Notes under the pieces: generated by a model
Database searches by the model: none
What the model was told of the DNA's origin: nothing
The model's input: the letters and a program-made list of their open reading frames with translations, nothing else
Program-made: the position numbers and the translations under genes
Part shown: positions 1-39,893 of the stretch, piece by piece
How the letters are laid out: every line of letters begins with the position of its first letter
Position numbering within the stretch: the stretch's first letter is position 1
Origin: a virus
Strand: one strand, 5' to 3'
Length of the DNA stretch: 39,893 bases
IMG/VR virus record: IMGVR_UViG_3300025298_000118
Span: 1-39,893 of that record

Positions 1-1290
1 ATGCCATTTGATGCGCGCGCCGCCAAACTTTTGCCAGCAGGCCAACACTTTACCATTTCCGAGTGCCCAGGACTGCGTTTTGAAGTGACGGCCACCAAGA
101 GATCCTGGATCTATCGTTATAAAAGCCCCATCGACGGTAAGATGAAGCAGACTAAGATCGGCGAATGGCCGACTGTTTCGTTCGCAGCTGCGACAGTGGC
201 CTGGGAAAAACTACGCCTGGCGCGTGCCGACGGCGCCGATCCCAGCGCGGCAAAGCGCGCCGAACGTGGCGAGAAGCGTGCGGCTGCGGCGGCCGAGCGC
301 GAGCGCGTGGCAATGGAGGTGGTCACTGTGGCGGACGTTTGTGACAACTACCTGGTTAAGTACATTGACAAGAACCGCGGCGAGAAAGGTGCGGCTGAGG
401 TTCGACGCATGTTCGAGACCATGCTGGGCGAGACCGGGCGCATGCGAGCGGCAGACGTCACGCGGTCGGTGGCGTTCGATTTGATCGAATCATTCGGACA
501 TATTCCGGTCCAAGCCGCAAAGTTGCGGGCGGAGATCGGAGCTGCGTGGGACTATGCACTCGATTCTGGCCGGCTGCCCGAATCCGTGCCGAATTGGTGG
601 CGCTTGATCATGCGAGGCAAATTACGCAGTAAGGGACGAATGATCCAAGGGACGCCGGCCGGTGTCGTGAAGCGAGTTCTAAGCGAGTCCGAGCTGACCA
701 TTATCATTCCATGGCTTCCCAATTTCTCTCGCCTGGTTGAAGACGTGCTTACTCTGTACCTTTGGACCTGTGCCCGTGGCTCGGAGATCATGGCCATGCA
801 TTCTGGCGAGATTACGGAGGAGGCGGATGGTTTGTGGTGGACTGTTCCGAAGGATAAAACTAAGAACAGTTGGCGGGAACACGCGACGGACTTCAGGGTG
901 CCTCTGGTCGGTAGGGCGGAACGCATCGTCCGGCGCCGGCTTGAGATCGCTGGTGGAGGATACCTGTTTCCATCCAAGCATTGCGCCTCGGGACACGTCG
1001 AGCAAAAGAACGTCGCGTCGCAGGTGTGGCTACACATGCCCTACTCGCAGACGCGACCGGCCTACGAGCGTCCGAGATTGCCAGTGGACCGCTGGGCGCC
1101 CCATGATTTACGGCGCAGCTCGCGGACTCAGTTAGCTGCCCTCGGCTGCCCGGACGAAGTGGGGGAGGCGATTCTAGGTCACATGAAGCAAGGCATAACC
1201 GGCGTATACAACCGGCATACTTACGACAAGGAAAAACGCGAGTGGCTCTCGCGCCTTGATCCTCATCTGGAAAAACTCGCGGGCATCTGA
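1..1290 (+). CDS. int: P4-type tyrosine integrase
   Basis: Site-specific tyrosine recombinase of 429 aa that would integrate and excise the prophage. The N-terminal ~90 residues look like the DUF4102 arm-binding domain of P4-type integrases (GLRFEVTATKRSWIYRYK). A core-binding domain follows and the catalytic domain begins near residue 225. The catalytic set is visible: R259 (CARGSE), a lysine near K284-K288, H368 and R371 (HDLRR), H394 (LGHM) and the nucleophile Y403 (GVYNRH). Length and residues are normal, so it should be active. It is transcribed toward the phage interior. P4-type integrases usually sit beside the tRNA they target, so attL/attB is expected just left of position 1, outside the window. 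An AlpA-type gene that could control excision lies at 2241-2474. Confidence 0.96.
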   Translation: MPFDARAAKLLPAGQHFTISECPGLRFEVTATKRSWIYRYKSPIDGKMKQTKIGEWPTVSFAAATVAWEKLRLARADGADPSAAKRAERGEKRAAAAAERERVAMEVVTVADVCDNYLVKYIDKNRGEKGAAEVRRMFETMLGETGRMRAADVTRSVAFDLIESFGHIPVQAAKLRAEIGAAWDYALDSGRLPESVPNWWRLIMRGKLRSKGRMIQGTPAGVVKRVLSESELTIIIPWLPNFSRLVEDVLTLYLWTCARGSEIMAMHSGEITEEADGLWWTVPKDKTKNSWREHATDFRVPLVGRAERIVRRRLEIAGGGYLFPSKHCASGHVEQKNVASQVWLHMPYSQTRPAYERPRLPVDRWAPHDLRRSSRTQLAALGCPDEVGEAILGHMKQGITGVYNRHTYDKEKREWLSRLDPHLEKLAGI

Positions 1291-1420
1291 ACCACGTGGA
1301 TGAAGTAGCTCCGCCTGGACCTGACATTGGGCTTCAGATAGGTTAGAGTCCGCTTAGGGCGCTTTTGCCCATCGGTGTGCGCAAATTGCACTCACTGCAA
1401 CTCAACTGAAAGGATAGAGT

Positions 1421-1606
1421 ATGTCTGAGTTTTCTGCTGGCGATATTGTTCAATTGAAGAGTGGCGGCCCTGAAATGACAATTGAAGACATTGGCGATTA
1501 CTCGGTGGACGAAAGTGGAAAGCAAAGTGCCAATTGCGTTTGGTTCGATGGAAAGAAGCAAACCAGCCACGTATTTGCGCTCCATACGCTGAGGAAAATC
1601 TCGTAA
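1421..1606 (+). CDS. YodC-like DUF2158 small protein
   Basis: A 61-aa protein matching the YodC/DUF2158 pattern: an N-terminal 'GDIVQLKSGGPEMT' strand-turn segment and a later 'CVWFDGKKQ' segment, giving a small all-beta fold. The function of the family is unknown. ATG at 1421 has a good ribosome binding site (AAAGGA at 1407-1412). It stands alone between the integrase and a small membrane protein. The 130 bp before it show no strong promoter that I can name. Such genes are common lysogenic-conversion or accessory genes in prophages. Confidence 0.8.
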   Translation: MSEFSAGDIVQLKSGGPEMTIEDIGDYSVDESGKQSANCVWFDGKKQTSHVFALHTLRKIS

Positions 1607-1621
1607 AGGCCCAACCATTAA

Positions 1622-1682
1622 TCCAGCGGACGCCTGATGGCGCCGCTGACTTGAAACATTGAACGGCCGTCTTTGTAGAATC
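1622..1682 (+). repeat. Diverged direct repeat, copy A (about 60 bp)
   Basis: About 70% identical by eye to 2121-2180, the two copies flanking the 1705-2112 gene. Shared blocks are TCCAGCG.ACG..CT, CGCCGCTGA, TGAACGGC and CTTTGTA.AATC. The right end (TTTGTAGAATC) looks like an extended -10 promoter element and lies just before the ribosome binding site of the 1705 gene, so this copy may be its promoter. Confidence 0.55.
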
Positions 1683-1704
1683 TTCAACGCCCAGGAGCAT
1701 TTTT

Positions 1705-2112
1705 TTGAACTCTACCGACTTCGTCAGCTTCCTGAAGGACTGGATTCTCCCGATGGGGAGCCTTCTTCTTTCGATATGGTTTGCGGCGTCAGCAAAACAC
1801 GATGCTCAACAGGCAGACGCAATCCTCAAGAACATAAATGCAGCCGTCGATGGATGGCAACGCCAGATCATGTCATCGACGGCAAATATATTGGATTCGT
1901 TACCCCAAGTCGTGGAGGGACGGGCCACTCAGGCACGCATTGATGCAGCAAAGGCATTAACTGAGGGAATCCAAGCCGCAATTCACGAGATTGCTCTAAA
2001 TCCTAAAGGTGGTGCGCCTGGCTTAACTCAGAATGAAAATCTGAAAACGCTGGTTACTCAGTTGAATGAACTTCTCTCGACAATGGCGGTTGCGAAAACT
2101 GATAAGGCCTGA
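1705..2112 (+). CDS. Small membrane-anchored protein, unknown function
   Basis: A 135-aa protein starting with TTG at 1705 behind a clear CAGGAG site (1692-1697, 7-nt spacing). Residues ~8-28 (FLKDWILPMGSLLLSIWFAA) form a single hydrophobic segment near the N-terminus. The rest is soluble and mostly helical with coiled-coil character (DAQQADAILKNINAAVDGWQ). That suggests a bitopic inner-membrane protein with a cytoplasmic helical tail, although topology cannot be settled from sequence. I do not recognise a family. It lies in the left accessory region between two diverged copies of a 60-bp repeat, which suggests an independently acquired, self-promoted gene. Confidence 0.6.
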   Translation: MNSTDFVSFLKDWILPMGSLLLSIWFAASAKHDAQQADAILKNINAAVDGWQRQIMSSTANILDSLPQVVEGRATQARIDAAKALTEGIQAAIHEIALNPKGGAPGLTQNENLKTLVTQLNELLSTMAVAKTDKA

Positions 2113-2120
2113 CCGTCAGC

Positions 2121-2180
2121 TCCAGCGTACGTCTCACGACGCCGCTGAGCAATCACGCTGAACGGCTACTTTGTAAAATC
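2121..2180 (+). repeat. Diverged direct repeat, copy B
   Basis: Second copy of the element at 1622-1682, placed just after the membrane-protein gene and ending in TTTGTAAAATC. No convincing plus-strand gene follows. If it is a promoter it would fire into the 3' end of the alpA gene on the other strand, giving an antisense transcript. Confidence 0.5.
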
Positions 2181-2240
2181 ATGCATTGCCGCTTTGGGGA
2201 ATCTTGCGGCGCCAGATGCGTCTGACAGGGCGCTCATTAT

Positions 2241-2474
2241 CTACTTTGCCTTACGGCTACCGGTGTTGGGCGGCGGCGGCAGATCGGATACCGGCCGCTC
2301 TTCAGCCCAAGCCTGTACCTCGCGAACCAGCCAGCCGACACGCTGCGCGGACAACTTGCGCGGAGGTGGAAACTCGCTCTGACGGACCAGCTTTTGGATG
2401 GTCGCTGTTGAGAGCGACAACAGGTTAGCCACTTCAGGCAGGTCCACATAAAGTCGGTTCATATTCATACTCAT
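2241..2474 (-). CDS. AlpA-family DNA-binding regulator / excisionase
   Basis: A 77-aa MerR-like winged-helix protein of the AlpA family. Residues ~9-33 (VDLPEVANLLSLSTATIQKLVRQ) are the helix-turn-helix. They are followed by the family's 'FPPPRKLSAQRVGWLVREVQAWAEER' wing and helix, here split by nothing unusual. AlpA proteins act as excision factors or activators of P4-type integrases, which fits the integrase at 1-1290. The start was chosen at 2474 because its ATG overlaps the TGA of the preceding gene (ATGA), the coupling used repeatedly in this operon; a longer upstream reading is less likely. It is the last gene of the left early operon. Confidence 0.82.
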   Translation of the reverse strand: MSMNMNRLYVDLPEVANLLSLSTATIQKLVRQSEFPPPRKLSAQRVGWLVREVQAWAEERPVSDLPPPPNTGSRKAK

Positions 2475-2677
2475 TTCGTGTTTTCGTTCAGGTTGCATTC
2501 GATCCGGTTGACCTGGTCTTTGAAAGGGCAGGTGGGGCACGCGAGGCTGCCGTCCTCGCATGAGTCAGCCTGCATGTTTGACAGGTCGCGTTCCGCTGCA
2601 GCGGAATAACAGGCAACAGCAATTGCTGCCTCCTGGTCGGCGTAGACGTGGCCAATGGCAATGATGTTTCGATCCAT
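2471..2677 (-). CDS. Cys-rich small protein, unknown function
   Basis: A 68-aa protein with five cysteines, four of them clustered after residue 38 (C-E-D, CPTC, and C near the end), which may bind a metal. Its start lies 2 bp beyond the stop of the ParB-like gene, and its stop overlaps the next start as ATGA, so it is translated as part of the left operon. I recognise no family. Its placement between a ParB-like protein and AlpA suggests an early function, but this is context only. Confidence 0.6.
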   Translation of the reverse strand: MDRNIIAIGHVYADQEAAIAVACYSAAAERDLSNMQADSCEDGSLACPTCPFKDQVNRIECNLNENTK

Positions 2678-2679
2678 GA

Positions 2680-4737
2680 TTATTTTCCGATCGATGTAGT
2701 TGGGAATGGCCAGGCTTCAGCAGGAGTCAGTGCGGCAGCTGCCTGTGCGGCGCGGTCCTTTTTGACCTTGATCAACGGGCCTGCGGATTCGTGTCTCGGG
2801 CTGTCCGCCTTCGACTTCAGTGTTATCGTTTTTCGCGAGGTTGGCGTAGTCGCCTCCGTTGCACTTGCGGGCGTCTCGATCGCTGCCAAATCAGCCTTGG
2901 GCTCCGGTGCCGCTTCCGGGGTGCTCGTCGTCACTGCATCTGATGCTGGAACTGCCGGCGTGTCCTTGATGGCAGGCTTTGCAGCTGCTTTTTTCGCCGC
3001 TGATTTTGTCTTCGCTGGAGTGGAAAGCAAGTCGGCCTGACTCGCGCATGGCACTTTCTTGGCCTTCGTTTTTTTCTTGTCCTTGGCAGCTTCCTTCTCC
3101 TTGGATGCCTTGACTATGGCAGCACGGATTGCTGGCGCATCGATGCCTGCGTCCTCGGCCGCTTTGAGCATGCGCGCCGGCTTTTCACCATTGCCTGTGT
3201 AAGTGTTGACGATCAGGTCACGGGCAAGCGCCAAGTCAATGATCAGCTGACGCACATCCGCTGCAGGCATCTGGCGTATGGCCGCCTTGATTCTGTCGGA
3301 CCCGTTTACCCACTTTTTGTTGAAGTAGCCGCTTTCGAACTCGCTTCCGGTCCAGGAATAGGTTTTTCGGATGAAGCCATCGGCTTCATTTGGGCACGCG
3401 CTGAACAACAATACGGCAATTTCATGCTCATCGTATGCGGGAGACCCATGCGTTAGGGCGTGAGTGCGAAGGGCCGTAAATAAGTCTCGGCGGTATTGGC
3501 GCTCGATCCCTGCTTCGCGCTCTTGCTGCTTCTCCTTGGCCTTTGCTTTTGCTGCCTCAGCGGCCGGCGTTTTGCCCGCAGCCTCAGACTCTTGGACGTG
3601 CTCCTCCAAGTCTTTCGTCTTCGCCGCTTCGATCAGCTTTCCTGGCTTGTGCGGGTCTTCGATCAAAACGGTCTCGGGCAGGTTCTTTCCGAGCAGCTTG
3701 CGATAGGTAGTCTCCTTCCCACCTACATAAAACTTTGCGTCTAGAGCGCTATAGCCGCCGCTCAGCGAGTCATTCCATGAACTGGTCTTAATCTTCTTGG
3801 CAGCATCGCCGGTGACAACAGTCTTGCCTGTGTCCTCTGCCTTTTTGCGGGCGTTGGCTGCGTGTGCAGCTTCCTTTTCACGGAAACAAGTTGGGTCGGT
3901 GCAGACGTTTGCATTTTTGTCCCCACCATCGAAGTCTGGCTGATTGCCCGAGCGTTTTGGACAATCTGCGCAGGAACCTGCGCTGTTAACCAGATTCGCG
4001 TCTTTGATGGAGAACACTGCGCCTTTGAGTTCGATCGTGTACTTCGAACGAAGGTGATCGCGGACCTCGCGAACGGACATTTTTCTACCATAGTAGTCTG
4101 GCTCGGAAACTTCTTTTGCAGCCTTGGCCTGCATCGCTGGCGTAGGCAGGCGCGCAAGCAGCTCGGCCACTGATTCTTCGAACTTCCCGTCCAGGAACAT
4201 GTCGCGTAATGTGAGCGAGAGACGGCACAGCTTGAGGCGGTTATAGACGTAGGTTCGGCTTTTTTTGGTGTGTTCGACCAATTGCTCGATCGTATAGCCA
4301 TGGTTGTGCATCAAGCCTTGATACCCCTCAGCCTCTTCGAGCGGATGCGGGTCTTCGCGCTGGATATTTTCCAGAAGCTGGATGACAGCAGCCTGTTCGT
4401 CTGTCAGGAACTTGATGCGCGCAGGTACGCGTTGGAGTCCGGCCATGACCGCAGCGCGGAAGCGGCGTTCGCCGGCGACGATCTCAAATTGTTGTGGCTG
4501 GTCGCTAGTAGGCTTCACTGGGCGCAACAGCAGGTGCTGCAGAATGCCGTACTCGGCCACGTTCTCCGCCATTTGTTGCAGTGCTTCTTCGTAGAAGCGC
4601 TTACGATTGGTAGGGGAGATCCTGATATTCCAAGTATCGACCTCCTGGTGGCCTTCGATAACCAGTTCGTCGACCACGATCACGCGGTCAGCCGGCATAG
4701 GCACCACAGGCGGTGCAAGTACAACGAGTTTTTTCAT
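2680..4737 (-). CDS. ParB/Spo0J-family DNA-binding protein (no ParA)
   Basis: A 685-aa protein with an N-terminal ParB domain. It contains the CTPase motifs GERRFRAA (residues 89-96) and ENIQRED (123-129) followed by PLEEAEGY, then a helix-turn-helix at ~149-170 (TIEQLVEHTKKSRTYVYNRL) that should read a palindromic parS-like site. Residues ~256-290 carry a CADCP...CTDPTCF zinc-type cluster known from plasmid and PRTRC-type ParB relatives. The C-terminal third is Lys/Ala/Pro-rich and low in complexity. It is much longer than chromosomal ParB (~300 aa). No ParA ATPase is in the window, so a role in gene regulation or DNA organisation is as likely as partition. It sits in the repressor-controlled left operon. 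See the 16-bp palindromes at 5301, 11619, 21874 and 36595 as candidate targets. Confidence 0.88.
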   Translation of the reverse strand: MKKLVVLAPPVVPMPADRVIVVDELVIEGHQEVDTWNIRISPTNRKRFYEEALQQMAENVAEYGILQHLLLRPVKPTSDQPQQFEIVAGERRFRAAVMAGLQRVPARIKFLTDEQAAVIQLLENIQREDPHPLEEAEGYQGLMHNHGYTIEQLVEHTKKSRTYVYNRLKLCRLSLTLRDMFLDGKFEESVAELLARLPTPAMQAKAAKEVSEPDYYGRKMSVREVRDHLRSKYTIELKGAVFSIKDANLVNSAGSCADCPKRSGNQPDFDGGDKNANVCTDPTCFREKEAAHAANARKKAEDTGKTVVTGDAAKKIKTSSWNDSLSGGYSALDAKFYVGGKETTYRKLLGKNLPETVLIEDPHKPGKLIEAAKTKDLEEHVQESEAAGKTPAAEAAKAKAKEKQQEREAGIERQYRRDLFTALRTHALTHGSPAYDEHEIAVLLFSACPNEADGFIRKTYSWTGSEFESGYFNKKWVNGSDRIKAAIRQMPAADVRQLIIDLALARDLIVNTYTGNGEKPARMLKAAEDAGIDAPAIRAAIVKASKEKEAAKDKKKTKAKKVPCASQADLLSTPAKTKSAAKKAAAKPAIKDTPAVPASDAVTTSTPEAAPEPKADLAAIETPASATEATTPTSRKTITLKSKADSPRHESAGPLIKVKKDRAAQAAAALTPAEAWPFPTTSIGK

Positions 4738-4753
4738 GACGTAGGTCTTTCAG

Positions 4754-5275
4754 TTAATCGCGGTCGTTTGCTGCGAGGGATTTGAAATCGATGGGGGGCG
4801 TGCGGCGCACAGGGTGCTTACGTGCATACGAGCGGAGCGCGCAGCCGATCGACGGGTCTTTGAGCGCCGCCTCTAGCGGCCCTGCAACGCGCAATGCGCG
4901 ATGTGCAGCTGCGAGTGCCAGGTCGTCAGGATGCGCGGGTGTAACGGTAATGCCGCACGGTGTGTCGCCGTGGTCGTCTAAGGCTGCTTCGGCTGCGACC
5001 GCTGCATTTAAAGAGCGGGTGCAATAGGATGCAGCGCCTGCGCTTGTGCGAACGGTCACATTGAACTGGTGGACCAAATGCCCGTGCATCGCAAGCGCGG
5101 TACTAAGGTCGTCGGCGGTATCACCGCGCATACCGGCAACGCCCGCCAGGTGGAGCAGTTCGGCGGCATTCGCAGCAGCAGTGTTGAGACGGTTCAGGCT
5201 TGCTACGACTGCTGCAGCCTGCTCGGACAGGCTACCGTGGGAAGTCGTTTCCTGGATGTCGGCGGCGGCGCTCAT
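4754..5275 (-). CDS. Hypothetical left-operon protein (173 aa)
   Basis: Alanine-rich, mostly helical 173-aa protein of no family I recognise. The first ~75 residues (SLNRLNTAAANAAELLHLAGVAG...) look like a helical bundle. The C-terminal part is basic (YARKHPVRRTPP). Its ATG overlaps the stop of the upstream 125-aa gene (ATGA) and its stop is 16 bp before the ParB start, so it is cotranscribed with both. Its length and placement suggest an early accessory role. Confidence 0.65.
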   Translation of the reverse strand: MSAAADIQETTSHGSLSEQAAAVVASLNRLNTAAANAAELLHLAGVAGMRGDTADDLSTALAMHGHLVHQFNVTVRTSAGAASYCTRSLNAAVAAEAALDDHGDTPCGITVTPAHPDDLALAAAHRALRVAGPLEAALKDPSIGCALRSYARKHPVRRTPPIDFKSLAANDRD

Positions 5276-5649
5276 TGAGTCGCCTCTTGATCGTTGATAT
5301 GTGCAGACGTCTGCACACGTTCAACTTTTTTATTCAAGTTTCGGGCAGCAATGTACGCGTGGCCCTTGAGGCCCGCGAGCGGAACCGGAGAGGGCGGAAA
5401 CACTCGCTGCAACCTGTTTGCGTGGAACAGTTGAGTTCCCTGATCTGCGCCAGCGAAGAACGCATCAGCTTGCGGCGAGCCTTCCGCAAACGGACAGGCG
5501 AATGGTTTTCCAATTGTGAGCTGCAGCAGGCGTGCGTGAGCGCCGGAGCGGTATTCTTGGCTCCGTACTGCTTTTTGGGATGTGGAGGCGAACGCCTCCT
5601 GCAAGATTGCAGCAACTGCAGCCGCAGGGGAATTTCGGAATTGATGCAT
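5272..5649 (-). CDS. First gene of the left operon, hypothetical (125 aa)
   Basis: A 125-aa protein of unknown family. ATG at 5649 follows a GGAG site about 7 nt upstream and lies ~25 bp downstream of the predicted left promoter -10 and operator. The middle contains 'GKPFACPFAEGSPQADAFFAGADQG', a compact Cys/Pro/Gly stretch, and the C-terminus is basic (ARNLNKKVERVQTSA). The gene ends with an ATGA overlap to the next one. The exact 16-bp palindrome at 5301-5316 lies inside it and is read as V-Q-T-S-A. Confidence 0.65.
   Translation of the reverse strand: MHQFRNSPAAAVAAILQEAFASTSQKAVRSQEYRSGAHARLLQLTIGKPFACPFAEGSPQADAFFAGADQGTQLFHANRLQRVFPPSPVPLAGLKGHAYIAARNLNKKVERVQTSAHINDQEATQ
5301..5316. 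repeat. 16-bp palindrome GTGCAGACGTCTGCAC, copy 1
   Basis: A perfect 16-bp palindrome identical to the copies at 11619-11634, 21874-21889 and 36595-36610. It lies near the 3' end of the first left-operon gene. It is a candidate binding site for the phage ParB-like protein. Confidence 0.9.
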
Positions 5650-5680
5650 CTATCGCTCCGTCGTTAAACAAGACGGAGCG

Positions 5681-5722
5681 ATTAAACACCATGTTTAAAA
5701 TTCAGTCAAACATTTTGTTTAA
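5681..5722 (-). promoter_or_regulatory. Left early promoter PL with two repressor operators
   Basis: On the minus strand TTGACT (complement of 5704-5709), a 17-bp spacer and TTTAAT (complement of 5681-5686) form a strong sigma-70 promoter reading into the left operon. Operator 1 (5682-5698) is TTAAACA-N3-TGTTTAA and covers the -10. Operator 2 (5706-5722) has one mismatch and covers the -35. The same promoter/operator arrangement occurs on the other side of the repressor gene. Confidence 0.85.
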
Positions 5723-5723
5723 T

Positions 5724-6416
5724 TCAGATGTGCGTACTTTCTTTCCTGACAACCTTTCCGACGATAATGCATTCCCCATTGCGGCAGAGTTTGCGATGGA
5801 AGCGCCGTTGATCGGTATTGTCTGAAGTCAGCCACCACTCACCTACGTCCCTGCTCAGGCGCTTAATCACTGCCTCGCCCTCATAGTTGACAGCGTATAC
5901 GCTTCCGTCAACTGGGCGAGTGTCAGCAAGATTGATGACGACGATATCGCCTTCGTACAAGGCCGGCTCCATGCTCTCACCTTTGACTTGAATTGCAACG
6001 AGGCGTTTCGGGTCAAGATTTTGGCGATCTGCCCAGCTTCGATCTATGCGCAGAATTCCGTGGCCTCGCTGATCGGGTTCGGTTTGAATCCCCATAATCC
6101 CCGCTTGCAACCGCAGGTGCACGCGAGGAATTCCATACGTGTAAGGATCGTCTGGCCCGGCCGCCACAACCTGCATTACACCAGGAGGTAATTCCGGTGC
6201 CGACAGAATCATCTCTCCTTCCCCAGAATCCAACCAGGTAGCAGAACAGCCAATCGTGGCTTGCGCGGCAAGCATTCCGGGTTTTGAAATGCCGCGTGCT
6301 TCCCAATTGTTTACCGTTTGGGAGGAGAGATTCAACGCCCTTGCGAGCTCAGTTTGAGTGTTAATGCCACGCAGGGTTTTGGCGGCGGCGTATAGGCGGG
6401 TCATTTGTGGATGCAT
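5724..6416 (-). CDS. CI-type S24 phage repressor
   Basis: Lysogeny repressor of 230 aa from the ATG at 6416; a 19-residue N-terminal extension is possible in frame. Residues ~20-43 form the helix-turn-helix (TQTELARALNLSSQTVNNWE). The C-terminal half is an S24/LexA-type peptidase and dimerisation domain with the catalytic serine S148 in GESMEPAL and the lysine K185 in AVIKRL. An Ala-Gly pair at 105-106 (LQAG) is a candidate self-cleavage site, so SOS induction by RecA is likely. The gene sits between divergent promoters whose -10 regions are covered by TTAAACA-N3-TGTTTAA operators, presumably its targets. Confidence 0.92.
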   Translation of the reverse strand: MHPQMTRLYAAAKTLRGINTQTELARALNLSSQTVNNWEARGISKPGMLAAQATIGCSATWLDSGEGEMILSAPELPPGVMQVVAAGPDDPYTYGIPRVHLRLQAGIMGIQTEPDQRGHGILRIDRSWADRQNLDPKRLVAIQVKGESMEPALYEGDIVVINLADTRPVDGSVYAVNYEGEAVIKRLSRDVGEWWLTSDNTDQRRFHRKLCRNGECIIVGKVVRKESTHI

Positions 6417-6436
6417 GTTTAAGATTTTGAGGCCAA

Positions 6437-6453
6437 CTAAACAAATTGTGTTA
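6437..6453. promoter_or_regulatory. Degenerate repressor operator (OR2-like)
   Basis: CTAAACA-AAT-TGTGTTA matches the operator pattern TTAAACA-N3-TGTTTAA with three mismatches. It lies between the right promoter and the repressor start, the place expected for autoregulation. A lone TGTTTAA half-site lies at 6416-6422, at the repressor start codon. Confidence 0.5.
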
Positions 6454-6462
6454 CACACGGTG

Positions 6463-6491
6463 TTGACTCGCAATTAAACATGGTGTTTAAT
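6463..6491 (+). promoter_or_regulatory. Right early promoter PR with operator
   Basis: TTGACT (6463-6468), a 17-bp spacer and TTTAAT (6486-6491) form a sigma-70 promoter reading into the cro-like gene. The perfect palindrome ATTAAACA-TGG-TGTTTAAT (6473-6491) overlaps the spacer and the -10. Its geometry equals that of the left promoter at 5681-5709. Confidence 0.87.
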
Positions 6492-6521
6492 CATGGTCGT
6501 TCATAACCTCCAACAAACGAC

Positions 6522-6818
6522 ATGTGCAAAGACGACTGCAAGCTAATTGACGAGTTGGGCGGACCAGCAAAAGTTGCTCGCCTACTGGGGTATCCCAATC
6601 AAGGTGGGGTGCAACGAGTCCAGAACTGGAAGAGTCGAGGAATTCCACCAAAGGTCCGCCTGGAGCGGCCAGATCTTTTCCCAGTGCCAACGGTTCAGGA
6701 GGCTCACATCCGCAGTAATCCTGGGCATGGCGGGAGGCAGCCGCCGTCGCCGACCCAAATCTTTGACACCGTGCCACAACATTCGGTCGTCGGGAAATTC
6801 AGCGATATGGATGGGTAG
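6522..6818 (+). CDS. Cro/YdaS-like DNA-binding protein
   Basis: A 98-aa protein, first gene under the right promoter and divergent from the repressor, which is the position of cro. Residues ~7-45 (KLIDELGGPAKVARLLGYPNQGGVQRVQNWKSRGIPP) fit a YdaS/Cro-type helix-turn-helix. The tail after residue ~50 is Pro/Gly-rich and appears disordered. The ATG at 6522 has no good ribosome binding site, so expression may be weak. By position it would compete with the repressor for the TTAAACA-type operators. The assignment rests mainly on position plus the HTH pattern. Confidence 0.72.
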   Translation: MCKDDCKLIDELGGPAKVARLLGYPNQGGVQRVQNWKSRGIPPKVRLERPDLFPVPTVQEAHIRSNPGHGGRQPPSPTQIFDTVPQHSVVGKFSDMDG

Positions 6819-6888
6819 GTAGGTCGGCATATCGGAATGTTAGAGAAGAATTTTGTTATCTAAAACCCAAGAACTAAAGGACGATACT

Positions 6889-7359
6889 GTGGAGTTGTTA
6901 GCTGCATACCAAGAAATGATCAAGGTCCACGGCTGGAACGGGACTGCTGCAACTTTAGGCATGAGCAAATCGGCCCTTGAGCAGCGCGTATATGAAGTGA
7001 AGGGCAGTGGCATGCGTGTCGACACCGCGCTGCTGATCCAAGACTACGCGGGCACCAAACACTTTGCGCAAGCAGTGGCACACGCAAGTGGCGGTGTTTT
7101 CTATGCGCTCCCGGAGCCTGGTGATTTGTCGGAAGTAGAGCTGCACGACAAGTTTCATGAACTCTATGAAGAACTGGGCGCATTGTCGCGTGAGTACACG
7201 GAAGCGAAGAAGGACGGAAAGATCGACGCGCGTGAGCGTGCGACCCTCCAGATTCTGGAGAATCGCATGCACACTACGATTCGCGAACTGATGACGCTGA
7301 TGTTCCTGATGCATTGCCCGATTCCGAACCCGGTCGCAACTGCAAGGGAGGCAGCGTAA
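6889..7359 (+). CDS. YmfL/CII-like early regulator
   Basis: A protein of ~156 aa with an N-terminal helix-turn-helix (NGTAATLGMSKSALEQRVYEVKG) typical of YmfL-type phage regulators, which replace CII in many prophages. The C-terminal half is helical and may oligomerise. The GTG at 6889 was chosen because AAAGGA (6876-6881) is well spaced; an in-frame TTG at 6853 would add 12 residues but its purine run is too close. The stop codon overlaps the next start (TAATG). It is second in the right operon, where a switch protein activating replication or establishment genes would be expected; its target is unknown. Confidence 0.7.
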   Translation: MELLAAYQEMIKVHGWNGTAATLGMSKSALEQRVYEVKGSGMRVDTALLIQDYAGTKHFAQAVAHASGGVFYALPEPGDLSEVELHDKFHELYEELGALSREYTEAKKDGKIDARERATLQILENRMHTTIRELMTLMFLMHCPIPNPVATAREAA

Positions 7360-7784
7360 TGGCTAAGCATGATCTGCCTCGTCGTGGTAGCCGCCCAGCG
7401 AATGCGCTGTCTTCGCTACACTCCCTCGGCGGCCGTGCGGCCATCGATACGTTGTATCGGGTCGCCGGCAAGTCCATTACACGCACCGCCTTTGACGTGC
7501 TCGTTATTGAGCAGTTGGTCTTTTACGGGTTGATTGAAAAGAATGGCGCCGACGTGCAATTGACCGATGAAGGGCGGGCCTACTTAGGTGTTGCCAAGCC
7601 GACGGAAACTTGGGTCGGCAAGTTGCCGGAACCACGTATCGGCAACGGCTTCAAGCCACTGCGCGCGCGCAGCGCGATGGTGTTCCGACCAGGTGCGTTT
7701 GACTTCCGTGCTTCGCCTTCCGTCGTGGCGGGTAAAGAAGTGCCGTACAAAGGCCCTACGAGCTTCGCGGGAGCCAAGTCTTGA
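7359..7784 (+). CDS. Hypothetical early protein, winged-helix-like
   Basis: A 141-aa protein starting at ATG 7359, which overlaps the preceding stop (TAATG) behind a strong AAGGGAGG site (7344-7351). Residues ~15-70 (LGGRAAIDTLYRVAGKSITRTAFDVLVIEQLVFYGLIEKNGADVQLTDEGRAYLG) resemble a small winged-helix domain ending in the 'LTDEGRAYL' beta-hairpin seen in DNA-binding proteins. The C-terminal half is basic and lacks clear motifs. Position directly before the primase-helicase suggests a replication accessory or regulatory role. Not assigned to a family. Confidence 0.65.
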   Translation: MAKHDLPRRGSRPANALSSLHSLGGRAAIDTLYRVAGKSITRTAFDVLVIEQLVFYGLIEKNGADVQLTDEGRAYLGVAKPTETWVGKLPEPRIGNGFKPLRARSAMVFRPGAFDFRASPSVVAGKEVPYKGPTSFAGAKS

Positions 7785-10660
7785 TTGATGACGTTGGACG
7801 CGTAGTCCTCCAAATGCAGTTGGCGGATATGCCGCCGTTGCCTTCGGACCATCCGAAGATCGATGGCAGGATTTACCGCTTCGGACCAAAGAAGAAGGCG
7901 TGGTATGTGCTGCGCCGTACCACGTTGAAAACTGGCCGTGAGGTCATCACTGGCGCCTATGGGATTTACATCGGCCTCGATCCCGGCACGATTCAGGTAA
8001 CGTGCGACTCCGATGCGATGTCCGCCGAGGAGCGCGCCGACCTGGTTGCGAAGCGGCGGGAGGAGGAGGAGCGGGCGGCGGAAGAGAAACGCCGTGAGCA
8101 GCAGCTCGCTGCCAATCGCGCGCTGGACGAATGGAACAAGGCCGAGCGCAACCCCGTCGCGCATGCTTACTTGGATCGTAAGAAGATCACTCCGGAGGGC
8201 GTGCGCGTCAATGATAACGGTGAGCTTTTGATCCCAATGATGCGCGCAGGCCAGATGGTCGGCCGGCAGCGCATTGACCCGGCCGGGAACAAGCGCTACA
8301 GCAGCGGTATGGACAAGGTCGGTGCGGCGTGCCTGCTCGGCGGCCTTGCTGGTCAAGCCGGCGACGCCGGCGTTATTGGCCTGGGTGAAGGCTACGCCAC
8401 ATGCCGAACTGTTCGCATGGCATCTGCCTTGCTCGGCGAAGAATTTCCCGTGGCGGTGGCATTCGATGCCGGCAGTATCGGTGTCGTTGCGCAGGAGCTG
8501 CGGCGCCGGCATCCTGGCGCGCACATGCTATTCCTGGTCGATGATGATTACCTGTTGGAGCAGCGTTTCACCGAGCACTTGGCCCGTGAATTCGATGTGC
8601 AAGTGCATGTGCCGATCGATGGGGCAGAGCATACGATCCAGAATTCCGGCGGCGAATCGGTACAGGTTACCGCGCAGTGGTGCGTTGACGCGAACGGCGT
8701 CGACTACATCGCAAGCGATGTGCGCAGGGGGCGCAGAATCGACACGAGGAAGTTTGAGAATGCCGGCCTGTCGCGTAGCATGGCGGCCGCAAAGCTCGTC
8801 GGAAACGCCTCGCTCGCGATCCCATCGTTCGGGGATAGGGGCGGGCGCAAGCTGACCGATTGGAACGACTTGCACGCGGACAAGTCGCTTGAAGTTGTGG
8901 CGTCGCAACTCGCGCCCGTTCTTCTTGCCGCGAAGCGGCCTAAGTCTGTCCCTCCCTCGGAAGGCGGCGCACAAGCGGTGTCTGCCTTGCCTGCGGCAGT
9001 GGGTACCAATCAGTCGCCCGACATCTCTGCAGCGCCGTCAGCGGCCATTGATAACTATGCTGGGTCCATTGGTTCTCCCGCCCCCTCTTTTGATGATGCG
9101 CCCGCGCGAGCTGACGCAATGCCGGACGACGCAGGGCTGCTCCCCCCGCCCCCCTCAACTGCGGATGCGGCGCCGGAGGGTGAGGTCGGGCTGGTATCGC
9201 TGGGATGGGCGCTATCGCATTGTGCGCTGATCCAGGGGACGACCGAAGTGTGGGATTCGGTGAACAAACTGCGCATGAAGGCCAAGGCGTTTGTCACCAT
9301 GGTCGGCAAGGAAAGCGCCAAGCAATGGGAGAACAGCCCACAACGGCGGTCCATCAGCCCTCGTAACCTCCCGGCTACGGTGCGCGGCGTTGCAGCGACT
9401 ACCGGGGGGGCGGGGGATGACTCCCTCTTGATGATGCTGGAGCGATACACGCTGTTGTATGGCACAAAAACCGTATGGGACCACGATCGCCGCAAGATCA
9501 TCGGCTACGACGCCATGGCGCTGTCGCGCGGCGCGAATCTGGCCGAGCGCTGGCTGGAGCATTCCATGCGACGCGAGATCGACCTGGAGAACCTGGTCTT
9601 TGATCCGACGCAGACGGTCGATCTGAAGACGCATATCAACATGTTCGAAGGTTTCCCATTGAAGCCGAAGAAGGACGACGAGAAAGCCGGCCTGGCGCTG
9701 GAGCTGCTGGCAAGCCTGTGCTTTTCCGAGCCGAACCGGGAGGAGCTGTTCCAGTGGGTACTGCGCTGGCTGGCCTACCCGCTACAGCACCCCGGAGCCA
9801 AGATGCAAACAGCACTCTTGTTCTTTGGCGAGAAGCAGGGTACTGGCAAAAGCCTTTTCTTCGAGGGTATCGTCAAGCCCATTTACGGTGAATACGGCGC
9901 GACCGGTGGCCAGAACCAGCTGGACTCCACGTACACCGTGTGGCGGTCGCAAAAGCTGTTCGTGCTGTTCGAAGAGATTCTCTCGCGCCAGGACAAATAC
10001 AGTTCCATTGGGCTGATCAAGCACATGATCACGGGCCGCACACAGCCGATCAGCCAGAAGTTCAAGGATGACCGCGACGAGGCCAACCACATGAACACGG
10101 TAATGCTGTCGAACGAGTTCCAGGCTGTACCGCTGGAGCCGCACGACCGCCGCTTCTGTGTTGCCGATGTGCGCACCGATCTGGACCCTGAGCTGCTCGG
10201 GAGAATCAAGGCCGTGCTGGAGGATGGCCTGATCGAGGCCTTCTATGCCTTCCTGCTGGAGTATCCCTTAGGCGACTTCAACCCTCATACGTGGCCGCCA
10301 ATGACCGCGGCGAAAGAGCGTGTCATCAGCTTTGGCCGGCCCGATTGGGAGGCGTTCTATCTCGCCTGGTCAGGTGGCGAGCTGGACGCACCGTATTGCT
10401 CCTGTCTGTCGAATGACCTGTACCTGGCCTACGACCGCTACTGCTCCCGATACGGGTTGCGAGGGCAGTCGCTCACCAAGTTTGCCGAGTTGATGGGGAA
10501 CCGCCTCAAGAAGGACCGCCAGTGGGTGACCATCGGTGCGAAGCGGAAGCTGCTGACCGTACTGCATGTGCCGGATCAAGAGGGCGATCCTCCCGATGAG
10601 TCGTTGAGTGCTCGTTGCGAACGCTTCCGCCGACTGGCGGACATCAAGGCCGAGATCTAA
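7781..10660 (+). CDS. Phage primase-helicase (TOPRIM + DUF5906)
   Basis: A 959-aa replication protein. An N-terminal charged helical stretch (~85-125, REEEERAAEEKRREQQ) leads into a TOPRIM-type primase domain with the key acidic residues E203 (LGEGY) and D254-D256 (LVDDDY). A Pro/Ala/Ser-rich linker (~385-465) follows. The C-terminal DUF5906-type SF3-like helicase has a Walker A GEKQGTGKS at 683-691 (K690) and 'LFVLFEEILS' as the likely Walker B. It would unwind the phage origin and prime synthesis. The start is TTG at 7781, overlapping the previous stop (TTGA) with GGGAG upstream; no ATG lies nearby in frame before residue 12. The iteron-like cluster directly downstream is its likely substrate. 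Confidence 0.93.
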   Translation: MIDDVGRVVLQMQLADMPPLPSDHPKIDGRIYRFGPKKKAWYVLRRTTLKTGREVITGAYGIYIGLDPGTIQVTCDSDAMSAEERADLVAKRREEEERAAEEKRREQQLAANRALDEWNKAERNPVAHAYLDRKKITPEGVRVNDNGELLIPMMRAGQMVGRQRIDPAGNKRYSSGMDKVGAACLLGGLAGQAGDAGVIGLGEGYATCRTVRMASALLGEEFPVAVAFDAGSIGVVAQELRRRHPGAHMLFLVDDDYLLEQRFTEHLAREFDVQVHVPIDGAEHTIQNSGGESVQVTAQWCVDANGVDYIASDVRRGRRIDTRKFENAGLSRSMAAAKLVGNASLAIPSFGDRGGRKLTDWNDLHADKSLEVVASQLAPVLLAAKRPKSVPPSEGGAQAVSALPAAVGTNQSPDISAAPSAAIDNYAGSIGSPAPSFDDAPARADAMPDDAGLLPPPPSTADAAPEGEVGLVSLGWALSHCALIQGTTEVWDSVNKLRMKAKAFVTMVGKESAKQWENSPQRRSISPRNLPATVRGVAATTGGAGDDSLLMMLERYTLLYGTKTVWDHDRRKIIGYDAMALSRGANLAERWLEHSMRREIDLENLVFDPTQTVDLKTHINMFEGFPLKPKKDDEKAGLALELLASLCFSEPNREELFQWVLRWLAYPLQHPGAKMQTALLFFGEKQGTGKSLFFEGIVKPIYGEYGATGGQNQLDSTYTVWRSQKLFVLFEEILSRQDKYSSIGLIKHMITGRTQPISQKFKDDRDEANHMNTVMLSNEFQAVPLEPHDRRFCVADVRTDLDPELLGRIKAVLEDGLIEAFYAFLLEYPLGDFNPHTWPPMTAAKERVISFGRPDWEAFYLAWSGGELDAPYCSCLSNDLYLAYDRYCSRYGLRGQSLTKFAELMGNRLKKDRQWVTIGAKRKLLTVLHVPDQEGDPPDESLSARCERFRRLADIKAEI

Positions 10661-10972
10661 CAGTGAGCAAGAACAGGGTTATTAACAGGGGTTTTACAAA
10701 CCCGGTACAGCGCAAAACTAGCATCCATGCGGTGTTAACAGGGTTAACAGGGTTTACAGGGGTACCACGCGTGCGCGGGTGTATTTCTTAGATTAGAGAG
10801 GCTGGAAGTTTTTTCATATGTGCGTGTAATCACACCCTGTTAACCCTGATAACCCTGTAAAGGCAAGGATTCATGCGGGTTTCAGCGTAACAGGGTTCAG
10901 TGAATGCATGTAAAGGGTCTGTTCAACAGGATTCAGGGGCTCCGACAGAGCGAGCAAATAAAGGAAATGTAA
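10661..10972. repeat. Non-coding 312 bp with AACAGGG iteron cluster (possible origin)
   Basis: No gene is visible here. The motif AACAGGG or a one-base variant occurs on the plus strand near 10672, 10684, 10737, 10746, 10755 and 10889, with a partial copy at 10925. It occurs inverted (CCCTGTT, CCCTGAT, CCCTGTA) at 10835, 10844 and 10853. The copies at 10737-10761 and 10835-10859 are each triplets with 9-bp spacing, in opposite orientation about 75 bp apart. An AT-rich stretch (10789-10830) lies between the triplets. This is the expected look of a theta-type origin or a repeated regulator binding site, next to the primase-helicase gene. Confidence 0.7.
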
Positions 10973-11569
10973 ATGCAAGTGATTGAAGTTGACGGGATTG
11001 CGTACGAAGCGATCGAAGTGGTGAACCAGGTTCCGCGCACTACGCCGCGTGGTACGTCAGTGGTAAGTGGGCCTGGCGATGAGCAGTTTGAGGCTAGGCT
11101 GGAGAATTGGCGTCGCGCCGTGCGTGGCGCGGAAAAACGTGACGGTGGCGCGCGATGCTGTGCGGCCTGGGCGCGCCAGTATGTTCTTCAACGCGCAGTT
11201 GCGGCAGGAGGCACCCTGGCGCCGGCTGACGAGGGCAGCAGGTTGCAGCGCCCACTGGCGTGCACAGGTGCGGAACTGGACGGATGGGTGGTCGAGGCGG
11301 CATGGCGCCAGCTCGGCGACGCGAACGAGCGCCAGGTGTTGAAGGCGCTCCATATCCACCAGTGGCCAGCGGATCAGCTGCGCCGATTCGTGCGCGGCGT
11401 GCGGGGACGACATATGCCGCTGCTGATTGCCAAAGCGGAAAGGAACCTAAGGAGTATCTTGATAACCTTAGGTAGCCCGGCTACCATTCAGGCTACAACT
11501 CGCCTGCCGGGGTATCCCGAGCCTTCAGCCGAATCGGCGTCTCCCTCGCGGAGGCGCCTGTTCGTCTGA
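10973..11569 (+). CDS. Hypothetical end-of-early-operon protein (198 aa), possible late regulator
   Basis: A 198-aa Arg/Ala-rich protein. ATG at 10973 follows AAGGAA (10961-10966). Residues ~35-75 are basic (RLENWRRAVRGAEKRDGGARCC), and ~104-155 (DGWVVEAAWRQLGDANERQVLKALHIHQWPADQLRRFVRG) resemble a sigma-region-4 or antiterminator-type helix-turn-helix. It is the last early gene, followed at once by a strong terminator and then the late genes, which is where Q-like antiterminators sit in lambda-like phages. I do not recognise a specific family, so the regulatory role is inference. Confidence 0.65.
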   Translation: MQVIEVDGIAYEAIEVVNQVPRTTPRGTSVVSGPGDEQFEARLENWRRAVRGAEKRDGGARCCAAWARQYVLQRAVAAGGTLAPADEGSRLQRPLACTGAELDGWVVEAAWRQLGDANERQVLKALHIHQWPADQLRRFVRGVRGRHMPLLIAKAERNLRSILITLGSPATIQATTRLPGYPEPSAESASPSRRRLFV

Positions 11570-11584
11570 AGGAAGGCAACAATT

Positions 11585-11613
11585 AAAGCCCGCCGCTGAG
11601 CGGGCTTTTTCTT
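11585..11613 (+). terminator. Rho-independent terminator
   Basis: AAAGCCCGC / GCGGGCTTT form a perfect 9-bp stem with a 6-nt loop, followed by a T-rich run (TTCTTTTT). It ends the right early operon. Confidence 0.92.
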
Positions 11614-11618
11614 TTTCC

Positions 11619-11634
11619 GTGCAGACGTCTGCAC
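11619..11634. repeat. 16-bp palindrome GTGCAGACGTCTGCAC, copy 2
   Basis: Identical to the other three copies. It lies between the early terminator and the first late-side gene, 15 bp before its ATG, so a bound protein could affect initiation there. Confidence 0.9.
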
Positions 11635-11649
11635 TTCCCGGAGATCTAC

Positions 11650-12405
11650 ATGACCGTTGACGTGCGCGACGCAGTAAAGCAGCTGACCGCAGGGATGCTG
11701 GTGGAAGAGAAGCAGGTCAAGTTTGCCACGCGCGTGGCGTTGACGCGCGTGGCGGTCAAGAGCAAGCAGGCCGAGGAAAGAGAGATGCGAGACGTCTTCG
11801 ATAAGCCTACACCGTTCACCATGTCGGGGCTGTTCGTGCGGCCGGCCACGAGCGACAGCCTCACCGCCGAAGTAAAGCTGAAAGACTTTGCCAGCAAGAG
11901 CAGTACCCCTGCCGCCAAATACATGGCAGCGCAGATCAAGGGCGGGACACGTGGGCAGAAGCGATTCGAGCGGGCGCTGGAAGCCATCGGCGCACTGCCA
12001 CCGGGCTACCGCGTGGTGCCGGGTGAGGGCGCGGAACTGGATGACTACGGAAATATGAGCCGTGGACAGATCGTGCAGATCCTGGCCTACTTCCGTGCCT
12101 TCCCTGAGGCTGGCTACAAAGCCAATATGACGGACAAGCGCCGCGAGTCACTGGAGCGAGGCAGCAAGACACGGCAAGGCGTTTCCTACTTTGTGGGCAG
12201 GCCGGGTGATCGCCTCCCGCTCGGCATCTATCAACGTGTGCATTTTGCTCGCGGCACCGCCATCAGGGCCGTGATGATCTTCGTGCGCAACGTTACCTAT
12301 CAGGCGACGTTCGATTTTGAATATGTGGCGAAGCTGGCTATCGAGCAGCACTTCAAGGGTGAATTCCAGCGCGCTCTGGCCGAAGCGCGGGCATCCCAGC
12401 GCTGA
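11650..12405 (+). CDS. Hypothetical phage protein before terminase (possibly gpZ-like)
   Basis: A 251-aa protein. The N-terminal 'VKFATRVALTRVAVKSKQAEEREMRDVF' helix and the C-terminal 'FEYVAKLAIEQHFKGEFQRALAEAR' helix recall the layout of minor tail proteins of the lambda gpZ type. The similarity is weak and the position, before the terminase, is unusual for a tail gene. It could instead be a DNA-packaging or head accessory protein. The ATG at 11650 follows CGGAGA at a suitable distance. No membrane segment or signal peptide is seen. It lies alone between a terminator and the likely cos region. Confidence 0.6.
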   Translation: MTVDVRDAVKQLTAGMLVEEKQVKFATRVALTRVAVKSKQAEEREMRDVFDKPTPFTMSGLFVRPATSDSLTAEVKLKDFASKSSTPAAKYMAAQIKGGTRGQKRFERALEAIGALPPGYRVVPGEGAELDDYGNMSRGQIVQILAYFRAFPEAGYKANMTDKRRESLERGSKTRQGVSYFVGRPGDRLPLGIYQRVHFARGTAIRAVMIFVRNVTYQATFDFEYVAKLAIEQHFKGEFQRALAEARASQR

Positions 12406-12507
12406 CCAAAAGCTTTTCCAAGGTACTCCCGAGAGGGGGCCGTCAAGGGTAATTCGAACCCCGATTTTTCTCTAGTCAAAAGCCCTTCCTAAGGGGGTTG
12501 TATTGTC
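12406..12507. other. Candidate cos / packaging-initiation region
   Basis: A 102-bp gap directly upstream of the small terminase gene, which is where cos lies in lambda-like phages. It holds a G-rich run (GAGAGGGGGCCG), an AACCCCG segment and an imperfect hairpin (CCCTTCCTAAGGGGG near 12483). The exact cut site cannot be placed from sequence alone. Confidence 0.4.
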
Positions 12508-13035
12508 ATGTCTACCTTCGACCTTACCAAGCCGATGACCCAGGCCACTTTCGGCGCGCTCGTCGGCGTTAGCCAGCAAGCGATCGGCAACCTGGCTGGC
12601 CGAGGCATCCTCGATAAGTCCATGGATGGCCACCAGCTGCTGCAGGCCTATTGCTCTCACTTGCGCGAACAGGCGGCGGGCAGGGCGGCGAATGGCGAGC
12701 TTGACCTGGCCACCGAACGCGCAGGCCTGGCGAAGGCCCAGCGCGAAAAGATCGAAATGCAGAACGCCGTCACGCGCGCCGAGCTGGCGCCCGTGACGCT
12801 GATCGAAGAGGTGTTGTCCAAAGCCGGCGGCAGGATCGCCGGCATCCTGGAAGCGATCCCTGGTGCTGTGAAGCGCCGCGTGCCCACCTTATCCGGCGAG
12901 GAGATCAAGAGCATTGCCGCCGAGATCGCGCTGGTGCGCAACATCGTTGCCGGCATGTCGCTCGATGACCTGCGTGAGCCGGACGACGAAGGCGACGATG
13001 AGCCTGTGGTCGAGTTCGAGGAGCCCATGCCATGA
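12508..13035 (+). CDS. Terminase small subunit (Nu1-like)
   Basis: A 175-aa small terminase subunit that would bind cos and recruit the large subunit. Residues ~8-35 (KPMTQATFGALVGVSQQAIGNLAGRG) form the Nu1-type winged HTH. A helical middle (LATERAGLAKAQREKIEMQNAVTRAELAPV) is typical of the DUF1441/Nu1 group. The C-terminus is acidic (EPDDEGDDEPVVEFEEP) and probably contacts the large subunit. Its stop overlaps the large-subunit start as ATGA. Confidence 0.9.
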   Translation: MSTFDLTKPMTQATFGALVGVSQQAIGNLAGRGILDKSMDGHQLLQAYCSHLREQAAGRAANGELDLATERAGLAKAQREKIEMQNAVTRAELAPVTLIEEVLSKAGGRIAGILEAIPGAVKRRVPTLSGEEIKSIAAEIALVRNIVAGMSLDDLREPDDEGDDEPVVEFEEPMP

Positions 13036-15110
13036 GCTGCATGCATGAAGTCCTGAACTGGGATTCTCCTGAACTCGCCAAGACTGTCACGCGGGGCTTG
13101 GGCGCGTTCGGCGTGCCGCCGCCAATGACACTCGAGGAGTGGGCGCGGGAGCACTTCTACCTGTCCGCCGAGTCGTCGTACGTGGAGCAGGCCTGGCGGC
13201 CCTGGCCATTCCAGCGCGCGATCCTGGCGTGCATCAGCAACGACGACATCTGCGCCATCGACTTCAAGAAGTCGGCGCGGGTGGGATACACGAAGATGTT
13301 GCTGGCCGCTGTTGGCTATTTTGCGGAACACAAGCGGCGCAACCAGGCGCTGTGGCAGCCGACGGATGGTGATAGCGATGAGTTCGTCAAGACCGAGCTC
13401 GACACGATGCTGCGGGACGTGAAGGTGATGCGTAGGGCGATGCCGGCGCACGTTTCCAGGCACAAGGACAACACACTCGCGCAGAAGAAATTCCTGGGCT
13501 GCTTGTTGCACACGCGCGGCGGAACCGCAGCCCGGGCCTACCGGCGGATATCGGTCGACGTTGCGCTCCTGGATGAACTGGATGCGTTCGATCGCGACAT
13601 CGAAAAAGAAGGCTCGCCCGACGTGCTGGCGGCGAAGCGGGTGGAGGGGGCGACGTTCCCGAAGGTGATTACCGGATCGACGCCGAAGCTGCAGGGCTTC
13701 TCGCTCATCGACGACAGGTATCAGGCGGCGGACGTGCGCCTCAAGTTCGCGATCCCTTGTCCAGAGTGCGGAGAGTTCCACACGCTGGCCTGGGGGAAGA
13801 AGGATGAGGCGCACGGCTTCAAGTGGGTGAACGGCGACCCGGAAACCGTTCGGCACTTGTGCCCACACAACGGTTGCTTGATCACACAGGCGCAGTACCT
13901 GGCAGTCGCCGACCAGGGCCGATGGCAGAACGAAGACGGCAGCATCACGGTCGATGCCGAAGGCATCTTCCGCAATGCGGCCGGCGAGGAGATCCCGGCG
14001 CTCGAGCATATCGCGTTCCATGTCTGGACCGCGTACAGCCCAGTGGTGACCTGGTCGAAGTTGGTGGAGGAATTCCTGGAGGCCTACGAAAAGGCCCAGG
14101 GCGGCGACATTACTAAGCTCAAGGCGTTCACAAATACGACGCTGGGCGAGGTGTGGGCGCTGGAACAGGAGAAGACCGATGCCGAGCAGCTAAAGGAGCG
14201 CGCCGAGCCGTACAAGCTCGGGACGGTACCAATGGGATGCCTGCGGCTGCTGGCAGGATGTGACACGCAGGACAACCGCATCGAGGTGACGGTTCGCGGA
14301 TATGGGCGCGGCTGCGAGACATGGAAGATCGAGCATCGGGTCTTTTATGGAAACCCCAGCGAAGACCAGGTGTGGCAGGACGTTGCCGAATACCTGTTCG
14401 AGACGGAGTTTCCGCACGCGAGCGGCAAGGCAATCGGAATCTACGCATCGGCGATCGACACCGGCGGCCACCACACGCAGGCGGTGTACAGCTTTGTGCA
14501 TGCGCAGACTGCGCTGGGCCGCAAGGTTTTTGCTGTGAAGGGCCGTTCAGGGCGAGAGAAGCACATCAAGGATGGCGTCTCAAAGGTGGACATCGACTGG
14601 CGAGGCAAGACGAAGAAGCGTGGCCTGTTCCTGTGGCAGGTCGGTACAAATCTGGCCAAAGACTTGATCTATGGCCGGCTACAAATCACCAAGCCTGGGC
14701 CTGGCTACATGCACTTCTCAAAGGAATCGACGGATGAATACTTTGCACAGATGGCAGGCGAGGCCCGAGTGGAGCGGGCTACCGCCAGCGGAAAAGAATC
14801 GCGCTGGACGGCGCTTCGTAAGCGAGTGGAAGCGTGGGATTGCACGGTTTATGCAGTCTGGCTCGAAACGCACCTGGAGCTGGCGAAGAAGCCGGCGAGA
14901 TGGTGGGACACCCTCGAAGCAGAGGTCCAGCCAGCCATAGGCGATCTGTTCAGCCAGCCGGTGCCGGTGGCAGCACCGCCATTGGCACGACCGTACACCT
15001 CGGAAGCGCATCGGCCGACGCCGACAGCGGGGCCTGTAGCGCCGCAACAAAGAAGGAGCGCAGGCAATGGCTTCGCATCCGACGAATGGGCAAGTAGGGG
15101 ATTTAACTAA
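13032..15110 (+). CDS. Terminase large subunit (lambda gpA family)
   Basis: A 692-aa packaging ATPase and nuclease. A Walker A-like motif KKSARVGYTK lies at 79-88, as in lambda gpA, and a Walker B VALLDELD at 177-184 (D181, E182). A zinc-type Cys cluster follows (CPECGEF, LCPHNGC, around residues 240-280). The C-terminal half has the gpA-type nuclease with acidic residues around 'GCDTQDNRIEV' and 'ASAIDTGGHHTQAV'. Length is normal for the family. It starts as ATGA with the small subunit and ends as TAATG with the Mor-like gene. Together with the small subunit it cuts concatemers at cos and drives DNA into the prohead. Confidence 0.95.
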   Translation: MSCMHEVLNWDSPELAKTVTRGLGAFGVPPPMTLEEWAREHFYLSAESSYVEQAWRPWPFQRAILACISNDDICAIDFKKSARVGYTKMLLAAVGYFAEHKRRNQALWQPTDGDSDEFVKTELDTMLRDVKVMRRAMPAHVSRHKDNTLAQKKFLGCLLHTRGGTAARAYRRISVDVALLDELDAFDRDIEKEGSPDVLAAKRVEGATFPKVITGSTPKLQGFSLIDDRYQAADVRLKFAIPCPECGEFHTLAWGKKDEAHGFKWVNGDPETVRHLCPHNGCLITQAQYLAVADQGRWQNEDGSITVDAEGIFRNAAGEEIPALEHIAFHVWTAYSPVVTWSKLVEEFLEAYEKAQGGDITKLKAFTNTTLGEVWALEQEKTDAEQLKERAEPYKLGTVPMGCLRLLAGCDTQDNRIEVTVRGYGRGCETWKIEHRVFYGNPSEDQVWQDVAEYLFETEFPHASGKAIGIYASAIDTGGHHTQAVYSFVHAQTALGRKVFAVKGRSGREKHIKDGVSKVDIDWRGKTKKRGLFLWQVGTNLAKDLIYGRLQITKPGPGYMHFSKESTDEYFAQMAGEARVERATASGKESRWTALRKRVEAWDCTVYAVWLETHLELAKKPARWWDTLEAEVQPAIGDLFSQPVPVAAPPLARPYTSEAHRPTPTAGPVAPQQRRSAGNGFASDEWASRGFN

Positions 15111-15391
15111 TGCAAATGCACAGCGAAAATGACATTGTTGGCTGCTTCGTCAGCCTGGTCGGCGCCACTTTGGGCCTGGCCGTCTTCACACCAGAGAAAC
15201 AACGCGAAATTGACGCGCTTCTGCGCCTGCAGTGGGGCGGGCAGGAGGTGTACATCAAGAAATCCGACATCGATTCGGAGGCCCGTGCCGAAGCGGTTAG
15301 GGCCAAATACAACGGGCGGAATCGCAAGGAACTGATGGCCGAGTACAACATCAGCCGCTCGCAGTTCTACAAGATCATCAAGGGAGGGTAG
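15110..15391 (+). CDS. Mor-family transcription activator
   Basis: A 93-aa protein matching the Mor/C activator family of Mu-like phages: 'WGGQEVYIKKSD' (beta strand before the DNA-binding part) and a C-terminal helix-turn-helix 'YNGRNRKELMAEYNISRSQFYKII'. Mor and C bind imperfect inverted repeats as dimers and activate middle or late promoters. Finding it inside the late module, between terminase and portal, is notable. The 26-bp inverted repeats at 16670, 18560 and 35101 are its plausible targets. Its start overlaps the terminase stop (TAATG). Confidence 0.82.
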   Translation: MQMHSENDIVGCFVSLVGATLGLAVFTPEKQREIDALLRLQWGGQEVYIKKSDIDSEARAEAVRAKYNGRNRKELMAEYNISRSQFYKIIKGG

Positions 15392-15448
15392 CCAGCTTGG
15401 ACGGATAATCTGTACTGGCTCGGGAATGAGCGGCCTCTGACTGCTAGT

Positions 15449-15471
15449 TTAGAGGCGGCTACCGCCTCTAA
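15449..15471. terminator. Strong hairpin between converging genes
   Basis: TTAGAGGCGG and CCGCCTCTAA form a perfect 10-bp stem with a 3-nt loop. There is no long T-run on either side, so it is a possible bidirectional terminator or attenuator between the Mor-like gene and the reverse-strand DUF2971 gene. Confidence 0.5.
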
Positions 15472-15535
15472 CCAGACCTTCAACAATTGAATTCAGGGAC
15501 CACCGCATACGGTCCGCAGGAACGATAAGTGAAGC

Positions 15536-16477
15536 TCAGACTCGCACAGGTAAGGTTGACCCGGCAATTTCCACAAACGCATAGTTCTTCGAGCGAAGCA
15601 ACTTTTCGAGCGCAAAACGCATATTCTCTGGATTTAGTGCAGGCCCATGCGTAATACGAACTAGAGGCAGTCGATTCTGGTAAATACCAGCCATTGGGCT
15701 AACGTCAAGGGACACGTAAGGCGTAAGTCCATACGGTCCATCTCGGAACAAAACATGGTCCTCTTCGTTTGGAAAAACAACGTGACATAGCCTCCACTCT
15801 TGTTCAATCTCGAACGCTGGATGCTTGAATGAAAGGAGATAGTCCGCCACTTCCGCACGCATAAACTGGCAGCATCTAGCGATGACGCTATTCGAGTCGG
15901 CAACCGAAAGACCCTGAGTGCCCGCTATCAAAGCATCCATTGTCTTGTCTATCACCTCGGAGAGAAGTCCTCTCTGCTGCTCTGGGTTATAGACTACGCG
16001 CCGAAGCATGAAGTCCTGCGCGCGCTCTAGTTGGCCCCAGCGAAGCCCGATCTCCTTTGTTTGCAGTCCAAGAGCATAGCCGCCTCCGGACTCAGCGTAT
16101 GTACGCCATTGATTCAGCAAGTCGTCTCGCGCACAAAAGCAGGCAATGTAACAATCAACCATGCCATTAAAGCCATTTGCGGTATGTAGCGTCCGCGATA
16201 AAAACTCAGAAACAACGTCGTTTTGGGCCGTCGTGAGCCGATCTCGGATCAGGGATTCGAAGAGATTCGCACCGTAAGCTACCTCAGATGCATCGTTAAG
16301 AAACCGATAGTTGGTAGCCCACAGCCGCGAGCTATCAAGTATGCCGCGCATGCCAGTAGATGTCGTGTAATGGAACAATAGCTCAGGTACGTCAGTCTGC
16401 AGTCCGTTTCGGGAATTGGCAATTTCGGCAGACGTTACCGCTAATGTCGAATCAAGCGCTTTGAAGTCGAGAGACAT
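15536..16477 (-). CDS. DUF2971-family cargo protein (moron)
   Basis: A 313-aa protein from the ATG at 16477, which has a purine-rich AAGAAAAG upstream; a GTG at 16525 would add 16 residues. It shows the DUF2971 signature: LLFHYTTSTGMRGIL (33-47, H36, Y37), WATNYRFLNDASE (53-65), a 'CFCARDD..NQWRTYAESGGGYALG' block (113-137) and EIEQEWR (223-229). The family is widespread in accessory and defence-associated loci but its biochemical activity is not established. The HYT-GIL start resembles ADP-ribosyltransferases, which is only a hint. It is on the opposite strand inside the head module and has visibly lower GC than its neighbours, which marks it as a moron expressed independently in the lysogen. 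Confidence 0.85.
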   Translation of the reverse strand: MSLDFKALDSTLAVTSAEIANSRNGLQTDVPELLFHYTTSTGMRGILDSSRLWATNYRFLNDASEVAYGANLFESLIRDRLTTAQNDVVSEFLSRTLHTANGFNGMVDCYIACFCARDDLLNQWRTYAESGGGYALGLQTKEIGLRWGQLERAQDFMLRRVVYNPEQQRGLLSEVIDKTMDALIAGTQGLSVADSNSVIARCCQFMRAEVADYLLSFKHPAFEIEQEWRLCHVVFPNEEDHVLFRDGPYGLTPYVSLDVSPMAGIYQNRLPLVRITHGPALNPENMRFALEKLLRSKNYAFVEIAGSTLPVRV

Positions 16478-16669
16478 ATCTTTTCTTGGGGTTAGGTGGT
16501 CAAGACATTGTATGTCCGGTTCCACTACACTGAGTGGCCACTCCTGGCCGAAATAGACCCAAACGAACTCTATACCATCTGAAATCCATTGTCAGGTCTA
16601 GCTTGCACTACGGGAAACAATCCATTGTATCTCGCGTCTATCGGTAGCAGATCCGATTTGTAGGGCGTA

Positions 16670-16695
16670 GTCTCACTTCTCCCTAGAAATGAGAC
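16670..16695. repeat. 26-bp inverted repeat (GTCTCA...TGAGAC), copy 1
   Basis: Arms GTCTCA/TGAGAC and TTCT/AGAA are separated by one mismatch, with a CCCT centre. It is identical to 18560-18585 and differs at one base from 35101-35126. It lies 43 bp before the start of the gpW-like gene. Confidence 0.9.
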
Positions 16696-16738
16696 TTCGC
16701 CACCTGTAGTGTTGGGCGCTTCGAATAAGGAGCGTCCA

Positions 16739-16972
16739 ATGACCACACCAGCAGAAATGCTTTCCAAGTACCTTGAGGCCGAGCTGGCCGTCTTGGCCGG
16801 CAAGACGATCACCTTCCAGGGCCGATCCATGGGCATGGAGAACCTGAACGAGATCAGGGCAGGTCGGCGCGAATGGGAGGGACGCGTAGCTCAGGTGCTG
16901 CGCGGCGCTAGTGGGCAGCCGACAATCGGTGGCATGTCGTTCTCGGTCGCCAGTTTCGCGGAGCCCCTGTAA
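16739..16972 (+). CDS. gpW-like head-tail joining protein (DUF6148)
   Basis: A 77-aa protein with the gpW/DUF6148 pattern: 'MLSKYLEAELAVLAGKTITFQGRSMGMENLNEIRAGRREWEGRV'. In lambda, gpW is needed late in head assembly to close the head-tail interface. The ATG at 16739 follows AAGGAG (16727-16732); an in-frame start 30 nt upstream lacks a ribosome binding site. The stop overlaps the portal start (TAATG). It is the first gene after the DUF2971 insertion. Confidence 0.85.
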   Translation: MTTPAEMLSKYLEAELAVLAGKTITFQGRSMGMENLNEIRAGRREWEGRVAQVLRGASGQPTIGGMSFSVASFAEPL

Positions 16973-18498
16973 TGAGCGGCAAGGCCAAAGTGCAGCTCAA
17001 CGCCATGGATCGCGCCATCGCCTATCTGTGGCCGGCGGCAGGACTGCGCCGCCTGGCAGCGCGCAGCGTCCTGAGCCAGTATGAAGCGGCCAAACCATCG
17101 CGTCTGCGGAAAGGCGCGCGCGATGGGCGTTCACCTGATGCACAGGTCCAGCAGGGCGCCGTCGCCCTTCGTGGTCTGGCTCGAAACCTGGAACAGAATC
17201 ACGACATCGCACGCGGCGCTCTTCGCACGTTGGTGAACAATGTGGTTGGCCCGAGCGGCATCGGCATCGAGCCTCAACCCCGCCGAAAGGATGGCTCGAT
17301 CCACAATGAATACGCGGCGGCGCTGCGCACCGCCTACCGCGATTGGCAGCAGAATCCAGAAGTCACCCAGCGGCATCACTGGAGTAAGGTGCAGCGCCTG
17401 GTAGCGAAGACCTGGTTGCGGGACGGCGAGTGTTTCGCGCAGCGCTTGATGGGCGCCGTGCCGCTGCTGGACCATGCAACCAAGGTTCCTTATTCGCTCG
17501 AACTCATTGAACCTGACCTGATTCCTCTGGATCATCACGACCTGGCCAAAGGAATCCAACAGGGGATCGAGCGCAATACCTGGGGCAAGCCGACGGGATA
17601 TTGGGCATACAAGGAGTTCCCTGGCGGTGAAACGTGGACAAAGCGCAGCTACGAGCTCAAGCGCATCGATGCCGGCCGGATCCACCATATTGCGACGGTC
17701 GATCGCATTGGACAGATGCGCGGGGTCTCCGAATTCGCAAGTGTGATCACGCGACTGGAAGACATCAAGGACTACGAGGAGTCCGAGCGCATCGCGGCCA
17801 AGGTGGCAGCGTCCTTGACCGCCTACGTCAAAAAGGGTTCTCCGGACGACTACGCGCGTGGCCCCGACGATACCGGCACTGCACCACGAGAATTGCGCCT
17901 GTCTCCAGGCATGATCATCGATAACCTCGGCATTGGCGAAGAGATTGGCATGATCGATTCCAACCGGCCGAATCCCAACCTGGTCACGTTCCGGCAGGGG
18001 CAGCTGCGCGCCGTCGCAGCCGGCTTGGGCGGCAGCTACTCCAGCATCTCGCGTGACTACAGCGGCACCTACTCGTCCCAGCGGCAGGAACTGGTGGAGC
18101 AGTGGATCCACTATGCGGTCCTCTGCGACGAATTCGTGGGCCAATTCGTGCAGCCGGTCTGGAATGATTTTGTGCTGGCTGCCAGCCTGTCGGGCGTCGT
18201 GCCAATGCCGCGCGACGTGGATCCAGACAGCGCGAACGATGCACTGTTCGTCGGCCAGTCCATGCCATGGATCGATCCGCTGAAAGAAGCTCTTGCCTGG
18301 CACTCCTTGGTTGAGGATGGCTTCGCCAGCGAAGTCGAAGTCATGCGCAAGCGTGGTGTCAACCCGCGTGACGTGCTGGAGCAGGTCAAGGCGCACCGCG
18401 ACGAGTGCCGCGCCAAGGGACTGGTCTTTGCCTCCGACTTTGCGAACAAGGACAAAACTGCGCCGGCGGTTCCACCGCCAGATCCCAAAGAAGAATAG
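16972..18498 (+). CDS. Portal protein (lambda gpB family)
   Basis: A 508-aa portal subunit that forms the ring at the packaging vertex. It has typical lambda-type portal segments: 'HDIARGALRTLVNNVVGPSGIGIEPQP' (residues ~74-102), 'WLRDGECFAQRL' (~148-159), 'GVSEFASVITRLEDIKDYEESERIAAKVAA' (~247-276) and 'GGSYSSISRDYSGTYSSQRQELVE' (~352-375). Length is normal for the family. It is coupled to the gpW-like gene and followed by a strong terminator. Confidence 0.95.
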   Translation: MSGKAKVQLNAMDRAIAYLWPAAGLRRLAARSVLSQYEAAKPSRLRKGARDGRSPDAQVQQGAVALRGLARNLEQNHDIARGALRTLVNNVVGPSGIGIEPQPRRKDGSIHNEYAAALRTAYRDWQQNPEVTQRHHWSKVQRLVAKTWLRDGECFAQRLMGAVPLLDHATKVPYSLELIEPDLIPLDHHDLAKGIQQGIERNTWGKPTGYWAYKEFPGGETWTKRSYELKRIDAGRIHHIATVDRIGQMRGVSEFASVITRLEDIKDYEESERIAAKVAASLTAYVKKGSPDDYARGPDDTGTAPRELRLSPGMIIDNLGIGEEIGMIDSNRPNPNLVTFRQGQLRAVAAGLGGSYSSISRDYSGTYSSQRQELVEQWIHYAVLCDEFVGQFVQPVWNDFVLAASLSGVVPMPRDVDPDSANDALFVGQSMPWIDPLKEALAWHSLVEDGFASEVEVMRKRGVNPRDVLEQVKAHRDECRAKGLVFASDFANKDKTAPAVPPPDPKEE

Positions 18499-18515
18499 CC
18501 ACACCCTGCATTCAC

Positions 18516-18545
18516 CAGGCCGCCTTCGGGCGGCCTGTTCTTTTT
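18516..18545 (+). terminator. Rho-independent terminator after the portal gene
   Basis: CAGGCCGCC-TTCG-GGCGGCCTG followed by TTCTTTTTC: a 9-bp stem with a stable tetraloop and a T-run. The capsid gene beyond it probably needs its own promoter, or readthrough by an antiterminated polymerase. Confidence 0.92.
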
Positions 18546-18559
18546 CGCGCGCAAAAACT

Positions 18560-18585
18560 GTCTCACTTCTCCCTAGAAATGAGAC
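18560..18585. repeat. 26-bp inverted repeat, copy 2
   Basis: Identical to 16670-16695. It lies just after the portal terminator and 56 bp before the protease/capsid start, where a promoter for the capsid block would be expected. Confidence 0.9.
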
Positions 18586-18641
18586 GGCCGAAAAAACAAA
18601 CTGATGACTTCAAATGAACTGCAATCAATAAGGAACGGACG

Positions 18642-20678
18642 ATGCCAACTGCAAACCAGAACCAGCCAGCGAAGTGGTACACCATTCGCGCCAAGTCGGG
18701 TGTGAACGCCGCAGGCGTCGCGCAGGCGTCCGCAGCGGAAATTCTGATTTACGGCGACATCGGCGAAAGCTGGTACGGCGACACGGTCACGGCAGCCAAC
18801 TTCGTTCGCGACATCGCCGCGCTCGACGTTGAACAGCTGACGGTACGCATCAACAGCTACGGCGGCTCCGTCACCGATGGCATTGCTATTCACAATGCGC
18901 TTAAACGTCATAAGGCCACCGTGACCACGGTGGTGGACGGCATTGCCGCCTCGATCTCCAGCCTGATCGCGATGGCGGGTGACACCGTCGAGATGGCGGA
19001 GAACGCGCAGTTGATGATCCACGCGCCGTGGGGCTGGAACTCCGGCAACAGCGCCGCAATGCGTGAATACGCCGACATGCTCGACAGCTGGGCCGACGCC
19101 ATGTCTACTACCTACGCATCCAAGTCCGGCACCGACAAGACGGCAATGCTGGCCTTGCTGACGGACGGCAAAGACCACTGGTACACCGCAGAGCAGGCGC
19201 TGGAAGCGCACTTCATCGACGTGATCGTCGCAGGCTTGCCAATTGCGGCCAGCGCACAGCTGAAGGAATCCCTCAAGGCGCGGTACGCATCGTTCCCGCA
19301 GCCGACTACCCCGGCGGCATCTGCCGCGCCTCAACCACCATCGAAGGAGAGCAATACCATGCCACAACCAAACGCGACCGCCAACGACGACGCCATCAAG
19401 GCAGCGGCCAAGGCTGCACTGGAGGCTGACAAGGCGCGCCGTGCCAGCATTGCCGCTGCATTCAAAAATTTCGCCAGCGTCGGCGGCGTGCCAGCGCTGC
19501 TGGCCACCTGTGTCGACGACCAGGACTGCACCGTGGCGCAAGCGCACGAAAAGCTGCTGGCTCACATGGGCAACGGCGCCGTGCCAGTCGCGGGCAATAT
19601 CGTAACTATGGAAGATGAGCGTGACAGGTTCCGCGCAGGCGCCCTGGCATCGATCATGGCGCGTGGCAGCCTGGCCAAGGACGACACCGCGAACAACTAT
19701 CGTGGTTTTTCGCTGATGGACCTGGCGCGCGAATGCCTGGCGCATGCCGGCGTCAACGCGAAAGGCTTGGGCAAGATGGACGTCGTGGCGGCAGCATTCA
19801 CGCATTCCAGCTCGGACTTCCCATTGCTGCTGGCGAACGTCGCCACCAAGTCGATGATGAAGGGCTACGAAGAAGCCGACGAAACCTTCCAGCTGTGGAC
19901 CTCCGAAGGCACCCTGGGCGACTTCAAACCAGGCAAGCGGGTGGACCTGAATACCTTCCCGTCGCTGGACAAGATCCAGGACGGCGGCGAGTACAAGTAT
20001 GCGACGGTTGGTGAACGTGGAGAGACCGTGCAGCTGGCCACCTACGGCAAGATGTTCAGCCTGAACCGCCAGACCATCATCAACGATGACCTCGACGCCT
20101 TTACCAAGATCCCGCGCCGCATGGGCCGCGCAGCGATTCGCACCATCGGTGACCTGGTGTACGCAATCCTGACCGGCAACCCGGCGATGTCCGACGGCAA
20201 GACGCTGTTCCACGACGATCATAAGAACAAGATTGCCGCTGGCGCCATCAACACGCAGACGGTCGATGCCATGCGCGTACTCATGGCCAAGCAAACCGAT
20301 GGTACGGCCAGCGCGCTGAACATCCGCCTGGCCAAGCTGCTGGTGCCAGTGGCACTGGAAGGCACCGCCAAGGTCGTGATGGAGAGCGAGTACGAAGTCG
20401 GCGCCGGTGCGAAGAACAACACGGTGCCGAACTCGGTGCGCGGCACCTTCGAGGTGATCAGTGATGCACGCCTCGATCTCACCTCGGCGACTGAGTGGTA
20501 CGGTGCCGCGAACCAGAGCGTCCACGACACCGTCGAAGTGCAATACCTGGACGGCAATAAGACGCCAACCCTGGAGCAGCAGGATGGCTGGTCCCGCGAT
20601 GGCGTCGAGTTCAAGGTGCGTATGGACGCTGCCGCCAAGGCACTGGACTTCCGCGCTCTGGCAAAGAACGGCGCTTAA
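18642..20678 (+). CDS. Prohead protease / major capsid protein fusion
   Basis: A 678-aa fusion. Residues 1-~215 are a ClpP-like (S14) prohead protease with the nucleophile S104 in GIAASISS and H127 in MIHAPWG. The linker and scaffold-like helical part is ~225-310. The rest (~320-678) is a major capsid protein. Such fusions are known; the protease matures the shell and is then lost. An internal ATG at 19359 (M240) lies in frame behind a strong AAGGAG (19344-19349), so a separate scaffold-capsid product of ~439 aa is likely, as in lambda C/Nu3. That would give many free capsid subunits per protease. A hairpin follows the stop. Confidence 0.93.
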   Translation: MPTANQNQPAKWYTIRAKSGVNAAGVAQASAAEILIYGDIGESWYGDTVTAANFVRDIAALDVEQLTVRINSYGGSVTDGIAIHNALKRHKATVTTVVDGIAASISSLIAMAGDTVEMAENAQLMIHAPWGWNSGNSAAMREYADMLDSWADAMSTTYASKSGTDKTAMLALLTDGKDHWYTAEQALEAHFIDVIVAGLPIAASAQLKESLKARYASFPQPTTPAASAAPQPPSKESNTMPQPNATANDDAIKAAAKAALEADKARRASIAAAFKNFASVGGVPALLATCVDDQDCTVAQAHEKLLAHMGNGAVPVAGNIVTMEDERDRFRAGALASIMARGSLAKDDTANNYRGFSLMDLARECLAHAGVNAKGLGKMDVVAAAFTHSSSDFPLLLANVATKSMMKGYEEADETFQLWTSEGTLGDFKPGKRVDLNTFPSLDKIQDGGEYKYATVGERGETVQLATYGKMFSLNRQTIINDDLDAFTKIPRRMGRAAIRTIGDLVYAILTGNPAMSDGKTLFHDDHKNKIAAGAINTQTVDAMRVLMAKQTDGTASALNIRLAKLLVPVALEGTAKVVMESEYEVGAGAKNNTVPNSVRGTFEVISDARLDLTSATEWYGAANQSVHDTVEVQYLDGNKTPTLEQQDGWSRDGVEFKVRMDAAAKALDFRALAKNGA

Positions 20679-20689
20679 CCATTAATCCG

Positions 20690-20709
20690 GGCGGCGCGGT
20701 CGCGCCGCC
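20690..20709 (+). terminator. GC-rich hairpin after the capsid gene
   Basis: GGCGGCGCG-GT-CGCGCCGCC can form a very stable stem without a T-run. It is more likely an RNA-stabilising or attenuating hairpin than a full terminator. Confidence 0.5.
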
Positions 20710-20733
20710 GCTCAAATCGACAAGGAGCCTTGA

Positions 20734-21063
20734 ATGGCAAAGAACTATGTAGGCGAGGGCGAAGTCCTCGACTTCACCAATGCCGGCGCCGCAATCGCTG
20801 CCGGTTCCGTGGTGGCAATGGGCAAACGCATCGGCATTGCCCTGACTGATATCCCGACCAACAGCATCGGCGCGGTCGCAGTGACCGGCGTGTACACCAT
20901 TGCGAAGCTGACCACTGATGACGTTTCCCAGGGTGAACTGCTGTACTGGGATCCGGCTAACAACCGCCTGACCGAAACACCCGGCGCCTTGAACCTGGCT
21001 GGTTTCGCAGTAGCTCCAGCTGGAGCCGGCGTCGCCACCGTCCGCATCAAGATTAACGCCTAA
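20734..21063 (+). CDS. Capsid decoration protein (DUF2190)
   Basis: A 109-aa Ala/Gly-rich beta protein of the DUF2190 family, found directly after capsid genes and thought to cement the shell. Recognisable segments are 'AAIAAGSVVAMGKRIGIAL', 'SIGAVAVTGVYTIAK' and 'GELLYWDPANNRLT'. ATG at 20734 follows AAGGAG (20722-20727). Its abundance should match that of the capsid protein. Confidence 0.87.
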   Translation: MAKNYVGEGEVLDFTNAGAAIAAGSVVAMGKRIGIALTDIPTNSIGAVAVTGVYTIAKLTTDDVSQGELLYWDPANNRLTETPGALNLAGFAVAPAGAGVATVRIKINA

Positions 21064-21065
21064 CC

Positions 21066-21365
21066 ATGTTCGACCAGCTCGAAGTTCGTCTTAACAAGCT
21101 GGCGATGGAGCGCCTGGCAAATGCCAGCGCTCTCATTGCTGGCGACGAAGTGCCCGTCATCTTTGATGCCGAGTACAGGGAAGGCATGGTCGGGGTGGGG
21201 ATGGGCGCGGCGGCGCCGCAAATGGTTATCAGCAACGACCGCATGCCGGCGGACTTTATCGAGTCGCGCATCACCATCCGTGGCGTGACCTGGAAGGTTG
21301 CCGACGCCCAGCCCGACAGTGAGCTGCCGACCGGCTTGAGCATGGTCTACCTGGAGAAAGCATGA
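21066..21365 (+). CDS. Head-tail joining protein (gpFII-like)
   Basis: A 99-aa protein in the gpFII position, 3 nt after the decoration gene. The pattern 'GDEVPVIFDAEYREGMVGVGMGAAAPQMVISNDRMP...ESRITIRGVTWKVADAQPD' is the typical beta-rich fold of lambda FII-type head-completion proteins, which form the docking site for the tail. Its stop overlaps the next start (ATGA). Confidence 0.82.
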   Translation: MFDQLEVRLNKLAMERLANASALIAGDEVPVIFDAEYREGMVGVGMGAAAPQMVISNDRMPADFIESRITIRGVTWKVADAQPDSELPTGLSMVYLEKA

Positions 21366-21811
21366 CGACCCAGCATCTGGCCATCGCGCAGGCGATTGCA
21401 GAGCGATTCAAGGCGGCGCCGGACATTGCCGGCGACCGAATCTACTTGAACCGTTCGCGGGCCCTGAGCAGTGACAAGACCAGCGCTGTGGTGGTGCGCG
21501 TGTCGCGCAGCGCCTCCAAAGAATCCAGCCAAATCGGTGGCCGCACCAGCTGGAGCACGTTGATCGAGATCGAATGCCTGGGGCGCGATGGTGCTGACGA
21601 TGTACCGGGATCGCGCGCTGACCAGGTGCTGGAGCTTGTTTTCGACAACCTCGACGGCACCGTCGATCTCGGTTACGGCGTCATGAGCATTGAGCCCCTG
21701 GACGGCAGCACGCTCGACTGGGACTTCGATCAACTTGATTCAAGCGTCGCCTGTGTCACCGCGCGCTTTGTAGTGAAACATCAAACCAACGGGAGAACCC
21801 TGAAATTATGA
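21362..21811 (+). CDS. Tail terminator (gpU-like)
   Basis: A 149-aa protein in the gpU position. An N-terminal helix (AIAQAIAERFKAAP) is followed by a beta sheet ('SAVVVRVSRS', 'STLIEIECLGR') and a second helix ('SRADQVLELVFDNLDG'), the usual tail-terminator fold that caps the tail tube at the head end. The C-terminal 'DWDFDQLDSSVACVTARFVVKHQT' fits the same family. It overlaps both neighbours as ATGA. Confidence 0.8.
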   Translation: MTTQHLAIAQAIAERFKAAPDIAGDRIYLNRSRALSSDKTSAVVVRVSRSASKESSQIGGRTSWSTLIEIECLGRDGADDVPGSRADQVLELVFDNLDGTVDLGYGVMSIEPLDGSTLDWDFDQLDSSVACVTARFVVKHQTNGRTLKL

Positions 21812-22008
21812 ACGTGATTGACTCGTTCGACGAATCCGGCGACGACGCGCTGGAACGCGCCGGCTCCGGCATTGTGCAGACGTCTGCACAAAACGCTGAC
21901 GAAGTGGTACACAAAGAACCTGCCCTGGGCGGTAGCTACATCCGCATCGTCGACACCGGCGACCTGGTTAAGCAGGAGTTGCCCGCTGAACCGAAAGAGG
22001 GGGAGTAA
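21808..22008 (+). CDS. Small acidic hypothetical protein (66 aa)
   Basis: A 66-aa acidic protein, joined to the upstream gene by an ATGA overlap and ending 2 bp before the tail tube gene. No family is recognised. Residues 22-28 (GIVQTSA) are encoded by the exact 16-bp palindrome at 21874-21889. The rest is acidic and probably disordered except 'GGSYIRIVDTGDLV'. Its tight packing argues it is translated. Confidence 0.6.
   Translation: MNVIDSFDESGDDALERAGSGIVQTSAQNADEVVHKEPALGGSYIRIVDTGDLVKQELPAEPKEGE
21874..21889. repeat. 16-bp palindrome GTGCAGACGTCTGCAC, copy 3
   Basis: Identical to the other copies; here the symmetry extends to 20 bp (TT...AA). It lies inside the 66-aa gene and is read as V-Q-T-S-A, the same frame as copy 1. 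Confidence 0.9.
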
Positions 22009-22010
22009 GC

Positions 22011-22988
22011 ATGCCTGAACGCCTTATCCGCAAGACCGTCATCCTGGCGAAGCTGGAAACGACCTACGGCACCGATCCGACGCCGTCTGGCGCTGCGAAT
22101 GCGCTGGTGGTCAGCAACGTGTCGATCAACGCGCTGAACGCTGAGTACATCAAGCGTGACATCATCCGTGAATACCTGGGCGCCTCCGAAGAGCTGCCAG
22201 GCGCAAGCTACGTCGAGTGCGGCTTCGACATTGAACTGGTCGGTGCGGGTGTTGCTGCCCAGGCGCCTGCCTGGGGCCCGCTGATGCGCGCGATCGGTTT
22301 TGCCGAGACCATTACCGCAGGCGTGCGCGTGGACTACACCCCCGTGTCGGGCAATTTCGAGTCCGTGACCATTTACTACTACGACGATGGCGTGCTGCAT
22401 AAGCTGCTGGGCGTCCGTGGCACGGCCACCCTGGATCTGACGGTGGGCCAGAAACCGACCATCAGCTTCAAGATGATCGGCGTTGATGGCGGTATCGCCG
22501 TGGCCGGGAACCCTGCCACGACGTTGACGGCCTGGCGCGTGCCGCAGATTGTCACCGACGACAACTCGGGCGACATCACCATCGGCGCCACCCATGCCGT
22601 GGCAACCGCGCCGGCTTTCGTCGGCGGCACGGCTTTCCCGAGCTTGGGCCTGACCATCGACCTGGGCATCAACGCGACATTTCAGAAGATCCTGGGTGGC
22701 AAGTCGGTCGCCATCACCGACCGCGAAGTCACCGGCGCGATCAAGCTGAAACAGACTGCAGCGGAAGAAGTCGCCTTCATGGGCGACGTTAAAGCGGCGG
22801 CAAAGAAGTCCATCGGGCTGATCCATGGCACCGTAGCCAACGACAAGGTGCTGGTCTATCTGCCAGCCGCGCAGTTCAAGGAACCGACCAAGGAGGAGCT
22901 GAATGGCGAGCGCCTGATCGGCTACAAGCTGCGCGCGCTCCCTGTTGCCGGCAACGACGAGTTCCGCATCGCCACCAGCTTCGCCTAA
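22011..22988 (+). CDS. Major tail tube protein
   Basis: A 325-aa tail tube subunit. N-terminal 'KTVILAKLETTYGTDPTPSGAANAL' and 'GAWGPLMRAIGFAETI'-like segments (APAWGPLMRAIGFAET) are typical of siphophage tube proteins. A beta-rich central domain follows ('VTIYYYDDGVLHKLLGVRGTATLDLTVGQ'). The C-terminal third (~240-325) may be an extra Ig-like or decoration domain. It polymerises around the tape measure to form the tail. A small hairpin (GGGCC/GGCCC, 22995-23008) follows the stop. Confidence 0.9.
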   Translation: MPERLIRKTVILAKLETTYGTDPTPSGAANALVVSNVSINALNAEYIKRDIIREYLGASEELPGASYVECGFDIELVGAGVAAQAPAWGPLMRAIGFAETITAGVRVDYTPVSGNFESVTIYYYDDGVLHKLLGVRGTATLDLTVGQKPTISFKMIGVDGGIAVAGNPATTLTAWRVPQIVTDDNSGDITIGATHAVATAPAFVGGTAFPSLGLTIDLGINATFQKILGGKSVAITDREVTGAIKLKQTAAEEVAFMGDVKAAAKKSIGLIHGTVANDKVLVYLPAAQFKEPTKEELNGERLIGYKLRALPVAGNDEFRIATSFA

Positions 22989-23027
22989 TAACCAGGGCCT
23001 GCGGGCCCAACCTTTGAAAGCAAAAAA

Positions 23028-23378
23028 ATGAACAAACGTTTTGTCTCCGTTATCAGTCCGACCGTTGTCGTCCCTGTCAAAGGCACCCTCAAGGATGCCG
23101 GCGGCGCCGCTGTGCCGTTCAAGTTCAGCCTGATCTGCCGCCGCATGCTTGCGAGCGAACTGAAGAACCGCATCAACAGTGGCGACTTCGATATGAAGGA
23201 AATTGCCAAGGAAGTCACTACCGGCTGGCAGGGCCAGCGCCTGATCAACGACCAGGAAACCGGTGAGCCGGCCGAGTTCTGCGCGGAAGCGTTCGACGCG
23301 CTGCTGGACATCAGTGGCATGGCCCTGGTGTGCTTCAACGCATTCACCAAAGAGTCGAGCGCTGCGGAAAAAAACTAG
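23028..23378 (+). CDS. Tail assembly chaperone, short form (gpG-like)
   Basis: A 116-aa protein directly after the tube gene and before the tape measure, the position of lambda gpG. The core 'FKFSLICRRMLASELKNRINSGDFDMKEIAKEVTTGWQG' and 'FCAEAFDALLDISGMALVCFNAFTKES' are typical of the DUF-type tail chaperones that coat the tape measure before tube assembly. The gene ends in GAA-AAA-AAC-TAG, i.e. a canonical -1 slippery site touching the stop codon, so part of the ribosomes continue into the next frame. Confidence 0.88.
   Translation: MNKRFVSVISPTVVVPVKGTLKDAGGAAVPFKFSLICRRMLASELKNRINSGDFDMKEIAKEVTTGWQGQRLINDQETGEPAEFCAEAFDALLDISGMALVCFNAFTKESSAAEKN
23369..23375 (+). promoter_or_regulatory. 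Programmed -1 frameshift site A-AAA-AAC
   Basis: The heptamer AAAAAAC in the X-XXY-YYZ phase lies directly before the TAG stop (23376-23378) of the chaperone. A -1 slip leads into the 23375-23734 frame without a stop codon. Confidence 0.9.
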
Positions 23379-23734
23379 CCGCGGTCGCGCGCTGTGCCGC
23401 CCTCGGGCAACTGGCAAGTCCTGATGAGATAGAGCAGGACCAGGTGGAGGTAGATGAAGCCGCCGCCGCATTTGGGTTGGCGCCGGTGTTCGAGCGCGAC
23501 GAAACCGAGCCGATCTACCTCTGGCCGGAGAACGTCGCGTCATGGAACTTCTTCCAGGCGGTGTCAACGCAATGGGTCGTCGGGCCGGGCGGCGCCGTCG
23601 GCCTTCACTATCCGGCCGTCGCCATCGTGCGCGATGCGCAGGGTATTCGGCGTAAGGACTGGCCAAAGTTGTTTTCAGAGATTCAGGCAATGGAGCGCGC
23701 GACCTTACAGGCGTGGAGAGAACGTAAGAAATGA
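23375..23734 (+). CDS. Tail assembly chaperone extension (gpT-like, DUF1799)
   Basis: The part translated only after the -1 frameshift, giving a ~235-aa G-T fusion with the upstream chaperone. Residues show the DUF1799 pattern 'YLWPENVASWNFFQAVSTQWVVGPGGAVGLHYPAVAIV'. In lambda the gpGT fusion bridges the tape measure and the tail tube. A free start (TTG/ATG) with a good ribosome binding site is not seen in this frame, which supports frameshift-only expression. The stop overlaps the tape measure start (ATGA). Confidence 0.87.
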   Translation, partial: LAAVARCAALGQLASPDEIEQDQVEVDEAAAAFGLAPVFERDETEPIYLWPENVASWNFFQAVSTQWVVGPGGAVGLHYPAVAIVRDAQGIRRKDWPKLFSEIQAMERATLQAWRERKK

Positions 23735-26700
23735 GTGAATCCCGAGTAGTAATCACGGCAGATGCCGCGCGCGCGGTGGCGGAGTTCCAGCGATTCCGTA
23801 CTCAGGCGGTCGGCGCGCTTGAACACGTTTCAAGTGCTGGCAGCAAGATCAATGGCATCCTCGGCACGATCGGCGTGAGCCTGTCGGTCGCTGCCTTCAC
23901 TGGGTGGATCAAGGGTGCCATCGATGCCACGGATGCGGCAAGCGACCTGTCGCAGAAGACAGGTATCGCTATTGAAGACTTGGCCGGCCTTGAGCTCGCT
24001 TTTCAGAAGGGCGGCATGGAGGCCGGCGACCTGGAAGGATCGATGGCAAAGCTGTCGAAGTCGATTGTCGACGGTAGCCCTGCGTTTGAAAAGCTCCATA
24101 TCGATGCAAAGAACCTGAATGGCTCGTTCAAGACCAACAAAGAAATGCTATACGAGCTGGCTGACCGGTTCGCTGGCATGGAAGATGGCGTTGAGAAGGC
24201 CGCCCTGGCGCAGGAAATTTTCGGGAAATCTGGCGCAGCCATGATCCCGATGCTGAATGAGGGCTCCAAAGGCCTGCGCGAGATGGACGAGTGGGCACAC
24301 AAGCTGGGTCTGTCCCTTAGCGAGGAAGCGGTCGACAAGGCAGGCCAGTTCAACGACACGCTTGACCTGCTCAAACAAGGAAGCCAGGGGGTGGCACGCG
24401 GCGTTGCGGCCGAACTTCTGCCGACATTGAATCGGCTGACCGGCCAGTTCTTGACCACGATGACCAGTGGCGATCGTCTCAAGAAGACAGCGGACTTTAT
24501 TGCTACGTCGCTCAAGCTGCTGTACTCCGTCGGCGTCGGCGTTGTCGAAGTCTTTTCAACGGTCGGAAAGACCCTTGGCGCCGCAGGCGCGCAACTGATT
24601 GCCATCATGCAGGGTGACTTTAAAACGGCGGCCGGCATTGGTCGCCAGTGGCAGCAGGATATCGGCAACGGCTGGAAGGAATCGCTGGCGTTGATCAAAG
24701 TCGCGTGGTCCGGCACCGGCGATGGTGCTGTTGAGGCGATGGCCAAGATCACCCGCGAATCGACCGTCGTTGGTACCAGTACTGCGACCGTCGCTGAAAA
24801 GGCGAAGAAGGCGGCAAAGGAGCTGGAAGATGAGGCCAAGGCCCTGGCAGAAGTGGCTGGCCTGACAGGCAGCTTCATCAAGGATTGGGAGCAGTTGAGC
24901 GCGCTGTACGGTAAAGGCAAGATATCGCTTGAACAGCTGACGAAGGCGCAGGCCGAACTGCTGGCCAAGCAGCCCGCAGTCAAAGCGGCGGTGGAGGCCG
25001 AGGCAGCGGAGCGGAAGGCGCTTGCCGAAGCTGTGGAGCAGACCGCCAAAGCCTACGACGTCGCTGCCAACGCCAAGGCCAAGGCGTTCGCTGGCCTGCA
25101 GGCGCAAAAAGACGAGAACGAACAGATCGGGCTGGGCGCGCTGGACCTGGCTGAACTCAATGCCGTGCGGCTGGAAAGCCAGGCGCTGCGCGCGGAAGAG
25201 AACGCGCAGATCGCTGAAGGGATCGACCTCACCGGCGCCATGTCGGAGCAATATCGCGCCGAGGCTGCCGCATTGCGTGAGCTCGCCAACGAACAACGCA
25301 GCGGCGCTCGCAAGAAGATTGCAGTTGATGAAGCCAAGGCTGCAGCTGACGAGTGGAAGCGGGCGGCTGACAACATTGACAAATCGTTGACCGACGCGCT
25401 GATGCGCGGTTTCGAGTCGGGTCAGTCGATCGCAAAGAACTTGATCGACACGATCAAGAACATGTTTAAGACCCTGGTTCTGCGGCCAGTGGTCTCCGCC
25501 GTGGTCAATCCGGTCGCGGGCACGCTCGGGGGTATGTTCGGCATGGCCGGGCCGGCCATGGCGGCCAGCGGCGGCCAAGGCATGGGTTGGATCTCCACCG
25601 GCAAGAACATCTACGATGCGATCACGTCGGGCTTTGCCGGTGTCGGCGCCTCGATGGGCGCAATGGTGTCAACGGTGGGGAACTTCTTCGGCTCTTCGAC
25701 AATATCCGCCTTCGGCGCCGGCATGGGGATGAGTGCATCCGAGGCGGCAGCTGCCTCCGCTGCGTACAACGGCGTGGGCATGGGCGGCCTTGGCTCGTCT
25801 GTCTCCGCTGGGTCCAGTGTGGGCGCAGCGGCTGGGGCGGCGGCGGGTATTGCGGGCGGCATATACGGCGGGCGGCTGGTATCCGGCGGTTACTCCGCAT
25901 TTGGCGGATCGGGCAACTCCACCGTCAATGCCGGCACGGCAATTGGTGCTGTGGTGGGTTCTATCGTTCCCGTCCTGGGCACAGCGGTTGGCGGGCTCGT
26001 TGGTGGCCTGGTTGGCGGAGCGGTGAATCGGCTGTTTGGCCACAAGCCCAAGGAAGTGACGGGGCAGGGCATTACGGGCCAGTTTGGGCCGGACGGGCTG
26101 ACGAATGGACAGACCTACGCTGACTGGTATCAAAAAGGTGGTCTGTTCCGCAGCAGCAAGCGCGGTCGCCAGGTCGGCATCATTGACAACGGTATGCAAA
26201 AGGCGCTGAGCGATGGGTTCTCTGCAATCAAGGCGGTCACTACCGATTTTGCGGCGACCCTCGGACTGTCCGCCGACCAGGTCACTGGCTATACGAAGTC
26301 GCTGAATCTGGCACTCACCAAGGACGAAGCCAAGAACAAGGAGCTGTTGGCGAAGTTGTTCACCGACATGGGCGACGAGCTTGCCTTGCGCCTGGTGCCA
26401 GGTATCGGGAGCTTCGCTGCGGAAGGCGAAAGTGCGAGTGCCACTTTGCAGCGCCTGGCCGGCAACTTCAAGGTTGTCGATGGTGTCTTGGCGACCTTTG
26501 GGATCACCTCCCAGGCGGCGTTTGGCGCCGTCGGCGTGGCGTCGTTGCAGGCGCGTGAAAGGCTGCTGTCGCTGGCCGGCGGTGCTGAGGCGCTGGCGAA
26601 CCAGACCTCGTTCTTTGCACAGAACTTCCTGTCGAAGGCGGAGCAGATTGCGCCGATGCAGAAGGCCCTCAACGAGCAGATGAATGCCCTGGGGCTCGGC

Positions 26701-27735
26701 GGCATCAAAACGAACGAACAGTTCAAACAAGCCGTGCTGGGACTGGCCAGCTCCGGCGCGCTGGCCACGGAGTCTGGCGCGAAAACCTACGCAACCTTGA
26801 TGCAGTTGGCGCCAGCGTTCAAAGCCGTGACCGATGCCGCCAACGACATGCTGGTCGAGCGCGCGGACCTGCAGAAGCAGTTGGATGAATTGACGATGAC
26901 CTCGGCTGAGCAGCTTGCCAAGCAGCGTAACGCATTCGATGAGAGTAACCGCGCGCTGTTTGACCAGGTGCAGGCGGCGAAGGATGCCAGGGCAGCACAG
27001 GATGCAGCCAAGAGCAGCCTGGGAGATTTCATCGGGCAGATGAAGTCGTTCAAGGAAACTGCGCGCGGTCTGAATGGCAGCCTGGCGCTGAGCAGCTTGT
27101 CACTCTTGACACCGGAGCAGCAGTACGCCGAGGCGCGCCGCCAGTTCGAACGCACGCGCCAACTGGCCGCTGCCGGCGATGTGACCGCACAGGGCAACCT
27201 TGGAGAAGTTGAGCAGGCATTCCTGGAACTGTCGCAGCGGATCAACGGCGGTGATGCACAGTATTCGTCCGACCTGGCGACCGTGATGCGCACGAACGAA
27301 GAACTGGCGCAGTGGGCGGGAGATTCGGCCAATGTCGCCCAGGCGAGCCTCGATGTCCTCAATAGCTCCGATGCAACGCTGGCGGACATCAATGCGACGT
27401 TGACGCGTCTTGCGCAGGGCGTGCAGCGTCAGCCTGCCGCCGCGCCCGGCGACGTCCCCGGCCTGGTTCGTTCTTTCGCGATCGATTACGCCGAATTTGG
27501 CGCCGGCAATACGACTGCGCTCGTGGAGGAAATCAAGGCGCTCAGGGCGTCGAACGACGCAATGACAAAGGAACTAAAGGGTCTTCGTGCTGATCAGACG
27601 AAGCAGACTGGCGACCTGATCACCGCCGGCGCCGGCGCCGCGCAACGCGCCGCTGAAACCGTCGTGGATGGCGTGAGGGACGCTGTGACCGAGGCCGCGT
27701 ACGTCGAGGTTCATTCGAGGAGGGCGGTATCCTGA
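23731..27735 (+). CDS. Tail tape measure protein
   Basis: A 1334-aa protein that sets tail length and helps DNA passage. N-terminal residues 1-~220 are the phage_tape-measure domain ('GIAIEDLAGLELAFQKGGM', 'LAQEIFGKSGAAMIPMLNEG'). Long helical and coiled-coil stretches follow (~350-560). A Gly/Ala-rich hydrophobic region (~590-770, with likely membrane-inserting segments such as 'GTAVGGLVGGLVGGAV') is next. The C-terminal part is again helical (~1030-1330). By the usual ~0.15 nm per residue it suggests a tail of about 200 nm. It begins as ATGA and ends overlapping the next start. Confidence 0.96.
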   Translation: MSESRVVITADAARAVAEFQRFRTQAVGALEHVSSAGSKINGILGTIGVSLSVAAFTGWIKGAIDATDAASDLSQKTGIAIEDLAGLELAFQKGGMEAGDLEGSMAKLSKSIVDGSPAFEKLHIDAKNLNGSFKTNKEMLYELADRFAGMEDGVEKAALAQEIFGKSGAAMIPMLNEGSKGLREMDEWAHKLGLSLSEEAVDKAGQFNDTLDLLKQGSQGVARGVAAELLPTLNRLTGQFLTTMTSGDRLKKTADFIATSLKLLYSVGVGVVEVFSTVGKTLGAAGAQLIAIMQGDFKTAAGIGRQWQQDIGNGWKESLALIKVAWSGTGDGAVEAMAKITRESTVVGTSTATVAEKAKKAAKELEDEAKALAEVAGLTGSFIKDWEQLSALYGKGKISLEQLTKAQAELLAKQPAVKAAVEAEAAERKALAEAVEQTAKAYDVAANAKAKAFAGLQAQKDENEQIGLGALDLAELNAVRLESQALRAEENAQIAEGIDLTGAMSEQYRAEAAALRELANEQRSGARKKIAVDEAKAAADEWKRAADNIDKSLTDALMRGFESGQSIAKNLIDTIKNMFKTLVLRPVVSAVVNPVAGTLGGMFGMAGPAMAASGGQGMGWISTGKNIYDAITSGFAGVGASMGAMVSTVGNFFGSSTISAFGAGMGMSASEAAAASAAYNGVGMGGLGSSVSAGSSVGAAAGAAAGIAGGIYGGRLVSGGYSAFGGSGNSTVNAGTAIGAVVGSIVPVLGTAVGGLVGGLVGGAVNRLFGHKPKEVTGQGITGQFGPDGLTNGQTYADWYQKGGLFRSSKRGRQVGIIDNGMQKALSDGFSAIKAVTTDFAATLGLSADQVTGYTKSLNLALTKDEAKNKELLAKLFTDMGDELALRLVPGIGSFAAEGESASATLQRLAGNFKVVDGVLATFGITSQAAFGAVGVASLQARERLLSLAGGAEALANQTSFFAQNFLSKAEQIAPMQKALNEQMNALGLGGIKTNEQFKQAVLGLASSGALATESGAKTYATLMQLAPAFKAVTDAANDMLVERADLQKQLDELTMTSAEQLAKQRNAFDESNRALFDQVQAAKDARAAQDAAKSSLGDFIGQMKSFKETARGLNGSLALSSLSLLTPEQQYAEARRQFERTRQLAAAGDVTAQGNLGEVEQAFLELSQRINGGDAQYSSDLATVMRTNEELAQWAGDSANVAQASLDVLNSSDATLADINATLTRLAQGVQRQPAAAPGDVPGLVRSFAIDYAEFGAGNTTALVEEIKALRASNDAMTKELKGLRADQTKQTGDLITAGAGAAQRAAETVVDGVRDAVTEAAYVEVHSRRAVS

Positions 27736-29195
27736 TAAACGATGCACAATTTACCTCCTGGTTGCAGGATTCGGGGGCGCAGCGCGTGACGCTGTTCGAA
27801 GTCGGCGTCAAAAGTACCGGCGTCGATATGACTCGCTTCCTGTCCAACAAGATCTATATCGGATCGGCCAATACGCCATATCAGGCGGTGGTAGCTGGCG
27901 GGCTGAGGGTGACCGAGTCGATCTCGATGGACGCCTCTGCCAGCCTGTCCGCAGGCGACATCGAGATCTATAACGCCGACGGATCGCGCGATGCCTGGCT
28001 GGACGACATCTGGGTGAACCAGCCAGTCAACGCGTTCGTGGGCGACGTGCGCTGGGACAGGGCGGATTTTCGCCAGGTGTTTAGCGGCGTCATCGTCGAC
28101 ATCGCTTGCAAGTCGCGGGACCGCCTGAGCCTGCGCCTGGTAAACAAGCTGGAGCGCTTGAATACGCCGGTGACGGATTCGAAGATTGGGGGCAACGCTG
28201 CCAATCCCGATGCCCTGGTACCAGTGCTCTTGGGCGAGTGCCACAACATCAGCCCGGTACCGACAAATCCGGGCACATTGGAATATGCCTTCGGCAATGG
28301 TGCGAACGAGGCGGTTGCCGAAGTGCGGACGGAGGGTAAGCCGCGCGCAGCGGTGAGCGTGACGACCAGTACTGGCCGCCTGGTCTTTAACGAAGCGGTC
28401 GGCCCGGGCGCGGTCACATGCGATGCCCAGGGGGCGAAATTCAACGGCAGCTACGTCAATACGATCGGCCAGCTGGTGCAGTACCTGGTCACCCAGCGCG
28501 GCAAGGCGACGACCAGGTTCAGTGCGGCCGACCTGGATGCGGTCCAGCTTGCTGCCTTCGAGGCCGCCAATCCGCAGCCGGTCGGCCTGTACCTGGCCGA
28601 GCGCACCAACGTGCTGCTGGCATGCCAGCAGCTGGCCACCAGCGTCGGCGCCCAACTGGTACCGTCGATGACCGGCAAGCTGCGCCTGATCCAGTTCGCA
28701 ATCCCGGCGGTGGCCACGGCCGAGATCCGGCCATCGCAGCAGCTGGATCGCAGCATTACGATCGTCAAGCGCACGGAAGTTGTGGCGGCGATCAAGATTG
28801 GTTACTGCCGCAACTGGACGCCGCAAGGCAAGCTGCAAACGTCCTTGCCAGACGCGCACAAGGCGCTGTATGCGCAGGAATGGCTGTCGGTGACCGCTGT
28901 CGATGCCGGCGTGCTGGCCACGTACAAGCTCGATGCCGAGCCCGTCCAGATCGATACCTGCCTGCTGCGCAAGGTTGACGCGCAGGCTGAGGCGAATCGT
29001 CGCCTGGCGATCGCCAAGGTGCCGCGCACGACGTTCCGCTTCGAGGCGACGCCGGCGCAGCTGCTGCTCGAGCTGGGGCAGGCAGTAAAACTATTCAGCA
29101 ATCGCTTCGGCCTGGCCGCAGGCAAGGTTGGCTTGCTCACTTCGCGCACGGCCGACTGGGACACGCTTCGCTCCACGTTGGAGGTAACCATCTGA
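27732..29195 (+). CDS. Distal tail / hub-like protein
   Basis: A protein of ~487 aa directly after the tape measure. An in-frame CTG at 27732 behind AGGAGGG (27718-27724) is the best start (M-I-N-D-A-Q-F...); the first TTG in frame (27762) would lose 10 residues and has no good site. The CTG also overlaps the tape measure stop (CTGA), like the ATGA couplings elsewhere. Residues ~35-130 are a beta-rich domain ('TESISMDASASLSAGDIEIYNADGS'). Residues ~290-470 ('NVLLACQQLATSVGAQLVPSMTGKLRLIQF') fit the gp27/hub-like tail proteins that form the tip of the tube. The specific family is not certain. Confidence 0.8.
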   Translation: MINDAQFTSWLQDSGAQRVTLFEVGVKSTGVDMTRFLSNKIYIGSANTPYQAVVAGGLRVTESISMDASASLSAGDIEIYNADGSRDAWLDDIWVNQPVNAFVGDVRWDRADFRQVFSGVIVDIACKSRDRLSLRLVNKLERLNTPVTDSKIGGNAANPDALVPVLLGECHNISPVPTNPGTLEYAFGNGANEAVAEVRTEGKPRAAVSVTTSTGRLVFNEAVGPGAVTCDAQGAKFNGSYVNTIGQLVQYLVTQRGKATTRFSAADLDAVQLAAFEAANPQPVGLYLAERTNVLLACQQLATSVGAQLVPSMTGKLRLIQFAIPAVATAEIRPSQQLDRSITIVKRTEVVAAIKIGYCRNWTPQGKLQTSLPDAHKALYAQEWLSVTAVDAGVLATYKLDAEPVQIDTCLLRKVDAQAEANRRLAIAKVPRTTFRFEATPAQLLLELGQAVKLFSNRFGLAAGKVGLLTSRTADWDTLRSTLEVTI

Positions 29196-30739
29196 TGGCG
29201 ACATTCGTCAACGACCGTACGGTACTGATTCTGGCGGCGAATCCGCGCTACACGCCACCGAGCGACCGCGGCATGTTCCTGGCGCCTTCGGCCGCAGTGT
29301 TCAAGGTGGCAGCAGACGGCTTGAGTACCTCGCCCGCATCATTCACCTTCAAGGCCAATTTGCTGAACATGTCGGGCACCGTGGCATTTACCTGCAGCGC
29401 CGGAATCACGCCATCCGTGAACGGCAATGAGGTGACGGTCACGTACGCGAACTTCGCGGCCGTCTCCGGCACGATCACTGCAACGCTCACGGTCGACGGC
29501 GTGCAGTACACCCAAACGGCAACGCTGGCCAAGGTGGCGGACGGATCGAATGGCGCTGCCGGTGCGGCAGGTGCGCGGGGCAATGTCGACATCGCGGCAG
29601 TGACCACATCCAGCATCTGGTCGGACGGCGAGGCAAACGCAGCGCTGCAGGCGGCGGGCTACGGCGCAGCGCGGACGCGCGACATGGTCACCCTGTACAA
29701 GGCCGATCGCACCTTCAGCGTTCAAAAGATGTACAACGGCAGCGTGTGGGTGACCGTCGATTACGTCTATAACGGCAACATGTTCATCAAGGGATCGATC
29801 CTGCCGGAGGCCATCGATACACGCAATTTGACGGTCAAGGATGCGGCGGGCAATGTGATCCTGGGCGCCGGTACGAATCTCGATAAGTCACGCATCAACG
29901 CCAATTTCGGTTCAAACCTGATGTACAACGGCGACTTTAGTTGCGGCCTCGATGGGTGGAGTTTTGCTGCGTCAACTGGGCCTGCTGTCAACCAGATGGG
30001 GATCAATCTCAATGATGACTGGTGGCTGTCGTTGGCGCAGAACCAGCCGGGCGCCAAAGTATTTTGGGCAAGCCAGACCGACGGCTATCGCAATAGCTCG
30101 ATCAATGATGCAACGCACTACTTCGACTTCTGCAGCCTCAAAGTGCCGGTCGAGGCAGGGAAGAACTACATCGTCAGCGCGATTACTGGCGCGCATCGTT
30201 GTGCTGTGAATGTCTTCATGTATTTCTACAACAGCGCCGATCAGTTACTTGGCGCCTCAACGGGGGCAGGGAACACGTCGGGTGCCTGGGCAAATGCAAA
30301 CGAATATAGCGGAGGGAAGGCGCTGGCCGGTTACAAGCGCATATACAGTCCAGGCGTTGCCCCTGCTGGAGCTGCGTATTGCCGGGTGATACTGCGGAAG
30401 TTCGCAACGGTGACAGGGTGGAATGACTCTTACATGTTCGTGGGCCGGGTAATGATCGAAGAAGCATCTGCAGGCGTTACAACGCCTGGCATATGGTCGA
30501 TAGGGCAGTCGGTTGCGCCAATCACACCAGGGAACGTCTCGACCTATATCGCGGGCGCTGCAATCGGCCTTGCGCAGATCAATACGGCGAGCATTGGAAG
30601 TCTCTCCGCGCTGAGCGCCACGATTGGAACGTTGCGCACCGCAACGTGGGGCGGGCGCATGGAAATCGAGAACAACCAGCAGCGGATCTACGACGAGGGT
30701 AATAACCTGGTTGTTCAAATCGGTCGCCTGGATCCGTAG
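29195..30739 (+). CDS. Tail tip / fibre protein
   Basis: A 514-aa tail protein. Residues ~60-105 are an Ig-like or bacterial cadherin-like beta domain ('VAFTCSAGITPSVNGNEVTVTYANF'). A short collagen-like repeat follows (~122-132, SNGAAGAAGARG). Then comes a carbohydrate-binding-like domain (~240-420, 'NLMYNGDFSCGLDGWSF' is the usual opening of CBM_4_9-type modules). The C-terminus has the DUF1983-like stalk ('LAQINTASIGSLSALSATIGTLRT'). It would be displayed at the tail tip and bind the cell surface. There is no classical gpJ in this phage, so this protein and the next ones share that role. Confidence 0.82.
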   Translation: MATFVNDRTVLILAANPRYTPPSDRGMFLAPSAAVFKVAADGLSTSPASFTFKANLLNMSGTVAFTCSAGITPSVNGNEVTVTYANFAAVSGTITATLTVDGVQYTQTATLAKVADGSNGAAGAAGARGNVDIAAVTTSSIWSDGEANAALQAAGYGAARTRDMVTLYKADRTFSVQKMYNGSVWVTVDYVYNGNMFIKGSILPEAIDTRNLTVKDAAGNVILGAGTNLDKSRINANFGSNLMYNGDFSCGLDGWSFAASTGPAVNQMGINLNDDWWLSLAQNQPGAKVFWASQTDGYRNSSINDATHYFDFCSLKVPVEAGKNYIVSAITGAHRCAVNVFMYFYNSADQLLGASTGAGNTSGAWANANEYSGGKALAGYKRIYSPGVAPAGAAYCRVILRKFATVTGWNDSYMFVGRVMIEEASAGVTTPGIWSIGQSVAPITPGNVSTYIAGAAIGLAQINTASIGSLSALSATIGTLRTATWGGRMEIENNQQRIYDEGNNLVVQIGRLDP

Positions 30740-30750
30740 GAACCCAATTT

Positions 30751-31047
30751 ATGACATACGGAATCAAGACGGTCAGGAACGGCAAAAGCGTCCTCAGCCC
30801 TGACGGTGAGGGTGGCGTGTTTATTGAGCTGGTGACGTTCGGAACGACGTACATGCGGCGCACGTTCACAGACCTGGGAACGCTGAATATCTTCTACTTC
30901 GTGCCTGGCGGCGGGTACCACGAGATCGTCGTGGGGCGGGATGTCAATGGAAATCCCTTCATTGAAGCGCAAGGCTATCCAATGCCCGCTTGGGGCAGTT
31001 GGCCCGCTGGGTCATTCGATACTGTCGTGGGGGTGTTTGCGCGATGA
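30751..31047 (+). CDS. Small tail-associated protein (98 aa)
   Basis: A 98-aa beta-rich protein between two tail genes. No family is recognised. Segments 'GGVFIELVTFGTTYMRRTFTDLG' and 'GGGYHEIVVGRDVNGNPFIEAQG' suggest a small beta-sandwich that could cap a fibre. Its stop overlaps the next start (ATGA at 31044), so it is cotranslated with the 255-aa protein. Confidence 0.65.
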   Translation: MTYGIKTVRNGKSVLSPDGEGGVFIELVTFGTTYMRRTFTDLGTLNIFYFVPGGGYHEIVVGRDVNGNPFIEAQGYPMPAWGSWPAGSFDTVVGVFAR

Positions 31048-31811
31048 GCGACTTTGGAGTCCGATTCAACACGGCCGCTGGTTACCGCCAGATCGACACT
31101 AAGCACATTGTCCCTCAGCTAATCGGGCGCTTTGACATGGCGAATTATTCCTATGTCGATGTGACCGAAGAACTGGGCGCTCAACCAGGCTGGATTATGC
31201 GCTTGTACGATTTCCAAGCGCCTGCATCGATTTTGTCCCGGAAGTACATGATGTTTCACTCGATCCCTTCGGGTGGACAAGAGGTCTATTCCGATGGGTT
31301 CAAAGTGATGTACAAGCACGGTGCATCATTCTCGGCGCCAGTGCTGTACTTTTTTGCACTGGACTTCGTGACGAAGTCCGGCGCCTCCTGGGGCATCAGG
31401 GTCATGCGGCCGGACGGGAGCGTGACCTATGACAGCGGGAACGGGCACCTCAATCTTTCGTATATCTACAGCGGCCGCAGTGTGAACGTCGACCACGATG
31501 ATACTGCTCACGCAAGCATGGGGATCGTCACCAGTATCGGCGCACCGGCTAAAGGGATGCCATCGGCGCCAGCAATCTGTCCGCCATTCTTTACAAGGGT
31601 TACCTCCTTTGGCCGCAGGCTTCAAGGTACCGGCGAAGACACTTGCAGCTTGTTCTATCGCTCGTATGGGGGATCCCTGCAAGCGGTGATGCTGCGAACC
31701 GAGTATCGGTACACCAATGATGAAGTGCCAGACAATAGTTTCAGCAATTTCTACGTGTCGAAAGCGACTAACTTAACGATTTTTCTGATTGATCGTTCGA
31801 TTTACGACTGA
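31044..31811 (+). CDS. Hypothetical tail protein (255 aa)
   Basis: A 255-aa protein with mixed beta composition and no clear signature. The start at ATG 31044 was chosen over an upstream in-frame start because it overlaps the previous stop as ATGA. Aromatic and glycine-rich segments ('SDGFKVMYKHGASFSAPVLYFFALDF', 'SCSLFYRSYGGSLQ'-like) are typical of fibre-tip proteins. By position it belongs to the adhesion complex. Confidence 0.62.
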   Translation: MSDFGVRFNTAAGYRQIDTKHIVPQLIGRFDMANYSYVDVTEELGAQPGWIMRLYDFQAPASILSRKYMMFHSIPSGGQEVYSDGFKVMYKHGASFSAPVLYFFALDFVTKSGASWGIRVMRPDGSVTYDSGNGHLNLSYIYSGRSVNVDHDDTAHASMGIVTSIGAPAKGMPSAPAICPPFFTRVTSFGRRLQGTGEDTCSLFYRSYGGSLQAVMLRTEYRYTNDEVPDNSFSNFYVSKATNLTIFLIDRSIYD

Positions 31812-31820
31812 AAGGGGCAA

Positions 31821-32480
31821 ATGCCAGTTCTCAAGGAAATTCAGGCGCCAAACGGCGTCAGCGTCACGTATCACATTTTGAGCAACGCCAGCATCGACAT
31901 GCAGCTTGGCACAATCAGGCTGTATGTCCGCAGCTATCCGAATGAAGAAGCATCCTTGCAAGGCAAGCCGCATGCCTGCGCGTTCAACGATCTGTCGTTT
32001 CCATTGAGCGCAATCGCACTGACCGAAGACGGTCTGGTCACCGCGCTTGAACGTGCACTGATCGGCCAGGATGGCGATGCCAGTGCGAACCTGTTTCGTG
32101 GGGGCGTCCTGGTCGAAGACCGTAACGGTACGCTGCAGGTGGCGAAGGATCGGGCGTGGTCAGCGATCAAAGCCGCGCGCGCTGTTGCCGAGCAGGGCAA
32201 TTTCATTTACGACGACGGCAGCTATCAGGCCGACATTATGCGCATTAATGGCGCCGTCCAGCTGGCCACGCTCGCAAAGTCCAGTGGCGCCGCATACAGC
32301 GAAACCTGGACGCTGACGGACAATACGACGCGACAGCTTAACGCTGACCAGGTGATCGGGTTGGGTATTGCGCTCGGACAGTACGTGTCAAGCCAGTACG
32401 CTACTGGCCGCGCGCTGCGCGTGGCGATCAACGAGGCTGCGACGATTGAAGCGGTGAACGCGATCAGGTGGCCAGCATGA
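31821..32480 (+). CDS. Tail fibre assembly-like protein (DUF4376)
   Basis: A 219-aa protein. The C-terminal region (~105-217, 'AKDRAWSAIKAARAVAEQGNFIYDDGSYQADIMRINGAVQLA...WTLTDNTTRQLNADQVIGLGIALGQYVSSQY') is a DUF4376 domain, common in fibre and tail-assembly proteins. The N-terminal ~90 residues are beta-rich. The ATG at 31821 follows AAAGGGG. The stop overlaps the next start (ATGA at 32477). Confidence 0.8.
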   Translation: MPVLKEIQAPNGVSVTYHILSNASIDMQLGTIRLYVRSYPNEEASLQGKPHACAFNDLSFPLSAIALTEDGLVTALERALIGQDGDASANLFRGGVLVEDRNGTLQVAKDRAWSAIKAARAVAEQGNFIYDDGSYQADIMRINGAVQLATLAKSSGAAYSETWTLTDNTTRQLNADQVIGLGIALGQYVSSQYATGRALRVAINEAATIEAVNAIRWPA

Positions 32481-34543
32481 GCAATATGCGAATCGTTTAC
32501 GACAATGCGGTGAGCCGGGCTGCGCTGGTGGCGTCGAGCACCGACGGAGCGCTGGTGGCTGGGAATCTTCAGATTGACGACAAATCGAGTGTATGGCGCG
32601 CGACTGGCACGACCGCCAGGCTCTCCGCGTCTTGGGCTGCAGGCGAGTCTATCGCTGCCGTAGCGCTGCCGTTTTGCAATCTGTCGCCCGCCGCCACGAT
32701 GCGTGTCCGCTTATCGAATGAGAGCGGCGCCACCAATCTGCTGGGCCACCCATCCAACATGGACCGGTCGCCGTGGCAAAGTGGGAATACCGCGATTGTC
32801 CAGAATGCGGCGCAGGCGCCTGACGGGACGTTGACGGCGGACGCGATGATGCGTATCGCCCCTGGCAATCACTACCTGTTCCAGAACTTGGCGACGCCGG
32901 CTGCTGGCAATCCGTTCACCGGCTCTGTCTGGCTAAAGACCGGATCGTATACCGGCGGCGTCAGGGTGTGGCTGAAAGATGGTGCTGGCGTGACGCTCGT
33001 CTCCAAACTTGTGCAGCCTACTGCGGATTGGACGCGCTTCTCGTGCAGTGGGACGTTCCCGGCTAATGCCACGGGCAATGTGGCCTTCTTTATTGATCCG
33101 GCGGACGATGCCGGCGTAGCAGGCGAGCAGTTTTACCTATGGGGTGCCCAGGTTGAGGCGGGCCTGGCCGCCACGTCGTTGGCGCCGGATGCCACGGCGT
33201 TTACCTCGCGGGCATCGGCCAAATGGGTGTTTGACGCAGCTGGCGTGCTTAACCAGGTCGCTGCCAACGTTGCCACCAACGACTTTGATCCCTCGATGTC
33301 CGTTAGCAAAGGCCTGTCGCTGGAAGCGGCGGCAACGAACACGATTCGCAATAACACCATGGTCGGCGCGGTTGCCGGCACACCAGGGACGAATCCGACG
33401 AACTGGGGTTTGTCGACCGCTTCCGGGTTGACGGTCACGGTGGTGGGTACTGGTGTGGAGGCAGGCATCGACTACATCGACTATCGCCTTTTTGGTACGC
33501 CGTCATCCGGTTCGAGCGGGATTCGGTTTGAGCAATCGAACAGTGTGGCTGCCGCGTCCGGTCAATCGTGGGTCGCGTCAGTGATCGTTCGAAGGGTTGC
33601 TGGTTCCGAGGTCAATATCACGTCTGTCAGGGCAAACTTCTTTGGCCTTGCCTCGGGCGGCGCTGGGACAGTGGACAGCATGGTGGGCGTAAACCTGGTA
33701 GGAGGGCTAGGCGGCGCAAGCCTTGCGACTGTACGCGCGGTGGCCACCGGAACTCTAACGGATGTGGCCACGGCATACGTGCGGCCGCAGCTTTTGATTG
33801 GCCACACTGCCGGGTCGCCGATCGACATCACGTTGCGTATTGGCCTGCCGCAGCTGGAGCAGGGGCGGGCTGCATCGTCGCCCATTAAAACGAGCGGCGC
33901 CGCAGTGACGCGTGCGGCCGATCTTTCGGTCAGTCCGCCTGGCGTTCGGCCGGCCGGATACATCGATTCCTGGCAGAGCTATGACTACGATAGCGGCGTT
34001 GTGCCCGCCTGCCCGGCGCCGGCAGTCAAGCTGCGCGGCTGGACTGCCGCCCAGGCGGCAAGCGCGTATGCTTATGGCGGCGGGGCATACGCCAGGCATT
34101 GGCTGCAATCGGCAGTCCAAGCGCTCGGCCTGGCCGTCGACATTGCAGATCCAGGCAACCTGCAGGGCTACGTTGAGGCAGCCTGCCTGGTGGCCGGCCC
34201 TTACTGGTCGCCCGAGTACAACGCGTCGAAAGCGACTTTCACCAACGTGGACACGACAGAGTTTTACCGGACTGGTGCGGGTGGGCAAGGCGCCGATGCT
34301 GGATACACGTACCGCACCTTGCCAATCGACCTGGAGCACATGCCTGCAGCCGACCGCGCGGCGTTTGTGAACATCATCCGTAACAGTCGGGCCTATCCGG
34401 TTTTGATCAGCGTGTTCCCTGGTTGGGACGACTTGGCGCTCGAGCGCGACAACATGATTTACGGCCGGCGCAGCAAAGACTCCAACGTCGCCATCCAATA
34501 TGCGCTGGCCTATTCCACCACTATCGAAGTCGAGGAGATTTAA
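32477..34543 (+). CDS. Tail fibre with two carbohydrate-binding-like modules
   Basis: A protein of 688 aa. The first module (~95-245, 'NLLGHPSNMDRSPWQ...FTGSVWLKTGSYTGGVRVWLKDGAG...FYLWGAQVEAG') and the second (~295-480, 'NTIRNNTMVGAVAGTPGTNPTNWGLST...RIGLPQLEQGRAASSPIKT') have the opening and closing strands of CBM-like jelly rolls found in phage spikes. The C-terminal ~190 residues form a separate domain ('KLRGWTAAQAASAYAYGGGAYARHWLQSAVQ'). It probably binds surface sugars of the host. The start at ATG 32477 was preferred over GTG 32468 because of the ATGA overlap with the upstream stop. Confidence 0.8.
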   Translation: MSNMRIVYDNAVSRAALVASSTDGALVAGNLQIDDKSSVWRATGTTARLSASWAAGESIAAVALPFCNLSPAATMRVRLSNESGATNLLGHPSNMDRSPWQSGNTAIVQNAAQAPDGTLTADAMMRIAPGNHYLFQNLATPAAGNPFTGSVWLKTGSYTGGVRVWLKDGAGVTLVSKLVQPTADWTRFSCSGTFPANATGNVAFFIDPADDAGVAGEQFYLWGAQVEAGLAATSLAPDATAFTSRASAKWVFDAAGVLNQVAANVATNDFDPSMSVSKGLSLEAAATNTIRNNTMVGAVAGTPGTNPTNWGLSTASGLTVTVVGTGVEAGIDYIDYRLFGTPSSGSSGIRFEQSNSVAAASGQSWVASVIVRRVAGSEVNITSVRANFFGLASGGAGTVDSMVGVNLVGGLGGASLATVRAVATGTLTDVATAYVRPQLLIGHTAGSPIDITLRIGLPQLEQGRAASSPIKTSGAAVTRAADLSVSPPGVRPAGYIDSWQSYDYDSGVVPACPAPAVKLRGWTAAQAASAYAYGGGAYARHWLQSAVQALGLAVDIADPGNLQGYVEAACLVAGPYWSPEYNASKATFTNVDTTEFYRTGAGGQGADAGYTYRTLPIDLEHMPAADRAAFVNIIRNSRAYPVLISVFPGWDDLALERDNMIYGRRSKDSNVAIQYALAYSTTIEVEEI

Positions 34544-35043
34544 TGCAATACGCAACAGCAAGCACGAACCGTGGCGGTTACCTGACTGTGCGTGTCACCA
34601 GCCGGTGGCCTTACAACCCGATCAGCCTGGCTGTGGGCGTGCTGTCAGGCTCTCACCAGTTCAGCCATGCGATCACGATCATTGGTAACCGAGCGTACGA
34701 GGCCTCGATGGCGCACGGCTGTCGCGCCGGCACGCTTGCCGAACTGATGGCCGGCATCGTTGTCTATCGCGACATGGAGGTATGGGTGCCGGACTTCGCC
34801 GCCGCCGTGCAGTTTGCGGAGAACCAGGTGGGGAAGGGCTATGACTGGGCTGGCGCCGTTGGCCTGCCTCTGACCTATTCGGAAGACTGGGCAGACGAAG
34901 GGCGCTGGTGGTGTTCGGAGCTGGCGTTTGCCATCGTGCTGGCTGGTGGTACGCGCTTGTTCGATCCGGCAGTGATGACGCGTGTGCGACCCGTCGACCT
35001 CTTGATGTGCGACTACCCGAAATCCTCCCTGTTCTACGTTTGA
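34543..35043 (+). CDS. Permuted papain-like (NlpC/P60-type) peptidase
   Basis: A 166-aa protein from the ATG at 34543, which overlaps the previous stop (TAATG). It has the circularly permuted NlpC/P60 or YiiX layout: 'FSHAITIIG' with H42, 'YEASMAHGC' with E53, and the nucleophile C124 in 'WWCSELAFAIVLAGG'. Such enzymes cut amide or peptidoglycan peptide bonds. At the end of the tail module it could help the tail penetrate the cell wall, the role lambda gpK plays. Catalytic assignment is by pattern only. Confidence 0.78.
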   Translation: MQYATASTNRGGYLTVRVTSRWPYNPISLAVGVLSGSHQFSHAITIIGNRAYEASMAHGCRAGTLAELMAGIVVYRDMEVWVPDFAAAVQFAENQVGKGYDWAGAVGLPLTYSEDWADEGRWWCSELAFAIVLAGGTRLFDPAVMTRVRPVDLLMCDYPKSSLFYV

Positions 35044-35100
35044 CCGTTCCTCGCTGGGCCTTCGCTTCGGAGCGTAGAAGGCTCGGCGTTCGCTGAAATA

Positions 35101-35126
35101 GTCTCAATTCTCCCTAGAAATGAGAC
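35101..35126. repeat. 26-bp inverted repeat, copy 3
   Basis: Differs from copies 1 and 2 at one position (GTCTCAA instead of GTCTCAC). It lies 62 bp before the holin start, i.e. before the lysis block. Confidence 0.9.
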
Positions 35127-35188
35127 GGTGAGAACGAGACACTGTGCGCTCCCGGTGATCTAATTCCTCCTGCCGGAGACTACTGACT

Positions 35189-35605
35189 ATGAAAGAACAA
35201 TCAATGAGCGAACCGATTTCAGGCACGGCCGCCGGTGTAGCGGGCTGGAAGATCATCGGCGGCCTAGCGGGCATGGGCGCGATTGGCGCCGGCCTCGCTG
35301 CCTTCGTTGTGATGGCAATGACCAAACCCAAATCCGACCAGGAGTGGCGCGTCGCCCTGGTCAGCACGCTCGTGGGCTCGATTGGCGGCGGTGCCGCGCT
35401 GGTGCGCTACCTGGGCATCCAGCACTGGGCGCAAGATCCGATTGGTATTGTCGCCATGTTGTTCCTGTCGTTTGCCTGTGGACTGCCAGCGTGGGCGCTG
35501 GTTCGCGCATTGTTCCTCTATATCGATAAGCGCCGCGATGCCGACTTGGCCGAGCTCGCTCATGACGCTGTCAACGTCGTCAAAGATGTGCGAGGTGCCC
35601 TCTGA
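35189..35605 (+). CDS. Holin-like membrane protein
   Basis: A 138-aa protein with three hydrophobic segments (~20-44 'AGWKIIGGLAGMGAIGAGLAAFVV', ~57-74 'LVSTLVGSIGGGAALVRY', ~84-110 'IGIVAMLFLSFACGLPAWALVRALFLY'), followed by a charged C-terminal tail (DKRRDADLAELAHD). That is the usual holin architecture. It sits immediately before the endolysin, its stop overlapping the next start. The ATG at 35189 follows GGAG; a second in-frame ATG at 35204 could produce a shorter form, as in dual-start holins. Confidence 0.82.
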   Translation: MKEQSMSEPISGTAAGVAGWKIIGGLAGMGAIGAGLAAFVVMAMTKPKSDQEWRVALVSTLVGSIGGGAALVRYLGIQHWAQDPIGIVAMLFLSFACGLPAWALVRALFLYIDKRRDADLAELAHDAVNVVKDVRGAL

Positions 35606-36072
35606 TGTCGCCTACCGAATTCATTGAACTGCTGCTGCCCGCCGCGCAGGCCTGCCACCGCGATACCGGTATTCCGGCCAGCTTTACCCTGGCCCAGGCT
35701 GCGCTGGAATCGAGCTGGGGCGCCCGCGCGCCTGGCTTCAATCTCTTCGGCGTCAAGCCTGGACCGGTCTGGAAAGGCGCGACGGTCTTGGTCGATACCC
35801 ACGAGTTCATCAAAGGGGTGCGCACGCCGACCAAGTGCGCCTTCCGTGCGTATTCCAGTTGGCTGCACTGCATGCAGGACCATGCCGACTTCTTCCGACA
35901 GAACCCCCGCTACCGGAAATGCTTCATTGAGCAGACAGGGGAGGGCTGGGCCCGTGCCGCTGCCGCCGCTGGCTACGCGACGGACCCGGCGTATGCCGAC
36001 AAGCTGATCGCCATCATGCGCGGCCGTAACCTGGTTCGCTACGATGCGTTGCCTTCCAAGGTGCCCGCATGA
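35605..36072 (+). CDS. Endolysin, glucosaminidase (FlgJ-like)
   Basis: A 155-aa glycosidase of the N-acetylglucosaminidase/FlgJ type that would cut the peptidoglycan sugar backbone. The catalytic Glu is E35 in 'QAALESSWG'. Other family motifs are 'NLFGVKPG', 'FRAYSSWLHCMQDHADFF' and 'GYATDPAYADKLIAIM'. There is no signal peptide, so release depends on the holin. The start overlaps the holin stop (TGATG) and the stop overlaps the Rz-like start. Confidence 0.92.
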   Translation: MSPTEFIELLLPAAQACHRDTGIPASFTLAQAALESSWGARAPGFNLFGVKPGPVWKGATVLVDTHEFIKGVRTPTKCAFRAYSSWLHCMQDHADFFRQNPRYRKCFIEQTGEGWARAAAAAGYATDPAYADKLIAIMRGRNLVRYDALPSKVPA

Positions 36073-36593
36073 TGGGCGCGGTAAGCCGCCTGCAGGACGT
36101 GATCCTGCCGGCGTGGGCCAAGTGGGGGGTAATCGCAGGCCTTTGCGCGGCCGTGTATGGCCTAGGCCGGCTGCACGAAGCCCGTCGGGGGAGTGATGCC
36201 ATGTCCGACTACCTGGCAGCACAGGCCGCGCGTACCGTGGTGGTCGCGCGTGCGCAAACCAAAGTGGTGGTGCAAACCGAAATCAAGTACCGCGACCGCA
36301 TCCAGAAAATTTACCTGAAGGGAGAAGTCATTGAGAAACAAGTTCCCGTCTATATCACTGCTGCTGACAACGCTGAGTGCCGCATTAACGCTGGCTTCGT
36401 GCGGTCACATGACGCCGCCTGGGCAGGTGAGCCTGCCGGACCTGCCGCCAGCGCTGACCGTGACCCCGCCGGAGTTTCGCTTGCTGAAGTCGCAGAAACC
36501 AACGTCCATAACGCCACAACCTGCCTCGCTTGGCGTGAACTAGCGTTGGGGCTGAGGGAGCATTATTTGAAGCAGCAGGAAATTTTGAAATGA
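36069..36593 (+). CDS. Rz-like i-spanin
   Basis: A 174-aa inner-membrane spanin. One transmembrane segment is near the N-terminus (~13-32, 'ILPAWAKWGVIAGLCAAVYGLG'). A long, charged, helical periplasmic part follows ('ARTVVVARAQTKVVVQTEIKYRDRIQKIYLKGEVIEKQ'). Together with the nested Rz1-like lipoprotein it would disrupt the outer membrane at lysis. The start is ATG 36069, overlapping the endolysin stop; ATG 36072 is also possible. Confidence 0.85.
   Translation: MMGAVSRLQDVILPAWAKWGVIAGLCAAVYGLGRLHEARRGSDAMSDYLAAQAARTVVVARAQTKVVVQTEIKYRDRIQKIYLKGEVIEKQVPVYITAADNAECRINAGFVRSHDAAWAGEPAGPAASADRDPAGVSLAEVAETNVHNATTCLAWRELALGLREHYLKQQEILK
36331..36543 (+). CDS. Rz1-like o-spanin lipoprotein, nested in Rz
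   Basis: A 70-aa lipoprotein in a different frame fully inside the Rz-like gene. TTG at 36331 follows AGGGAGAA. A signal peptide of ~23 residues ends in the lipobox LASC with lipid-bearing C24, and the mature part is proline-rich ('TPPGQVSLPDLPPALTVTPPE'). This is the classical arrangement of lambda Rz/Rz1: it stays in the outer membrane and binds Rz in the periplasm. Confidence 0.85.
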   Translation: MRNKFPSISLLLTTLSAALTLASCGHMTPPGQVSLPDLPPALTVTPPEFRLLKSQKPTSITPQPASLGVN

Positions 36594-36594
36594 A

Positions 36595-36610
36595 GTGCAG
36601 ACGTCTGCAC
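36595..36610. repeat. 16-bp palindrome GTGCAGACGTCTGCAC, copy 4
   Basis: Identical to the other copies; it begins 2 bp after the Rz stop codon, at the border between the lysis module and the cargo genes. Confidence 0.9.
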
Positions 36611-36769
36611 TCAAATACATTCGAGCAGTAAAGACAGAGCGCCTGGGCGAGCTGCGTCAACAGCACGTCCAGGCCTCAATACACTGTGTGAGCAGTGAAC
36701 CGAGCCAAGGCTCTGCACCCTCCGGAGGGCGGCAGGAGTCTAGCACAAAAAGCTAATAAGGTTTACTCT

Positions 36770-37558
36770 GTGGCAACGCCAATTATTCCCTGGATCGGTG
36801 GCAAACGCCGTTTGGCCGATCGTCTCATCCCTCAATTCCCGAAGCACAAGTGCTATGTGGAGGTCTTTGCCGGCGGCGCAGCGCTGTTCTTCATGCGCCC
36901 ACCGGCTGACGTCGAGGTCATCAACGATATCAACGGCGAACTGGTGAATCTTTACCGGGTCGTGAAGAATCACCTGGAGGAGTTCGTGCGTCAGTTCAAG
37001 TGGGCGCTTTCGAGCCGCGATGTTTTCAAATGGCTGCAGGAGACGCCGCCCCACACACTGACTGACATCCAGCGCGCGGCGCGCTTCTTTTATCTTCAGC
37101 AGAACGCCTTCGGGGGCAAGGTGCAAGGCCAGACATGGGGCACAGCGACAACGGCACCACCGGTTAATCTGCTGCGCATCGAAGAGAATCTGTCAGCGGC
37201 CCACTTGCGCATGTCGAGCGCCTACATCGAAAACATGGACTGGTACAAATGTATGGAGCGATATGACCGTCCACATACATTGTTCTATCTCGACCCACCA
37301 TACTTGGAGACCGAAGGCTACGGCGTTGACTTCCCATTAACAGAGTACGAGCGCATGGCCGATTTGATTGACCGCCTGGAGGGGAGGGCAATTTTGAGCC
37401 TAAATGACCATCCGGAAATTCGTCGAGTGTTTGCCCGATTCCAGATGGAGTCGACGGACATTTCGTATACCGTGGGTGGCGGCGGAAAAGCTGTCGAGCG
37501 AAAGGAACTGATTATCTACTCATGGGACAAAGCGTCAGAGCCGTCTGGACTGTTCTAG
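36770..37558 (+). CDS. DNA adenine methylase (D12 class)
   Basis: A 262-aa N6-adenine DNA methyltransferase of the Dam/D12 class. N-terminal 'IIPWIGGKRRLADRL' is the AdoMet-binding start, 'YVEVFAGGAALFF' is motif I, and DPPY at 175-178 is the catalytic motif IV. GTG at 36770 follows TAAGGT and gives the usual N-terminus for the family; an upstream GTG at 36695 would add 25 residues of unrelated sequence. No restriction enzyme is adjacent. A solo phage methylase usually protects against host restriction or changes regulation; its target sequence cannot be read from the gene. Confidence 0.92.
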   Translation: MATPIIPWIGGKRRLADRLIPQFPKHKCYVEVFAGGAALFFMRPPADVEVINDINGELVNLYRVVKNHLEEFVRQFKWALSSRDVFKWLQETPPHTLTDIQRAARFFYLQQNAFGGKVQGQTWGTATTAPPVNLLRIEENLSAAHLRMSSAYIENMDWYKCMERYDRPHTLFYLDPPYLETEGYGVDFPLTEYERMADLIDRLEGRAILSLNDHPEIRRVFARFQMESTDISYTVGGGGKAVERKELIIYSWDKASEPSGLF

Positions 37559-37663
37559 AGACAGCGAGTCATAACAGGTTAGAACTTCTAAGCCAGTGGC
37601 GGCATCGGAAATTCCCAAGAGGTCCTCGCATCAGCAGGATATTTCGCAAGAACTGCGAACAGA

Positions 37664-37694
37664 CGAAAAAAAACGGCCAATTTGGCCGTTTTTC
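37664..37694. terminator. Bidirectional terminator
   Basis: AAAAACGGCC-AATTT-GGCCGTTTTT: a GC stem flanked by A-run and T-run, working in both directions between the converging methylase and small-protein genes. Apart from it, the 173 bp at 37559-37731 show no feature. Confidence 0.88.
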
Positions 37695-37731
37695 TTCCTC
37701 TTCAGACCTGGCCGTCAATGTGCAGCCATGG

Positions 37732-38046
37732 CTATGCTTTCTTCGACTTCATACTAGATCCGCCAACTTTAATTACCTGAGGAGGCTCGTTCGCAGCAAC
37801 TTGCACGGATGCATGTTTACGTTTACTGGCTTGCTCCACTTTCAAAACGGTGTGTGGCGTCAAACCTCGTTTTTGAAGACTTTTGATGATGCGTTCGCGC
37901 TCACTCATCATCAGGTCTTGGGCCGCCTGATCAGACAATTGATCTGTATCACGTGCGTACTTAGCCGCAAACGAGTTGACAACTCCCTTTTCGGAATCGA
38001 ACAGTTTTCGTCCGCTTGCTGCGAAATTAAATGATAATTTTGACAT
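37732..38046 (-). CDS. Small basic protein linked to the nitrilase-like gene
   Basis: A 104-aa lysine-rich protein (17 Lys by eye). It starts 23 bp after the stop of the nitrilase-like gene, with a good AAGGGTG ribosome binding site, so it is the second gene of a two-gene operon. The middle ('SERERIIKSLQKRGLTPHTVLKVEQASKRKHA') is helical and resembles a small DNA- or RNA-binding motif. The end (GGSSMKSKKA) is basic. I recognise no family. Coupling to the larger gene suggests a functional pair, such as effector and partner. Confidence 0.7.
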   Translation of the reverse strand: MSKLSFNFAASGRKLFDSEKGVVNSFAAKYARDTDQLSDQAAQDLMMSERERIIKSLQKRGLTPHTVLKVEQASKRKHASVQVAANEPPQVIKVGGSSMKSKKA

Positions 38047-38069
38047 TAGTTTTCACCCTTGGAATCAGT

Positions 38070-39893
38070 CTAACCCGCTCCGCGTTCAGCTGCAACAAAA
38101 AAAGCCTCACCCGCTTTGCCTTCGACACGTAGTGATACCTGCTTCGTATAATTTAGTTCTCTTGCCGCAGCTGCGTCCGATCGATTGTCCAGTGTCGTTT
38201 GGTGTTTTTCCGAGTGCGTCAAATACAACAGGACGCCATGATCCCCGCAGCCTAAGTGCAAATCATTCCCTTTGCCGCCGGCGCTTGTCCAGCGACCTAT
38301 AACGCGAGCAACGCTTCCATAGTGTCTATTCGATGAATCTACCATTGCTGCACATGTCATTGAAAGAACCGCACATCCTGGCTCATCTGCCAGAACTCCT
38401 GCATAGCGCGCTGGCCAGCGGTCTGCAAGCTGCGGACCGTCCATGAGCAGTGCAACAACGAGGTTTGGGCCAATTGCGCGAATAGCGTTCATCGCTGGAT
38501 CCATACGTGCCAGATCTTCACAGATCAAAGTCACCATAGACATGTCCTTACGTACGGCATAAAAGGGCAAGGTGCGCCGACTGACATCGATGTCTTCCCA
38601 CCATTGGTCATTTTCAGGATTTCGATCAAAGTCTAGTCCGTACGCATTGGTTTGCTTGCGGTCCAGTCGCCAGCGGTGTTGTTTGCTCTGTTCCCGAACA
38701 ATCGCATTCCCATCCACAAATGCGTAATTTCGGGCCTTATTCATCCATTTAAGGCTTTTCGGGTTTTGCTCGAGTACGCCTACAATCAAGAATTCAATAC
38801 CTGAACTGGCGATTGATGCGGCTAGCGCGTCTGCGACCAGTGGAGATAGCGCGCATTCGGGGAAAACCACTCCAGTTGGCACTAATCCGTCACTCGCGTT
38901 TCGAGCGTTCGCGATCAACGGCAGCACGAGCTCGTCAGCAATTCGCTGTCCCTCGAATACTGTTGAAGTGCTTTCGTTAAGCCAACGCTGCTGTAACGTA
39001 AAGTATGCGGAGATTGAGGTATCGTTCCACAGCGGTCTTTTCGAGTAGCTGAGCTGGAAGCTCTCTGGAGGTATGATATATGGGAACGGCACCATCAAGA
39101 GGCGCATTTCGTTTGGTGGGCCGGGCGGAGTTTGGGGCGAAACCAAGTACCAAGAAGGTTCCAATGTTGTAACGCATGGAAGTAAGGCGAGATGGTGGCT
39201 TAATGACCGGATGGTGCAGCCTTTGGTCGTCGTCAGTGACTTAGGTAGCACGATCACTTGGTTAGGGGACACCATGCCACACAAAGAATATGGCCAATAT
39301 GGAAGCTTAAAGTGGTTTGTGACCGAAGGATCGTTGACGGCATTTATCAAAACGTTGTTGGCGAATTCGCGCCTGCCAGTGCCTGCATCCCAGCCCATTC
39401 CGACGCTCGCCTCGTCCGCGATAGCAAACAAACGAAGCAAAACATTCGCTGCTGCCTTATTGGAGCTGATTTCAGCTATTGGCAACATGCCGAAATTGGA
39501 AACCAAAGAGTGCCAATAACCTTGTACTTCGTTTGGCAGATATAACATCTGATTCCACATTTCGCCATACAAACTCACATCATAGATGTACTCCTCGTGG
39601 TCAGATAAATTGTTGCGATCGGGACTTGCTTCTGTGTAGCAACCGCTGCGATCAATGATTGTGCCTACCACCGCAAACAGGTCAGGTGGCCAGATCGGGC
39701 AGAGTGAATAGTTTGGGAAAGTAGCTGTTGCTCCGCCAGGTCGATTGAGCAAATCAGGGCTGGGTGTTTCTGTTAAAAAGGCAGCGTCAGTCCCGGCAGG
39801 CAGCAACTGATGAATCAAGTCGATAATACGCATAGAAATAGTTCGCGAAGTGACAGGAGCGTGCACGCATGTTGCAATTTGATAAACTACCAT
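38070..39893 (-). CDS. Nitrilase-like (carbon-nitrogen hydrolase) protein, possible defence effector
   Basis: At least 607 aa; it begins on the window edge, so the true start may lie outside. The C-terminal half (~335-590) has the C-N hydrolase triad: E346 in VVFPEC, a lysine in the 404-413 region (K413 in DRKQ is likely) and C458 in LICEDLA. The spacing fits the nitrilase fold. The N-terminal ~330 residues form a large unrecognised domain with no transmembrane segment. C-N hydrolase domains are fused to some defence reverse transcriptases (DRT type 1), but no RT motif (YxDD) is visible here. GC is lower than in the phage genes. Position after the lysis genes, opposite in direction, is typical of prophage cargo. 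Substrate unknown. Confidence 0.8.
   Translation of the reverse strand: MVVYQIATCVHAPVTSRTISMRIIDLIHQLLPAGTDAAFLTETPSPDLLNRPGGATATFPNYSLCPIWPPDLFAVVGTIIDRSGCYTEASPDRNNLSDHEEYIYDVSLYGEMWNQMLYLPNEVQGYWHSLVSNFGMLPIAEISSNKAAANVLLRLFAIADEASVGMGWDAGTGRREFANNVLINAVNDPSVTNHFKLPYWPYSLCGMVSPNQVIVLPKSLTTTKGCTIRSLSHHLALLPCVTTLEPSWYLVSPQTPPGPPNEMRLLMVPFPYIIPPESFQLSYSKRPLWNDTSISAYFTLQQRWLNESTSTVFEGQRIADELVLPLIANARNASDGLVPTGVVFPECALSPLVADALAASIASSGIEFLIVGVLEQNPKSLKWMNKARNYAFVDGNAIVREQSKQHRWRLDRKQTNAYGLDFDRNPENDQWWEDIDVSRRTLPFYAVRKDMSMVTLICEDLARMDPAMNAIRAIGPNLVVALLMDGPQLADRWPARYAGVLADEPGCAVLSMTCAAMVDSSNRHYGSVARVIGRWTSAGGKGNDLHLGCGDHGVLLYLTHSEKHQTTLDNRSDAAAARELNYTKQVSLRVEGKAGEAFFVAAERGAG

Follow-up and report, generated by a model that had tools for sequence, protein, structure and literature searches.

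The 39,893-nucleotide stretch of viral DNA analysed here (hereafter the window) carries a 26-bp inverted repeat, or dyad, three times, always on the + strand. The first two copies read GTCTCACTTCTCCCTAGAAATGAGAC, and the third deviates at position 7 alone, where it has A. The genes and features at these loci are as follows.

15110-15388, + strand: gene for a Mor-family activator (93 aa); its start overlaps the stop of the terminase large subunit (TAATG)
16670-16695, + strand: dyad copy 1, candidate activator site 5' of gpW/portal; kept 5' of gpW in relatives
16739-16969, + strand: gpW-like head-tail adaptor, opening block 1 (phrog_118)
16972-18495, + strand: portal, second in block 1 (phrog_21)
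18516-18545, + strand: intrinsic terminator closing block 1, by consensus, CAGGCCGCCTTCGGGCGGCCTG-TTCTTTTT from 18516
18560-18585, + strand: dyad copy 2, candidate activator site 5' of ClpP-capsid; kept 5' of capsid in relatives
18642-20675, + strand: fusion of head-maturation protease and major capsid protein (ClpP-capsid), opening block 2 (phrog_133)
35101-35126, + strand: dyad copy 3, candidate activator site 5' of the lysis block; its counterpart in contig L123 lies 5' of lysis genes
35189-36069, + strand: lysis block, a small phrog_1024 protein and then endolysin (35605-36069), by PHROGs match

The first-pass annotation had described three near-identical repeats, 43-62 bp upstream of the genes that open late blocks, with a terminator before the second. 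All of this holds: the positions are exact, a single base differs, and 100 dinucleotide shuffles of the window produced 0 copies. No further copy at ≤3 mismatches occurs within the window. From dyad end to start codon we measured 43 bp for gpW (ATG 16739), 56 bp for ClpP-capsid (ATG 18642) and 62 bp for the small pre-endolysin protein (ATG 35189), and the terminator, real by consensus, ends ~15 bp ahead of copy 2. The names gpW, portal, protease/capsid and endolysin also stood, whereas 'holin' did not, the protein matching only phrog_1024, which has no function assigned. NCBIfam gave no name for this protein or for the Mor-like protein, and megablast of window positions 12000-21000 against phage records returned no match. 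A DUF2971 gene (15536-16525, minus strand) lies reversed between mor and dyad copy 1 and looks like cargo inserted between activator gene and promoter.

The window holds other repeats. A second palindrome, TGTGCAGACGTCTGCACA, occurs with close variants at 5300-5317, 11618-11635, 21873-21890 and 36594-36611 (4 copies, 0.01 expected), and is possibly the site of a ParB-like protein (2680-4737) or of a repressor; in L013 and L022 a diverged copy of this type lies after the third dyad. A 30-nt inverted repeat (5680-5709 / 6463-6492, 83% complementary) stands either side of the CI-like repressor gene, and its halves are likely repressor operators. The 607-aa frame at 38070-39893 (minus strand), which runs to the window end, has no match in Pfam, PHROGs or NCBIfam.

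The product of the gene at 15110 is a member of the Mor family, scoring 37.3 bits with the Pfam Mor model (PF08765; cut-off 24.9). PHROGs assigns it to phrog_532, late transcriptional activator, and profile searches match it to the solved structures of Mu Mor (1rr7) and C (9l0x), and also to 9vw8. A predicted model (pLDDT 82.6) has Mor/C as its best PDB matches at a probability of 0.97-0.99, but with E ~0.02 and TM 0.38. We found no second Mor/C family member in the window, and tblastn of the protein in named phages gave a single weak match, to an uncultured phage.

We evaluated the association between site and mor by searching in both directions. The exact dyad pattern matched 13 stretches of IMG/VR contigs, and a looser one gave three matches, at two loci, in a Massilia sp. 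IC2-278 prophage. The 5.8-Mb genome of this strain contains exactly three sites, all within one 20-kb stretch, and its sole Mor match adjoins one of them. Sites at ≤3 mismatches were present in 6 of 393 host-family genomes. Four other matches to the loose pattern (L019-L021, L023) were rejected as chance, having no loop and no phasing. The sequence GTCGCACATTTTTGTAGAAATGCGAC is present in four contigs. Among site-seeded contigs with good coverage the majority have a Mor homologue, some of them very distant.

Starting from the Mor-like protein, we retrieved 18 loci and, in a further search, 43. To these we applied a de novo detector that knew only to look for two similar dyads after mor; it recovered a dyad pair, one member before gpW and one before capsid, in most loci of sufficient length, while 66 of 1260 random windows of the same loci passed the dyad test. 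Where a relative was retrieved by its close Mor-like protein and was long enough to be judged, the site was almost always present, and in many relatives mor lies directly upstream of the counterpart of copy 1. Across 52 mor-bearing capsid relatives, ~39 have a clear pre-capsid dyad, 12 have none by the detector and 1 gave a spurious match; several of those lacking a clear dyad retain a recognisable right half. Six relatives without a Mor match, each with at least 4 kb of upstream sequence, showed no credible element there, mostly terminator-like hairpins. The lambdoid relatives JBD68, yong2 and Flotzy (12-14 kb read in each) have neither mor nor the element, their best element scores being ≤-18 as compared with 54-56 in the window.

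These data bear on the possibility that the promoter is real but is bound by some other phage or host regulator, such as a CI-like repressor, a CII-like activator or a host factor, with Mor uninvolved. CI-like and CII-like proteins are indeed encoded in the window, and a few site-bearing records lack a detectable Mor, namely the 66-kb L123 contig and, within the part that was read, one prophage of G332; the contigs are environmental fragments, so that absence of a gene from one of them is weak evidence. We consider such a regulator quite improbable, given that site and Mor go together in phages that have diverged widely, whichever of the two the search began with, that the sites adjoin late genes only and that the arms fit the Mor recognition helix, as described below. 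In the L123 contig the dyad promoter (1356) precedes a lysis cassette. A second region of G332 (L190, 14134) has a promoter identical to it; no Mor was detectable beside this copy, and a mor prophage is present elsewhere in G332. The lysis genes may have been borrowed as a module, or a prophage may rely on the activator of another phage. A further locus, L208 in genome G382, has a Mor match with an internal TGA and one close site only, and is probably a decaying prophage.

The anatomy of the element was defined from 89 sites in relatives (41 distinct 26-mers; 83 distinct sites), collected with a pattern that demanded TAGA[AT]A and left A+13 and T+17 free. The consensus is approximately GTCYCnnnTnTnnnTAGAAAnnRGAC, 11 bp, NAnnnT. 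Past the dyad, every site (89/89; 83/83 distinct) has A at +13 and T at +17; the next-best offset reaches 15/83. TAGAAA lies inside the right arm in 83/83 distinct sites, bar one A, although the search pattern partly required it; it is likewise present in the dyad pairs detected de novo, where the hexamer was not demanded. TAGAAA agrees with TTGACA at 4/6 positions and stands 17 bp from NAnnnT, the sigma-70 spacing. With a near-invariant TAGAAA and NAnnnT 17 bp on, the element has the layout of a weak sigma-70 promoter, which in the window would comprise the following.

16684-16689, + strand: -35-like TAGAAA in copy 1, near-invariant in 83 distinct sites
16707-16712, + strand: -10-like TAGTGT of late promoter 1, by the A+13/T+17 rule; predicted start near 16719
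18574-18579, + strand: -35-like TAGAAA in copy 2, near-invariant across distinct sites
18597-18602, + strand: -10-like CAAACT of late promoter 2, by the A+13/T+17 rule; predicted start near 18609
35115-35120, + strand: -35-like TAGAAA in copy 3, near-invariant across distinct sites
35138-35143, + strand: -10-like GACACT of late promoter 3, by the A+13/T+17 rule; predicted start near 35150

With +1 set 7 nt past the -10-like hexamer, the dyad centre would fall at ~-36.5 and the arms at ~-47 and ~-26. A generic promoter scan did not list the three core promoters, which match the consensus weakly; poor core promoters would be expected if an activator is needed. Some relatives carry a 27-bp form, in which the arms are 1 base wider and the distance from right arm to -10 is unchanged, and more remote relatives have TGTAAA or TAAAAA in place of TAGAAA. 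One pre-gpW dyad (L201 1787, on the contig of L252) has TGCCAA for TAGAAA with arms and -10 retained, a natural -35 variant.

The fixed phasing to the -10 is also relevant to a reading of the dyads as bidirectional terminators or insulators. On the minus strand, copy 2 (18585-18560) reads as a hairpin with TTTTT after it and was scored terminator-like. The T run is missing at copies 1 and 3, however, and the A-rich stretch that supplies it ahead of copy 2 fits equally well as an UP element, which it may be. Since neither the phasing nor the asymmetric conservation of the dyad is explained by termination, we give this reading a negligible probability.

The first-pass annotation had left open whether the repeats bind a late activator or form RNA hairpins, and had proposed that relatives be aligned to see whether pairing or sequence is kept. 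That alignment indicates that the dyads are promoter parts and not RNA hairpins. The right arm is near-invariant across elements, while its left partners at positions 7, 8 and 10 drift. Of 36 distinct elements, 13 have lost pair 7/20 and 12 have lost pair 8/19, nearly always by a change on the left side, so that inner pairing is lost as right-arm sequence is held. A hairpin in the late mRNAs, processed by an enzyme such as RNase III or shielding mRNA ends, would draw support from the fold of the window 26-mer (-9.1 kcal/mol, z -3.3 to -4.4) and from the outer pairs 4/23, 5/22 and 6/21, which covary with compensatory changes. Two-arm changes do not keep the pairing along the whole stem, however, and compensation in the outer arms is equally predicted by a two-fold protein site. 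The fold weakens to -4.8 in relatives, and the fixed A+13/T+17 would go unexplained. In addition, copy 2 follows a terminator, so that it should be rare in mRNA from upstream, and the predicted starts lie 3' of each dyad, so that the new transcripts would exclude it. Taken together, this evidence makes an RNA role very improbable.

We compared the arms of the dyads with the Mor-like proteins of the same phages. The arms vary by lineage (GTCTCA, GTCCCA, GTCTCC, GTCCAC, GTCGCA, GTCCGG, GTCCAG, GTCTAC). Within a phage, copies 1 and 2 share 5.49 of 6 specificity positions, against 3.23 in shuffles (maximum 4.05), a comparison that includes the effect of kinship. In the recognition helix, SRxQFY, Thr at x goes with C4/G23 in 5/5 cases and Ala or Gly with T4/A23 in 24/26, while Ser goes mostly with T/G at 4/23. 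Thr appears again with GTCC...GGAC in distant families (L254, L263, L266, L278, L200). Ala with C4 also exists, in the GTCCAG class (L264, L272) and in L102, and a single residue therefore does not alone set specificity. In a tree test of helix against arms the decisive independent pairs agreed in 4/4 cases (p = 0.125), short of significance because independent changes are few. The arms thus appear to track one recognition-helix residue at 4/23, in a number of cases too small for significance.

Together these data support, with a probability of about 0.9, a model where each dyad combines operator and promoter for a late activator of the Mor family. The fixed -10 phasing, the co-occurrence with mor, the concerted arm changes and the correspondence between arms and recognition helix favour the late-activator reading of the earlier annotation, and the same four observations point to the Mor-like protein as its candidate. 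Activation, start points and stoichiometry we infer from sequence comparison, and the most likely mechanism is as follows. The Mor-like protein would be produced from the final gene of the terminase operon and would bind both arms, two helical turns apart, as a dimer or two dimers straddling the -35-like hexamer. The deposited initiation-complex structures with Mu Mor and C (9l0y, 9l0x) list four activator chains, a lead that makes two dimers per promoter possible. Bound protein would then recruit or isomerise host sigma-70 RNA polymerase at the weak -35/-10, and three late transcripts would start, for gpW/portal, capsid-to-tail and lysis. At copy 2 transcription would restart right past the terminator, uncoupling capsid supply from portal supply. 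We further put at a little short of even odds a separate Mor-family mode of activation, in which a -35-like hexamer is retained between half-sites two turns apart, polymerase sits on the opposite face, and one helix residue tunes the arms to give each lineage a private late-promoter code.

If correct, sequence alone is enough to place and orient late promoters, and to name their probable activator, in a large group of lambda-like prophages, none of which we found characterised. The same protein-plus-site system is seen in dozens of related phages, and would represent a route to late expression without a single Q-type operon. The matched changes in helix and site form a natural series on DNA reading by Mor/C proteins, and such small phage-specific activator/promoter pairs could be useful as orthogonal switches.

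Activation of the Mor/C type is known; what is new here, as read from the elements, is a longer dyad that is nearer the start and retains a -35-like hexamer. At Mu Pm the Mor site spans 16 bp (two 5-bp repeats with a 6-bp spacer), has its centre at -43.5 and takes the place of the -35 (PMC4390567, PMC4287176). The window elements resemble Pm in their Mor-family HTH activator, in a dyad 5' of a weak -10, in the use of sigma-70 polymerase and in an A/T-rich stretch just upstream. They have the inverted repeat 5' of the -10 that marks a Mu-type promoter, but not its 16-bp, -43.5, no--35 geometry: the dyad is 26-27 bp with 11-bp arms, has its centre ~7 bp nearer the predicted start and contains a -35-like hexamer. 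The mode of protein-DNA contact is therefore not transferable from Mu. Unlike Mor at Pm, the window protein would serve the late genes of a lambda-like siphophage. In Mu the late promoters (lys, I, P, mom) are under the activator C (PMC4461284). As in that system, several late operons including lysis would answer to one Mor/C-family activator; Mu, however, uses a cascade of Mor and then C, whereas one family member was found in the window. The Mu late promoters also have a non-consensus -35 and variable C sites, whereas the window elements are near-identical.

At promoters activated by lambda CII, the half-sites lie on either side of a -35 hexamer with which polymerase remains in contact, and they are direct repeats one turn apart. 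The flanking of the -35 is shared, whereas in the window the repeats are inverted, their spacing is two turns and the protein is unrelated to CII. Lambdoid phages control their late genes by Q antitermination. The window has their head gene order (gpW, portal, ClpP-capsid), but unlike JBD68, yong2 and Flotzy, where terminase, gpW, portal and capsid genes abut or overlap, its gene train is split into blocks that would be separately promoted.
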